Origin: Prochlorococcus sp. AG-409-L14 | GTDB lineage: Bacteria > Cyanobacteriota > Cyanobacteriia > PCC-6307 > Cyanobiaceae | DNA length: 43,869 bases | Reading direction: 5' to 3' | Assembly (NCBI GenBank): GCA_003215545.1 | Contig: QCKF01000010.1 | Location: forward strand, 1-43,869 | Part shown: positions 1 through 43,869 of the stretch, one piece after another | Numbering within the stretch: the first letter of the stretch is position 1 | Layout of the letters: each line of letters opens with the position of its first letter | The notes under the pieces: generated by a model | What the model was told of the DNA's origin: nothing | What the model saw: the letters and a program-made list of their open reading frames with translations, nothing else | Database searches by the model: none | Translations under genes and position numbers: made by a program

Positions 1-287
1 TTCTAAAAATAATACGAATGTAGTGAAAAATAAATCATTTTATTTAAAGAATCCTACGTTTAAGAAGCTGACGAATACAAAATTTGTACTTAGGATAATC
101 GCCCTGATATTCTTTTATTATTTAATAAAATTACTTTATCTTGGCTTTATTTCCTTTTAGCAATACCAACCATTTTGCGCTTTCAATTTTTAAATTAAAT
201 TGATTTATTCCTTCTATTTAGATTAAATGCTTGCAAGAGACATTTTTAGGAGGTGAATCCTGGATTTGTCTCATCGCTAGCTTCGTC
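1..287. other. AT-rich stretch without a recognisable gene
   Basis: I see no open reading frame with a convincing start, no RNA gene and no clear repeat here. The bases are strongly AT-rich. Confidence 0.5.
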
Positions 288-422
288 TTATTCCCAGTCT
301 TTTTTAGGACCTCTATTTACTCCTTGCCCATCGTCATCTTGCTTACCTCCTATGACGAAGACTGCGAGGCAGGCTAGGCCAAGGATGCCGCAGAATTGCG
401 CTGAAAGAGTACCAAAAGTCAT
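288..422 (-). CDS. Small single-span membrane protein, 44 aa
   Basis: An ATG-initiated frame of 44 codons that I read directly from the minus strand. A hydrophobic helix lies at about residues 9-27 (CGILGLACLAVFVIGG) and is followed by a hydrophilic tail rich in Asp, Gly and Lys that ends KKDWE. This one-helix-plus-charged-tail layout recurs throughout the window, for example at 3101-3274 and 27792-27947. No family name is recognised. The function is unknown and membrane location is inferred from hydrophobicity only. Confidence 0.5.
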   Translation of the reverse strand: MTFGTLSAQFCGILGLACLAVFVIGGKQDDDGQGVNRGPKKDWE

Positions 423-613
423 TGATTAACTTGCGATAATGAATGTCATTGATAAACCAGAAATCAATTTCTAAGTTTGTTTTGGAATATTTTGAAATTA
501 GCCTTAATGAATTTTCTTCCAACCACGGTCCACTCTTAGGAGGACTGTATTAGCTATGTATGAATTAATTGAACGGAGAAAAGTCCTTGAAAGCTATTAT
601 CTCAAATGTTTCT

Positions 614-790
614 TTAGGATTGGATGCTTCTCTTCCCAGCAATCTTTTCGGATTGAGTTTCCCTTAGGTACCTTTTCCTTTGGCCACTGTTTTCCATTTC
701 GACATACCATCCACAAGCTAATCGATGATCTATCTCTTCAAAGTTTTGACTCGATTCCAGCTTGGAGAATTGTTTCTTTGGTTTTTTCAT
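614..790 (-). CDS. Small conserved protein, paralogue of 28002-28157
   Basis: Codes for 58 residues starting at MKKPKKQFSK; an ATG 15 bases upstream would add five residues. The core NFEEIDHRLACGWYVEMENS is almost identical to the product at 28002-28157 (NFEEIDHRLACGWYTEVEAS), while the flanks differ. Conservation in this frame shows that the minus strand is coding and that the overlapping plus-strand frame at 556-801 is a shadow. The protein is soluble and basic at its start, with one Cys-Gly-Trp motif. The function is unknown. Confidence 0.65.
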   Translation of the reverse strand: MKKPKKQFSKLESSQNFEEIDHRLACGWYVEMENSGQRKRYLRETQSEKIAGKRSIQS

Positions 791-941
791 ATCAATATTA
801 AACACTATCTAGTGACCCTTTGGGAAGGGGAGGCTCGAATAGAAATAAGAAAATATTTTAACTAGTTATTCAATCTGCTGTTTTTTTTCATTTCTTTTGC
901 ATAGTCAGCTTAACTTGTTTTTAGTTCATTCTTTCAAAACT

Positions 942-1127
942 ATGGATCTTTTCTCCTCAACTGGTCCTTTTGGTACTTCGGTTACATCTGAACAACTTAT
1001 CGTTGTAAACCTAGCGGCAATCCTTGTAGGAACTACTTTCAATGCTCCTCAGAAAGTTATCAAGTGGGGTGGTGTCATTGTTGCTGTTGTCACAACTACC
1101 TGTGCAATTTGGTGTTCTCACCATTAA
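942..1127 (+). CDS. Small membrane protein, 61 aa
   Basis: Starts at MDLFSSTG; an upstream in-frame ATG at 897 gives a less protein-like extension. There are two hydrophobic stretches, about residues 19-31 (LIVVNLAAILVGT) and 42-57 (WGGVIVAVVTTTCAIW), so one or two membrane spans are likely. The end is Cys-Ser-His-His. No family is recognised. Confidence 0.5.
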   Translation: MDLFSSTGPFGTSVTSEQLIVVNLAAILVGTTFNAPQKVIKWGGVIVAVVTTTCAIWCSHH

Positions 1128-1228
1128 TTAAATATATTTTTTTCGAATAAGGTATTACATAAACGAAGCCATTGACAAACCGAAAATCCTGAACATAGTA
1201 CATATGTATCTCAGCTCTAAAGGATTCT

Positions 1229-1471
1229 GTGGCGTCTCCAAAATTCCTTGCTGTACGCCAGGGTGACTTGGTTGTGGTGAATGGAGATGCCTCTGTTTTT
1301 GGTCCGAAAGAGGCTGATTGGTGGTTAGGCCATGTCATCCATGTTTTTGGGTCCGCTAGAGACTCAAGTCAAAACAGTCTTTTTCAGGTTGTTGATGTGG
1401 ATACTGGTGTGATTAAAACTATTAACGCGGATTTGGTGACTGGGATCTTGCGGCCCAGATCTTTGCTCTAA
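1229..1471 (+). CDS. DUF3104 family protein
   Basis: This 80-residue product matches the DUF3104 pattern of marine picocyanobacteria: a 'GDLVVVNGD' segment, a Trp-Trp-x-Gly-x-Val block (WWLGHVIHV) at about residues 31-39, then 'FQVVDVDTG' and 'INADLVT'. The start is GTG with AAAGG about six bases upstream. It lies 40 bases before the phosphoribosyltransferase gene on the same strand. The family has no known function. An overlapping minus-strand frame at 1096-1338 is a shadow. Confidence 0.8.
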   Translation: MASPKFLAVRQGDLVVVNGDASVFGPKEADWWLGHVIHVFGSARDSSQNSLFQVVDVDTGVIKTINADLVTGILRPRSLL

Positions 1472-1511
1472 TGATGAAGTAAGAAGTAAGCCATTAAAAC
1501 TTCGAATTCTT

Positions 1512-1904
1512 ATGAGGAAGCTTTCTTGGGAAGAATTTGATGATTGCGTGGATCATATAACTAATAAATGCTTAACAAGAGGTTTTGACGGTGTATATGG
1601 CATTCCACGAGGAGGTCTTTGCTTGGCGGTAGCACTCAGTCATTCCCTTTCTATACCTATTTGGGATTACCCATATCCTGGTTGTCTTGTGGTGGATGAT
1701 GTTTATGAGACTGGTGCAACATTGAAGAACATAAAGAATATTCCTTCAGTTACGGTTTTTGTTTGGTTCAGTAAGGTTATTCCCGATTGGTGGCAGGCAG
1801 TTGAGGTCTCTAGGTCTAATGACTGGCTTGTTTTCCCTTGGGAAAGTGAGAATTTTGCGGGTTCGGATGAGAAGATGTATCGCAATCTTAGGGGGAGGGG
1901 ATGA
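1512..1904 (+). CDS. Phosphoribosyltransferase-like protein
   Basis: A 130-residue protein with the type I phosphoribosyltransferase signature: the PRPP-binding loop VDDVYETGATL at residues 61-71 and a pyrophosphate-loop-like YGIPRGGL at 29-36. Family members transfer a base to or from PRPP in nucleotide salvage, or serve as regulators. It is shorter than typical enzymes (about 150-200 aa), so the substrate hood may be reduced. The stop overlaps the start of the deoxyribosyltransferase gene by 4 bases (ATGA), so the two are probably translated together. The fold class is secure; the substrate cannot be told from sequence. Confidence 0.8.
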   Translation: MRKLSWEEFDDCVDHITNKCLTRGFDGVYGIPRGGLCLAVALSHSLSIPIWDYPYPGCLVVDDVYETGATLKNIKNIPSVTVFVWFSKVIPDWWQAVEVSRSNDWLVFPWESENFAGSDEKMYRNLRGRG

Positions 1905-2371
1905 GCTCTAAAAGAATTTATTTGGCATCACCTTATGGATTCGCTAAGCAATGGCAAGAAAGATTATTGCCTGATTTTATTAAGTTATTAGAAGGTTTAG
2001 GGTTGGAGGTTTGGGAGCCATTCGCAAGAAACTCTCAACTGAAGCCCTGTGAAAAAGGTTGGGCACATCGTGTCGCCAAATCTGATCTTAATGATGTTGT
2101 TAATGCTGATGCGATTTTCGCTATTGTAAATGGAACGCCTCCTGATGAAGGAGTGATGATTGAGATTGGTATTGCAATTGGTCTTGGTAAGCCAATTTTT
2201 TTATTTCGTGATGATTTTCGTAAATGCTGTGATTCTGAAGAGTACCCTCTTAATTTAATGCTTTTTTCTGCTTTTCCTTCTGATTCTTGGAAGGATTATT
2301 ATTATACTTCTTTGCCTGAAGTTAAAGACCCTCAGAAAGCTTTAATAAGATGGGTGAATGATTGCCTGTAA
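1901..2371 (+). CDS. Nucleoside 2-deoxyribosyltransferase-like protein
   Basis: 156 residues. The N-terminal strand IYLASPYGF (6-14) and the block DEGVMIEIG (82-90) with catalytic-type Glu88, followed by GLGKPIFLFRDDFR, are hallmarks of the nucleoside deoxyribosyltransferase (NDT) fold. PLNLM near residue 116 matches the conserved Asn region that completes the neighbouring active site in the family. Known members cleave or exchange the base of deoxyribonucleosides or nucleotides. Here the gene is coupled to a phosphoribosyltransferase, suggesting base salvage, nucleotide-pool control or an anti-phage role; the last is only an inference. Confidence 0.82.
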   Translation: MSSKRIYLASPYGFAKQWQERLLPDFIKLLEGLGLEVWEPFARNSQLKPCEKGWAHRVAKSDLNDVVNADAIFAIVNGTPPDEGVMIEIGIAIGLGKPIFLFRDDFRKCCDSEEYPLNLMLFSAFPSDSWKDYYYTSLPEVKDPQKALIRWVNDCL

Positions 2372-3100
2372 TGCAAACTTATATTATAAATGTATTTTTC
2401 TTAATTCGAATCTGGTTGATAATCTAATATTTTCTAATATGTAGTTCTTGACTCTGATACTAAAAAGAGTTTATAAATCTACTAGCAATATTAGTCGATT
2501 TATAAACCCCTTTTACTTGCTAGTAGAACTTTTTGTGCTATTTTTGCTTATTAATATTGTCCTTAGCAGTAGCATTCATTCCATCATAATCGGGACCAAC
2601 CATGATTCCTACTATTATAAACAGAATTATGGAGGCTATGCCTACAAGGGCAGCAGATGAGTTGTATGCAAAAAGTGTTCCGAATGACAAAAGTGGCATG
2701 AATCAATTTGATCAAGATTTTAATCATAAACAAGCCTTGGCGAATATAGATGTATTTTATACAGTCTTGAGTTCAAATAATTATATGTAGATGTCTCCTC
2801 TGATTCATTTTGCTCAAAAGCTTATTTCCTAGCCCTAAATGCCTTTATTGACTTCTTTCCTTTTGAGTAATTAAATTCCTTTGATTACTATTTTCTCTAA
2901 TTTTCTTTTCTATTGGCAGAAAAAGATATTTAATAGAGATTTAAGATATTTATTCATATAATCTAAATCTATTAATTGAGTAAATAGTGTTATTGATAAT
3001 CATTAATTTTTAATAAAGTAAGATCTTTGGTGTTTTCCTTGCTTAGAGAATCAGCCTGTTTAGCTAGTAGAATGGTTAATAAGACTTTTTTGCTTTTAGT
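2372..3100. other. Long AT-rich stretch, no gene I can support
   Basis: Two short overlapping plus-strand frames exist (2448-2660 from TTG, with one hydrophobic helix, and 2602-2790 from ATG). Neither has a good ribosome site, a relative in the window or a recognisable motif. The rest is AT-rich and stop-dense. Confidence 0.4.
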
Positions 3101-3274
3101 ATGGGCAGATTCTCTGGTAACAGCTTTACCCTGCTAGGCGTAGAAGCGTTAAGCCCTGTAAATCAGTTATTTGTAGGGCTTTTTATTTTAGGCTTTGCTT
3201 TTCTTTTATTAGTAACTTTCTTGGATGACAGTGAGGATTATGAGTTAAAACGAGACTGGAGGAAGAAAAAATAG
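3101..3274 (+). CDS. Small single-span membrane protein, 57 aa
   Basis: An ATG-started frame of 57 codons. A soluble N-terminus is followed by a strong hydrophobic helix at about residues 23-41 (LFVGLFILGFAFLLLVTFL), then an acidic-to-basic tail that ends RDWRKKK. The Lys/Arg-rich C-terminus would place that end in the cytoplasm by the positive-inside rule. No family is recognised. Confidence 0.5.
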   Translation: MGRFSGNSFTLLGVEALSPVNQLFVGLFILGFAFLLLVTFLDDSEDYELKRDWRKKK

Positions 3275-3409
3275 ATGCTTTGATTATACTTTTCAAATCC
3301 CGTTAGTTAGAAATATTTGAGAATCAGACCATTTTGAATGCTTCCTATTGACTCAGTACTAAATGTAAGCAATTAAAGGACTAGATTTGAAAAAGAATTT
3401 TCTTGAATT

Positions 3410-3520
3410 ATGGGCCCTGGAATGCCGTCGGCTTTAGTGGCTATAGCAGTGTCAGCGGTTTTCGCTGCCTTAGTGGGATTCTTAGTTCTCCAATTCCTTC
3501 CTGATACGACCCCCTTCTGA
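3410..3520 (+). CDS. Very small membrane protein, 36 aa
   Basis: The frame starts MGPGMPSALVAIAVSAVF and forms one long hydrophobic helix (about residues 6-28), ending FLPDTTPF. It is the type of short membrane peptide that is common in picocyanobacteria. The overlapping minus-strand frame at 3373-3702 has no helix or motif and looks like a shadow. The function is unknown. Confidence 0.4.
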   Translation: MGPGMPSALVAIAVSAVFAALVGFLVLQFLPDTTPF

Positions 3521-3658
3521 CTTTTTACTTGACAAAGAGAGGACCAGGTAGCTAGAACATGTGTACTACTTAAGACACATGGCATTAGTCGCTTCTCCTT
3601 ATGCAACCTTTCGAGCAGAGGAATGGGCTTATTTGCCAAATTCCCCGAAAGGCAGATC

Positions 3659-3907
3659 ATGCAAACAAATGGTTGGCTCCAAGATCCAAAAACCAAAAAC
3701 ACAAAGCGTTTCCATCAAGATGAAAAAAGCTGGCCCATTTATCCAAAAGTCTTTATTGATTCAGGAAGACCTCTTTCAAATGAGGATGCCCTTGTGAATA
3801 ACAGAAGTTACGTGGATGTTTGTGAAGCAAGTAAGCAATGGGAAGAGCTACGAAATGAAGGATGGGAAATGGTCGCTCCTCAGTGGGCTGCAGATCTAGA
3901 CGTTTGA
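3659..3907 (+). CDS. DUF1651 family protein
   Basis: Matches DUF1651: an opening 'NGWLQDP', a middle 'FHQDEKSWPIYPKV', then 'GRPLSN' and a C-terminal 'QWEELRNEGWEMVAPQW'. The start at 3659 is chosen because the family begins at about NGWL and AAAGG sits seven bases upstream; an in-frame ATG at 3623 would add 12 residues. The family is common in marine Synechococcus and Prochlorococcus and has no known function. Confidence 0.7.
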   Translation: MQTNGWLQDPKTKNTKRFHQDEKSWPIYPKVFIDSGRPLSNEDALVNNRSYVDVCEASKQWEELRNEGWEMVAPQWAADLDV

Positions 3908-3963
3908 AAGATTTTGAAATTATTAGCTTATGTTTGATGATCTCAAAGAAGTTAGCAATAGAT

Positions 3964-4338
3964 TCAACAAATTAACTTTCTTGGAACACCTTTAAGGATT
4001 AGAGAGGCTCGCCTTGCAATTAGAAGGAATGGGAATAAAAAGTTTGTTCTTGACTTGGAAGAAAATGTGACTGAGAGAATTTCTAGCAATGTATTCGAGG
4101 GCATTTTTATTTGAGAACAAATCCAATTAATAGCATTGGCTCCATAAAGCATTTTATCGTTTATTACTAATATTGCACCTTTAAGATCCATGTCATAGCC
4201 TTCAGGTAACTCAGAGGGATTTTTTCTTGCGTCTTTGATTTGTATATTTTTTATATTACTTTTAAGCTCCAATAACTCTGCAAAATAATTACAGAATGGA
4301 CATTCACCATCATAAATAAAAATAATCTTTTGATCCAT
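3964..4338 (-). CDS. DCC-family (DUF393) thiol-disulfide oxidoreductase-like protein
   Basis: A 124-residue protein with the DCC signature near its start: YDGECPFC at residues 9-16, giving a CxxC pair (Cys13, Cys16) after the first beta strand. The family adopts a thioredoxin-like fold and is predicted to act in thiol-disulfide exchange. The C-terminus carries a hydrophobic stretch and a basic end. It lies two bases after the coiled-coil gene at 4341-4505 on the same strand, so the two probably share a transcript. Confidence 0.8.
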   Translation of the reverse strand: MDQKIIFIYDGECPFCNYFAELLELKSNIKNIQIKDARKNPSELPEGYDMDLKGAILVINDKMLYGANAINWICSQIKMPSNTLLEILSVTFSSKSRTNFLFPFLLIARRASLILKGVPRKLIC

Positions 4339-4340
4339 TT

Positions 4341-4505
4341 CTAGAAATTACAAGCTGTATAAAGTCTAGACGCCTTTAACTGCTCTTTTAGTTTTTTGTT
4401 CTCTGCTTCTAATTCCCTCATTTCTCTTTGGCATCTATCGATCAAATTTAATGACCATTCCCATTTTTTCTTAATACAATGTTCTCTCTCGATTTTCCAG
4501 TTCAT
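4341..4505 (-). CDS. Small coiled-coil protein, 54 aa
   Basis: Starts MNWKIEREH and contains a Lys/Glu/Leu-rich heptad segment at about residues 24-46, consistent with a short coiled coil. It ends two bases before the start of the DCC oxidoreductase gene. No family is recognised. The regular amphipathic pattern and tight spacing are the reasons to accept it as a gene. Confidence 0.5.
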   Translation of the reverse strand: MNWKIEREHCIKKKWEWSLNLIDRCQREMRELEAENKKLKEQLKASRLYTACNF

Positions 4506-4708
4506 AATTCAAGGTTGAAAACAGTTAAGCCAAGGGGCTTGGTTTCTATAGTTCATATTAGCGAGTAAGGCTTAATGATCTATTACTTTGATTCCTTTTT
4601 TCATAAAACGCATTGAGTTTCTGAATCGTTTTGATTAGATATTTTTTCAAAGTAATTTAATTAATAATATTGCCAGAAATAGAATTTCCGTTCATTGGTA
4701 CTCAGTTT

Positions 4709-4888
4709 TCAAGGTGTGATGAGGTGAATCGTCGTGATGATGGTGAGCAATAGAAAGAGTGTTTTCTGTTTGCCCTTGAGGTCTTTGATTACTGCGTCCT
4801 GCTGATCGACCAACTCGCAAGCAGCCGTAATCACCTCAACCTTACGGGACGTTTCAGTGATATTCATTAGATTGAAAAGACTGGTCAT
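4709..4888 (-). CDS. Small protein with coiled-coil and C-terminal hydrophobic helix
   Basis: 59 codons starting MTSLFNLMNITETSRK. The middle (ELVDQQDAVIKDLKGKQ) is amphipathic and is followed by a hydrophobic tail LFLLLTIITT, so a tail-anchored peptide is likely. Three decayed relatives occur at 23.6-23.8 kb, 27640-27791 and about 42597-42775, which supports coding in this direction. Its start region faces the DUF481 gene across a conserved 64 bp segment, so the two genes diverge. The function is unknown. Confidence 0.6.
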   Translation of the reverse strand: MTSLFNLMNITETSRKVEVITAACELVDQQDAVIKDLKGKQKTLFLLLTIITTIHLITP

Positions 4889-4921
4889 GTCGATGGAGTG
4901 CCAAGCACTGCGCTGTCGACC
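4858..4921. repeat. 64 bp repeat shared with 23739-23802, at a divergent gene start
   Basis: This segment is nearly identical to 23739-23802, with about six differences. It covers the first codons and leader of the minus-strand small gene, and its right end abuts a rightward gene in both places (DUF481 here, Mrr there). It may carry divergent promoters, or it may mark a recombination junction. Confidence 0.7.
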
Positions 4922-4931
4922 TTTTTATTTT

Positions 4932-5834
4932 ATGCGCCGCTTCTTATTTGTCGCTCTAACTGCGGGCATTCTGTCGCCAATTGCCTCTCAAGCCGAAGAA
5001 GTTCGTTACAACCTCACCAATGGTGACACTATTACTGGTGAATTAATTAAGGAAGAAAGCTCTAAGAAGACAAAGGTTATTGTCAGTCCTTTACTTGGAA
5101 AAATAAGAATAAGTTCATCTTCTATAGTTGTACCCAAGGAGAAGACACCTCCTTCAAGATGGGGGGCTGAATTTTCAGTAGGTTTAAACTCTTCAGCAAC
5201 AAGCAAGGCTAAGGATTCTAGCTATGCAATAGACATTTCAACTACTTACTCAGGGGAAAGAAATAATTTAAGCATAGAGGCTGATTATCATTACGATGAA
5301 GTAACTGAGAACAATAAAACATCTACAGGAGCAAGCAGTGGTGGTTTGGACTTGAGAAATGATTTTATAAATGATGGTAAATATAACTTTTATACACATA
5401 TAGAATATGATTATAATGCATTAAATACTTCAGGAAAAAATAGAACAATTGCTGGTTTTGGCCTTTCTAAAGACTTTTTAGCAAACCAGAATAGATCATT
5501 AAAGATATCTTTAGGCCCAGCTATTCAATGGGCTACAGGAGGCAAAGATTGCTCTACTGATAATAATTGTGGAGATGCATATTACTCATCTAGACTTCAA
5601 GCAACATATGATTGGTCTATTACTAAACTTCTCAATTTAATCTTAGACCATAAATTCACAGCTACACATGCGTCTGAATTATTAAAAGGTAGTGAATCAA
5701 CTGCAACTCTAAAGTTTATCCCAAGTATTGATTCCCCATATTACTCAAAGCTTGAATATAAGAATTCCTATCAAGATTTAACAACTCCAAAAACAAAAGA
5801 CAGTTATTTTTTGGGTTTAGGGAAAAGCTTTTAA
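4932..5834 (+). CDS. DUF481 family outer-membrane protein (YdiY-like)
   Basis: 300 residues from the MRRFLFVALTAG start, with a signal peptide to about residue 21 (PIASQA, then EEV). A short N-terminal domain (NGDTITGELI) precedes a C-terminal beta-rich domain with alternating aromatic strands and a terminal Phe, as in outer-membrane barrels and the DUF481 family. The longer frame that begins at 4857 runs through the upstream repeat, so 4932 is preferred. A hairpin terminator follows at 5908. An inserted Cys pair (KDCSTDNNCGD) may form a loop disulfide. Confidence 0.75.
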   Translation: MRRFLFVALTAGILSPIASQAEEVRYNLTNGDTITGELIKEESSKKTKVIVSPLLGKIRISSSSIVVPKEKTPPSRWGAEFSVGLNSSATSKAKDSSYAIDISTTYSGERNNLSIEADYHYDEVTENNKTSTGASSGGLDLRNDFINDGKYNFYTHIEYDYNALNTSGKNRTIAGFGLSKDFLANQNRSLKISLGPAIQWATGGKDCSTDNNCGDAYYSSRLQATYDWSITKLLNLILDHKFTATHASELLKGSESTATLKFIPSIDSPYYSKLEYKNSYQDLTTPKTKDSYFLGLGKSF

Positions 5835-5907
5835 CTTATGACTATTGAGAGTAATTTGGTATGTACTTATAGGGATCAGATCAGAAGACGTACTACCTAA
5901 CTTTTAT

Positions 5908-5931
5908 AGGGGCCATATCAGGCTCCTTTTT
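5908..5931 (+). terminator. Rho-independent terminator after the DUF481 gene
   Basis: AGGGGCC and GGCTCCT form a seven-pair stem (one G-T pair) around a six-base loop and run into six T residues. It lies about 75 bases past the stop codon. Confidence 0.7.
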
Positions 5932-6241
5932 AATGTCTGGGTCCTGGTTTGGGATTTCATCGTGCGTCATACGAAGGGTCAGAATCTTCCTAGTGTCGAG
6001 AGGTCGAAGTAGAGACACCTCCTAGCGTCCCTTAATAACTCAGAAGTTGTGATAGCAAGGATTTAGCTGTGTGCGGCAAAAGTTAGTCGTTGTGGGGATG
6101 GGGTGACAAAACCGTCCGGCGCAAAATAGTTCCCAAGACAATAGTCGACCTCTCGGCACACGCCGAGTACGGATAGCCGCTATATAAGCATTACGTCTAC
6201 CTATATGTCTATATATGGTGCTTTGTTGTGATTCTCTTGGT
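5932..6241. other. Intergenic stretch 3' of recombinase 1
   Basis: No gene is seen. A short minus-strand frame of 25 codons near 5890-5970 overlaps the terminator and is not credible. Confidence 0.4.
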
Positions 6242-7528
6242 TTAAGCCATTCGAGATTTCTCAAATGCAGCTGATCTACCAGCATCGCTAGCCCAGGGAT
6301 AAGACTGTAAATGTGTCTGTAAAGAATGTCCCATTGCGAGAGCCATACTTCCAGCATCAATTCCTCTTTGATGCCCCCTAACGCTGTAACTGTGCCTAAG
6401 CGAGTAAACACCGAGCTTCTCACCACGTTCTCTCATCTGCTCCTTAAGCAATAGCCAACCATCTCTTCGTTCTAGATATTTACGCGCTGCCTCACCAGCT
6501 CCATTAAGTGATTCAAGAGGAGGTAATTCAATCTTCTTTGTTTTAAGGCGATTTAATAGATCCCAATTTAGAAATTCTCCTTGGTCATTTGCTAAGTGCA
6601 AGGCTTGAAGAACTCTTGGCTTTGTTATGCCTCCACCACTTCGTTTTTCATATGTGCACCACAGGAATGTATTACCAGTCACCTTGTCATTCCTGACTTC
6701 CAAATATTTGAGTTCTTCAGGCCTAAGGCCATAAACAGCCATCAGCTTCAAAGCATCCTCCCACTTTCTTGCAGGCTTTCTGTACCTCTCAAGCCCTTTG
6801 TCTGTTGGCATTGAATCGATCAAGTTGATAATTTCTTGATCCGAAATCGAATCCATCTTTTGACTTTGAGTGCCTTTGGGTTTCCTTCCAATGTGATCTC
6901 TTAGATCTGTTGTTGGAATCCAGGCAGGAGGAAATCCTTCACGATTTACGCAGTGCTTTAAAAATGCAGCAAGACTTCTCGTTCGTATCTCTCGTGTCCT
7001 GCAACCAGGTTCCCAGTCCCTAATACAGGCATCTATTAAATCGGCAGGATTTGTAGGGGGATTTCCACTGCTAAGTAATTCAAGGGTTGTTGTTAATACA
7101 GGTAAGAAATCTTTTTTCCAAGTAGCTCTTGGATCAACGGCACTGCCATGCTCGATTTTTTGGATTTTGAATCTTCTGACAGCTCCTTCCCAGTCACGCT
7201 CATAAGTAAGTCTTGGAGCCTTTCCTGCTGCAATTTCCGTAGCGGCTTTAATTGTGTGTCCACTAGCTACTAAATCATAAATATTGCGAACTCGAATCAA
7301 AATGTCGCCGCTTTCTTTAGCTGAAAAGTCAAAAGATTGCTCTCTACCCTCTTTCAATCTTTTCAATGGGGCAGAGATCATTGTCATTTCTCCCCTTTCG
7401 TTTTCAGAACGAACCTCTAGACGGGCCTTGCCTCTGTGTTCTCTTACTTGCCAACCTTTTGCAGTTGAATTACGAAGAGCTGTTTTAAAGCTCTTTACCC
7501 AAGGTTCATCATTCTTGAGCCTGGGCAT
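6242..7528 (-). CDS. Tyrosine recombinase (integrase) 1
   Basis: 428 residues. The C-terminal catalytic domain shows the first Arg in YGLRPEEL (Arg269), a Lys-bearing beta hairpin (KRSGGGITKPR), YSLRH at 375-379 with Arg378, the conserved Gly-His at 400-401 and nucleophile Tyr410 in HLQSYPW. The usual first His of the HxxR box is Tyr. It is similar throughout to recombinase 2 at 21163-22434, so the two are related but diverged. Its 5' end is 207 bases from tRNA-Pro, whose 3' half is the likely attachment site. It lies on the 5' side of the tRNA, outside the element bounded by the tRNA and 22.6 kb. Confidence 0.9.
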   Translation of the reverse strand: MPRLKNDEPWVKSFKTALRNSTAKGWQVREHRGKARLEVRSENERGEMTMISAPLKRLKEGREQSFDFSAKESGDILIRVRNIYDLVASGHTIKAATEIAAGKAPRLTYERDWEGAVRRFKIQKIEHGSAVDPRATWKKDFLPVLTTTLELLSSGNPPTNPADLIDACIRDWEPGCRTREIRTRSLAAFLKHCVNREGFPPAWIPTTDLRDHIGRKPKGTQSQKMDSISDQEIINLIDSMPTDKGLERYRKPARKWEDALKLMAVYGLRPEELKYLEVRNDKVTGNTFLWCTYEKRSGGGITKPRVLQALHLANDQGEFLNWDLLNRLKTKKIELPPLESLNGAGEAARKYLERRDGWLLLKEQMRERGEKLGVYSLRHSYSVRGHQRGIDAGSMALAMGHSLQTHLQSYPWASDAGRSAAFEKSRMA

Positions 7529-7735
7529 TCGAAGGTTTTAAAGAATGTACGCAAAATGTACGCAAAATGGTCAGATCTTGCCATATCAGGACGCGACAAA
7601 TTGATGAAATTCTGTATTTTGACGTCTTTGAAGTTCATTTTTCTCTAACTTAAAATCTCCTTTACCAGACATAGAAGCATTGCTAGAGGACTTCTTCTGG
7701 CCTAGAGACAAGCTACCAACTACAATCAAAAAGCA

Positions 7736-7809
7736 CGGGGCGTGGCGCAGTTTGGTAGCGCGGGTGCTTTGGGAGCACTAGGTCGCAGGTTCGAATCCTG
7801 TCGCCCCGA
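7736..7809 (+). tRNA. tRNA-Pro (UGG anticodon)
   Basis: The acceptor stem CGGGGCG pairs with CGCCCCG before discriminator A. The D arm has GCGC on both sides, the anticodon arm GGTGC-TTTGGGA-GCACT has loop anticodon TGG, and the T arm GCAGG-TTCGAAT-CCTGT is intact. No CCA is encoded. Its 3' 45 bases recur at 22.6, 26.8 and 31.4 kb, which identifies it as the integration target. Partial copies elsewhere lack the 5' half and are not genes. Confidence 0.97.
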
Positions 7810-7818
7810 CTGGCTTTT
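7765..7818 (+). repeat. att site: 3' half of tRNA-Pro plus 9 bases
   Basis: Identical over 54 bases to 22600-22653; 45 of these bases also occur at 26793-26837 and 31368-31412. The segment runs from the anticodon stem through the acceptor end, as expected for a tyrosine recombinase attachment core in a tRNA gene. Confidence 0.9.
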
Positions 7819-7839
7819 TGGTGATCTTGAATTGGGAAT

Positions 7840-7862
7840 GGGCCCTCATTGGGCCCTCCTGA
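7840..7862 (+). repeat. GGGCCCTC pair, possible recombinase arm sites (left end)
   Basis: GGGCCCTC occurs at 7840 and GGGCCCTCCTGA at 7851, just inside the left att copy. The same pair, also ending CCTGA, lies at 22455-22477 just inside the right end. Matching repeats at both ends suggest arm-type binding sites for recombinase or excisionase; this role is an inference. Confidence 0.55.
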
Positions 7863-7899
7863 ACTTAAAGACCTCAGCGTTGGTGGGCTTTTGTGCCTT

Positions 7900-8817
7900 C
7901 TAAGGCTTCCTGTTATCTGCTGTTTCTCCAGACAAGAGCGTTTTCAAATAACCACGGAAGCCCAACTGTTGGGTCTGCGGTTCTTCGATGACCTTTTCTT
8001 CGGTTTGTGGATGAAGAGCTTGTGAATATTGCTCGGCATAAGCGCAGTTCTTACAGCTTTCATTGGGTGCTGGAATCTCACGTTGATTCATCAAGGCGAT
8101 CATCCTGTCCACCTCACTTCCTATCCAGCTGCTATCCCATTGGTAAGGGACTAAAGCCTCCTCAAAGTGCATGGCCTTATTGAAATCTTCCTTGCTTCGA
8201 TCGGCATTACAGACCAGGAAGTAAGCCGTTGGATGAACAGCAAAACCCATGCCTGACAGCAAGTAGGCATAGAAGTCCATCTGGGTCAGATAACCCTCGT
8301 GATAGGGGTCTTCTAGGTACTCAACAGGATCAACGCTTCTGTTCTTGGCTTGAGATTTGTAGTCAACAATGATCAGTTCTTTGGTGTGGGTGTCTTGCCA
8401 GATGTCATCGATGCCACCACCTAAAACAATATTGGTGTCCTTATGTCTGAGCTTCAATCCACCGTGTAGAGAGTTTCTCCAGGTATCCATTTCTTCGTGC
8501 TTAAACGGCACAACATGATCCAATCCATAAGCACTAAATAGACGATGGGGGACTTGAGCTTCCCTGCATTGATCAAACTCTTTCTTTAGGAGTAGGTCAG
8601 TCGTTTCATTGAGGGTCCACCCAGGAGTGCCAGGAGGATCTAGTCCTCTAACGCGATCGAGATAGAAACACCTTGGACAAGTCAGAAAGTCAGAGAACTT
8701 ACTTCTACTGATCTTGAAATCAGTTGCTTGGTTAGGCGTATAGATCGACGTAGACCTGGTGCGATGCCCAGGTGCCTTAACGGGTATTTTTTTGCTGTTC
8801 CGTTTGAGGTCAATCAT
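7900..8817 (-). CDS. RecB/Cas4-like PD-(D/E)XK nuclease
   Basis: 305 residues with a RecB-type nuclease core: GGIDDIW (Asp137), IIVDYKS (Asp152, Lys154) and a downstream QMDFYAYLL (Gln179, Tyr183). Four cysteines in a Cas4/AddB-like layout, CPRC (47-50) and CKNC (255-258), could hold an iron-sulfur cluster that ties N- and C-terminal parts together. The family cuts DNA ends. It is the last gene of a leftward operon, three bases after the BRCT protein gene. A remnant of its first 18 or so codons lies at 35692-35760. There is no CRISPR array nearby, so a Cas role is not supported. Confidence 0.82.
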   Translation of the reverse strand: MIDLKRNSKKIPVKAPGHRTRSTSIYTPNQATDFKISRSKFSDFLTCPRCFYLDRVRGLDPPGTPGWTLNETTDLLLKKEFDQCREAQVPHRLFSAYGLDHVVPFKHEEMDTWRNSLHGGLKLRHKDTNIVLGGGIDDIWQDTHTKELIIVDYKSQAKNRSVDPVEYLEDPYHEGYLTQMDFYAYLLSGMGFAVHPTAYFLVCNADRSKEDFNKAMHFEEALVPYQWDSSWIGSEVDRMIALMNQREIPAPNESCKNCAYAEQYSQALHPQTEEKVIEEPQTQQLGFRGYLKTLLSGETADNRKP

Positions 8818-8820
8818 TGG

Positions 8821-12099
<3,279 letters not shown>

Positions 12100-12492
12100 T
12101 CATGCTTCTTTCTTCTTAGAAGCCACCTCAGCTTCAAGGGTGAAAGTCACATTCTGATCAGGACTGAAGCGATCCACCAGTGTTTGAAGTTCTTCTTTCA
12201 TCTCGGCTTCAGAGGTGGGTTCGAGTGACTCTTGAACCAAGGCTTCTTTCCAAGCTCGATCAATGAGTTTCTCTAGGGCTGCAGCTTTGATTCGTGCCAC
12301 ACCGATCTGCTGAAGAATGACTTGTTTGGGGACTTTGCCTGGACGGAACCCTGGAAGTCGGATGGAGCCACCTAAACGCGATAAAGCCTCGTCATAACTG
12401 GACTTACAACGTGCAGCAGGAACTTCGATTTCCACTGAGATGCGGTTCTCAGGAAGCTCCGTGACTTTGACTTTGAGTTCAGTTTTGGTCAT
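12100..12492 (-). CDS. Stand-alone trigger factor ribosome-binding domain
   Basis: 130 residues that align with the N-terminal domain of trigger factor, including the ribosome-docking signature GFRPGKVP at residues 48-55. Full trigger factor is about 430-480 aa with PPIase and chaperone arms; these are absent, and the frame ends cleanly with a Lys-rich tail before the next gene, so it looks like a designed short form rather than a recent truncation. The start overlaps the previous gene by 4 bases (ATGA). Likely acts at ribosomal protein L23 near the exit tunnel; why a mobile element carries it is unknown. Confidence 0.85.
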   Translation of the reverse strand: MTKTELKVKVTELPENRISVEIEVPAARCKSSYDEALSRLGGSIRLPGFRPGKVPKQVILQQIGVARIKAAALEKLIDRAWKEALVQESLEPTSEAEMKEELQTLVDRFSPDQNVTFTLEAEVASKKKEA

Positions 12493-12773
12493 GAATTAAG
12501 CCACGTAAAAAACATGCAATCGTCATAGGTAATTCCAAAATGATCACAGGTAGCCTCGTCTCTCTCTTCATCTTCGAGATCATATATTTCATCAGGAATA
12601 TCTTTCCCATCAATAAAGATTGTTAGGGCAGGTCCCGCATCTTTCGAATATGACGGGTCGTCGTCGTCGTCTTGAATCTCCCATGACAACTCAGTTTTTT
12701 CCAGTTCTTTCTTCAAGCTTTTGTGGTCGCTGAAAGTTTCAATTGAAAGACCAGATTTTTTGATGCTTGTCAT
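12489..12773 (-). CDS. Small acidic protein of the 'DxP...CxHxG' family
   Basis: 94 residues, very acidic in the middle (Asp run at 37-40). Its second half, IFIDGKDIPDEIYD, then ATCDHFGITYDD, shares a pattern with the products at 15849-16091, 16150-16515 and 20948-21166: a beta strand, Asp/Asn, Val/Ile-Pro, an acidic stretch, then Cys-x-His-aromatic-Gly. Four members in one element suggest a real domain. Coupled by a 4-base overlap to the trigger factor domain gene. The function is unknown. Confidence 0.65.
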   Translation of the reverse strand: MTSIKKSGLSIETFSDHKSLKKELEKTELSWEIQDDDDDPSYSKDAGPALTIFIDGKDIPDEIYDLEDEERDEATCDHFGITYDDCMFFTWLNS

Positions 12774-12776
12774 TAT

Positions 12777-13184
12777 TTACCCTTCACCCCAGCTGCCTGT
12801 TAGTAGACAGCCTTCTGCATGAAATGCTTCAGGAGGCATACCATTTGCTTTCATATTGTCATCGTCTGTTTCCTCTCTAATTACAATGCCTCGATTATCA
12901 ACTACTTCTGCATCTTGGATTGCAATTGTATAACGCTTCCATCTATATCCAGCATCATAATCTTCTTGATAATTTTCCATAATTTTACCTTCTTCATCTC
13001 TGTAATCGTCCCAATCAATTTCCTCCTCACCACAACCATATTTGTCTTCATGCTCCTGTGTAAACCAAAGTTCACCGCCATGAATTGTATCTAACTTTAC
13101 CCATTCATTCTTTCCTTTTTCTAATTGAATATAGCCTTCTTCTTCTGGGTTGAAATCTGGCGAATCTTCTAATTCCTCAGTCAT
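12777..13184 (-). CDS. Acidic hypothetical protein with an IHGG motif
   Basis: 135 residues, rich in Asp, Glu and Tyr. The segment IHGGELWFTQE (about residues 34-44) resembles the HGG-plus-aromatic segments of the BRCT protein tail and of 13597-14187, hinting at a shared fold or partner. It overlaps the preceding nuclease gene by 4 bases and the next gene follows 3 bases later, so it is an operon member. No enzyme motif is seen. Confidence 0.65.
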   Translation of the reverse strand: MTEELEDSPDFNPEEEGYIQLEKGKNEWVKLDTIHGGELWFTQEHEDKYGCGEEEIDWDDYRDEEGKIMENYQEDYDAGYRWKRYTIAIQDAEVVDNRGIVIREETDDDNMKANGMPPEAFHAEGCLLTGSWGEG

Positions 13185-13567
13185 TTAATTGACCATTTAC
13201 ATTGATGCGCATACTTTTTGTAGACACTCGCGAAGCTTTTATCAACCAATCGTTCTTGAATATTCACTCCATCCTTAGAGAGTTCAGCCACTGTTCTGCC
13301 ATATCTATCCTTCGTAATCCGTCTGATTGAGACCTCTTCTCCAGCAACTAAGCCATTGAGGTAGTCCCTGGCGGCTTTAGCTGGTATGGGATCAGCTCTT
13401 TTTCCTCGTAGCTCTGGGGTATCAATACAAGCCAGTCTGATCTTCTCTCCTTCAGTACTGGTACAGGTATCACCGTCGTAGCATCGATCAATGGTGATGG
13501 TGGTTTGAGCTAAGGCTGGTGGTACCAGAACTAAGACGAGAACCAGGAGTAGATCATGGGGTTTCAT
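13181..13567 (-). CDS. Secreted thermonuclease (SNase-like)
   Basis: 128 residues with a signal peptide to about residue 20 (LLLVLVLVLVPPALA). The staphylococcal nuclease motifs are complete: YDGDT near 30-34, RLACIDTPE (Arg44, Asp49, Glu52) and YGR (Arg91), equivalent to the Arg35/Glu43/Arg87 triad. These enzymes degrade DNA and RNA outside the cytoplasm with calcium. It is coupled to the downstream acidic gene by a 4-base overlap. A secreted nuclease inside a mobile-element operon is notable: it could digest foreign DNA or supply nutrients. Confidence 0.88.
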   Translation of the reverse strand: MKPHDLLLVLVLVLVPPALAQTTITIDRCYDGDTCTSTEGEKIRLACIDTPELRGKRADPIPAKAARDYLNGLVAGEEVSIRRITKDRYGRTVAELSKDGVNIQERLVDKSFASVYKKYAHQCKWSIK

Positions 13568-13596
13568 CTCAATTTGGAAGAGGTTTGGGACTTCAA

Positions 13597-14187
13597 TTAG
13601 CCATCACCCCATCTTGAGATTCCTCCTACATCAAAAATATCTTCATACCTCACTCCTTGAGCTTCAACCTCAAATTTTTCATCTATAAGTCCTGTTATTC
13701 CATATTCCGCTGCGATAAGTGAACTGATTTCTTTTCTCATCATTGGTTCTGGCAAGTTCTCCAAAAATTCCTTGATGTTTTCATCATCATTATCAAAACT
13801 ACTGTCTTCCTTTAAGGACTCTTTGTTGATGGGGCCCCAATCTTTGATGTCATAGAAATCAGGATCAGATTTGATTATTCGTTCAGGAACATAGACAAAA
13901 CCACCATGAATCTCGTCTGTGTAAACCAAATGATCATGATTATTTTCTGTGAAAACAAAGTAAGAAAGTGGAATGTCTGGGAAAAAAGAATTCGATGGTT
14001 CTTCTTTTTTTTCTTCTATGGCTTTGGCTAAAGCCTCTTTATAAAACTCCGTAGATAAGAACCCACAAAGCTTGGCGAGTTCATCCTCTGACCTATCTGA
14101 AAGTTGAGAAGCAATATCAGGCAGAACTCCTTCTATGCCCTCTGCCCATTCATGAAGTTTCTCTTCCTGCTCAGATGAATCAGTCAT
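13597..14187 (-). CDS. Protein with the same C-terminal domain as the BRCT protein
   Basis: 196 residues. The segment HGGFVYVPERIIKSDPDFYD and the terminal GVRYEDIFDVGGISRW match the tail of the 1091-aa BRCT protein ([11 protein letters not shown] and [16 protein letters not shown]), and both end in a Gly-Asp/Asp-Gly dipeptide. The N-terminal half is helical and acidic. The gene leads the tightly packed part of the leftward operon. I do not recognise the family; the shared tail suggests a shared binding partner. Confidence 0.65.
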   Translation of the reverse strand: MTDSSEQEEKLHEWAEGIEGVLPDIASQLSDRSEDELAKLCGFLSTEFYKEALAKAIEEKKEEPSNSFFPDIPLSYFVFTENNHDHLVYTDEIHGGFVYVPERIIKSDPDFYDIKDWGPINKESLKEDSSFDNDDENIKEFLENLPEPMMRKEISSLIAAEYGITGLIDEKFEVEAQGVRYEDIFDVGGISRWGDG

Positions 14188-14232
14188 TGACCTTTTTCTT
14201 CCATTCTCTTTCTAGCTGTGATACGCATCCTT

Positions 14233-14364
14233 TCAATAATGCGGAGGTTTTGACTCCTCAACAGGGAAGTAAGCACGATCTTCTTCGTCTGGATCTTGCT
14301 CCCTGAGGCTTTCTTCTACCTCGTCATACGAGTCGTCATCAAAGTTCCGTTCAGACTTGGTCAT
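14233..14364 (-). CDS. Small acidic protein C of a duplicated three-gene set
   Basis: 43 residues beginning MTKSERNFDDDSYDEVEE and ending EESKPPHY. A copy at 38120-38251 differs mostly by conservative changes, which supports coding. Its ATG overlaps the stop of gene B (ATGA). It is highly charged and soluble; the function is unknown. Confidence 0.65.
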   Translation of the reverse strand: MTKSERNFDDDSYDEVEESLREQDPDEEDRAYFPVEESKPPHY

Positions 14365-14462
14365 GACTTGGCTTCTTTTCTGCCTTTCCAAATCAGGAGC
14401 AGTGGCAAGCCAACGAGCATCAAGCTGCCATCAATTAATAGGTAGGTGTTTAGCATGCTCAT
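14361..14462 (-). CDS. Very small membrane protein B of a duplicated three-gene set
   Basis: 33 residues starting MSMLNTYLLIDGSLMLVG, with one hydrophobic helix (to LPLLLIW) and a basic tail KGRKEAKS. It overlaps gene A upstream and gene C downstream by 4 bases each, so all three are probably translated together. The counterpart at 38.3 kb has a one-base deletion and is broken. Confidence 0.55.
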   Translation of the reverse strand: MSMLNTYLLIDGSLMLVGLPLLLIWKGRKEAKS

Positions 14463-14605
14463 TCCTCAACCCTCACATCGACTCTCTCTATCCGCTGCTC
14501 ATCTTTAAGCAGCATCTGTTTGACCGCATAGGCAGCAACACCAAAGGTCACCAAGACACCAATGGTCTGAATGAAATCGATGTAGGTGGCAGTGAGGTGG
14601 TTCAT
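14459..14605 (-). CDS. Small membrane protein A of a duplicated three-gene set
   Basis: 48 residues starting MNHLTATYIDFIQTIGVL. A hydrophobic helix (IGVLVTFGVAAYAV) is followed by a charged coiled segment (LLKDEQRIERVDVRVEE). GGAAAC sits just before the ATG. A homologous gene lies at 38345-38491. A single-span membrane protein with a cytoplasmic or lumenal helical tail is likely; the function is unknown. Confidence 0.6.
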   Translation of the reverse strand: MNHLTATYIDFIQTIGVLVTFGVAAYAVKQMLLKDEQRIERVDVRVEE

Positions 14606-14627
14606 GTTTCCTTTCTAGCTGATCTAG

Positions 14628-15170
14628 CTACCCCCTCTTACCTTTTAGGTCATCCCATATTTCGTCTTCCGTTGCGTCCCTAGTAAGAGGTGGGTCTGAA
14701 GAAAATAACGTTTTGCGGAAGGCTTTCTGCTCTTCGGTCATGGTGAAATCATAGAAATCCATGATTTTGGGAGATACCCCCCAAAAAGCAAGCGTGAACT
14801 CCTCTCCGGAATAGGGACTTTCTTCCATAACTTTTTCAGCCTTTTCATCTAATGGCTCTACTTCGAAAAGGGAAAGCATGTACTTCCCTATCTCGCTTCC
14901 AGCAGGGAAATCTTCATCAATAAGGTATACACCCAGCTCATCAGCTAAATCCTGGGTGAAAAATTTTTCAAATACTTCTTTCTCGAGATACATCGCACTC
15001 ATCGAATGATTATCATCAACCCTAAATTTCCCTCCTTTGTATTCCATAACTCGATTTTCTTCTTCTATATCTGAATCCCAGTCCTCAAAAGCAGCCTCTT
15101 CTTCTATAAAAGATTCCTTTGAGAGATCAAGCTCTTCAAGACGCTTGCGCCAGTCACCTTCAAGTCCCAT
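14628..15170 (-). CDS. Acidic hypothetical protein, 180 aa
   Basis: Starts MGLEGDWRKRLEELDLSKE and is Glu/Asp-rich throughout. It includes a 'MEYKGGKFRV' segment weakly like the HGG segments of its neighbours and an aromatic block 'LAFWGVSPKIMDFYDF'. No enzyme motif or membrane span is visible. It follows the HTH gene at 15209-15613 on the same strand, 38 bases apart. Confidence 0.6.
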   Translation of the reverse strand: MGLEGDWRKRLEELDLSKESFIEEEAAFEDWDSDIEEENRVMEYKGGKFRVDDNHSMSAMYLEKEVFEKFFTQDLADELGVYLIDEDFPAGSEIGKYMLSLFEVEPLDEKAEKVMEESPYSGEEFTLAFWGVSPKIMDFYDFTMTEEQKAFRKTLFSSDPPLTRDATEDEIWDDLKGKRG

Positions 15171-15208
15171 AGATCCTTCCTTCTTTATCTTTATTGCCTT
15201 CCTTCGTT

Positions 15209-15613
15209 TTAGCTGGAAATATCGATAACTGTTGGGCCTCTCTCTAGGGAAGCAAGTTGCTCTTGAAACACCTCCATCTTTTCTCTTAGGTCCTCATCAG
15301 TGCAGTGTTCCTTGTAGATCTTGAATAACTCAGCGCAAGCACTCACCTTGGCGTAGTCACGAGTTTTCTCTGATAAAGCGACTTTCAATAATGAATCGGC
15401 TACAGCAGGTAGAGCATTAGCGATTTTGCTCATCGCTGTTTGCCTTTGTTCTTTCCGAATGTCTTTGAGGTATTCCTTGCACTCTGGGTAATCCCGATAC
15501 TTCCGAAGGGTCCGGATATGACACCCTGCAGCATCTGCAGATTCTTGCCATGTAGCACCAGAAGCCCGAAGCATCAAAGCAGAAAAAATCTTTGGTGGAA
15601 CCTCAGTTTCCAA
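15209..15613 (-). CDS. HTH protein resembling phage terminase small subunits
   Basis: 134 residues. An N-terminal helix-turn-helix at about 14-42 (GATWQESADAAGCHIRTLRK) is followed by 'YPECKEYLKDIRKEQRQ' and a long helical bundle with 'LPAVADSLLKVAL...DYAKVSACAELFKIYKEH'. This layout, an HTH then repeated helices that end in a charged tail, is that of many phage small terminase proteins, which recognise packaging sites. In phage satellites such a protein redirects packaging. It could also be a plain regulator: a 14 bp palindrome lies upstream in the divergent spacer. Confidence 0.6.
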   Translation of the reverse strand: METEVPPKIFSALMLRASGATWQESADAAGCHIRTLRKYRDYPECKEYLKDIRKEQRQTAMSKIANALPAVADSLLKVALSEKTRDYAKVSACAELFKIYKEHCTDEDLREKMEVFQEQLASLERGPTVIDISS

Positions 15614-15848
15614 TTACAAGGATGTGTAGTAATTAAATAATAGCTTCTCTCTTTAATCGTGTCTCGTTCAATACACTATTGATTGCAGGATTAGATCGTC
15701 AACGATTCAAATAAGGTCCCAGGAAGGTGAAATTGAATTCATAAACCTGCAACACTCCCCCCTATAAACAAACGTTTGTTCTATAACTGATGACAAGTCC
15801 CTATTAATTGCAGCCACTCCTACACTAAACATTATTGGTCTGATAACT
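15614..15848. promoter_or_regulatory. Divergent control region between two element operons
   Basis: A 235-base spacer between the leftward HTH gene and the rightward gene at 15849. It holds the perfect palindrome AACAAACGTTTGTT at 15767-15780, a likely operator. This is the only divergent gene pair inside the element, so it may be its main switch. Confidence 0.5.
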
Positions 15849-16091
15849 ATGTATCCATCTGCACTTATTATTCACTGCAAAGAATCTTACTTCCAAGAAC
15901 TAATGAATCTCGGATTAGATCCTAATTATGATGACGGTGAATACAATGTAGTTGTTGATGACGTCCCAAATGAAATTTTTAGTGTTGATTATTCAGAAGA
16001 TGAATTTATAGAACCCCACCCCCGAGACGTAGCTATTTGTGAACATTATGGGATTGATATCAACCAAGTTAATTGTATAGAAGAAGTTTGA
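15849..16091 (+). CDS. Small acidic protein of the 'DxP...CxHxG' family
   Basis: 80 residues, MYPSALIIHCKESYF at the start, then NVVVDDVPNEIF and a final VAICEHYGIDINQV. It shares the Val-Pro and Cys-x-His-aromatic-Gly pattern with 12489-12773, 16150-16515 and 20948-21166. It is the only rightward gene in this element apart from the tRNA, and it faces 16150-16515, another member, tail to tail. The function is unknown; antitoxin or regulator are possibilities without direct support. Confidence 0.65.
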   Translation: MYPSALIIHCKESYFQELMNLGLDPNYDDGEYNVVVDDVPNEIFSVDYSEDEFIEPHPRDVAICEHYGIDINQVNCIEEV

Positions 16092-16149
16092 ATAATGCAG
16101 TTGCTTATTAAGGGCCGCAAAGCCTAAATCCGTTGAATAGGGTCGCCGC

Positions 16150-16515
16150 CTAATAGAAATCGGGTGCGTATTCATCATCGGAGTCATCTTCCTCATCGTC
16201 GTCCATACCATCAACTTTGATCTTCACAATCAGAGAGCGCCACAATTCCTCGTTAAGTCCGAAATGCTTGCAGAAATTCTCTAGCCGCATGCAATCTTCG
16301 TCAGTTACAGCCTCGTAGGGCACGTCATTAACGAGCACCGTAACTAACCCCGTTTTCTCTAAGTCCTTTTTACTGACATAAAACTCCTGATCAGCATCAT
16401 TGAAAATCTCCTCTTCGAGGATCTCAGGCTTGCAAGTAAGCCAAACGTCGTATTTCATTTCCTTATTTAAGTGCCGTAAACCTTCTTTGGCTTTATTAGC
16501 ACCAGGAAATCCCAT
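16150..16515 (-). CDS. Member of the 'DxP...CxHxG' family, 121 aa
   Basis: The middle reads VTVLVNDVPYEAVTD, then LENFCKHFGLNEELW, matching the shared pattern of the four element proteins. The end is Asp-rich. The start region overlaps 16467-16643 in another frame by 49 bases, so either the true start is later or the two frames were once one gene. The function is unknown. Confidence 0.6.
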   Translation of the reverse strand: MGFPGANKAKEGLRHLNKEMKYDVWLTCKPEILEEEIFNDADQEFYVSKKDLEKTGLVTVLVNDVPYEAVTDEDCMRLENFCKHFGLNEELWRSLIVKIKVDGMDDDEEDDSDDEYAPDFY

Positions 16516-16643
16516 GGCCCCAAGCCTTCGGGTTCTGGTTTCTCTGAACTCTGTGTAATCACCCTCAATGTTGGGGGTGAAATCTGTGGGGCAATCTTGT
16601 CCAGCTTGTTTTGAAGGCGTTTGAACTCGTTAGTAAGGCTCAT
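16467..16643 (-). CDS. Possible 58-aa protein upstream of 16150-16515
   Basis: Begins MSLTNEFKRLQNKLDKIAP, a clear amphipathic helix, and continues to PEPEGLGPWDFLVLIKPKK. It runs into the 16150-16515 gene in a different frame. A single-base shift would join its first 45 or so residues to that protein, so this may be the 5' half of a frameshifted gene or a programmed overlap. Confidence 0.4.
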   Translation of the reverse strand: MSLTNEFKRLQNKLDKIAPQISPPTLRVITQSSEKPEPEGLGPWDFLVLIKPKKVYGT

Positions 16644-16699
16644 TACATCAACTGTTTCCTACAGAAAAACCGTACTTTTCAAACACTCAAAAGTCCATG

Positions 16700-16937
16700 T
16701 AGGACATTGAAGGTCCCATGCGAGAAGTATTGCACTGCAAAGGATCAGAAGAAACATAGGACACTAGGACAGGGGTCGTTATAAATGCGAAAAGCGGAAC
16801 GGTAGGGCCTCTCTCTCTAAGTACATGGAATAAAGAGAGAAAAAGGATCTATTAGTCCTAGTAGTGCTCTAAGAGGAGGTGGCCCAACAGTTTTCAGGTA
16901 GGACAAAGGGAGTCCTACATCAGTCCTACATGTCCTA
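16700..16937. repeat. Cluster of eight GTCCTA/TAGGAC repeats, candidate replication origin
   Basis: TAGGAC occurs at 16700, 16757, 16765 and 16899, and GTCCTA at 16855, 16912, 16923 and 16932. Chance would give well under one in 238 bases over both strands. The last three are spaced 9-11 bases apart. The cluster directly follows the primase-helicase gene in a stretch with no other gene, as iterons of a replication origin would. Confidence 0.6.
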
Positions 16938-19343
16938 TACATCAGCGAACCAAGGGTGGAGAGCCTTATAGAACAGCCCACCATGTTTACCTGTAGTTCG
17001 TTTACCTAAACCAGCCTCAACAAGTTGAGCAAAGACTTCTTCTTTTAGTTCAGGTGTTAATTCTGTTTTCTCCTTACCGCTCAAGCTTTGAGAGATTTCA
17101 GTCCAAGCCATACCTTGTTCATTTTTAGCTTTAGCTGCAAGTTCATGTAATCGTTTCATCCATTTTGTTTTTGTGGAACGAGAGCCATCAGTTTGAAAAT
17201 TCATGGCCCAACTATCTAGATAGTCGACGAGTTCGATAGCAGCTTCTATGCGATCCAGACCAATGAATTCTTCAGGTGGAACAGCATGGAGTGTATGTAG
17301 TACATGGAGTAACCCTGCAACTCTGCCCACCTTTCCGGCTGACTTATTGAGTATTGCAGCGTGAAAAGGGCTAGCTTTTACCGCTTGCATTTGCTTTTGA
17401 TATTCGTACTCCGAGAATCGCTTTAAAGCCTGATCATCTAATTGATATTCCCAAGCGAAAGAGCTTCTAATTTGCTTAGCAATGACTTGAAGAGTTCTCT
17501 TAGCTCCTTCGAATTGTTCTTTTTCTATTGGGCTGATTTTCGTAGGCAACTTAGTGGGATTAGGAGGCAGATGAGAGAACAGGAATCGAGCCCATTTACC
17601 ATTGTGATCTTTACCTTTCTGAAGCTCTGCAAGGACTTCGGGCTGAATACCTCCATAGATGGAGAAGTGGGTTCTATCGCAGAATCGCTCGTGTTTTTTA
17701 TTGGCACGAACAACCTCAAAGCCACCGCCGTCATAAAGCTCTAGGAGTTGTTCTTCTGCTGAACCTCGCCCCTGGGTGTACTGATTCATTGATTTAAAAA
17801 CGCCTGCTAATTCATCAGCACAAAGCAAGAGGCCCAACCGTTTTTCTTCTTGAGTGATCAGTGCACTTTGTAGACCTTCTTCTGTCGAGTTCTTGATAGT
17901 TAGAAGAGGCCTAGGAGGTTTTGGCCCTCGATCTTCTTCGGGCTGCTTATTCCAAACCGCTAGGTCTTCCCCCCATTTCAGTTTCATTTCTGCGAAGACT
18001 TCAGAGAGGGGGAAATCAATTAGAAGCTTTTGAAGAGGTGTTTTCTTTGTACCTGTTTTGCCGCAAGTACAAACGTAGAGATTCAGTGGAGGCTTAAAAC
18101 CAGTAAGAGGTTGGAGATTGACTGAAGACCCCAACTTCAGCAGTGCTGAACATCCCGCCATGTATGTAGTGGCAATCAACGTATCTGGATAGGGCAAGTA
18201 TTTAGTAATTGTTCTAAGAGCTTCGACAATGGACCCAGGAAATAGCTTGTCGAGTGTGATCTTGTGTTCTTTTTTTTGTGGGGCCTCTACTTTTAATTGC
18301 CACCCTCTTTGGCGAGCATTTTCAATAAGAGTTCCGATGGTATTAGTCGGATCAGTGAGTGTTGGAAGCTGCTCAATTGGATCCCAGTTAGCAGAAAACC
18401 ATTGAGCCTCTTCGCAAATCTGGCCAGCCTCAGATTCACCAAAGTAATTCTTCAACCCATAAAGCACACTTATACAAATAGACCTTTCTCCCTCCCCAGT
18501 TTTTTCTCGTTTTGGGATGTACCCCAGCATCTCTACTGCTAATTGATGCTGTTCATCTCTAGAGCGTCTATCAAACCAAGACCTATCTGCAATAGGGCCT
18601 TTCTTGATGAAGCCCTTGGTTGTTCGGACATGGTCAGCTAGTGGAAGACAAACTTGTTCAATTGCCTTGAGCTGGTATCTCACGCCGCTGTAGCTCCGCA
18701 AAGCGCAGATGTTTTTTGTCTTCCCATGGAACCCTCCAGGAATTCGCATGACACGATTTGGATTGCTGAGTCCTTGATCAACTCCAAGATTGGGACATAC
18801 AACTTCAATAGTCTTTGCAATCCTTTTTTGCATCTCTCTGAACTTGTCTGGACTAATGCATTCAGACAAAAGCCAATAGAAATGAACTGACTTTCCACCC
18901 GTCCAAATAGTCATGCTTGGAGGTGGAAGCTCTGCCCTGTGAAGAGCTGAGTATTGAGTATCTGGATCTAATAGACCGCTATCTCCCTCAGTAAAGAGGG
19001 CATTGGCTCCTGAGATGTGAGGGTTACTTGCACCCCATGCTTTTTGGAGTCCTTGCTTGTTTAGGTGCTCTTTTTTAGTTCCCCAGTTTTCGGGTTTAGG
19101 TAGAGCTGGATTAACAACAAGACCAAGGCTGTTACTTGGATATTTCCGCAAAGCCCTCTCGATTTCTGCCTGAGGAATACTGTTTGCTTTACATGGGAAA
19201 TGGATGTTTGGACCAGGTTCAGGAGGGAAGACACTTAGAACAATTTCGTCCTGATCTCGTTGAATTCTTTTGAGAAAATCGGTTGTCTTTGACCAGTCAA
19301 CAAGTCTGTCTTGACGAGCCTTTTTAGGTGGTAGCCCTGTCAT
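16935..19343 (-). CDS. Primase-helicase fusion (AEP-type primase plus DUF3987-like ATPase)
   Basis: 802 residues. The N-terminal half resembles archaeo-eukaryotic-type mobile-element primases: an acidic FTEGDSG (117-123), GGKSVHFYW (149-157, His154) and VDQGLSNPNRVMRIPG-like motif with Asp189 and Arg197. The C-terminal half is a helicase-like ATPase with Walker A GKTGTKKT (428-435) and Walker B LLLCADE (505-511), then 'FSIYGGIQPEVL' as in DUF3987 proteins. Such proteins start and unwind replication of plasmids and satellites. It lies next to the GTCCTA cluster and follows the excisionase-like gene. Finding it shows the element can probably replicate outside the chromosome. Confidence 0.85.
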   Translation of the reverse strand: MTGLPPKKARQDRLVDWSKTTDFLKRIQRDQDEIVLSVFPPEPGPNIHFPCKANSIPQAEIERALRKYPSNSLGLVVNPALPKPENWGTKKEHLNKQGLQKAWGASNPHISGANALFTEGDSGLLDPDTQYSALHRAELPPPSMTIWTGGKSVHFYWLLSECISPDKFREMQKRIAKTIEVVCPNLGVDQGLSNPNRVMRIPGGFHGKTKNICALRSYSGVRYQLKAIEQVCLPLADHVRTTKGFIKKGPIADRSWFDRRSRDEQHQLAVEMLGYIPKREKTGEGERSICISVLYGLKNYFGESEAGQICEEAQWFSANWDPIEQLPTLTDPTNTIGTLIENARQRGWQLKVEAPQKKEHKITLDKLFPGSIVEALRTITKYLPYPDTLIATTYMAGCSALLKLGSSVNLQPLTGFKPPLNLYVCTCGKTGTKKTPLQKLLIDFPLSEVFAEMKLKWGEDLAVWNKQPEEDRGPKPPRPLLTIKNSTEEGLQSALITQEEKRLGLLLCADELAGVFKSMNQYTQGRGSAEEQLLELYDGGGFEVVRANKKHERFCDRTHFSIYGGIQPEVLAELQKGKDHNGKWARFLFSHLPPNPTKLPTKISPIEKEQFEGAKRTLQVIAKQIRSSFAWEYQLDDQALKRFSEYEYQKQMQAVKASPFHAAILNKSAGKVGRVAGLLHVLHTLHAVPPEEFIGLDRIEAAIELVDYLDSWAMNFQTDGSRSTKTKWMKRLHELAAKAKNEQGMAWTEISQSLSGKEKTELTPELKEEVFAQLVEAGLGKRTTGKHGGLFYKALHPWFADV

Positions 19344-19448
19344 AATGGATATGTGAATAAATGGATTAAGTCGGTTGCCCGCCGGCTTTTTTCATGGCTG
19401 TTTAGGTGCCCTGCTAGTTCAAAGGCATTGAGGGAAAGTCTTCTTCCA

Positions 19449-19673
19449 TCAGCCTTTCCTTTTCTGAGGAGCTTTCCAAGCCAAGAAAACCTTCTCAACT
19501 TCCTCGAGGTTCCAAAAATATTTAGAGGTCTTTCCATCACCTTTTCGGTGATAGTGATCCCCATATTCGAAATACCCCTCCTTCCTTTTTTGGAGAAGCG
19601 TGAGGGGATTTATTCCCAATGCATATGCACATTGAGAAGTACCGATCCATTGGATCTTTGTTTTTGTTGGCAT
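19449..19673 (-). CDS. Excisionase/AlpA-like DNA-binding protein
   Basis: 74 residues with the order IGTSQCAYALGINPLTLLQ (winged-helix recognition region), a 'YFEYGDHYHRKGDG' wing and 'YFWNLEEVEKVF'. This is the layout of MerR/AlpA-type excisionase proteins. It lies between the primase and a small gene, all leftward. It probably bends DNA at the att arms or controls the recombinase. The overlapping frame at 19340-19564 is a shadow. Confidence 0.65.
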   Translation of the reverse strand: MPTKTKIQWIGTSQCAYALGINPLTLLQKRKEGYFEYGDHYHRKGDGKTSKYFWNLEEVEKVFLAWKAPQKRKG

Positions 19674-19676
19674 GGA

Positions 19677-19889
19677 TTAAGCCAGATCTAAACCTTTAGC
19701 TCTTGCCACTTCTTGAACAGATTTCGGCCAGTTGCCTAACTCCCAGACAATTCCATCTCGCCCCTTAGTAATGAGGTCAAGATCCTTGTCTATTTGGGAT
19801 GCAGACTGCTCAGAGTCATAAGGAACGGCAACTGATGTGCCATTCACTTGTGATCGATTGGCATAGCGATTCTGCTTTTTGCGTGGCAT
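19677..19889 (-). CDS. Small hypothetical protein, 70 aa
   Basis: Starts MPRKKQNRYANRSQ, basic at first, then 'KGRDGIVWELGNWPKSVQEV'. The stop is three bases before the excisionase-like gene, so they share an operon. The family is unknown. The basic start suggests nucleic acid contact, an inference. Confidence 0.55.
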   Translation of the reverse strand: MPRKKQNRYANRSQVNGTSVAVPYDSEQSASQIDKDLDLITKGRDGIVWELGNWPKSVQEVARAKGLDLA

Positions 19890-20095
19890 GAAACCAAAAG
19901 CATTTACAGAATCCGCTCATCAATCCACCAACGCCAAATCCACTTTTCTACTGGCTTCTTTGGGGGGCAGTCCGACATTCCCGAAGGAAGTTGATTCAGC
20001 AAGCAGATGCTTGGGCACTCAACTGGATTAACTAAAACTATAGAGAACTTTTTAGTTTTTACAAGTGGTGGTAACACCATTCATGGTTTAGTTAT
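19890..20095. promoter_or_regulatory. Spacer upstream of the replication operon with an inverted repeat
   Basis: This 206-base spacer probably holds the promoter of the leftward replication genes. AAAACTA and TAGTTTT (20034-20059) form an inverted repeat just past the HNH gene, which could terminate that gene's transcript. Confidence 0.4.
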
Positions 20096-20920
20096 TCAAT
20101 AAATCAGATACAGCTCGCCTTCATAGCCAAGATCCCTCATCATTTCCTCCCAAGCAGCTTCATCTTCTGGCGTGTATTGATCTTGTTTAGTCAAATTTTC
20201 TATAGCCAACATTGGTTGCAAGTTCCGCCAGTTATAACAAACAAACCTTTGACGATTTCTCATTGATAACTTGAAGGTTGCACAAGGTCTTATGTGATCT
20301 ATGTGCCAACCCCAGTGAGTGAAATTATCCCAAGACATATTTTCGTCAAACTGATTCTCTATATGAGTAACTAAAAAGTCAGGGTCACAACCTACAAGCT
20401 CCATCGTTGTCTCTGATTGCTTACCCCCCTGAAGAGTTCTACGAATTGATTGACTTAAGCGATCCCGCAATCTAATTCGAGGTTCGTTTTCCCTCCTTTC
20501 TTGTTGGTAGATATTTTTATGTGCTCGATTTCTTTTGGCAGACTTTCTATTACTTTCTCGATGCTTTTCTATATTCTTCTCTCTCCAAGCCTTCTTCGTC
20601 TGATATGCCTCTTCTATAAGCTTTGGTGATCTTTTTAAATAAAACATTTGTCTTTTCGCAGTGCACTTTATACATGTACTGCTTAGACCATCTGAGAGTA
20701 CTAAGGCTATATAAAACTCACTTACTGGAAGTACTTTCTTACATTCATTACACCTTTTCTCTGTCTTTGTAATTGCTTCTTCAGGTGTTCGTTGTTTGAG
20801 CAAGTCCCTCCTTTCTTTTGCTGCTTTTTTTACACATGCTTTACAGCGTGCCTGTCTGGCATAGAAGTCATCTATTGGGAGTTCTTTTAAGCAGGTCAAG
20901 CATGTTTTAGTTTCTGCCAT
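20096..20920 (-). CDS. HNH endonuclease with two N-terminal zinc-binding CxxC pairs
   Basis: 274 residues. Cysteines 7/10/26/29 and 57/60/83/86 form two similar zinc knuckles, each followed by 'LP...FY' (KELPIDDFYA and KVLPVSEFYI). A basic helical region follows, then the HNH core: HIDHIRP (206-212), NWRNLQP (230-236) and Asn242. Phage and mobile-element relatives nick or cut DNA. The double zinc module suggests sequence recognition. It lies between the recombinase and replication genes, so it may act in element transfer, replication or exclusion. Confidence 0.82.
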   Translation of the reverse strand: MAETKTCLTCLKELPIDDFYARQARCKACVKKAAKERRDLLKQRTPEEAITKTEKRCNECKKVLPVSEFYIALVLSDGLSSTCIKCTAKRQMFYLKRSPKLIEEAYQTKKAWREKNIEKHRESNRKSAKRNRAHKNIYQQERRENEPRIRLRDRLSQSIRRTLQGGKQSETTMELVGCDPDFLVTHIENQFDENMSWDNFTHWGWHIDHIRPCATFKLSMRNRQRFVCYNWRNLQPMLAIENLTKQDQYTPEDEAAWEEMMRDLGYEGELYLIY

Positions 20921-20947
20921 TACTTACTTTCCCTGTAGTGATGCTAA

Positions 20948-21166
20948 TTAATCAATTTCCCAGTTAATGACATCCTCTTTATTGAAGCCCCAATGGTCAC
21001 AAATTTCTTTTACAGGATCGGAATATGTTCCATCAACGTAGTCAGTAGGCACATCATCAATAGCCACTTCCAACTTATCTTCTTTCAATACATAAAAAAG
21101 ATCTTTTTCCTTCACATAATCCAGCGCTGATGGCTTCATCTCAAGGAGAACAGTAGGTTTAGTCAT
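20948..21166 (-). CDS. Small acidic protein of the 'DxP...CxHxG' family
   Basis: 72 residues ending LEVAIDDVPTDYVDG, then KEICDHWGFNKEDVINWEID. This is the cleanest match to the pattern shared with three other element proteins. Its ATG overlaps the stop of recombinase 2 by 4 bases, so it is made with the recombinase and could modulate it; the overlap is seen, the role is inferred. Confidence 0.7.
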   Translation of the reverse strand: MTKPTVLLEMKPSALDYVKEKDLFYVLKEDKLEVAIDDVPTDYVDGTYSDPVKEICDHWGFNKEDVINWEID

Positions 21167-22434
21167 TTGGTTAAATCCCTAAATTTGATGGCTCTTTCCA
21201 TTGAGCTTTCAAGCATCGACTCGCTGCTCCATTGAGCATAGGCAGCGTTATGAACTTGGACGGTGTGGCCCATAAATGCAGCCATTTCCGTATCGCTCAA
21301 CTTATAGATCTGATGACCTCGCTTGCTGTACGAATGCCTAAAGCTGTAGGGCACCACACCTTGTTCCGCCTTCAGCTTTTTCCAGACCTCGTTAAATCGC
21401 AGATAGTTTTTAAAAGCATCACCAGCCCCTGCTTTCATTCGAGGGAGGGGGTCCTTCTGTTTGATCCTTTGAATTAGGTTCCATTTCTCCTCCCACTCAG
21501 GATGAAGTGCCCAAAGCCTTCTTGGCTTGGAGATTCCTCCACCTGCTTTCTTGCAGTAAGTGCAGAACAAATATTCCTTGCCGTTCTTTCTGATCTCTAA
21601 ATAGTCGTAACTAACTTCGATAGGCCTCAACCCATAAACGATTGCCAGCTTGATCGCTAAATCCCACTCCATCGCGCGATCTCTTAGTCGGTGTTTCTTC
21701 TCGGCTTTGTCTAAATCGATCGGTAGTGAGTTGATTAGTTCGAGTAAGTCCTGATCTTCTATAGCCACAGTCGGATTAGAAGTCTCTTGTTGCTTCTTGG
21801 CCGACTTACGTCCCACATATTCTCCGAGAGCATTTTTGGGAGGTGGTGTCCAGTTATCAGCAGGCAAGAAATGACCTGAGGCTCTAGAAGTTGCCCATCT
21901 CAAAAAAGCTGCTGTGTGTTGAATTCTGATCTGCCTACTTCGAGAACCAGGCTCATACTTCTTGCCAATCTCTATAAGCAGGTCATTGGCATTGGCTGCT
22001 GCAACCTCCTTCAACCTGCGAAACGTTTTCCCATATTCGATTTGCCATGTTTTTGGAGAGACATCACCACTGACTTTGACTTTGTAGTTTTCATAGCTCT
22101 CCCACGCAGTAATTAAAAGTTTTGGGTTAGGTCTTCTTGCGGCCCTAGGGGTTTTAGATCGTGTTTGCTTGACCCTTTCAACTGCCTCTTCTACTGAAAC
22201 CTTTTGGTGTATGACTAACTCGTGGATTTCTTCTACTGATTCTCGAATGCCTGCTGCAGATGCTTTGCACCATGGCAAACCAAGATTGCGATAGATCCTT
22301 GTTCCATCGTCTAAGCGAATTCGCAGATTCGTGGTTCCTCCTTTGTCTTTGACCTGCCAACTAGTACCCAAAGCATCGCGAATAAAGGTCCTCAGGCTGG
22401 ATACCCACGGTTCAGTTTCTGATCTTGCTTTCAT
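21163..22434 (-). CDS. Tyrosine recombinase (integrase) 2
   Basis: 423 residues, homologous to recombinase 1 over its length. Catalytic features: Arg270 in YGLRPIEV, Lys-bearing hairpin (KKAGGGISKPRR), YSFRH (363-367, Arg366), Gly389-His390 and nucleophile Tyr399 in NAAYAQW. As in recombinase 1, Tyr replaces the first His of the HxxR box. The gene starts 166 bases from the right att copy and reads away from it. It is the likely integrase of the 7.8-22.65 kb element, with the tRNA-Pro 3' half as its target. Confidence 0.92.
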   Translation of the reverse strand: MKARSETEPWVSSLRTFIRDALGTSWQVKDKGGTTNLRIRLDDGTRIYRNLGLPWCKASAAGIRESVEEIHELVIHQKVSVEEAVERVKQTRSKTPRAARRPNPKLLITAWESYENYKVKVSGDVSPKTWQIEYGKTFRRLKEVAAANANDLLIEIGKKYEPGSRSRQIRIQHTAAFLRWATSRASGHFLPADNWTPPPKNALGEYVGRKSAKKQQETSNPTVAIEDQDLLELINSLPIDLDKAEKKHRLRDRAMEWDLAIKLAIVYGLRPIEVSYDYLEIRKNGKEYLFCTYCKKAGGGISKPRRLWALHPEWEEKWNLIQRIKQKDPLPRMKAGAGDAFKNYLRFNEVWKKLKAEQGVVPYSFRHSYSKRGHQIYKLSDTEMAAFMGHTVQVHNAAYAQWSSESMLESSMERAIKFRDLTK

Positions 22435-22454
22435 CGAGGAGAGGATTGAATCGT

Positions 22455-22477
22455 GGGCCCTCCTGGGGCCCTCCTGA
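22455..22477 (+). repeat. GGGCCCTCCTG pair, possible recombinase arm sites (right end)
   Basis: GGGCCCTCCTG at 22455 and GGGCCCTCCTGA at 22466 are direct repeats 11 bases apart, just upstream of recombinase 2. They match the pair at 7840-7862 inside the other end of the element. Confidence 0.55.
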
Positions 22478-22505
22478 CTAAATAGATTTAAATAGATCTA
22501 TTTAG
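22478..22505. promoter_or_regulatory. Inverted repeat upstream of recombinase 2
   Basis: CTAAATAGAT and ATCTATTTAG form a perfect 10-base inverted repeat with an 8-base spacer, 44 bases before the recombinase start. It could be an operator or an arm site. Confidence 0.5.
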
Positions 22506-22599
22506 TTTACACAAGATTGAGTCTCAAATGACTATTCTGTACTAGATTTTGACTAGTGGCTGACTGGAATTTACTGCTTGTCTCATTTTTACAACCCAA

Positions 22600-22653
22600 T
22601 GCTTTGGGAGCACTAGGTCGCAGGTTCGAATCCTGTCGCCCCGACTGGCTTTT
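22600..22653 (+). repeat. att site: right end of the 7.8-22.65 kb element
   Basis: 54 bases identical to 7765-7818 inside tRNA-Pro. The upstream bases differ from the tRNA 5' half, so it is a displaced 3' fragment. The element between the two copies is about 14.8 kb. Confidence 0.9.
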
Positions 22654-22660
22654 GACGGAT

Positions 22661-22767
22661 CTCAATTGAGAAAGGGGCGCTGTAGGGGGCGCTAGCTTAT
22701 TGCAATAGCTTGTCCCTACAGCGTTTTGGTGCGTCGTAAGCGCCCCCCTTGTGGAACCTTGAAAACT
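22661..22767. repeat. att-linked inverted-repeat module, GGGGCGC type
   Basis: GGGGCGC (22674-22680) pairs with GCGCCCC (22740-22746), and CGCTGTAGGG (22678) with CCCTACAGCG (22714) offers an alternative pairing. A palindrome TATTGCAATA sits at 22698-22707, and the palindrome CTCAATTGAG at 22661. The module ends GGAACCTTGAAAACT. Related copies lie near 26886, 31462 and 41369. Confidence 0.75.
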
Positions 22768-22779
22768 GAATAGTTACTC

Positions 22780-23028
22780 CTAGATACGTGATTGCCAGCC
22801 AGTCTTCCAAATCTGGAGCTTGCACTTGGAGCATTCCCAATCAGCGTTAAGGGGAGACATCTCACATCCTCCAAGGACTGTTTTCCCTTCTTTTATTTCT
22901 GCCTTTAGTTCAGACGAAAACATTGGGTTCCCATAGAAGATTGTGCCGACAGGGGAGAAACCACAATTGGGACATTTCCTGGGGCGACGTTTCTTCTCAA
23001 GTCGCTCGGGTTCATTCACCACTATCAA
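22780..23028 (-). CDS. Zinc-ribbon protein, 82 aa
   Basis: Cysteines in CPNCG (about 19-23) and CSKC (about 65-68) fit a zinc ribbon. Between them lies an insert with 'NPMFSSELKAEIKEGK'. Its start overlaps the PD-(D/E)XK nuclease gene by 17 bases, so the two are co-expressed. A similar ribbon layout is seen in many small cytoplasmic proteins; no specific function is evident. Confidence 0.65.
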   Translation of the reverse strand: MIVVNEPERLEKKRRPRKCPNCGFSPVGTIFYGNPMFSSELKAEIKEGKTVLGGCEMSPLNADWECSKCKLQIWKTGWQSRI

Positions 23029-23566
23029 CGTCGTTCCACGCCAACACTTTTTTCATCCCACGATCAATAGTGAAGGCTGGGACTAGATAAGTGAAGATAT
23101 TCATGTCTTTACTTAGCTCAAGGCATATATCTTCGAGATCTTTCTCTTCATCATTACAAGCCTTGGCATAAACCTCTTTGTTCTGCTCGTCTATAACCAG
23201 CAGATTGATAACGAATCGATATCTCACTCTGTAGATAATCGATTGGCCAATGGCTTGCTTAAGACCATCAAGTCTGTTGCTGAGGAACTTGATCTCTATA
23301 GCAATTCCATCCTCATTAATCGTTAGGTCTGGCCTATGCCTTTTACCAAACATGGTGACACTGCGTACTGAAGTGTCTTTATCCAATTGACTATGAATTT
23401 TTCCTTTGATTTCTTTCTTACGAGCATCCAAAGTGGACATAAATAGGTTTTCAAACTCCCGCTCGTTTTTGAGAGTACGAGCAAAATTTGTGTCTTTAAT
23501 GATTTCGTCGATGGCTTTTACGTCATCCCAAACGTTGCTTCTTCGCGGCCCTACTTGAAATCCCAT
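23012..23566 (-). CDS. Predicted PD-(D/E)XK nuclease, 184 aa
   Basis: The segment RHRPDLTINEDGIAIEIKF gives the catalytic series Asp80, Glu91, Lys93, with a Gln-containing helix after it (LKQAIGQSIIYR) and an N-terminal helix with Glu38/Glu36. This is the restriction-endonuclease-like fold. There is no separate specificity or methylase domain. It lies in the same block as the Mrr operon, so a defence function is plausible. Its partner is the zinc-ribbon protein. Confidence 0.7.
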   Translation of the reverse strand: MGFQVGPRRSNVWDDVKAIDEIIKDTNFARTLKNEREFENLFMSTLDARKKEIKGKIHSQLDKDTSVRSVTMFGKRHRPDLTINEDGIAIEIKFLSNRLDGLKQAIGQSIIYRVRYRFVINLLVIDEQNKEVYAKACNDEEKDLEDICLELSKDMNIFTYLVPAFTIDRGMKKVLAWNDVDSGE

Positions 23567-23614
23567 CTACATGCCTAAGGTCTAAGTCTTTTTTAGCTGG
23601 AAAAATCAATCCCT

Positions 23615-23719
23615 TCAGAAGAGGGTGAATAATTCGCCTTCGAAACCACATTCCCGCATGTGGACGATCCACCGCACTTCATCCTCTTGGACTGTTGGTC
23701 TTCTCCCGTTAGTCACCAT
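23615..23719 (-). CDS. Small conserved protein, 34 aa
   Basis: Starts MVTNGRRPTVQEDEVRWI and ends MRECGFEGELFTLF. The last 14 residues recur exactly at 36181-36225 and the flanking DNA is also alike, so this is a repeated small-gene family. Whether the peptide is made is uncertain. Confidence 0.45.
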   Translation of the reverse strand: MVTNGRRPTVQEDEVRWIVHMRECGFEGELFTLF

Positions 23720-23738
23720 GTCTTAGGAGACGATTCAA

Positions 23739-23802
23739 TGATGTTCATTAGATTGGAAAGACTGGTTATGTCGATGGAGTTCCAAGCACTGCGCTGTCGG
23801 CC
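23739..23802. repeat. 64 bp repeat shared with 4858-4921, upstream of the Mrr gene
   Basis: Nearly identical to the segment in front of the DUF481 gene. The minus-strand small gene it belongs to has lost its ATG here (ATA instead) and stops early, leaving only the leader and about 15 codons. The Mrr gene starts just after it. Confidence 0.7.
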
Positions 23803-23838
23803 CACTTGTTTTACTTGTCCCTTCTTTTTTGTCTAAAA

Positions 23839-24765
23839 GTGATCGATATTCCAAAGTTTCATGAGTTCATGACTCCTTTATTAGAAGTTTTAAGGGAGAA
23901 AGGGGAGATGCATGGACATGATGCTATTTCTGCTGTTGTGAATAAGGTTGGGCTAAAAGAAGATCAACTAGCAATTACCCAAGAAAGTAATGGTCGCTCT
24001 GTTGCAAAAGAAAGAATTAAATGGGCAGCTTCCTATTTGAAAAAAGCTTCAGCAATTGTTCAGCCTCAAAGAGGGGTTTTTGATTTAGGACCAAATGCCA
24101 ATAAGTTGCTCAATCTTGATCGAAAAATAACCATTGCCGACTTAAAAGAGATAGAAGAATGGAAGGTATATGAAGCAGAAAGAGCCTTACAAGCATCAGA
24201 CAGTCAAATAAAAGACGACATTAATAACCTTGGTGATGACACACCAGAAGATTTGATTGACAAGGGCATCAAGGTGCTTAACTCTCAACTTGTTGATGAG
24301 CTACTTGAACAAGTCAAAGCAATTTCCCCTGAAGCTTTTGAAGGTTTAGTTTTAGAAGTTTTGGCAAAAATGGGTTATGGAGGTGGAGATGCCAGACAAA
24401 TTCAAGGTGTTCCCCGTGGTCCTGATGGTGGTATCGATGGCAAGATCAATGAAGACAAGCTTGGACTTGATCAGATTTATATCCAAGCCAAGCGTTACTC
24501 AGATAATTCTGTAGGCCGACCAAAAATTCAAAGCTTTGTTGGTGCAATGAATGGGGGTGGATGTAAAAAAGGTGTTTTTGTCACAAGCAGCACCTTTACT
24601 TCCGAAGCAAAGACTTATGCAGAGGGATTACGCGATCTTCGCTTGGTTCTCATTGATGGAGTTGCACTTGCAAAACTAATGATTGAGCACTGTGTAGGTG
24701 TTCAAGTTAAAGAGACCATTCAGATTGCAAAGATCGATCAAGACTTCTTTGGCGGAGACGAATGA
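23839..24765 (+). CDS. mrr: Mrr-type restriction endonuclease (type IV-like)
   Basis: Two domains: an N-terminal winged-helix Mrr_N domain (IPKFHEFMTPLLEVLREKGE to VQPQRGVFDLG) and a C-terminal Mrr catalytic domain with GPDGGIDG (Asp211 counted from the 23806 ATG) and IYIQAKRY (Gln227, Lys229), followed by 'KGVFVTSSTFTSEAK' as in the family. Relatives cut methylated foreign DNA. The GTG at 23839 fits the usual Mrr start; the ATG at 23806 adds 11 unlike residues. Two tiny genes follow with 4-base overlaps. No modification methylase is present, consistent with a modification-dependent enzyme. Confidence 0.88.
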   Translation: MIDIPKFHEFMTPLLEVLREKGEMHGHDAISAVVNKVGLKEDQLAITQESNGRSVAKERIKWAASYLKKASAIVQPQRGVFDLGPNANKLLNLDRKITIADLKEIEEWKVYEAERALQASDSQIKDDINNLGDDTPEDLIDKGIKVLNSQLVDELLEQVKAISPEAFEGLVLEVLAKMGYGGGDARQIQGVPRGPDGGIDGKINEDKLGLDQIYIQAKRYSDNSVGRPKIQSFVGAMNGGGCKKGVFVTSSTFTSEAKTYAEGLRDLRLVLIDGVALAKLMIEHCVGVQVKETIQIAKIDQDFFGGDE

Positions 24766-24965
24766 CTGAACTCCATGAAATGTTGGCTTTCTATCAGTCA
24801 AAAGACTTTGAATCACTTAGCTATTGTGAGTTAACGGAGTTTCGAAAGATTGCCCTCAGGTATAGAGATAAGAAATTAGCAATGCAAATATACAAACAAA
24901 AACAAAAGCTGATTAACGAAGGAAAAGTTTCTAGTAAAGAGTTTTTAGCGGCAGCTTACCTATGA
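24762..24965 (+). CDS. Small protein coupled to Mrr, 67 aa
   Basis: Starts MTELHEMLAFYQSKDFESL and is helical and charged. It overlaps both the Mrr gene and the next gene by 4 bases (ATGA), so it is translated with them. The family is unknown. Accessory or inhibitor of the nuclease would fit the position, but there is no direct evidence. Confidence 0.6.
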   Translation: MTELHEMLAFYQSKDFESLSYCELTEFRKIALRYRDKKLAMQIYKQKQKLINEGKVSSKEFLAAAYL

Positions 24966-25147
24966 AAAAAAAGAGAGGAGACCTAAGCCGTTTTACTAAA
25001 CCGACATCTTTTGCAGGTGAAAGTGCTGATCTGGATTTTCCATTTGTCGACAAAAATGATCCTGACTATCCACTGAAGATCGCCTTATTAGTAGGAGCAA
25101 CCGTCACTTTTAATGGAGTGGAGAAAACCTTTGAAGATTTTGATTGA
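24962..25147 (+). CDS. Small protein at the end of the Mrr operon, 61 aa
   Basis: Begins MKKKRGDLSRFTKPTSFAGE and ends ATVTFNGVEKTFEDFD. The start overlaps the previous gene by 4 bases. Basic at one end and acidic at the other, with no membrane span. The function is unknown. Confidence 0.6.
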   Translation: MKKKRGDLSRFTKPTSFAGESADLDFPFVDKNDPDYPLKIALLVGATVTFNGVEKTFEDFD

Positions 25148-25180
25148 GATTAGATGTTCATATTTGCTATGCATTACGTT

Positions 25181-25462
25181 TTATTCCTTGAAATGACCTT
25201 TTTCACACCAATATTTGATACCTGATGTAGCTGTTTCCATCCTTAGATCTGCTCCTATCTGACAATTACCTGAGTTGTATTCAAAATCTTTATAAGCATC
25301 AAAGGTGGCAACATGCACCCTGGCATTTGCACCAAGTAAATCACTTTCGCTATATAAAGTGACAACTGACTCTTTAGAAGGAAAAAGTATTGAAAGATCC
25401 GTAATAGATGATGCCCCCACTCCTAAAGCAATGGCAATGCTAAGAAATTTCATTTTGGACAT
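25181..25462 (-). CDS. Exported small protein, 93 aa
   Basis: A signal peptide is likely from Met4 (MKFLSIAIALGVGASS). The mature part has two cysteines (NCQIGADL and YWCEKGHFKE) that could form a disulfide. A short relative of its first 15 residues occurs at 35802-35924 (MHKMKFPSFAVALGV). The function is unknown. Confidence 0.6.
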   Translation of the reverse strand: MSKMKFLSIAIALGVGASSITDLSILFPSKESVVTLYSESDLLGANARVHVATFDAYKDFEYNSGNCQIGADLRMETATSGIKYWCEKGHFKE

Positions 25463-25568
25463 GACCCATTGCGACTTTAAGTATCCCTATAAGGCAAGTA
25501 GATAGCTAGCCTTCTTTCCGCAAGTGCCGTTACGACGGAAGAGGTAAGCGGCGCATGATTATTTGTCC

Positions 25569-26006
25569 TTAGGTTTGGGCAGTTTCGTTCTCAAGCCATA
25601 TTTCATCTATTTCTGCTTTGAGTTTTTCAAAGTCATGGTTGTTTAATGGGCAATCTTTTTGCACTTTGCTCACGATGAAGGCCCCTATGTCTGCAAAGTA
25701 TTTTTTTTGATATTCATCTATGGATTGATTCCTCTCCTCATTTGTCAGTTCATCCTGCTGCCCTACATCAAAGCCGTATTTCAGGAAGTCAGTGTTTAAA
25801 AGAACTCTCCACCATGCACCCGCTATTGAAGTTCCAAGTGCACTTTCAAAAGACAGACCATCATTTCTCGCTTCGCAAAACTTAGAGGCCACATGCTTAC
25901 TAAGCTTGTACTGCGAGGGAGTTAAATCTGTGTCTTTCGCATTGGTCGCAATAGGGTGAATAAAGATTGTTATTGCAATCAGACAAGCAAGTAGTAAGCG
26001 GCCCAT
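25569..26006 (-). CDS. Exported hypothetical protein, 145 aa
   Basis: A clear signal peptide (MGRLLLACLIAITIFIHPIA, cut near TNA). The mature part is helical with 'KFCEARNDGLSFESALG' and a second Cys in 'QKDCPLNN', so a periplasmic disulfide is likely. It overlaps the upstream membrane-protein gene by one base. Not a family I can name. Confidence 0.65.
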   Translation of the reverse strand: MGRLLLACLIAITIFIHPIATNAKDTDLTPSQYKLSKHVASKFCEARNDGLSFESALGTSIAGAWWRVLLNTDFLKYGFDVGQQDELTNEERNQSIDEYQKKYFADIGAFIVSKVQKDCPLNNHDFEKLKAEIDEIWLENETAQT

Positions 26007-26257
26007 TAGAAATATCTCCTATATGGTCGCCCATCCTTAGTTCTAGCTTCTGTATAACGCCCACCTCTAGGGCCTCGTTTTTTCTGAGGTTTACTATTTA
26101 TATTTTTGTAGAAGTCCGGCATTGTTGATTCATATTCATATGGCTCTTGTTCTACTCCTTGCTTGGAATCGTGCTGAACGGATCGAATAACAAGGACAAT
26201 AAATACCACGGGTATGGCTATAGAACCAGCAATTATCCATTGCATAAACTCAGACAT
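26006..26257 (-). CDS. Single-span membrane protein with basic tail, 83 aa
   Basis: An N-terminal helix (WIIAGSIAIPVVFIVLVIR) is followed by a soluble tail rich in Arg, Gly and Lys (KKRGPRGGRYTEARTKDG). It lies directly between two other envelope-type genes on the same strand. The Arg/Gly tail could bind RNA or acidic lipid; that is an inference. Confidence 0.55.
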   Translation of the reverse strand: MSEFMQWIIAGSIAIPVVFIVLVIRSVQHDSKQGVEQEPYEYESTMPDFYKNINSKPQKKRGPRGGRYTEARTKDGRPYRRYF

Positions 26258-26509
26258 TTATTTGCCTCCAGTAATTCTTGGCCGTGGCCTAATACGTCCC
26301 CACCAGATGTATCTAGACACTAAAAAACTTGATATGAGCCAAATGGGAATAAAGATATTGCTTCTATATTGAAACCATCCACATCCATTAAAGAGACGCC
26401 AGCAAAACTCCCCAGTCACCCATTGCAAAACACCAGTCAAAACAAATAACACTACAACTGCAAGAAAATTGAGCGCAAGACGAGCAAGTTTGTTCTGAGG
26501 TAGTTTCAT
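26258..26509 (-). CDS. Two-span membrane protein, paralogue of 28268-28549
   Basis: Starts MKLPQNKLARLALNFLAVVV and ends RPRPRITGGK. The start (MKLPxxK) and the basic RPRIT end match the protein at 28268-28549, with hydrophobic helices between. First gene of a three-gene leftward set reaching to 25569. Confidence 0.6.
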   Translation of the reverse strand: MKLPQNKLARLALNFLAVVVLFVLTGVLQWVTGEFCWRLFNGCGWFQYRSNIFIPIWLISSFLVSRYIWWGRIRPRPRITGGK

Positions 26510-26610
26510 TCCGCAATTCTGATTACGACTGCAAATATCAGCAACTAGTAGAAATAGTTTCTCTATTGACTGATCCGATTGGTAGGTCTTTCTGGCTCTG
26601 GTTTTAGCGA

Positions 26611-26837
26611 TCTAGTTTTCCCAAAGCACTAGGTCGCAGGGGGGGGGCGCTCTAGGGGGCGCTAGAAGGTTGAAAGCCCTTTAAATACGTTCTAATTCCT
26701 TGCAATATTGAGTCTCAAATCGATTTACCTGACTTCTAAAGACCCTTTAACAGCAATGGTTCTGAGCAAGTCTCATCTTTTGAGGCCTTGTCCTTTGGGA
26801 GCACTAGGTCGCAGGTTCGAATCCTGTCGCCCCGACT
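26611..26837 (+). repeat. att module: decayed copy, spacer and intact 45 bp att core
   Basis: The core at 26793-26837 equals 45 bases of the tRNA-Pro 3' half. About 170 bases upstream, 26625-26640 keeps 16 bases of another att copy, followed by a left hairpin arm only (26641-26664). The order decayed att, arm, CCCTTTAAATACGTT, a GAGTCTCAAAT box, then core is repeated at 31201-31412. Confidence 0.85.
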
Positions 26838-26885
26838 TCTAATTGCAATGGTTTTCGAGGAAGCTCGAAAGTCTCATCTGAGAAA

Positions 26886-26958
26886 GGGGAGCTAGGAGGG
26901 GAGCTAAGAGATTGCAATAGCCCTATTTGCAAGGGGTTGTTCATTGCTCTAGCTCCCC
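26886..26958. repeat. att-linked inverted-repeat module, GGGGAGCTAG type
   Basis: GGGGAGCTAG (26886-26895) pairs perfectly with CTAGCTCCCC (26949-26958). A TTGCAA repeat lies between. Compared with the GGGGCGC modules, both arms have changed together, so pairing seems to be kept by selection. Confidence 0.75.
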
Positions 26959-27033
26959 CCTAGACGATTGCTGCTGGGAAGAATCGAGCCTTCCGGACGA
27001 CCTACAAAGAAAGAAGTCCTAAGAGGGACCCAT

Positions 27034-27255
27034 TCAACACTTAGGAAGGTTTGACTCTTCTTCGCTTCTTTTAACTGAGGGATTCCGATAACAACATCGA
27101 TCAATAATGGGAGCTATACCTTCTTCTAATTCTTGTAGAAGCTCAGCTTTAAATACTTCTCTATTCTCAAGCGTTGGTGGTTCGTACCCTGATTCTTGAA
27201 CATCTAATAAAAGAGCCAAGATGGTTCTATGGAAAAGGGGGTGACGTAAAGACAT
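27034..27255 (-). CDS. Hypothetical protein, 73 aa
   Basis: Starts MSLRHPLFHRTILALLLDV, with a short helix, then 'FKAELLQELEEGIAPIIDRC' and two adjacent cysteines. The start lies directly after the stop of the DUF1330 gene, so it is likely co-transcribed. The family is unknown. Confidence 0.55.
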   Translation of the reverse strand: MSLRHPLFHRTILALLLDVQESGYEPPTLENREVFKAELLQELEEGIAPIIDRCCYRNPSVKRSEEESNLPKC

Positions 27256-27597
27256 TTACATGCCCATTGCTCTTCTTAGTTTTGTTGCTTCATCCATCCC
27301 TTCCATGATCGTGAAGGTTGCATTCTCTGTAGCGGCTTTGCGGATTTTGATTAGCTCTTGATACTCCGCTGATTCATAAGCCTCAACAGCTATACGCATG
27401 GAAGGGAACTCACAAATAACAGCTAAGTTTGCACCTTCTGTTTGTTCTTTCCCTTGCGGCTCAGTATCTTTTGCGAAGACTTTGCCCCCAACTTCTTTTA
27501 GCCAAGGCCCTACCTTTTCTACGTATTCAGCAAAGAGTTCTTGATTAATAACTGTTGAGGTTGAGATCCAATAACCTTTTGCACCTTTTTTGTCCAT
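27256..27597 (-). CDS. DUF1330 family protein
   Basis: 113 residues with the DUF1330 dimeric ferredoxin-like pattern: KGYWISTSTVINQELFAEYV, 'GGKVFAKDTEP', a 'VICEFPSMRIAVEAYESAEY' block and 'YQELIKIRKAA'. A second member lies at 42862-43161. Proteins of this fold are often small monooxygenase-like or binding proteins; the substrate is unknown. Confidence 0.82.
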   Translation of the reverse strand: MDKKGAKGYWISTSTVINQELFAEYVEKVGPWLKEVGGKVFAKDTEPQGKEQTEGANLAVICEFPSMRIAVEAYESAEYQELIKIRKAATENATFTIMEGMDEATKLRRAMGM

Positions 27598-27639
27598 AAG
27601 AATAAGTGAGTCGAAAGAGTAGGGATGTGCCCTCCATCG

Positions 27640-27791
27640 ACATCAAAGCATTTCTTGGCCTAATTAACATCACCGAAACGTCCCGTAAGGACGAGGTGAT
27701 TACTTCTGCTTGCGAGTTGGTCGATCAGCAAGATGCAGTAATCAAAGACCTACAGGGCAAACAGAAAACTGTTTTTGTACTGAATAGTTAG
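27640..27791 (+). pseudogene. Degraded copy of the 4709-4888 small gene
   Basis: The frame keeps LINITETSRKDEVIT and CELVDQQDAVIKDL but the original ATG is ATC, and the hydrophobic tail is cut to VFVLNS. A GTG at 27606 could still start a 61-codon product with an unrelated first part. Confidence 0.55.
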
Positions 27792-27947
27792 CTAGGCAGG
27801 GTTGCCTGCGTAAGCGGGCTCATAGACCGGTGAGCCAAGACCACCGCCATCTTCGTCGTCGTCATCATCAAAACTGGAGAACAGAACCCAGATTCCCCCC
27901 AGTGCAAACACTGCGGAGATTCCAATACTTGCTAGGTCGAACTCCAA
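27792..27947 (-). CDS. Small single-span membrane protein, 51 aa
   Basis: Starts at TTG (no ATG in frame): EFDLASIGISAVFALGG, a hydrophobic helix to about residue 24, then an acidic run of five Asp, Gly-rich linker and a Tyr/Pro tail. It resembles the other short one-helix proteins of the window in layout. The start is uncertain. Confidence 0.5.
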   Translation of the reverse strand: MEFDLASIGISAVFALGGIWVLFSSFDDDDDEDGGGLGSPVYEPAYAGNPA

Positions 27948-28001
27948 TTTGAAAATCAAAAGTACAGAGACCCTACTTGGTTAAGAGTCGAATTGAGAGT
28001 T

Positions 28002-28157
28002 TTAATCAGCGGCTTCTGTTTGAAGAGTCTTTAGGAAGCGCTTCCTTTGACCACTGGCTTCCACCTCTGTGTACCAGCCACAAGCAAGTCTGTGATCTAT
28101 CTCTTCAAAATTGGGCGTTGATTCCAGCTTCGAGAGTCTTTTCTTCGGTTGATCCAT
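28002..28157 (-). CDS. Small conserved protein, paralogue of 614-790
   Basis: 51 residues: MDQPKKRLSKLEST, then NFEEIDHRLACGWYTEVEAS and GQRKRFLKTLQ. The core is almost identical to 614-790, although the two lie 27 kb apart, which points to duplication or separate delivery. The overlapping plus-strand frame at 27977-28408 is a shadow. Confidence 0.65.
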   Translation of the reverse strand: MDQPKKRLSKLESTPNFEEIDHRLACGWYTEVEASGQRKRFLKTLQTEAAD

Positions 28158-28267
28158 TTGTGGATTATTCACTATTGGCATTCCTTTTTTCTGTTATGTC
28201 AGTTACATCTATGAGCCCTGCGCCTCCACTTTCTTTTACGGCCAACATTTCTCTATTGAAGGGCCGC

Positions 28268-28549
28268 TTACTTCCTGTTCTTCAATTCATCAACAACAGA
28301 GTCCCACTTTTTACCTGCTCGTTCTTCTTCAAGACTTCTCGTAATCCTTGGCCTTGTCCAGATGAATATCACTGCAGCAATTGGAAGAACAAGAAACACC
28401 GGTCCTAGGAGCAAGAGAAGCGAGTAAAACTTGCTTAGAACAAACGCCTGACTTAGGAAAAAGAAAAAAGGCGCAGCAAAGAACCAGCAAAACAGAGTGA
28501 AGAGAACGCTTATTAGTAAGCGAGTGGATTTTTTGTGTGGAAGCTTCAT
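28268..28549 (-). CDS. Two-span membrane protein, paralogue of 26258-26509
   Basis: Starts MKLPHKKSTRLLISVLF and carries two strong hydrophobic helices (about 11-33 and 41-63), then RPRITRSLEEERAGKKW. The start and RPRIT motif match 26258-26509. The cytoplasmic tail is longer and charged here. Confidence 0.6.
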   Translation of the reverse strand: MKLPHKKSTRLLISVLFTLFCWFFAAPFFFFLSQAFVLSKFYSLLLLLGPVFLVLPIAAVIFIWTRPRITRSLEEERAGKKWDSVVDELKNRK

Positions 28550-28581
28550 TACTTAATTTTGCCCACAAGAGAGTTGGGTGT

Positions 28582-28785
28582 CTAAGCCGCTTTTGGAGCA
28601 GCGTTTCTCTTTGCATAAAGATCTGCTATCCCATCTGGAATGAACCGGGCATAGCTCTCTAAATGGACCTCAAGGGTGTGACCCATAGCAGCAGCGATAT
28701 TGGAAAGAGGGAATCCAGCAGCTAGAAAAGCCAGGTGTTCAAGCTTTGTTTCCCGTTGTCTTTTGGCATAGGTATTCTCAGTCTT
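28582..28785 (-). pseudogene. Tyrosine recombinase C-terminal remnant
   Basis: An uninterrupted frame with no start reads YAKRQRETKLEHLAFLAAG, then AAAMGHTLEVHLESYARF and ends with a stop. AMGHTLEVHLESY matches the Gly-His and nucleophile Tyr boxes of recombinases 1 and 2 (AMGHSLQTHLQSY). The catalytic Arg boxes are lost, so it cannot work. It is the last trace of the recombinase of a third element. Confidence 0.8.
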
Positions 28786-28804
28786 GGATCAGTAAGGAAA
28801 GTTT

Positions 28805-29518
28805 TTAGGCGAAACCGTTCCTTTTGGGATTTGTTTTGCTGCCGGCGGTAAGGAAGTGCGTTTTATCACTGCCAACGTCATAGAGGGTGTAATTCAAACC
28901 AGCTCCAATGCCAATCACGCTTCGCTTGGGAACTTCCTGTTGTTGTTCACGTTTACCGTTCAGATCCTTTACTTGTGAATTGATTCCTCCTCCAGTCAGT
29001 TCAAGATGAAATTGTTTAGTACTGCGCGCTGTGAACAGTCTGTTCACATTGAGACGGGTGAGTCGATCAAGGAGGATCAGTGGAGACGTTTCAGATGTGA
29101 GGTTGTCACCCACGTCTGAAGAGCTTCCATGGATGAGTGCACAGTCAAGTTCAATGAAGCCAAATTGAAGTGATGCCAGCCAGTTCAGGTTAGAAGGATT
29201 AACAGTGTTTAGCAGTGCATTGACTGCGTCTTCTCCTTGGCTGAGCCGCAGAGCATCAGCTTTGCGTTCACCACGAAACCCACGCTCTGCAAGTAGTTGC
29301 TCTTCCCACCAGCCATAGATGCAATCTGGTTTTAAATCGCCGCGATGAGGATTTTTTAGTCGATCCAACAATGCGTCACAGTTGCGTTCGGGTCCGACTA
29401 GGTCTCCAAGTACAAATAAGGATGTAACTCCACGAGTCTTCTTTAGATCCCGTTGAATTAGGTCATAGGTTTTGAGATTTCCGCGTAGACCACTTACTAG
29501 TGCCCATCTTTCAATCAT
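28805..29518 (-). CDS. Degenerate metallophosphatase-like protein
   Basis: 237 residues in the calcineurin-like phosphoesterase pattern, but metal ligands are missing. It keeps FVLGDLVGPERN and IHGSSS, while the first motif reads VSGLRGN (no Asp or His), the Asn box reads IYGWWEE, and the GHTH box reads LFTARST. It is parallel in order to the intact neighbour 29515-30330 and overlaps it by 4 bases. Probably not an enzyme; a partner or regulator of the neighbour is more likely. Confidence 0.75.
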   Translation of the reverse strand: MIERWALVSGLRGNLKTYDLIQRDLKKTRGVTSLFVLGDLVGPERNCDALLDRLKNPHRGDLKPDCIYGWWEEQLLAERGFRGERKADALRLSQGEDAVNALLNTVNPSNLNWLASLQFGFIELDCALIHGSSSDVGDNLTSETSPLILLDRLTRLNVNRLFTARSTKQFHLELTGGGINSQVKDLNGKREQQQEVPKRSVIGIGAGLNYTLYDVGSDKTHFLTAGSKTNPKRNGFA

Positions 29519-30330
29519 CGTTCACACACATGACTTGCATCTTCAGCCTGTTCGGCGAATTCAAAACCATGACTTAGTCGCCATGCGAAGACTTTCGGTA
29601 GCCCCGCCTCGACAATCGCTTGACAAGTTCGAGCAACGTCATAGGCCACCTCTTTTATCTCAACTTCATCAGTTGCATCGTTGTGTATTACATAGGTGGC
29701 ATTGGTACTTCCATGACGTGGCTCGCCTACTGATCCTGCATTAACGATTTTGCGCATCGGCAGTGTCAGTTCTTCACCCTGATCACAGTCATGGTCAGCA
29801 TTTTGTAAACGCACACGAATAGATCCATCTCTCAACTCACGTACATAAGGCTGGTGGGTATGCCCGCAAAACAGAATATCGGCCCCCGCTGTTTCTACTC
29901 GCTCGAGAGCCGCAAATGCATCCATGTCTGGCAGAAGATACTCATGCTGACTGTTGGGACTGCCATGCACGAAGAGAAGTCGATCACGACGTAATGAGGT
30001 TGGGAGGCTGGCTAAAAAACTTTTGTTTTCGTCCGTTAGCTGATCATCTGTCCATTGGTGAGCTAGGTGCCCACGCCTTTCTGCTAGCTGAGAAGGGTAG
30101 CTGCACTCGCAGGCATTAAGACCATCGATGATATCTTCATCCCAGCAGCCCTGGCAGGTTGCGATGCCACGCTTTCGTATCAGCTCAACTACTTCGTTTG
30201 GCTGGGGGCCATAGCCAACTAAGTCGCCAAGACAGGTAATGGTGTTAATCCCTTGCCTGTCAATGTCATTCAAGACGGCTTCCACTGCAGGGAGATTGGC
30301 GTGTAAGCAAGAGATAATTGCGTGATTCAT
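29515..30330 (-). CDS. Calcineurin-like metallophosphatase
   Basis: 271 residues. Motifs in order: ISCLHANL (the usual Asp before His is Cys), CLGDLVGYGPQP, QGCWDE in place of the Asn-His box, FVHGSP, and FCGHTHQPY. Most metal ligands are present, so some activity is likely, but two positions are altered. Family members hydrolyse phosphoesters with two metal ions. It is the middle gene of the CobW operon, five bases after the CobW-like gene. Confidence 0.8.
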   Translation of the reverse strand: MNHAIISCLHANLPAVEAVLNDIDRQGINTITCLGDLVGYGPQPNEVVELIRKRGIATCQGCWDEDIIDGLNACECSYPSQLAERRGHLAHQWTDDQLTDENKSFLASLPTSLRRDRLLFVHGSPNSQHEYLLPDMDAFAALERVETAGADILFCGHTHQPYVRELRDGSIRVRLQNADHDCDQGEELTLPMRKIVNAGSVGEPRHGSTNATYVIHNDATDEVEIKEVAYDVARTCQAIVEAGLPKVFAWRLSHGFEFAEQAEDASHVCER

Positions 30331-30335
30331 GGTGA

Positions 30336-31121
30336 TTAACTTGAGGGAATAGCTTCTTTTTGTTGATCTCTAAGAGGCATTTGATGCATCTCCAATACGG
30401 CATCGTTTAGTAGGCAGAGGTCAATCGTTGATTGAATGCGTAAGCAATCAAGATGTTTCCCTTGCACGACAAGCTCAGACAAGCTGGCAGGCCTGCCATT
30501 TGGATCTGAAATTTCTTGAAGAGGAAGGAACTGTGAGCTTTCTTGACTCACGATCCAGTTGAAGAACATAGATCGCCCATCTGGCAAGTTCATCAACGCC
30601 TTAGCTCGATAGACGTCGCCATAGGCTCCGTTCACTAGCTCGAACCAAAAGGTATTCAGGCTGGGTGGATCCCAGACGCTGCGATTAAGACTGAGATTGA
30701 GGGATTCAAGTTTTTGGAACTCCAATTTGTCTTTGCTTGGCAATTCATGATCACGACCAAAGTGGAGATGCCTATCAGGTTGAAGTTGCAATGCTTCAAG
30801 CTGATTTTTGATGCGAGGATCGATACCCGCTAAGTCAGCATGCTGAGGAGAGTGGAACTGAGGAAGCTCAATCAATGCCAGCAAGTCACCTTGTTGCGAC
30901 CTGGAGGCATGTTGGGTTTCAGATAGATCTAGCAGTTGAGGAATTTGATCTTTGAGAAATGCTTGATCAATTCCAGAGTTAGATGCCTGCTCGAGCCCTA
31001 TATCGGAATGACCATCGAGGCGCAAATATCCGCATGCACCAGGATGACTAAGCATTGTTTTGAGTATCCAGCTGGTTTTTCCACACCCTGGCGAACCCGA
31101 GATCAGCCATGTCTGACTCAT
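30336..31121 (-). CDS. CobW/COG0523-like P-loop protein
   Basis: 261 residues. Walker A GSPGCGKTS at about residues 8-16; the C-terminal half has the CobW_C pattern (DVYRAKALMNLPDGRSMFF, then SELVVQGKHLDCLRI). The CxCC metal motif of classical members is not seen, and the protein is about 80 residues shorter than usual. COG0523 proteins handle zinc, cobalt or iron as metallochaperones and are often under Zur. Here it leads an operon with two phosphatase-like genes behind a Fur/Zur-type palindrome. Confidence 0.72.
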   Translation of the reverse strand: MSQTWLISGSPGCGKTSWILKTMLSHPGACGYLRLDGHSDIGLEQASNSGIDQAFLKDQIPQLLDLSETQHASRSQQGDLLALIELPQFHSPQHADLAGIDPRIKNQLEALQLQPDRHLHFGRDHELPSKDKLEFQKLESLNLSLNRSVWDPPSLNTFWFELVNGAYGDVYRAKALMNLPDGRSMFFNWIVSQESSQFLPLQEISDPNGRPASLSELVVQGKHLDCLRIQSTIDLCLLNDAVLEMHQMPLRDQQKEAIPSS

Positions 31122-31162
31122 TCTTGGAACGATGACAGGTCACGAGAAAATCTATCAAATAA

Positions 31163-31183
31163 TGAAAACGATAACCGTTTTAA
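31163..31183. promoter_or_regulatory. Fur/Zur-like palindrome upstream of the CobW operon
   Basis: AAAACG, five bases, CGTTTT (31165-31181) form a perfect inverted repeat inside an AT-rich tract, 45 bases before the CobW-like start. The shape and the GATAAC centre resemble Fur-family boxes; Zur is favoured because of the gene behind it. Confidence 0.5.
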
Positions 31184-31200
31184 TTTTTGCCTCAGGACAA

Positions 31201-31412
31201 TCTAGTTTTCCAAAGGACTAGGTCGCTCATGGGGAGCTAGGAGATTGCAATCCCTTTAAATACGTTGCAATTTTTGGCAATATTTGAGTCTCATATGACT
31301 GTAGCTATTTTCTAAACCCAAGCCATAGCAATGGTTTTGAGCAAGTCTCATCTTTAAAGACATTGTCCTTTGGGAGCACTAGGTCGCAGGTTCGAATCCT
31401 GTCGCCCCGACT
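31201..31412 (+). repeat. att module: decayed copy, spacer and intact 45 bp att core
   Basis: The core at 31368-31412 equals 45 bases of the tRNA-Pro 3' half. At 31201-31247 there is a decayed att start followed by a left hairpin arm of the GGGGAGCTAG type. The spacer repeats that of 26611-26837, including CCCTTTAAATACGTT and AGCAAGTCTCATCTT. Confidence 0.85.
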
Positions 31413-31461
31413 TGTAATTGCAACGCTTTTCAAGGAAGACTGGCAGATCTCATTTGAGAAA

Positions 31462-31534
31462 GGGGCGCTTTAGGGGGCGCTAGCTTATTGCAATAGCTTG
31501 TCCGTAGAGTCTTTTCGTGCGTCGTAAGCGCCCC
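31462..31534. repeat. att-linked inverted-repeat module, GGGGCGC type
   Basis: GGGGCGC (31462-31468) pairs with GCGCCCC (31528-31534), with the TATTGCAATA palindrome between. The end GGAACCTTGAAAACT is the same as at 22753. Here the inner CCCTACAGCG arm has mutated, but the outer pairing is kept. Confidence 0.7.
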
Positions 31535-31712
31535 CTTAGTGGAACCTTGAAAACTAGAGCTATGCCTTAAACATCTTTTCCCTGGTGTTTTGGTGGGATG
31601 CATGATCTTGGGTAGTAGGCCTGAATTTTCTTATGTTGGTGTCGGACTTGTGATTATTTCTCTCTAAATAATCCGCATGGTCTTTAGCGAACCATGGTCC
31701 AACCTCTGAACT

Positions 31713-31856
31713 ATGGAAGTTATAGAAGTTGGGCAAGCTTTCCTCGGAAGTTACTTCTACAACTACATACCAAAGTGCATCATGATGGGCCAGGCAACCA
31801 ATAAGGCTTACAAAGCAGCCACGCCTCCTTATCCAGAAGATCCCCCAGAGAACTAA
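31713..31856 (+). CDS. Small protein, 47 aa
   Basis: Starts MEVIEVGQAFLGSYFYNYIP and ends in a Pro-rich tail (TPPYPEDPPEN). The stop overlaps the next ATG (TAATG). The family is unknown; weakly hydrophobic N-terminus. Confidence 0.5.
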   Translation: MEVIEVGQAFLGSYFYNYIPKCIMMGQATNKAYKAATPPYPEDPPEN

Positions 31857-31990
31857 TGAAGCAGGTCAAATTGAATCCAGACTCCGAGGAAGTAGGAAAT
31901 ACTTTTAAGGTAATAGCCATATCCATCACGATGGTTTTAAACGTATTTGTGTTTGGTTGGTTCTTTTTGTTCTCAGGCTTAGTTAATTAG
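31856..31990 (+). CDS. Small single-span membrane protein, 44 aa
   Basis: MKQVKLNPDSEEVGN at the start, then a long hydrophobic helix (VIAISITMVLNVFVFGWFF) to near the end. Coupled to the preceding gene by a TAATG overlap. The function is unknown. Confidence 0.5.
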   Translation: MKQVKLNPDSEEVGNTFKVIAISITMVLNVFVFGWFFLFSGLVN

Positions 31991-32041
31991 AAATCGCTAT
32001 GGAAAATACCCAGAAGAGATTTGACTAATCGCAACTTTGAA

Positions 32042-32596
32042 ATGAACAGTGCTAGTAAATCACTGCGATTTTTAGTTCCTTTGTTCTTGATTGGAATCGC
32101 TTGGGTTCAGGAGCTAATTGATCAGGTCTGGTTTGGTGGGAATTGGAACCTTCTAATGGGAGGGGGGTATCCATGGTGGGGACTCTTTACCGCTCCTTTC
32201 AGTCACAGCGGATTTAGTCATTTGTTCTCAAACACACTTCTGTTTCTCCCTTTGAGTTGGCTCGTCCTTTCAAAAGGACTACGTGATTACATCTCTGTCT
32301 GGGCATGTGTTTTGTTTGTCGAAATATTCCAAGTTTTCTTTTGGGCAACTCCAGCACATGGGATTTCAGGAGTGGTATTTGGCCTACTTGGATACTTGTT
32401 GATTATTGGCTTTCTCGAAAAACGTTTTTTTGCAATTGTCCTCACCGTGATTTGTTTTGGACTGTATGGCCATTTCCTTCCATCTTTGTTGCCATGGAAT
32501 GTGCCCCAAGGTATTAGCTGGATAGGACATTTCAGTGGCTTTATAGGTGGACTATTAGGGGCTCTGGGCATTTATAGAGAGCCTGACAATGTTTAG
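32042..32596 (+). CDS. Rhomboid family intramembrane serine protease
   Basis: About 184 residues with six hydrophobic helices. Diagnostic motifs: HLFSN (residues 60-64), the GISG active-site serine (Ser109) and GHFSG with catalytic His163. These give the Ser-His dyad of rhomboids, which cut membrane proteins inside the bilayer. The ATG at 32042 is preferred; a TTG at 32021 with GAAGAG upstream is possible. It follows two small genes on the same strand. The substrate is unknown. Confidence 0.88.
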   Translation: MNSASKSLRFLVPLFLIGIAWVQELIDQVWFGGNWNLLMGGGYPWWGLFTAPFSHSGFSHLFSNTLLFLPLSWLVLSKGLRDYISVWACVLFVEIFQVFFWATPAHGISGVVFGLLGYLLIIGFLEKRFFAIVLTVICFGLYGHFLPSLLPWNVPQGISWIGHFSGFIGGLLGALGIYREPDNV

Positions 32597-32811
32597 TACG
32601 CATCAGGGTTTTCTCTCTTGAGATTCCTCGCCTGGCTATGGCAACTATCAGGCGACCAGCGATTTCTTATCGCTTCCATGAAGTCGTAAATAAATTCGTC
32701 AGGGCATTCAAGTTCCTCTTGTAATTCGTTCAGTTCATCAATGAAGAACTCAGAAACACGAGAAATAGGCCCAGTATTTTGTTCCTCTGTTGGCTTCCAC
32801 TTCTCACTCAT
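32593..32811 (-). CDS. Small protein of the 'WxPTxEQ...CPxEF' family
   Basis: 72 residues, MSEKWKPTEEQN, then 'FIDELNELQEELECPDEFIY'. The pattern W-x-PT-x-EQ, then an ELxCPxEF box, is shared with 35443-35655. It overlaps the membrane protein gene at 32808 by 4 bases. The family is unknown but typical of small picocyanobacterial proteins. Confidence 0.65.
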   Translation of the reverse strand: MSEKWKPTEEQNTGPISRVSEFFIDELNELQEELECPDEFIYDFMEAIRNRWSPDSCHSQARNLKRENPDAY

Positions 32812-33026
32812 TTGGATGGTTTCTTTAGACCGAACATTTCTGCCATCTTGCCAGTTAAAGCAAAGTATCCAATAGCCCCAACAAACAATCCAAAAGCAAT
32901 CAGATTGGGAACAATCCCTCCAATAATCTGTGCCTCCCCAAAACCTAGAAAGGTAATCACAACAAATACTCTCGCCCAGGGGGAGCTAGGAGGGGAGCTA
33001 CGAGATTGCAATAGCCCTATTTGCAA
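32808..33026 (-). CDS. Membrane protein whose start was replaced by repeat DNA
   Basis: From about residue 19 the product (RVFVVITFLGFG, then AQIIGGIVPNLIAFGLFVGA) matches the paralogue at 42283-42483 (RLFVVMSILGL, then AEIIGGILPNLIAFGLFLVA). The first 18 residues here come from the att-linked hairpin sequence at 32979 and are unlike the paralogue's. So a repeat insertion or recombination has cut off the original start. It may still be made as a chimera from an in-frame start. Confidence 0.65.
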   Translation of the reverse strand: MQIGLLQSRSSPPSSPWARVFVVITFLGFGEAQIIGGIVPNLIAFGLFVGAIGYFALTGKMAEMFGLKKPSK

Positions 33027-33067
33027 GGGTTTTCGAGGAGACTCGAAAGTCTCATCTGAGAAAGGTT
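32979..33067 (+). repeat. Circularly permuted copy of the hairpin module
   Basis: Starts with the arm GGGGGAGCTAGGAGGGGAGC and TTGCAATAGCCCTATTTGCA, then continues into TTTTCGAGGAGACTCGAAAG and CTCATCTGAGAAAGG. At 26851-26945 the same two parts occur in the opposite order. The join lies at a TTGCAA-GGTTTT sequence. No att core or right arm is present. Confidence 0.65.
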
Positions 33068-33091
33068 GAGCTAAAGCGGCATAATTGAAAG

Positions 33092-33292
33092 ATGCAAAAG
33101 CTGCTAATTACTCTTGGGCTTGGGATTGCTGCTATAGGAGTCCTTTATCCCTATCTCAAGAATTTGGGTTTAGGGCAACTCCCAGGCGACATTGTTTTAA
33201 GGGGTGAGAACTCAACGTTTCACTTTCCAATCGTGAGTTGCATTGTTGTAAGTCTTGTAGTTTCGTTCATTTTTAATTATCTCAGCAAGTAA
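33092..33292 (+). CDS. DUF2905 family membrane protein
   Basis: 66 residues with the DUF2905 pattern: an N-terminal helix (LLITLGLGIAAIGVLYPYL), 'GLGQLPGDIVLRGENSTFHF' and a second helix (CIVVSLVVSFIFNYL). The 'LPGDI' motif is the hallmark. Two-helix bacterial membrane protein of unknown function. It lies immediately after the permuted repeat. Confidence 0.85.
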   Translation: MQKLLITLGLGIAAIGVLYPYLKNLGLGQLPGDIVLRGENSTFHFPIVSCIVVSLVVSFIFNYLSK

Positions 33293-33294
33293 AA

Positions 33295-33312
33295 GGGGCC
33301 AGTTACAGCCCC
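33295..33312 (+). terminator. Weak hairpin after the DUF2905 gene
   Basis: GGGGC pairs with GCCCC over an eight-base loop 3 bases past the stop codon. There is no good T run, so termination would be weak. Confidence 0.4.
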
Positions 33313-33358
33313 CTAAATACGCCTTTAGTGATCCCCATCACTCAGCTAGCCGAACGGC

Positions 33359-33688
33359 TTAAGCCTTAACAGCACACTTTTTAGTTTCTTCAGTAGAGAG
33401 TTCAGTTTTTTTTTCTGCTGGGGCTAACGCTTTGAGTTCTTCTTGAAGCTCATGCTCGCGTTCGTTAATGATTTTGATGCGAGATTGATAGCTCTCTTCG
33501 AGCCTCTTACGGGAAGCTTCAAGATTGTCGAGTTCCTCTCGCCGTTGCTTAAGCTTGATCTCCTCTAGTTGGCTATCAGAGACCACATAAACAGTCCTCA
33601 TTGGAGAAAAGAATGAGTCAGCAAGAACGGTGCCGAATAAAGATGAATACATGATGTTTTGTGCAGGAACACCATTATTGTGCTCCAA
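33359..33688 (-). CDS. Coiled-coil hypothetical protein, 109 aa
   Basis: An N-terminal hydrophobic segment (NIMYSSLFGTVLADSFF) precedes a long coiled coil (about 42-90; SQLEEIKLKQRREELDNLEA) and a Lys-rich end with 'KKCAVKA'. Reads as a membrane-attached or structural protein. No family is recognised. Confidence 0.6.
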   Translation of the reverse strand: MEHNNGVPAQNIMYSSLFGTVLADSFFSPMRTVYVVSDSQLEEIKLKQRREELDNLEASRKRLEESYQSRIKIINEREHELQEELKALAPAEKKTELSTEETKKCAVKA

Positions 33689-33860
33689 GTTTCAGCATGA
33701 ACTAATGCTGTAAACCGAAGAAATCTATACGGTAAATATCACCTGATTCGGTTAATAACACTATAGATAGTAAGAACCGTAAAGCCTAAATGCTTGAGTA
33801 AAAACCCTATATACAATTTATACAAATATGTTAGAACTGAATTAGCCCAACAGGAGAATT

Positions 33861-34025
33861 ATGAAACTAAGAACTGCTTTCACTTTAATTACCAATCCAT
33901 TGAGAGACCTCGATCATATCCATGATTTTAATTACAAGTTGTCCAATGAAGAACAAGGTGATTTTTGGGAAGAGATATGCAAAGTTCATCCCACAAAATC
34001 CTCTTGTAAGATCTACGAAGTGTAG
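33861..34025 (+). CDS. CP12-like small protein (C-terminal motif)
   Basis: 54 residues, MKLRTAFTLITNPL at the start and DFWEEICKVHPTKSSCKIYE at the end. The tail, Cys-x3-Pro-x4-Cys-x2-aromatic-acidic, is like the C-terminal GAPDH-binding loop of CP12. A paralogue is at 37867-38079. The N-terminal half differs from classical CP12. The ribosome site AGGAG lies five bases upstream. It could regulate an enzyme by redox; inference. Confidence 0.65.
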   Translation: MKLRTAFTLITNPLRDLDHIHDFNYKLSNEEQGDFWEEICKVHPTKSSCKIYEV

Positions 34026-34054
34026 ACAGGATTATTTGTCGATATCTAGGAGAT

Positions 34055-34981
34055 TTGCATACAGAAGCTAAGCATGTGAAGTCTGGAGAAACTCTTAGGA
34101 CCGATGCACCTATTGACCATGCAGGTAAAGGAGAGAATTTTGCTCCTACTGATTTATTGGCTACAGCTGTAGGGACTTGTTTCCTTACAGTGATGGGAAT
34201 CACTGCTAAAGAAAAAGGGTGGAAATTAGATGAAATAACAGTTGCAATTGATAAGAAGATGACAACTCAGGGTCCTCGCAAGATTAGATCGTTATTACTT
34301 CAAATTGATATGCCAACTAATTTAGGAGCTGATCAATTAAAGGTTCTTCAAAAGGCAACGAAAGACTGTCCTGTTTTGAGAAACTTAAATGACTCAATAA
34401 AAATAAATGTTCAGTGGAATCAAGTAAAAAAGAAAAAAAAGACTTCTCTGAATTTTGTCGCTACTAATGTCTTTCGTGAAACTCCAGATGTCACGTTCTT
34501 TGATGCAGGAGTCAAAGGCTCTAATGGATCTGATGTGGTGATTCATCACGGAGCTGCAATTTCTCCTCCTAACGACAATGAATTTGAGCAGTATTACGTT
34601 CATCACCATCAGATTGATCACAACTTAGTTTTAGAAGGAAGCCGCACTTTTACTCTCCTCAACCCTGCATGGGATGAGCCTCATCACGTGATTTACCTCA
34701 ATCCAAAAATGGGTGCTCTTCAAATACCTATTGGGACTTATCACCAATCTGTTTCAGGGACAGAGGGCAGCATGGTATTGAACCAAGCAGTAAGAGATAA
34801 GGGTTTTGATCCAAGTAAGGAATTTATTCCTGTCAGTTTGCGGGATAGGACTGATTTGCGAAAAGCAAAAGCAGCTGAGCCTGTTTATTGGATTTGGGAT
34901 GATGGAAGAATCAGAAGATTGAAAGTTGGTCGTGATAACTCAGTAAATTTCAACGAAAAAGGTGCCCCTTCAACTTTCTAA
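34055..34981 (+). CDS. OsmC-family peroxidase-like protein fused to a cupin-like domain
   Basis: 308 residues from TTG. The first 125 or so are OsmC: APTDLLATAVGTC with the peroxidatic Cys and TKDCPVLRNL with the second Cys. The last 180 (DVVIHHGAAISPPNDNEF, a HHHQIDHN cluster, 'IYLNPKMGALQIP', 'TYHQSV') look like a sugar-epimerase-type cupin. OsmC similarity begins before the TTG (RYLGDL), but no ATG is in frame back to the stop at 34007, so the start is either ATT or eroded. The fusion is unusual. Confidence 0.75.
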   Translation: MHTEAKHVKSGETLRTDAPIDHAGKGENFAPTDLLATAVGTCFLTVMGITAKEKGWKLDEITVAIDKKMTTQGPRKIRSLLLQIDMPTNLGADQLKVLQKATKDCPVLRNLNDSIKINVQWNQVKKKKKTSLNFVATNVFRETPDVTFFDAGVKGSNGSDVVIHHGAAISPPNDNEFEQYYVHHHQIDHNLVLEGSRTFTLLNPAWDEPHHVIYLNPKMGALQIPIGTYHQSVSGTEGSMVLNQAVRDKGFDPSKEFIPVSLRDRTDLRKAKAAEPVYWIWDDGRIRRLKVGRDNSVNFNEKGAPSTF

Positions 34982-35030
34982 CCCCCTCTACTACAGCAGA
35001 AAATTCTCAAATGCGGCCCTTCAAAAGCAA

Positions 35031-35075
35031 GTAGGGGCGACATAATTCGAATCTGCGACCTAGCACTTCCAAAGC
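35031..35075 (-). repeat. Decayed inverted att copy
   Basis: Read on the minus strand it gives GCTTTGGAAGTGCTAGGTCG, CAGATTCGAAT and TGTCGCCC, matching about 36 of 45 bases of the tRNA-Pro 3' half. It points the other way from all intact att copies. Confidence 0.6.
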
Positions 35076-35369
35076 AAACTAATTAGCCGAAAAAAACTTA
35101 TCGAAAAGTTTTTCTAAACCAACCCAAAAGCTTTCCTAATGCAAATAAGTAGAGAATCTTAAGCGATTAGGCCCTTCAGCGGTTAGGATGATTTGAGCAT
35201 TTATGCCTAGCCCGTGGAATTCAATCCTTTTAAGCCTTTGTTTCAAGCTGGTACTCAGCAAAAGAAAGCTGTCTCTTGGCTTTTTACAGCTTTGGTATCA
35301 GTAAGCCTCTTTTCTTGATTTTTCAAACTCATCACTTTTTCTAGTCAGCGAGAGCACGATCGGAGCAAA

Positions 35370-35402
35370 AGGATTCAATCCTGCAACCTAGCGCTGCCAA
35401 AG
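35370..35402 (-). repeat. Second decayed inverted att copy
   Basis: On the minus strand it reads CTTTGGCAGCGCTAGGTTGC then AGGATTGAATCC, keeping the anticodon-side and T-arm parts of a tRNA 3' half with several changes. The acceptor end is not recognisable. Confidence 0.5.
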
Positions 35403-35442
35403 AATTTGTATGTATTTAGCTTTTAACAATTGATGTAATCTT

Positions 35443-35655
35443 TTAGCAACAAGAGCAATCACTCTCGCCTTCAATAACAGATGATTCAAAGGCGTCTGCA
35501 ATATCTCTAAGCATTACAGCAACGAATTCTGGAGGGCATTGAAGTTCATTAATATATCCAGCACATTGATTAGCTATCTCTTGCATGCCAGGGAGAATCA
35601 CTTTATCCACTTGTTCTTGTGTTGGTTGCCACGTAATTTGACAGTTTTTAGACAT
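35443..35655 (-). CDS. Small protein of the 'WxPTxEQ...CPxEF' family
   Basis: 70 residues. TWQPTQEQVDKV at the start and 'YINELQCPPEFVAVMLRDIA' in the middle match 32593-32811. The end has three cysteines (SDCSCC), possibly a metal site. The function is unknown. Confidence 0.7.
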   Translation of the reverse strand: MSKNCQITWQPTQEQVDKVILPGMQEIANQCAGYINELQCPPEFVAVMLRDIADAFESSVIEGESDCSCC

Positions 35656-35691
35656 TAATTAAAAAACATTTATCAACCTATCATTGCAGCA

Positions 35692-35760
35692 ATGACTGAC
35701 CTCAAACGGAATAGTAAAAAATTACCCGCTAAGGCCCCTGGGCATCCCACCAACAAATAA
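35692..35760 (+). pseudogene. 5' fragment of the RecB/Cas4-like nuclease gene
   Basis: The frame TDLKRNSKKLPAKAPGHPT follows an ATG and then stops. It matches the start of the 7900-8817 nuclease (IDLKRNSKKIPVKAPGHRT) almost residue for residue. It lies in the opposite orientation and is surrounded by other debris. Confidence 0.8.
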
Positions 35761-35801
35761 AAATCTCTTCCTTCCTCCCACGACCACTAATAGCTATCAA
35801 C

Positions 35802-35924
35802 TCACATTCCCAAAAGTTTCTTCACAAGAGCTACCAACTCTTTTTTAGAGAAATTTTCGACTGACCTAGGTGGTGCTTTAACTCCTAAAGCTACGGCAAA
35901 GCTAGGAAATTTCATTTTGTGCAT
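35802..35924 (-). CDS. Possible 40-aa protein, partly a signal-peptide remnant
   Basis: Starts MHKMKFPSFAVALGV, like the start of 25181-25462 (MSKMKFLSIAIALGV), then continues with 'RSVENFSKKELVALVKKLL'. The join looks like a fusion of two pieces. Expression is uncertain. Confidence 0.4.
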   Translation of the reverse strand: MHKMKFPSFAVALGVKAPPRSVENFSKKELVALVKKLLGM

Positions 35925-35960
35925 GACCCATGAGCTCAAACAACAACAGACAGAATTGTT

Positions 35961-36059
35961 TTATTTACTAGGAGGTTTAACGATTATTTCTTTGATCTTT
36001 TGAATTCGCCTTTGCCAAAAGCGAATAACAGCATCAGGAATAGGTTTGTTGATAGGCAT
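35961..36059 (-). CDS. Possible 32-aa basic peptide
   Basis: MPINKPIPDAVIRFWQRRIQ and a Lys-rich end. A short frame with no relatives in the window and a hairpin immediately upstream. Low support. Confidence 0.3.
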   Translation of the reverse strand: MPINKPIPDAVIRFWQRRIQKIKEIIVKPPSK

Positions 36060-36068
36060 AATTAAAAA

Positions 36069-36086
36069 GGGGCCTGAGTTGGCCCC
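36069..36086 (-). terminator. Hairpin that fits a minus-strand terminator
   Basis: GGGGCC and GGCCCC form a perfect six-pair stem around TGAGTT, followed on the minus strand by five T residues. Confidence 0.5.
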
Positions 36087-36180
36087 ATAAAAGTCGACTA
36101 TCAATCAAAAGCAGACTAGCTATTTGACTGCCAATAGCACTTACAAAAATAGAGCCAGTAGAAATTATCTATATTTTAGT

Positions 36181-36225
36181 ATGAGGGAATGTGGTTTCGA
36201 AGGGGAATTGTTCACCCTCTTCTGA
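36181..36225 (+). pseudogene. Fragment of the 23615-23719 small gene
   Basis: Encodes MRECGFEGELFTLF and a stop, identical in protein to the last 14 residues of 23615-23719; about 50 bases of DNA are conserved. The first 20 codons are missing. Confidence 0.6.
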
Positions 36226-36330
36226 AGGGATTGATGTATCTGGCTATAAAAAAAAGACTCTGGTTTTGAGCTATGCCAGATTTAAGACGAGAGATTTGGC
36301 TGAATCATTCGATCAATATCCAGTAGCGAA

Positions 36331-36501
36331 ATGACGATCAGAGTTTTAGAGCTTGCCGAGCAGCTCAAAGTTGGCACTGATGACTTGCTTGCTGTTTGCA
36401 CGCTTCTAGAGATACCAGCGACTTCAAGGATTAGTCGCCTTAGCCCTGAGCACATCAAAAAGCTGAGGACTTACTACCAACAGGAACTGGAGAAGAAATA
36501 G
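36331..36501 (+). CDS. IF2_N-like small protein, 56 aa
   Basis: MTIRVLELAEQLKVGTDDLL, then 'LEIPATSRISRLSPEHIKKL' matches the N-terminal repeat domain of translation initiation factor IF-2 (helix, turn, 'V..L...L...' pattern). The rest of IF-2 (about 1000 residues) is absent. Such stand-alone modules exist in cyanobacteria. With the lone trigger factor domain at 12100 it is the second orphan translation-related domain here. Confidence 0.6.
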   Translation: MTIRVLELAEQLKVGTDDLLAVCTLLEIPATSRISRLSPEHIKKLRTYYQQELEKK

Positions 36502-37008
36502 GCATTAAGGCGGATTGCAGTTTTGTAACGGTTGATACACAATTATCTCACTGACACACGGAGGGATAAATGATCGACACTCCGCCTGAGTATCAAATAG
36601 AAGCGAATTGACTTCTGGTCCCTGCTCCAACATTCTCATTTTATAAGTGGGCTGGTCGTAGATGCTTTCCTAAGCATTAATGACACTCTTATGCATCGTT
36701 TTAGGTGCCCTTAATTGAGTTTTATCAGCCTTACACCTAGACACTTGGCCCCAGGCGATCAAGAGCAAGAAACTTCTAAAAATATGCACATTAAACCGAC
36801 CTCCTTGCTTAAAAGGAAGGTCGGTTTTTGTTGTTTAATACGACAGTTATGCATATATTTAATAAATTAAATATATGCAAATTATTAAATTTTATTAACT
36901 CATATTTAGCTAGTAAGGATTACCTGATTACTGCATATTTTGTTACTAAATTTCTAAATTAGAAATTTTTATGATAGGTTTTGCTCCAATCTTAAGGAGG
37001 TGCAAGTC
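36502..37008. other. Intergenic stretch with one strong terminator
   Basis: Apart from the hairpin at 36793-36829 I see nothing firm. The last 170 bases are very AT-rich and probably hold the promoter of the gene at 37009. Confidence 0.5.
36793..36829 (+). terminator. Strong rho-independent terminator
   Basis: AAACCGACCT pairs perfectly with AGGTCGGTTT, extended by CCTT/AAGG with a one-base bulge, and ends in a T run. It is also a fair terminator on the other strand. Confidence 0.85.
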
Positions 37009-37173
37009 ATGCTCACAAGAAGACCTTATGACATGCAAGATATTGATATCGAACACGATGCCATTGATGAGTATTTTGAATGCATTACTGCCTGCTCTAT
37101 AGGTGATGATGGCATCCAATGTGTGACTCGATGTCTAGAGGTTCATCTTAAAGAGGAGGAAAAAAATGATTAA
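37009..37173 (+). CDS. Small Cys-containing protein, 54 aa
   Basis: MLTRRPYDMQDIDIEHDAI, then 'YFECITACSIGDDGIQCVTR' with four cysteines (three in CxxxC/CxxxC spacing). The ribosome site TAAGGAGG is strong. It overlaps the next gene by 8 bases. A metal or disulfide site is likely. The family is unknown. Confidence 0.6.
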   Translation: MLTRRPYDMQDIDIEHDAIDEYFECITACSIGDDGIQCVTRCLEVHLKEEEKND

Positions 37174-37510
37174 GACAAATCCAATATTGATCACGCCCAA
37201 AGGGGGTTCAATTACTTGTTTTAAAGGTGATGATGGTCGGATCTTTCGATCATGCTCAAGAAGCCGTTGTGTGTACTCAAGAGACTTGGTTTCTGCCAAG
37301 GCATACTTGGATGATTTGGAAGGTAAGAATAATTTGATTATGGAGGTTCCTGATAAGGTTTCTGCTCAAAGGAAAACCACATTGAAGTGGAGCAGTGATG
37401 GTGAACTTTCCGCAGTGGACATGACAAGAATTCTCGATCGACTCGCTAACCCAGGATTGACCAAATGTGATTTGGCTTGTGATTTAAAGGATTCCTGTCT
37501 TGAGGATTAA
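37166..37510 (+). CDS. Hypothetical protein, 114 aa
   Basis: The start overlaps the preceding gene by 8 bases. Segments 'GGSITCFKGDDGRIFRSCSR' and 'LTKCDLACDLKDSCLED' hold most of the Cys residues. Overall soluble and mixed alpha/beta. No family is recognised; it works most likely with the preceding Cys-rich protein. Confidence 0.65.
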   Translation: MIKTNPILITPKGGSITCFKGDDGRIFRSCSRSRCVYSRDLVSAKAYLDDLEGKNNLIMEVPDKVSAQRKTTLKWSSDGELSAVDMTRILDRLANPGLTKCDLACDLKDSCLED

Positions 37511-37681
37511 GAATACATATCTTCTATGCCACTGCCTTCAAGTTCTTGGCTTCCATGAATAGATTATTGAGAGTAAGTACTTTAGTAATAGCACCATAGA
37601 CATTGTTGCTATTAACAATTAAAAATTAAGTAGAGCCTAAATGGGCAATAAATACAAAGTTAATGCTCTGAATGGCTTTAG

Positions 37682-37702
37682 GGGGCTTTGGTCGCAAGCC
37701 CC
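37682..37702 (+). promoter_or_regulatory. Hairpin in the leader of the 37730 operon
   Basis: GGGGCTT pairs with AAGCCCC around a seven-base loop, 28 bases before the ATG. AGGAGG lies between. It could act as an attenuator or block the ribosome site. Confidence 0.45.
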
Positions 37703-37729
37703 TCGCAAAACTTCCTCAGGAGGTCTTGA

Positions 37730-37870
37730 ATGAACTATCAAGAAGGACTCAACTTAATTGAATCTTTTCTCCCAATAGCTGTTGGTATTTCTCTTGGATG
37801 CTTGGCTTTTATAGGTGCCCGGGAGTTTTGGCATGAATTTGCAGTTGCATGCAAAGGAGTTTTCCAATGA
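37730..37870 (+). CDS. Small membrane protein, 46 aa
   Basis: MNYQEGLNLIESFLPIAVG, with a hydrophobic helix (IAVGISLGCLAFIGA) and a C-terminal amphipathic helix. The ribosome site AGGAGG is strong. Its stop overlaps the start of the CP12-like gene (ATGA). Confidence 0.6.
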   Translation: MNYQEGLNLIESFLPIAVGISLGCLAFIGAREFWHEFAVACKGVFQ

Positions 37871-38079
37871 AACTAACTACAACATTCGCAATCCTTGGGG
37901 ATGCATTGAAGAACAAACCACTAGATAAAATCTCTTGTACGATCGATGATGTTGAAGTGCCTATTAAGGAATGTGGTCTCGAATTAGAGGTAAATAAGCA
38001 AGAGCCAAATTTAGACTTTTGGGATGAAGAATGCGAAGAGCATCCAACCAATTCTCACTGCAAAGTTTTTGACGAATGA
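37867..38079 (+). CDS. CP12-like small protein, 70 aa
   Basis: Starts MKLTTTFAILGDAL and ends DFWDEECEEHPTNSHCKVFD, parallel to 33861-34025 (DFWEEICKVHPTKSSCKIYE). The tail fits the CP12 C-terminal pattern of two Cys around a Pro with a following aromatic-acidic pair. It is coupled to the membrane protein gene at 37730, which may tether it. Redox control of a Calvin-cycle or other enzyme is possible but inferred. Confidence 0.65.
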   Translation: MKLTTTFAILGDALKNKPLDKISCTIDDVEVPIKECGLELEVNKQEPNLDFWDEECEEHPTNSHCKVFDE

Positions 38080-38119
38080 CTTGAGCTCTATTTTGATCTA
38101 CTTTTCATTGTCATGCCTA

Positions 38120-38251
38120 TCAATAATGCGGAGGCTTTGACTCCTCAACAAGGAAGTAAGCACGATCTTCTTCGTCTGGATCTTCCGCCCTGAGGCGTTC
38201 TTCTACCTCGTCATACCAGTCGTCATTAAACTTCCGTTCAGGCTTGGTCAT
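38120..38251 (-). CDS. Small acidic protein C', copy of 14233-14364
   Basis: 43 residues, MTKPERKFNDDWYDEVEERL, ending EESKPPHY. About 34 of 43 residues match the copy at 14.3 kb, and all indels are absent, so selection has kept it. Confidence 0.65.
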   Translation of the reverse strand: MTKPERKFNDDWYDEVEERLRAEDPDEEDRAYFLVEESKPPHY

Positions 38252-38348
38252 GACTTGGCCTCTTCTCTGCCTTTCCTAATCAGAAGCAGTGGCAAACGAA
38301 CCAGCATCAGGCTGCCATCAACCAATAGATAGTGTTGAGCATGCTCAC
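38248..38348 (-). pseudogene. Broken copy of small membrane gene B
   Basis: Relative to 14361-14462 one base is missing near 38325, the frame then stops after a few codons, and the start codon is GTG instead of ATG. Confidence 0.65.
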
Positions 38349-38491
38349 TCTTCAACCCTCACAGCTACTCTCTCTATCCGCTGCTCAACTTTAAGCAGCA
38401 TCTGTTTAACCACACATGCAGCAACACCAAAGATCACCATCACGCCAATGGTCTGAATGAGATCGATGCAGGTAGTAGTGAGTTGGTTCAT
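38345..38491 (-). CDS. Small membrane protein A', copy of 14459-14605
   Basis: 48 residues, MNQLTTTCIDLIQTIGVM, with the same helix and the charged tail QRIERVAVRVEE as gene A. The three-gene block is repeated over about 390 bases at roughly 85% identity. Confidence 0.6.
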   Translation of the reverse strand: MNQLTTTCIDLIQTIGVMVIFGVAACVVKQMLLKVEQRIERVAVRVEE

Positions 38492-38552
38492 GTTCCCTTT
38501 TTAGCCTTTGCTAAACGTCACGGCATGATGATGAGAAGTTCTATATCTTTAA

Positions 38553-38996
38553 TTGAAGGATGTAGAACACTTTCTATCTATTAGGGACTACTACCAATCC
38601 AACCTTCTTTATTGTATTGCTGCTGTTGGATTCCTCGTAGGTTCTTGGTCTCTTGGCCGTGACATCACTGTGATAACTAAAGGTCAATTCCGCTGGTATG
38701 GAAAGAGCTTACAAAGTAACTTGAAAACTAATGCGTTAGTTCTGGCCTATTGCTCGAATCGTTTTCTGCCCGCTCACCATCCTGTTTATTTACCTCGCGT
38801 TCAACTCAATAAATCAGGCGTTGTAGCGTTTGCTAAGCCACCAGAAGTACCTGAACGAATCATACGAGTGATGTCGATTTTTAAAGTAATTTTTAACCAT
38901 GCTTACTTAATAAAACGCTGGCTTTTAAGAAATCAATCTTTGATTTGGAACGTTGGAATAGGTTTATGTATTGCCCTCGATTCGCTCGCTATCTAA
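38553..38996 (+). pseudogene. Chimeric frame: small membrane protein run into a second dead gene
   Basis: Up to about residue 59 (LLYCIAAVGFLVGSW, then ITVITKG) it matches the protein at 41022-41195. After that the frame crosses a near-exact inverted copy of the gene at 41845-41997, but in the wrong frame; that copy itself has TAG as its third codon. So two adjacent small genes have decayed and fused. The first part may still be made. Confidence 0.6.
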
Positions 38997-39137
38997 TGAA
39001 TTAGTGAAATTTAGTGGTCAAATAAAAAAACAGATTGAAGATCCGAGGGGTGAAGAAGTTGGACAAGGGTTGATCAAGCTTGACAAGCTTTCACAGGAAC
39101 CCTTGGTATAACAGGGTTCATGAGAACTACTGGGGTT

Positions 39138-40793
39138 TTAAGCGAGTAGATCAGGCGTTGTGGCGTTGGTTCGATAACTCCATTGAGCGGTGGTATCGCC
39201 AGTGGTCATGGCTTGAATTTGTTCGGTGGCTAAATCACCACCGGTATAGAGCGCTTCTAAGGTTCCTTTGGCATAGATGCCAATGCCCACAACTCCTTTG
39301 GCATTGCTTGGAGCAAAGGTGAGATCGGAGGTCAAGACGCCAATGATTTTGATTTCATCGATGGCATCTAAGCCTTCAATGATGTCGACTTTTTCTCCAT
39401 TGGGACTATTGCCAGCGGTGTTACCAATCATCCAGTTAGCGAGATATTGATCGGATTTGATGGCGATCAGATCAGAGGCACCATCTTTTTCTGATCGAAA
39501 AGTATTCCAACCAAAGTCACCATGGAGTTCATCGGCACCAGCACCGCCATCAATGATGTCTCGACCATTGCCGCCATGAATCAAATCATCGCCGGCATTG
39601 CCATCGAGGATATCCATGCCGGCTAAGCCACGAATAGTGTCAGCACCGGATCCACCTTCAATGACGGAACCGACCCAAGGATCAGCGGAACTATCAGTAG
39701 CTGCCGGTGATTGTTTGGCTTGTAAATAGCTGGCGGATGCAGAGGATTTGACAACACGGTTGATAGAAATATTTTCCCCCCAAGTTGTGGTTTGAATTTT
39801 AAGAAGACTGCCATCTAAGACATCCTTAGATTGAGCAGAAGTAGAAGAACTAGGGAACCATTCTCCAACAATATTAGAGGCTGTTTTTGAGCTATTAAAT
39901 ACTAAATTTTTAGGTTTAATATCTTTAAGCGATTGAATAGCTTGGTCAGGAGTCAGGGATTGATCGGTGAACCTAATAATTTCAATACTATAGAGATCGT
40001 CCAGTCCATCAGGTGTTCCACTCCTTAGATCCTTTATTTGATATGTTCCGCTATAGATCTTTGTAACTTCATAATCAATTAATGAGCCAGTATAAATGGC
40101 AGTATCAGCTGAACCTGATCCACCACTTATATAATCATTACCAGAGCTTCCTGTGAGCTGATCTATTCCTGAACCACCATAAAGTCTGTCGTCACCTGAA
40201 CCTCCATCTATCCAATCATGATCTGAACCCCCGTATAATGTGTCATTACCATTGTTGCCATAAATTATATCTAAGCCTTTACCTGAATCTATCCTGTCCC
40301 CATGATTTGTACCCGAGAAAGTGTCATTACCACTTACGTAGTAGAGATAATCGCTGTAGGCAGAAACGCCAATTTTAGAGTAGTTAAAATTACCAGTCAT
40401 TTCGGAGTTAACTCCTGTCCTAAAGTCAACTCCTTTAACTTTTGAAACATAACCTCTTACTAAACTAGATCCATTATTTATATAGGCGTATCCATAAACA
40501 GTTGATGAACTAATCTTCGTTCCATATCTACTAGTCTGCACAGAAGCATTGCCATATGAAACGCTGTAATTATTTAATTTAAAATCATAGTATTTATAGT
40601 CAAATCTAAACCCAGGAGATGAGTATATTGAGAGTCTGCCATTAATAGACAATGATTCTGAAATTATAGTGGCATTACCACTCTCTATATTATTTATAGC
40701 TTGCTCAAGATCCTTGATATATGGATCGTATAAATAATATGAACCCGTATAATTTACACCTTTAGTTCCCCCAGTAAATGTAAAAATAGCCAT
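39138..40793 (-). CDS. RTX calcium-binding secreted protein, 551 aa
   Basis: Two blocks of Gly/Asp-rich RTX nonapeptides, e.g. GNDTLYGGSDHDWIDGGSG around 180-225 and GGSGADTIRGLAGMDILDGN around 385-440. The N-terminal 150 residues are Ser/Tyr-rich beta. Repeats bind calcium on folding outside the cell, and such proteins leave by type I secretion with no cleaved signal. No transporter gene is nearby. The C-terminal 100 residues (KVDIIEGLDAIDEIKI) recur in many cyanobacterial RTX proteins, to my memory. A surface or adhesion role is likely. Confidence 0.85.
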   Translation of the reverse strand: MAIFTFTGGTKGVNYTGSYYLYDPYIKDLEQAINNIESGNATIISESLSINGRLSIYSSPGFRFDYKYYDFKLNNYSVSYGNASVQTSRYGTKISSSTVYGYAYINNGSSLVRGYVSKVKGVDFRTGVNSEMTGNFNYSKIGVSAYSDYLYYVSGNDTFSGTNHGDRIDSGKGLDIIYGNNGNDTLYGGSDHDWIDGGSGDDRLYGGSGIDQLTGSSGNDYISGGSGSADTAIYTGSLIDYEVTKIYSGTYQIKDLRSGTPDGLDDLYSIEIIRFTDQSLTPDQAIQSLKDIKPKNLVFNSSKTASNIVGEWFPSSSTSAQSKDVLDGSLLKIQTTTWGENISINRVVKSSASASYLQAKQSPAATDSSADPWVGSVIEGGSGADTIRGLAGMDILDGNAGDDLIHGGNGRDIIDGGAGADELHGDFGWNTFRSEKDGASDLIAIKSDQYLANWMIGNTAGNSPNGEKVDIIEGLDAIDEIKIIGVLTSDLTFAPSNAKGVVGIGIYAKGTLEALYTGGDLATEQIQAMTTGDTTAQWSYRTNATTPDLLA

Positions 40794-41021
40794 GTTCTGG
40801 GTAAAAATTAATCTTGCTTTTTAAATATTAATGACCATATCTATTAAATCTAGATAGTCTAGAAAACCGCTTAATATATCTACAAAATTATTTTCTTGTC
40901 TCTTTTACGCCTAGCCAAGCTTTAGGGAGTTGACATAGTTCTATGTATTGCTTCGAGATTGGCTCACTAGCACTACCTGTGGCTTAGACAGGATGCAAGT
41001 ACTTGTGAAATAAGAATGGAC

Positions 41022-41195
41022 TCATTTGGGTTTGTCCTGTTTTTTTATGCCTCTCCATACAAGCGGATTATTGCCTTTCGTAATTACTGTTATCGCTTTA
41101 CCTAAAAACCAACTTCCCAATAGGAATCCCACAGCGGCTAGGGCATACAACACATTTGCTTGTGCAGTAGTTGCCAGAAGAGTTAGAAAGTTCAT
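41022..41195 (-). CDS. Small single-span membrane protein, 57 aa
   Basis: MNFLTLLATTAQANVLYALA, a helix through AAVGFLLGSWFLG, then ITVITKGNNPLVWRG. Homologous to the first part of the 38553-38996 frame. The plus-strand frame at 41026-41226 over the same bases is a shadow. Confidence 0.6.
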   Translation of the reverse strand: MNFLTLLATTAQANVLYALAAVGFLLGSWFLGKAITVITKGNNPLVWRGIKKQDKPK

Positions 41196-41222
41196 ATCCC
41201 TATTTAAGAGCTGCGAAACTAT

Positions 41223-41339
41223 TTAGCTAATTCTCTTTCTTGGAAGGATCTTCCTTGCTGGATCTTTTTCTGTTAGCGGCACAACTTCACTAAGAACATT
41301 GGTTGCCACCTTCATGTGTGCCTGTTCAACCCATCCCAT
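41223..41339 (-). CDS. Small basic protein, 38 aa
   Basis: MGWVEQAHMKVATNVLSEV, ending in RKILPRKRIS. It lies 27 bases before the gene at 41195 on the same strand and starts just outside the hairpin module at 41369. Modest support. Confidence 0.4.
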   Translation of the reverse strand: MGWVEQAHMKVATNVLSEVVPLTEKDPARKILPRKRIS

Positions 41340-41368
41340 AGGAGCTTGAAGGGGGTAGTCAATAGGAA

Positions 41369-41445
41369 GGGGCGCTTTAGGGGGCGTTAGCTTATTGCAC
41401 TAGCTTGCTCCTACAGCTTTTTGGTGCGTCCTAAGCGCCACCCCC
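41369..41445. repeat. Hairpin module without an att core, GGGGCGC type
   Basis: GGGGCGC (41369-41375) faces GCGCCACCCCC (41435-41445), one extra A in the second arm. The TTATTGCA and CTCCTACAGC segments and a terminal CCCTTGAAAACTT match the modules at 22.7 and 31.5 kb. No tRNA fragment is found beside it. Confidence 0.65.
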
Positions 41446-41844
41446 TAGTAGGACCCTTGAAAACTTAATGCAACTTACAATCTCAGGCATTTCACAAAAA
41501 AACCATGCAGAAAAGAGGCTCTTTTATTAAGACCGTTTGATCCCCATCACCCGGCCGTTGAGCGGAACTTACACACTGTCAAGCGATTTGTCATCGGTAG
41601 ATACACGCTATTTATAGGGCTTCTTAATATGTTTGATAAGAATAAGCGCTACAAATGGGGGTTGATTTTGAGTTGAATCAGCCTTAGAAATAAGATCCCC
41701 ATCACCCAGGTCCCTAGCGTTCCGCAAGGGCCTTTTTTATTGGCTGTAGAGCTTGCCAAATATCTCGCAGACAAGAGCAAGGTTTAAGTCAATACTGCTA
41801 GTAGGTGGTCTATCGCACCTTAAGAATTCAATAACCAATGGCAT
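41446..41844. other. Gene-free stretch with a short direct repeat
   Basis: No convincing gene. GATCCCCATCACCC occurs at 41540 and 41696 (and GATCCCCATCACTC at 33332). Its role is unknown. Confidence 0.4.
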
Positions 41845-41997
41845 TTAGCTCAACCTTTCTAATTGCAGAATGGTTTCATGTTGCATGCGGATGCTTTGCT
41901 CTTGCTTATCTACTGATGGATCAGTGACTGTGAGGTAAATAAACAGGATGGTGAGCGGGCAGAAAACGATTCGAGCAATAGGCCAGAAGTAGCGCAT
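41845..41997 (-). CDS. Small single-span membrane protein, 50 aa
   Basis: MRYFWPIARIVFCPLTILF, then IYLTVTDPSVDKQEQS and a helical tail. A near-identical 68-base copy in inverted orientation at 38731 is dead. The ATG overlaps the stop of the preceding small gene (TAATG) and GAGAGG lies upstream. Confidence 0.6.
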   Translation of the reverse strand: MRYFWPIARIVFCPLTILFIYLTVTDPSVDKQEQSIRMQHETILQLERLS

Positions 41998-42113
41998 TAG
42001 TCCTCTCTGGGTATCCCCATATTTCTGTTCTTCTTGTCCTTATTGATCTCCTTCTTAACCTTGTTGTAGTAACTGATCTCTTCAGGATCATCTGAACCAA
42101 GCCCGTATCCCAT
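41997..42113 (-). CDS. Small basic protein, 38 aa
   Basis: MGYGLGSDDPEEISYYNKVK, then a Lys/Asn-rich stretch ending GIPRED. Coupled by TAATG overlap to the membrane protein gene downstream. The family is unknown. Confidence 0.5.
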   Translation of the reverse strand: MGYGLGSDDPEEISYYNKVKKEINKDKKNRNMGIPRED

Positions 42114-42167
42114 CGTTGCCGCGAGGTAAATCTTGTGTTGTCTATGAGAGGCAAGAGTCACCGATCT

Positions 42168-42290
42168 TTATTGCTTTCTAAAAAACCTTTTGAATTGCCA
42201 AACCAGGTAAGCACTAGTTCCTGCAAATAAAAACAAACCGACAGTACCTACTGCTCGATTAGCGGCTTCAACAGTTGGCCAGTTATCCAT
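42168..42290 (-). CDS. Small single-span membrane protein, 40 aa
   Basis: MDNWPTVEAANRAVGTVGLF, helix to about residue 31, basic end QFKRFFRKQ. Its start overlaps the previous gene by 8 bases, making a tight three-gene operon with 42283 and 42483. Confidence 0.55.
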   Translation of the reverse strand: MDNWPTVEAANRAVGTVGLFLFAGTSAYLVWQFKRFFRKQ

Positions 42291-42483
42291 CCTTTTTACC
42301 TTTACCAAATAAGGGCCCTGTAAACAAAAAATAGCCAATAGCCACTAGAAACAAACCAAAGGCAATGAGGTTTGGCAGTATACCTCCAATGATTTCAGCC
42401 TTAGCGAAATAAGTATTCGCTGCTTCGAGACCTAGAATGCTCATCACGACAAATAATCGGGCGTAATTATCAGCAAAGTTCAT
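42283..42483 (-). CDS. Two-span membrane protein, intact paralogue of 32808-33026
   Basis: From MNFADNYARLFVVMSILG to KGKKDG. Contains AEIIGGILPNLIAFGLFLVA, the shared core with 32808-33026. The start is set by the TAATG overlap with the gene at 42483-42590; an in-frame ATG at 42489 exists too. The family is unknown but typical of small picocyanobacterial membrane proteins. Confidence 0.7.
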   Translation of the reverse strand: MNFADNYARLFVVMSILGLEAANTYFAKAEIIGGILPNLIAFGLFLVAIGYFLFTGPLFGKGKKDG

Positions 42484-42590
42484 TACCAATCTGGGTAGAT
42501 GAAATCATCATCTATTGGTTCCTCATAGAATTCACCTGCTGCGATGCCTTTTTGATAAGCGGAGAGAAATGCAAGTAGTAATCGGCGCAT
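42483..42590 (-). CDS. Small protein, 35 aa, signal-like start
   Basis: MRRLLLAFLSAYQKGIAAGE, then an acidic tail ending PDW. First gene of the operon that continues to 42168. The hydrophobic start may be a membrane anchor or signal peptide. Confidence 0.5.
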   Translation of the reverse strand: MRRLLLAFLSAYQKGIAAGEFYEEPIDDDFIYPDW

Positions 42591-42596
42591 ATTTTT

Positions 42597-42775
42597 TCAA
42601 GTTTCGATGAAGTTGCGAGTTGTGACGATGCTCAGCATAGGAAACAATTTGATCTGATTGCACTTGTGGTCTTTTATTACTGCGTTTTTCTGATTGATCA
42701 ACTCGTAAACAGATGTAATTACATGGTTCTCTCTGGACCTTTCAGTGATGTTGATTAGGTTTAAACAAATTCTTT
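42597..42775 (-). pseudogene. Decayed copy of the 4709-4888 small gene
   Basis: Keeps LINITERS, ELINQKNAVIKDH in one frame and ends at a stop, but lacks an ATG. DNA similarity to 4709-4888 is clear over about 100 bases (TTTCAGTGAT, GATTA[C] CTGCG). Confidence 0.6.
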
Positions 42776-42861
42776 TGTTAGGAGTGCCTAAAAGATGACT
42801 CTTCTGACACTTACATTTGGTTGAAATTATGCGAAGGTTCCTGAAATATTAAAAGTTTTAC

Positions 42862-43161
42862 ATGTCTAAGGGATACTGGATCGTCACTACAACAGTCACT
42901 AATCCAGAGGGTTTTGGAGAGTACGTCCGGGGTTTTTCTTCTTGGATTAGCTCAGTAGGAGGAAAGGTTGCCGCTAAAGACTTGGAGGCAAAAACTGTAG
43001 AAGGCAAAGGTGGCCACTTATCCGTGATCATTGAATTTCCCTCTAAGGAAATAGCACTAGAGGCTTATGAAAGACCTGATTATCAAGAATTAAGCAAGTT
43101 ACGTTGGGCTAATTCTATTGATACCAGTATCACAATCATGGATGGTTCCGTGACTCATTAG
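42862..43161 (+). CDS. DUF1330 family protein
   Basis: 99 residues: KGYWIVTTTVTNPEGFGEYV, 'GGKVAAKDLEAK', 'VIIEFPSKEIALEAYERPDY' and 'YQELSKLR'. Paralogue of 27256-27597, but it lacks the final 14 residues of that protein. Dimeric alpha-beta fold is expected; the substrate is unknown. A terminator follows at 43238. Confidence 0.82.
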   Translation: MSKGYWIVTTTVTNPEGFGEYVRGFSSWISSVGGKVAAKDLEAKTVEGKGGHLSVIIEFPSKEIALEAYERPDYQELSKLRWANSIDTSITIMDGSVTH

Positions 43162-43237
43162 TCTTCCTGGCTTAATTGTTTGCCAGAACTAAAGACCTCA
43201 TGGCTAGTCTGCTTTTGATTGATAGTTGACTTTTAAG

Positions 43238-43256
43238 GGGGGCTTATTCAGCCCCC
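43238..43256 (+). terminator. Hairpin after the DUF1330 gene
   Basis: GGGGGCT and AGCCCCC form a perfect seven-pair stem around a five-base loop, followed by a T/C-rich run. Confidence 0.65.
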
Positions 43257-43295
43257 TCTCATTTATGCGGGCTTAGTAATTGCATTTTTTCTCAC

Positions 43296-43649
43296 ATGGC
43301 ACCTTCTCGATCTCTTCTGACTGCTTGCATTAGCCCTCTGAATTGTGTTTTAGTTCAGAAAGAATTTAAAGATGCAAATAAGGTCTTTGAACAACTTAAA
43401 AAAATTGCTGGGGACATTCCAAGAACCACAGTTTTAGAAGACAGTAATAATTATTGGAAAGGTGTTTGCCGAAGTTTGATTTTTAGATTCCCAGATGACC
43501 TTGAGATATTGAAAATCAATAAAGGGATTATCCAAATCAAGTCTGCTTCTAGAATTGGTGCGAGTGATCTCGGAGTTAATCGAAGAAGAATTAACTATTT
43601 ATTGAAGCAATTAGAAACAACCATCTCTTCAGAACGGGTTGCTTCCTAG
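43296..43649 (+). CDS. DUF1499 family protein
   Basis: 117 residues with the DUF1499 order: 'SPLNCV' near residue 13, 'PRTTVLEDSNNYWKGVCRSL', 'FRFPDDLEIL' and 'IQIKSASRIGASDLGVNRRR'. The SxSRxGxxDxGVNRxR box is diagnostic. Function unknown, often encoded near photosynthesis or stress genes. Confidence 0.82.
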   Translation: MAPSRSLLTACISPLNCVLVQKEFKDANKVFEQLKKIAGDIPRTTVLEDSNNYWKGVCRSLIFRFPDDLEILKINKGIIQIKSASRIGASDLGVNRRRINYLLKQLETTISSERVAS

Positions 43650-43869
43650 GGGGATAGAGGTCGTCTGAAAGCTCGAAGAATTATCACTGCATCAATCGTT
43701 TTCGTTCTAACAAGAAAATTTTGGAGCTTCTCTGGCGCGATGCCAGTGTTCCTTCAAGGGTCTTGCTTTGTTTTCCTTTTAGATGACTGTGATTATTGCT
43801 ACAAGAGTCCAATATCCTTTGAAAAAGTATTAGTCAATACCAAATGATTTTTTTTTTAGTACTTAGTAA
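43650..43869. other. Right edge, no gene seen
   Basis: The last 220 bases hold no convincing frame or RNA gene. A gene may start beyond the window. Confidence 0.4.

Follow-up and report, generated by a model that had tools for sequence, protein, structure and literature searches.

A probable two-sided hotspot of integrative elements at tRNA-Pro(UGG) in Prochlorococcus

Why should a single tRNA gene be followed by several partial copies of itself, with thousands of base pairs of other genes in between? Gene turnover in Prochlorococcus and its kin takes place mainly at islands, many of which sit at tRNA genes, and since many elements no longer have a recombinase, it is often unclear how they and their ends should be defined. 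Tycheposons, reportedly described in Prochlorococcus by Hackl and co-workers in Cell in 2023 and said to use seven target tRNAs, are transferred in vesicles or phage capsids. The window analysed here is a whole contig of 43,869 nt (QCKF01000010.1) from Prochlorococcus sp. AG-409-L14 (G000). The initial annotation had read the locus as repeated insertion at one tRNA, which is still the best reading, supported by variable numbers of att copies and by iterons matched within each block. Most probably, tRNA-Pro(UGG) serves here as an integration hotspot on both of its sides. The downstream side would comprise a stack of three integrative elements, the beginning of a fourth one and some decayed relics, and the upstream side the end of a mirror-image element that holds its recombinase.

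The intact tRNA-Pro(UGG), the common target of the elements, is located at 7736-7810 on the + strand (a single tRNA-Pro(TGG) by ARAGORN). Its 44-nt 3' part was found four times, always on the + strand, at 7766, 22601, 26792 and 31367 (0-1 mismatch), and not once in 100 shuffles. Identical runs of 54 nt (7765-7818 and 22600-22653) and 45 nt (22602-22646 and 26793-26837) join successive copies. The partial copies were named att2 (22600-22653, 54 nt, a perfect match to the tRNA 3' part and adjoining bases), att3 (26790-26837) and att4 (31365-31412), all on the + strand, the latter two being 48 nt long and 98% identical to the tRNA. The three same-strand 3' copies first claimed are thus confirmed at 22600, 26790 and 31365, where chance would give none, but two decayed inverted copies on the - strand had been overlooked: one at 35023-35076 (85%), with the beginning of a left arm, and one at 35361-35401 (33 of 41 bases). 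An Rfam scan detected the tRNA only, and a 390-nt dispersed repeat gave no match. Many dispersed repeats occur in the region.

The att copies delimit blocks of 14,835, 4,191 and 4,575 bp (estimated before as about 14.8, 4.1 and 4.5 kb). Block 1 (7766-22599) is a complete 3'-side element with its cognate recombinase, YR-right (423 aa, 21163-22434, - strand). Profile matches identified, all on the - strand, a PD-(D/E)XK (Cas4-like) nuclease (7900-8817), a 1091-aa cargo protein with BRCT, DUF6891 and TPR (8821-12096), a DUF3987 helicase/primase-like protein of the cargo or of a replication module (16935-19343), and an endonuclease VII-like/HNH protein (20096-20920). Block 2 (22654-26789) has no recombinase and carries an Mrr-type IV restriction endonuclease (23806-24765, + strand; Mrr_cat E 2.6e-35, mREase_IV E 8.2e-70). 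Block 3 (26838-31364) carries a calcineurin-like metallophosphoesterase (29515-30330, - strand, profile match) and a C-terminal recombinase remnant (28585-28788, - strand, HMM E 5e-7); the HMM search bore out that the recombinase is kept in block 1 only, with a fragment in block 3. The distinct cargo proposed at first holds for replication (the DUF3987 protein), restriction (Mrr) and the phosphatase, but CobW was not supported, since the two unnamed block 3 proteins (28805-29518 and 30336-31121) gave no CobW match in Pfam or NCBIfam at E 0.01, nor among solved-structure sequences at E 1. In the latter search, 28805-29518 gave one unrelated match (E 0.56). The three blocks stand, although the array does not end at 31412 as annotated: the left arm of a fourth element follows at 31413-31555, with iterons GGGGCGCT at 31462-31481 and no right att found within the window. 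A rearranged left-arm remnant without att lies at 32980-33073.

The recombinases were identified indirectly. Pfam and NCBIfam detected neither YR-right nor YR-left, the upstream tyrosine recombinase (428 aa, 6242-7528, - strand); with PHROGs, YR-right was undetected and YR-left gave a weak match only (phrog_1, E 8e-5). Their identity was settled by mutual comparison, which showed the two to be homologous, by a home-made HMM and by the predicted fold. The predicted YR-left model had nine PDB matches at E ≤ 0.001, all of them tyrosine recombinases, with a loose overall fit (TM-scores of 0.24-0.42 for the first 11 matches). YR-right is 91% identical to a recombinase of Prochlorococcus sp. AG-363-M17. 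A phmmer comparison of YR-right with the PDB returned short matches only, two of them to Tako8, and these were dismissed. At the level of sequence, the repeats, the paired iterons and the family and fold of the recombinases can be regarded as established.

Each of blocks 1-3 carries its own short repeats at both ends, unlike those of its neighbours: TGGGCCCTC at 7839-7861 and 22454-22476 in block 1, GGGGCGCT at 22674-22695 and 26644-26665 in block 2, and GGGGAGCT, twice at 26886-26905 and once at 31231-31238, in block 3. Across nine genomes, common words averaged 10.6 in 21 same-element arm pairs and 7.9 in 420 mixed pairs (Mann-Whitney p 2e-7, related pairs treated as independent). Common words of 9 are also reached by 24% of the mixed pairs, and five of 18 downstream intervals had no common word of at least 9 (the second of G061, both of G031, the second of G016 and that of G019, which skipped a divergent att copy). 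Some arm-pair words of 9-14 are not obvious iterons.

Forty recombinase genes were collected from the fetched hotspots and from the best matches to YR-left, dropping matches below 900 nt; since many are such best matches, the loci are not a random sample. Thirty-three lie beside a tRNA 3' half, five beside the intact tRNA on its 5' side and two beside neither (L043 and L060, loci without att, were left out of the direct-repeat and attP tallies). The longest direct repeat (at least 7) was offset by exactly 11 bp in 33 of 38 recombinase-side arms, and by 10-12 bp in 35 of 38, compared with a mean of 1.2 and a maximum of 4 in 200 mononucleotide shuffles, which preserve base composition only. The 3' copies adjoining recombinases start at tRNA positions 25-32 (22 of 27 at 28-31), and the 5' copies end at positions 40-47 (four of seven at 42). 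The anticodon stem-loop is the presumed core.

Partial tRNA copies could also arise without any site-specific recombinase, if a variable region rich in genes underwent tandem duplication or homologous recombination. The dispersed repeats of the region and the inverted copies would suit such an origin, but it accounts poorly for the narrow range of start positions, for the distance of 118-366 bp between the 3' copies and the recombinase gene, and for arms with paired iterons; moreover, no protein matches were listed between blocks 1, 2 and 3 (ORFs of at least 70 aa, E 1e-5). Duplication is considered extremely improbable.

Repeated insertion also agrees with the variation among relatives. In the stretches fetched, five same-strand att copies were found behind the same tRNA in G017, three in G003, and two each in G031 and G016. 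An array shared invariably by the relatives had been named as the observation that would speak against repeated insertion; because the relatives differ in same-strand att number, the array is not invariant. The genomes examined include no congener of the window genome, whose own empty site lies outside that sample. The cargo is 93-94% identical to that of G031, against 71-81% for aligned core segments. A 93% counterpart of the left end of block 1 (att, arm and nuclease C-terminus) exists in Prochlorococcus sp. AG-409-N21 (G019), where it follows the second partial copy of that genome instead of the intact tRNA.

Block 1 is predicted to close into an attP formed by an arm with TGGGCCCTCCT, the core and an arm with TGGGCCCTCAT. 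Closed-looking attP sites were found in 11 of 15 testable viral contigs and in 1 of 33 genome loci. The viral recombinase-att pairs numbered 16, of which L103 was excluded for too little sequence after att, and the other 15 are non-independent, five having one iteron unit in common. Blocks 2-4 might be read as wrecks of prophages or phage satellites instead of cargo islands, given that relatives of YR-left occur beside att in IMG/VR contigs; of the 20 contigs three were sampled, and these have tail, sigma-factor or Erf-like genes. Against this, no structural PHROGs family was found among the proteins scanned (eight from block 1, one from block 3, none from block 2), and neither recombinase matched a collection of 50,697 isolated-phage records by tblastn. 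A phage origin of these blocks is unlikely, and cargo islands are preferred.

On the upstream side, the YR-left gene lies about 207 bp from the intact tRNA. The intervening right arm (7529-7735) carries the 11-bp iterons AATGTACGCAA twice at 7544-7568. The array had been placed entirely downstream of the tRNA; the downstream elements stand, but YR-left was overlooked and the array is probably two-sided. The left part of the contig (1-6241) is presumably the body of the 5'-side element or an older island. The contig ends before any 5' tRNA fragment could come into view, and trmFO, the gene of the native flank, is found on a different contig (C8). Because the distal end lies outside the contig, and no tRNA-Pro 5' half was found in the source assembly (64% complete), the window's 5'-side element is read from its relatives; its left end is probably that of a 5'-type element, so that the beginning of an essential tRNA gene may now belong to an element. 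A TACAAT at 7721-7726, read by eye, is a candidate -10 of the tRNA; a promoter scan gave one weak site about 80 bp away and none directly 5' of the tRNA, and TACAAT was unlisted.

Only in relatives did sequence comparison establish a 5'-type element in full and a tRNA unoccupied on its 5' side. In G112, a single contig holds a 5' half at 134409, the intact tRNA at 177691 and a recombinase about 195 bp upstream of it, thus an element of about 43 kb with identical iterons at both ends. In its congener G314 the same left flank (88.9%) runs directly into the intact tRNA, leaving the 5' side unoccupied; the comparison covers the left junction only, as the sequences diverge after the tRNA. A 5' fragment upstream with the intact tRNA at the other end, as in the definition of 5'-fragment islands, is thus present in G112, and in AG-409-N21 across two contigs. 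In the latter the 5' half is on the native trmFO side, and a recombinase 57-60% identical to YR-left, with an arm in common, lies upstream of the intact tRNA. A census of the upstream side covered 28 genomes (G000, G112 and G061 set aside as selected, and G033 with only 201 bp upstream). Altogether, a recombinase precedes the intact tRNA in four further genomes (G019, G023, G030 and G112). G023 has a 5' copy without the iterons of the recombinase adjoining its tRNA, and G026 and G028 have 5' copies and no recombinase upstream of the intact tRNA. A strict 5'-half pattern matched 3 of 400 family genomes, which is a lower bound because the pattern is too strict and misses G023, G026, G028 and G030. 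In viral contigs this pattern found nothing, and no free 5'-type attP was seen there.

Alternatively, a deletion might have brought YR-left, as a leftover of a 3'-side element, next to the tRNA, or its position might reflect a chimaera made in assembly or amplification: the draft is incomplete, and the window is a single contig that lacks its left end. Yet the same arrangement recurs in the four further genomes, G112 has both ends with paired iterons on one contig and a congener unoccupied on that side, and the arms can be aligned as far as the tRNA in G000, G019 and G028. This alternative is very unlikely, and a mirror-image element is retained as the explanation. In the recombinase tree, a quick one without bootstrap and with a long-branch warning, the 5'-type members form two groups apart from each other, in a family most of whose members are of the 3'-type.

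The following mechanism is proposed. A tyrosine recombinase coded beside attP would bind two kinds of site, namely the element-private direct repeats of 11-12 bp that lie in either arm and the inverted repeat formed by the anticodon stem-loop. It would exchange strands in the anticodon loop. The tRNA would be rebuilt on insertion because attP carries the matching tRNA half. In the 3'-type, attP with the 3' half would rebuild the gene and place a 3' copy at the distal end of the element; where attP has the 5' half, as in the 5'-type, the rebuilt gene would have an element-borne upstream region and the distal end a 5' copy. Fresh insertions at the intact tRNA would displace older ones outward, which may then lose their recombinase and decay. 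We infer the position of strand exchange, iteron binding, the insertion order, promoter replacement and present mobility.

A wider joint reading is more tentative, the chances being somewhat against it as a whole. Recombinase and matching 11- to 12-bp iterons would form a private address, by which one essential tRNA could dock many elements; with such an address each, neighbouring elements could be mobilised independently. Recombinase-less blocks may be satellites awaiting a recombinase with their address, and within the family there may have been two or more switches between rebuilding of the 3' end of the tRNA and of its 5' end. In the 5'-type, the element would supply the promoter of tRNA-Pro(UGG) and could not be lost by imprecise deletion. 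The array illustrates how gene cassettes may be swapped at one spot in streamlined ocean microbes. Paired element-specific iterons offer a sequence-only rule by which the two ends of an element can be located and the probable type of its recombinase told, even where the recombinase was lost. The existence of a mirror-image class points to one family of recombinases that can rebuild either tRNA half, and leads one to ask what directs the transcription of the essential tRNA-Pro.

Arrays at tRNA genes and 5'-side islands are already known in general. As in tycheposons, described as elements of 4-200 kb with cargo (PMC10872708), the tRNA borders a variable island of Prochlorococcus, and AG-409-N21, AG-363-M17 and other Prochlorococcus records have related recombinases and tRNA-Pro copies. 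The blocks carry cargo on 14.8, 4.2 and 4.6 kb, within the described range of at least 4 kb; a tyrosine recombinase is present in block 1 and the 5'-side element, not in blocks 2 and 3 alone. By that description, the occupation of both tRNA sides, the 5'-restoring class, the recombinase-less blocks and the private paired iterons set this locus apart. Islander islands, as described in PMC4383910, resemble it in the regenerated tRNA with displaced fragment, the anticodon-centred att and the tandems; 159 of 3919 have a 5' fragment, and four arrays hold three or more islands. In block 1 an integrase gene separates the regenerated tRNA from a correctly oriented displaced fragment, but blocks 2 and 3 lack the integrase which that algorithm requires of every array member. 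The locus differs in that both classes appear to meet at one tRNA with one recombinase superfamily. For archaeal pTN3-type integrases, attB is the tRNA 5' half and the rebuilt gene is reportedly driven from the integrase promoter (PMC8371274), as proposed for the 5'-type here, which is cyanobacterial and falls into two groups within a mostly 3'-type family. The int-attP-bet region of siphovirus P-SS2, in the account of PMC2784084, has a similar layout of int, short gap and tRNA-derived attP, and the tRNA-Met island of MIT9313 has five copies of a 36-bp tRNA match; the target there is tRNA-Met instead of tRNA-Pro, and YR-left and YR-right are without a tblastn match in the isolated-phage collection. 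Finally, a picocyanobacterial integrase family described in a preprint (PMC10187409) likewise has its genes immediately 5' of a tRNA, in islands of Prochlorococcus and Synechococcus, although by that description the tRNAs are others (tRNA-Phe or tRNA-Cys), often with a serine recombinase nearby.

The window is the complete contig C10 (43,869 bp within a 1.15 Mb assembly of 35 contigs, rated 64% complete) and carries an intact tRNA-Pro(TGG) gene at 7736-7810. As the initial annotation had proposed, three copies of its 3' part were found downstream on the tRNA strand; they lie at 22600, 26790 and 31365 (att2 to att4), and none occurred in shuffled sequence. Two decayed inverted copies lie at 35023-35076 and 35361-35401. 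The second tRNA-Pro found in the AG-409-L14 assembly has a CGG anticodon and is located on a different contig. Comparison with relatives revealed that array length varies, the fetched stretches containing five downstream copies in G017, three in G003, two each in G031 and G016, and a single inverted one in G010.

Short direct repeats (iterons) sit immediately inside every att of the three blocks delimited by the tRNA and its copies. In block 1, one set of TGGGCCCTC repeats follows the tRNA at 7839-7861 and the other precedes att2 at 22454-22476, roughly 20 bp from where the recombinase gene YR-right begins. Block 2 displayed GGGGCGCT after att2 (22674-22695) and before att3 (26644-26665), and block 3 displayed GGGGAGCT, twice after att3 (26886-26905) and once before att4 (31231-31238). 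A new left arm with GGGGCGCT iterons follows att4 (31462-31481). Each block thus has one iteron type at both ends, different from that of its neighbours. The original reading of tandem integrative elements at one tRNA proved right in kind.

The words shared by the two arms of the same element had a mean of 10.6 letters (21 elements, nine genomes), against 7.9 in 420 mixed pairs, and words of at least 9 letters were shared by 16 of the 21 same-element pairs and by 24% of the mixed ones. The shared arm word was shorter than 9 letters in five of 18 downstream intervals, including one (in Prochlorococcus sp. AG-409-N21) that jumped over a divergent att copy. The longest direct repeat (≥ 7) was offset by exactly 11 bp in 33 of 38 recombinase-side arms and by 10-12 bp in 35 of 38; in 200 base-order shuffles the latter count averaged 1.2 and never exceeded 4. 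Lambda-like integrases have arm-type binding sites, and by analogy the iterons look like putative sites of this kind. In blocks 2 and 3, att-like scraps (CACTAGGTCGCAGG at 26620-26640 and GACTAGGTCGC at 31209-31226) immediately precede the right-arm iterons, approximately where a recombinase gene would begin, and are perhaps scars of recombinase loss.

Two tyrosine recombinases, YR-right (21163-22434) and YR-left (6242-7528), share 31% identity. YR-right is 91% identical to a recombinase of Prochlorococcus sp. AG-363-M17, and that of AG-409-N21 is 57-60% identical to YR-left. The predicted model of YR-left had a mean pLDDT of 79.6; all nine PDB matches at E ≤ 0.001 were tyrosine recombinases (Tn1549 integrase, E 2.8e-5), with a loose overall superposition. 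A profile built from 40 proteins detected a remnant in block 3 (28585-28788, E 5e-7) and, across the window, nothing beyond it and the two genes, in agreement with the earlier assignment of a recombinase to block 1 and a fragment to block 3. Related recombinases were found at 43 named loci, in Prochlorococcus, Synechococcus, Cyanobium, further cyanobacteria and one MAG titled Bifidobacterium breve. The latter, two contigs of which (L118 and L141) encode recombinases 46-50% identical to YR-left, is probably a mislabelled or mixed bin.

A tRNA-Pro 3' half is found 118-366 bp away from 33 of 40 recombinase genes; five others neighbour the 5' side of an intact tRNA, and two are beside neither. The YR-left gene begins some 207 bp in front of the intact tRNA-Pro, where an insertion of the 3' type would not place a recombinase; this position matches a putative mirror-image class of 5'-side elements. 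The same position was observed in AG-409-N21. There a separate contig carries a tRNA-Pro 5' half (positions 1-42) with an arm of matching iteron type after it, about 8 kb from trmFO; in relatives trmFO (assigned by NCBIfam for the AG-409-L14 copy) sits 5-10 kb before tRNA-Pro. In G028, recombinase remnant, right arm, 5' half and left arm are consecutive, as would be the case for an attP or an element-element junction. The single-contig genome G112 contains the 5' half (134409-134450), the intact tRNA-Pro (177691-177763), a recombinase about 195 bp before it, and GAGAGCTG iterons at both element ends. In its congener G314 the matching 2 kb left flank (88.9% identical) joins the intact tRNA uninterrupted, so the 5' side is unoccupied there; this comparison concerns the left junction only, the sequence beyond the tRNA differing between both. 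The five 5'-type recombinases formed two separate groups (support 99 each) in a quick tree of 69 proteins, so that this topology requires two or more switches of side.

Among 28 relatives not chosen for the trait, one of them with too little upstream sequence, the upstream arrangement was present in three (AG-409-N21, G023 and G030). Three observations count against the mirror-image reading: the 5' copy of G023 belongs to an old, interrupted tRNA with different repeats, G026 and G028 are without a recombinase before the intact tRNA-Pro, and no 5' half was found in the incomplete AG-409-L14 assembly itself. The former tRNA-Pro of G023 (L066, 11061-14666) is divided into a 1-46 and a 44-76 piece with about 3.5 kb between them, and an intact gene exists elsewhere. 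A 56-aa ORF at 36331-36501 with an IF-2 N-terminal domain (IF2_N, E 3.4e-6) is 88% identical to a small ORF directly inside the 5'-type left end of G026, with a close relative in G028 and a stop-interrupted one in AG-409-N21; it is a possible candidate excisionase. In Prochlorococcus sp. AG-412-J13 (L154, 8391-11233), tRNA-Ala(GGC) has distant family recombinases on both sides, about 130 bp away and directed away from it; in AG-686-J21 (L155) one such recombinase adjoins tRNA-Ala.

Block 1 encodes a PD-(D/E)XK nuclease, SNase, a DUF3987 helicase/primase-like protein and an endonuclease VII-like protein. It also contains an unusual pair (8821-12492), a 1091-aa BRCT/DUF6891/TPR protein adjoining a lone trigger-factor N-terminal domain, with a possible defence or chaperone role. 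The restriction and phosphatase cargo initially assigned to blocks 2 and 3 was recovered as an Mrr-type enzyme and a metallophosphoesterase, the latter accompanied by DUF1330, and CobW was not confirmed. A 390-nt repeat (14226-14619 and 38112-38505, 89% identical) recurs in G028 C5 and G013 (91%), with no Rfam match. Repeats of about 110 nt (4761-4870/27660-27769, inverted; 4841-4952/23722-23833, direct), matched at nine and seven other compared loci, are possibly small units with a mobile or regulatory role.

AG-409-N21 contains a counterpart of the block 1 left end (7765-8052; 93% identity), located behind its second partial copy instead of the intact tRNA, so that the same element type sits in another slot there. 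Identity to G031 is 93-94% in three segments (31999-32979, 33325-34937 and 36472-38082), whose order and orientation differ, versus 71-81% for aligned core segments (tRNA-Lys excluded; 71-75% in the four longest). Recent cargo exchange is the simplest reading of these identities. G031 also combines a TGGGCCCTCCTG left arm with a remnant of 54 residues that matches the YR-right end at 89% identity, so that iteron and recombinase types are coupled there.

The exact att core was present in 20 IMG/VR contigs, as the 3' part in 18 and inside a whole tRNA in two, and a related recombinase, whole or partial, was found at 17 of these loci. Of 15 testable viral contigs, 11 repeat the recombinase-side iteron after the att, as in a putative closed attP, versus one of 33 genome loci. 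Three of the viral contigs, sampled for genes, encoded tail, sigma-factor or Erf-like proteins. Neither YR-left nor YR-right matched any of 50,697 phage records.

According to the Islander description, 159 of 3919 islands carry a 5' fragment, only four arrays have three or more members, and a tandem array is accepted if every member has its own integrase (PMC4383910). A review on archaeal recombinases describes pTN3-like 5'-half sites, with similar bacterial cases seldom met (PMC8371274). In P-SS2, int adjoins a tRNA-Met attP, and its host island contains repeated tRNA-Met pieces (PMC2784084); a preprint reports a different integrase family of picocyanobacteria in front of tRNA-Phe or tRNA-Cys (PMC10187409). 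Tycheposon background was taken from PMC10872708, PMC11389934, PMC10803314 and PMC12416821. Among the matches listed, which came mainly from open-access literature, no title or abstract opening described elements on the 5' side of tRNA-Pro in these cyanobacteria. The tandem partial tRNA-Pro copies in the window are a real finding. The private paired iterons of each element and the repeated 3'-/5'-restoring changes within one recombinase family go beyond the patterns found described, as does the likely occupation of one tRNA from both sides.

Follow-up and report, generated by a model that had tools for sequence, protein, structure and literature searches.

An iteron array 3' of a DUF3987 primase-helicase gene as the probable replication origin of a Prochlorococcus tRNA-Pro element

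We found an array of six-base repeats at the 3' end of a primase-helicase gene in an integrative element of Prochlorococcus, within a 43.9-kb stretch of DNA that was analysed as a whole (the window). This array is very probably (about 0.88) the replication origin of the 14.8-kb tRNA-Pro element. The primase-helicase of the element would bind the iterons through a C-terminal winged helix, opposed rings would melt an AT-rich centre, and a PrimPol domain would provide priming.

Results

Eight repeats surround an AT-rich centre

The initial annotation had reported eight copies of GTCCTA on both strands, against about 0.1 expected by chance. We confirmed that GTCCTA/TAGGAC occurs eight times within 16700-16937, with copies at 16855, 16912, 16923 and 16932 on the plus strand and at 16700, 16757, 16765 and 16899 on the minus strand. 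The whole window holds 18 copies of the hexamer where 14 are expected, which corresponds to about 0.08 expected in 238 bases, so the earlier figure was correct. None of 150 shuffles of the whole window placed any hexamer at eight copies in 238 bases (shuffle maximum, 6).

In the gene direction of the primase-helicase, with D for TAGGAC and I for GTCCTA, the copies start at D -3, 6, 17, I 30, D 74 and I 164, 172, 229, counted from the first base after the stop codon. A ninth copy, TGGGAC with one mismatch (D at 216), stands at the same place as a copy in relatives. The array lies 3' of the gene, beginning inside the stop codon, and not upstream of it, and its iteron sets flank the AT-rich centre on both sides (Table 1). 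Hairpins at the dyad between blocks III and IV are present in some relatives and weak in the window. A search against Rfam returned no family.

Table 1. Features of the element and its repeat array in the window.
Feature	Position	Strand	Remarks
attL, 3' end of tRNA-Pro (gene 7736-7810)	7764-7811	+	
Iteron 8, block IV	16700-16705	-	
Degenerate copy at block IV position	16713-16718	+	TGGGAC in gene direction; one mismatch
TATTGCACTGCAAAGGATCAG, counterpart of relatives' dyad (GATCCATTGCGCTGCAGTGGATC and similar)	16728-16748		Between blocks III and IV; read by eye
Iteron 7, block III	16757-16762	-	
Iteron 6, block III	16765-16770	-	
AT-rich, pyrimidine/purine-skewed centre between blocks II and III, candidate melting site	16815-16850		30 percent GC, lowest 30-bp step
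Iteron 5, block II	16855-16860	+	Often two copies at block II in relatives
Iteron 4, inverted, closing block I	16899-16904	-	
Iteron 3, block I	16912-16917	+	
Iteron 2, block I	16923-16928	+	
Iteron 1, block I	16932-16937	+	Includes primase stop codon (TAG of TAGGAC)
802-aa primase-helicase: AEP/PrimPol N-terminal part, MCM-like DUF3987 helicase (aa 386-709), C-terminal winged helix	16935-19343	-	Pfam, AlphaFold, Foldseek
C-terminal winged-helix domain (codons 724-794), presumed iteron reader	16962-17174	-	AlphaFold model
423-aa tyrosine-recombinase-like integrase of the element	21163-22434	-	RHSY...GHT...Y signature read from sequence; adjoins attR
attR, 47-base repeat of tRNA-Pro 3' end	22600-22646	+	

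Alternatively, a DNA-binding regulator of the primase operon or of the next gene (16150-16515) could use the repeats as operator sites. Six-base sites paired as palindromes are a typical operator feature, and that gene follows the array on the same strand at a distance of about 185 bp. However, eight to twelve copies over 240 bp together with an AT-rich centre exceed what an operator needs. The array also goes with the helicase gene and its tail, and the natural exchange described below changes array and tail together in two elements that are otherwise collinear. We therefore regard an operator as very unlikely.

The neighbouring gene encodes a primase-helicase with a winged-helix tail

The gene beside the repeats had been called the primase-helicase of the element, and domain searches and models bear this out. 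DUF3987 was detected by Pfam with an E-value of 3.8e-38, and the motifs GKTGTKKT and LLLCADE fit putative Walker A and B motifs of the MCM-like type. In Foldseek the N-terminal part matched the PrimPol domain of cyanophage S-2L (6zp9, TMt 0.81). The helicase part matched MCM helicases, with TM-scores that were low across the full chain. At its C-terminal end (aa 724-794) the AlphaFold model, whose mean pLDDT is 79, shows a winged helix with the order H-H-H-E-E and a pLDDT of about 72-88. Thus DUF3987, an AEP primase and a C-terminal winged helix, the domains that define DUF3987 PrimPol-helicases, are all present. Among homologs the N-terminal primase part varies; the helicase and the tail are common to them. 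The winged-helix tail presumably reads the iterons.

The gene and array lie inside an element of about 14.8 kb (about 7764-22646) that is bounded by tRNA-Pro repeats and carries its own integrase, which was assigned by its signature only, as Pfam and PHROG searches gave no match. No structural phage genes were recognised among the element genes searched. Tycheposons are tRNA-integrated elements with a recombinase found in marine picocyanobacteria, and with its tRNA-Pro att sites and integrase the element is presumably one of them; the relatives point to Cyanobiaceae as its host family.

The element has an integrase, and the repeats might serve as arm-type sites for it or for an excisionase; arm sites consist of short repeats that occur in either orientation, as in the annotation of P4. 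However, 4.2 kb separate the array from the integrase, and about 5.7 kb separate it from attR. Furthermore, it goes with the helicase in relatives, and the arrays at L194, L120 and L102, found by the blind search below, go with primase genes. Arm sites are thus extremely improbable.

The layout is conserved and the letters drift

Scans of genomes and viruses with the single protein as query gave no match; an alignment of homologs was needed. Homologs were present in 69 of 300 family genomes (those named are Prochlorococcus, Synechococcus and Cyanobium) and on 35 viral contigs, and relatives are 27-53% identical. INPHARED phages gave three weak matches and PLSDB plasmids 41 weak cyanobacterial ones. 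Two relatives, L037 and L042, are complete prophages that encode a terminase and a portal, L037 also a head protease, and the L087 element has a terminase.

The initial annotation had suggested a comparison of the same site in related elements. In 25 of the 29 viral loci with enough 3' flank we found a repeat cluster starting at the helicase stop codon or directly behind it. The motifs differ in their letters and include TGTTGG, GGTAGG, TGTAGG, TGTGGG, GTAGGGC, GGGGGA and others; TTGCCGA is a further motif among relatives. It is the layout which is conserved in relatives, not the sequence GTCCTA. Most relatives keep the array. In the element of the closest homolog, that of Prochlorococcus AG-402-B05 (L068/L078; 52 percent), no array could be recognised within 20 kb, and a search of it for a displaced or degenerate array found none. 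No array above chance was seen at the distant homologs L014, L023, L024, L026 and L028.

Family arrays begin with three direct copies, followed by a single inverted copy and then one or two more direct copies; behind the AT-rich centre come two or three inverted copies, then a direct copy and inverted ones. The spacing is also similar in most of them. When the strand-specific layout of the window was compared with 18 relatives, 98 sites matched, and random positions gave a mean of 52.7 and a maximum of 94 (0/600 reached the observed value). Shuffling the strands gave a mean of 65.1, and 98 was reached in 18 of 600 trials; the order of strands by itself is a weaker signal than the strand-specific layout. 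At 24 loci with an array the helicase flank always held at least six copies; elsewhere on these contigs 7 of 1096 tiles did. This comparison favours the flank because the loci were chosen for having an array.

The remaining four viral loci, without an array at the flank (L039, L056, L057 and L058), have one of the same layout elsewhere on the contig. These were found by a motif-free layout scan, which made no match in 1.65 Mb of shuffled sequence and marked only arrays on real family contigs; its error rates hold outside tandem repeats only, and it is unspecific in tandem-repeat coding tracts. With a fixed layout and drifting letters, origins of uncharacterised phages and satellites should be findable by layout alone.

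By eye, two conserved non-iteron dyads in the helicase 3' flank trade places relative to the gene at L034, L040, L048, L051 and L054, as if the whole origin unit had been inverted. Separately, Cyanobium Cruz-8D1 carries two family elements, one with GGGGGA iterons (L071/L079) and one with TTGCCGA (L087), which is what would be expected if shared iterons cause incompatibility.

Protein tail and iterons were exchanged together

The loci L085 (Synechococcus Baikal-G1 MAG) and L087 (Cyanobium Cruz-8D1) are collinear on both sides, with 83 percent DNA identity over 6.2 kb and 3.8 kb. Between these flanks about 0.3-0.6 kb is replaced, covering the last ~68 codons and the whole array. The helicases are 97 percent identical and the C-terminal domains 58-60 percent, and the iterons differ (TGTGGGCT vs TTGCCGAT). 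This natural swap, a single event as far as clean exchanges of tail plus array go, is the strongest evidence suggesting that the tail reads the iterons. The two loci are a ready pair for learning which protein tail reads which repeat.

Across 28 loci, with the motif consensus set by hand, a partial Mantel test gave r=0.20 (p=0.01) for motif against C-terminal domain given helicase, and r=0.11 (p=0.07) for the reverse, motif against helicase given C-terminal domain. The iteron motif tracks the tail more than the helicase. The proposal in the initial annotation that iterons beside a replication gene mark a candidate origin is thus supported by an array that lies at the helicase 3' end in most homologs and by a motif that appears to follow the tail.

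Another reading is that the array serves partition, incompatibility or packaging and stands beside the primase by chance. Iteron arrays do serve copy-number control and partition as well, and small satellites need packaging sites. However, the swapped cassette couples the array to the C-terminal domain of the helicase, and the layout is common to the full prophages L037 and L042 and to the satellite-like element, which lacks their terminase and portal. We consider such a site highly improbable.

A blind search finds the layout beside other helicases

We used the exact pattern of three TAGGAC copies from the window as a query, and at least 120 viral loci matched. The layout was present by reading in five of these (L194, L120, L102, L127 and L190). 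Three of the arrays lie directly 3' of other primase-helicase genes, two of which are of other helicase types: the L194 array follows a Prim-Pol protein with a weak DUF3987, the L120 array follows the Pox_D5/RFX-like C-terminus of a D5-type primase (a type assigned from a 138-aa C-terminal fragment), and the L102 array follows an AAA_25 primase-helicase. No primase was seen on the contig pieces examined for L127 and L190. At L194 and L102 the spacing differs from that of the cyanobacterial arrays. Many AGGACC-type layout matches among the loci looked like coding repeats and were set aside. The exact triple repeat of the window occurs in one other of 400 family genomes, there as a perfect 9-bp tandem.

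It is possible, at somewhat less than even odds, that the winged-helix tail and the iteron array make up a single cassette of fixed layout that sets specificity and can be exchanged, and that this cassette is found under several unrelated helicases (DUF3987/MCM-like, D5 and RecA-like) in phages and satellites. If so, exchange of the cassette would alter the incompatibility group of an element and leave its replication machinery unchanged.

Discussion

The array and where it lies, the layout common to relatives, the joint exchange of tail and iterons, and the modelled domain folds lead us to infer the following course of replication. The element would be excised first. The primase-helicase, encoded just upstream of the array, would then bind the six-base iterons by its C-terminal winged helix, and copies in both orientations beside the AT-rich centre would set two hexameric helicase rings facing each other. 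The opposed rings would melt the centre, and the fused PrimPol domain would prime synthesis.

By analogy, this would be a P4/PICI-like iteron origin in a DUF3987 replicon. PICI origins lie 3' of rep and have an AT-rich region with an iteron set on each side, and the pri-ori segment is functional in a plasmid assay (PMC6092414). The window resembles the PICI origins of the E. coli EcCICFT073 type and of SaPIs in having iterons directly 3' of primase/rep and a flanked AT-rich centre. In the CFT073 element at 1.382 Mb, 11 GGTAGA copies stand 3' of the primase, and their runs follow the order D-I-D-I-D-I that is also seen in the cyanobacterial family; the element encodes a capsid and a head-decoration protein, as described for EcCICFT073 (PMC6092414). 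As in PICIs, the element has a primase followed by the probable origin, its own integrase (by signature) and att sites at tRNA-Pro; unlike PICIs, its helicase is DUF3987 and MCM-like, and the spacing is out of strict register. PICI regulators (rpr/stl, alpA) and interference genes were not seen among the domain hits, which cover small genes unsystematically.

The P4 alpha protein combines primase, helicase and an origin-binding winged helix in one chain, with a TOPRIM primase (PMC4234260). The protein of the window likewise has primase, helicase and winged helix in one chain, but it differs from a P4-like satellite, whose alpha protein has an SF3 helicase, in its AEP-like primase and MCM-like helicase and in having one joined array, where P4 uses another iteron (TGTTCACC) and its ori1 and crr are separated by about 5 kb. 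The copies are spaced D 10 D 11 D 22 I 43 D 10 D in P4 ori1 and D 9 D 11 D 13 I 44 D in the left half of our array. The register match with ori1 is marginal (P 0.09 for the window, 0.02 for L061); in strict register there was no match with P4 crr and none of significance with the E. coli CFT073 PICI origin. We therefore claim only the order of orientations, which P4 ori1 and crr and the CFT073 PICI share with the cyanobacterial family.

SaPI Rep and SCCmec Cch2 bind iterons just downstream of their gene by C-terminal domains (PMC7581432). These self-loading helicases are like the window in the short repeats directly downstream of the helicase gene, but belong to other helicase families, and Cch2 has three 5-bp iterons. 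The PrimPol-PV1 supergroup unites PrimPol, DUF3987 and winged helix in predicted helicases of mobile-element replication (PMC5862659), the same three domains as in the protein of the window. The word iteron is absent from that paper; the origin layout is what we add to these helicases. PICMIs have a DUF3987 primase in their model (PMC10803314). Like them and like tycheposons, the window holds a small tRNA-integrated marine element with a primase, its host being a picocyanobacterium; the domain hits of the element genes searched included neither the alpA nor the fis of PICMIs.

The principle is thus shared with known systems; the helicase family and hosts differ, and here the tail is seen exchanged with its sites. 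DUF3987 replicons, whose helicase was until now only predicted, would gain an origin, and one would also be supplied for elements of abundant ocean and lake cyanobacteria. The layout occurs both in cyanobacterial prophages and in a satellite-like element.

Other features of the window

The cargo of the element at 7900-13567 comprises a PD-(D/E)XK nuclease, a 1091-aa BRCT-DUF6891-TPR protein, an SNase-like protein and a 130-aa protein consisting solely of a trigger factor N domain. This set is unusual and is possibly a defence operon. Further copies of the tRNA-Pro att repeat lie at 26793-26837, 31365-31412 and 35028-35076 (inverted, degenerate), and represent several elements or remnants in a tandem stack at one tRNA gene; the next slot between att repeats holds an Mrr-type restriction endonuclease (23806-24765). 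A 391-bp direct repeat, 89 percent identical, is found at 14229-14619 within the element and at 38116-38505 far outside it, and a 551-aa protein with RTX calcium-binding repeats is encoded at 39138-40793.
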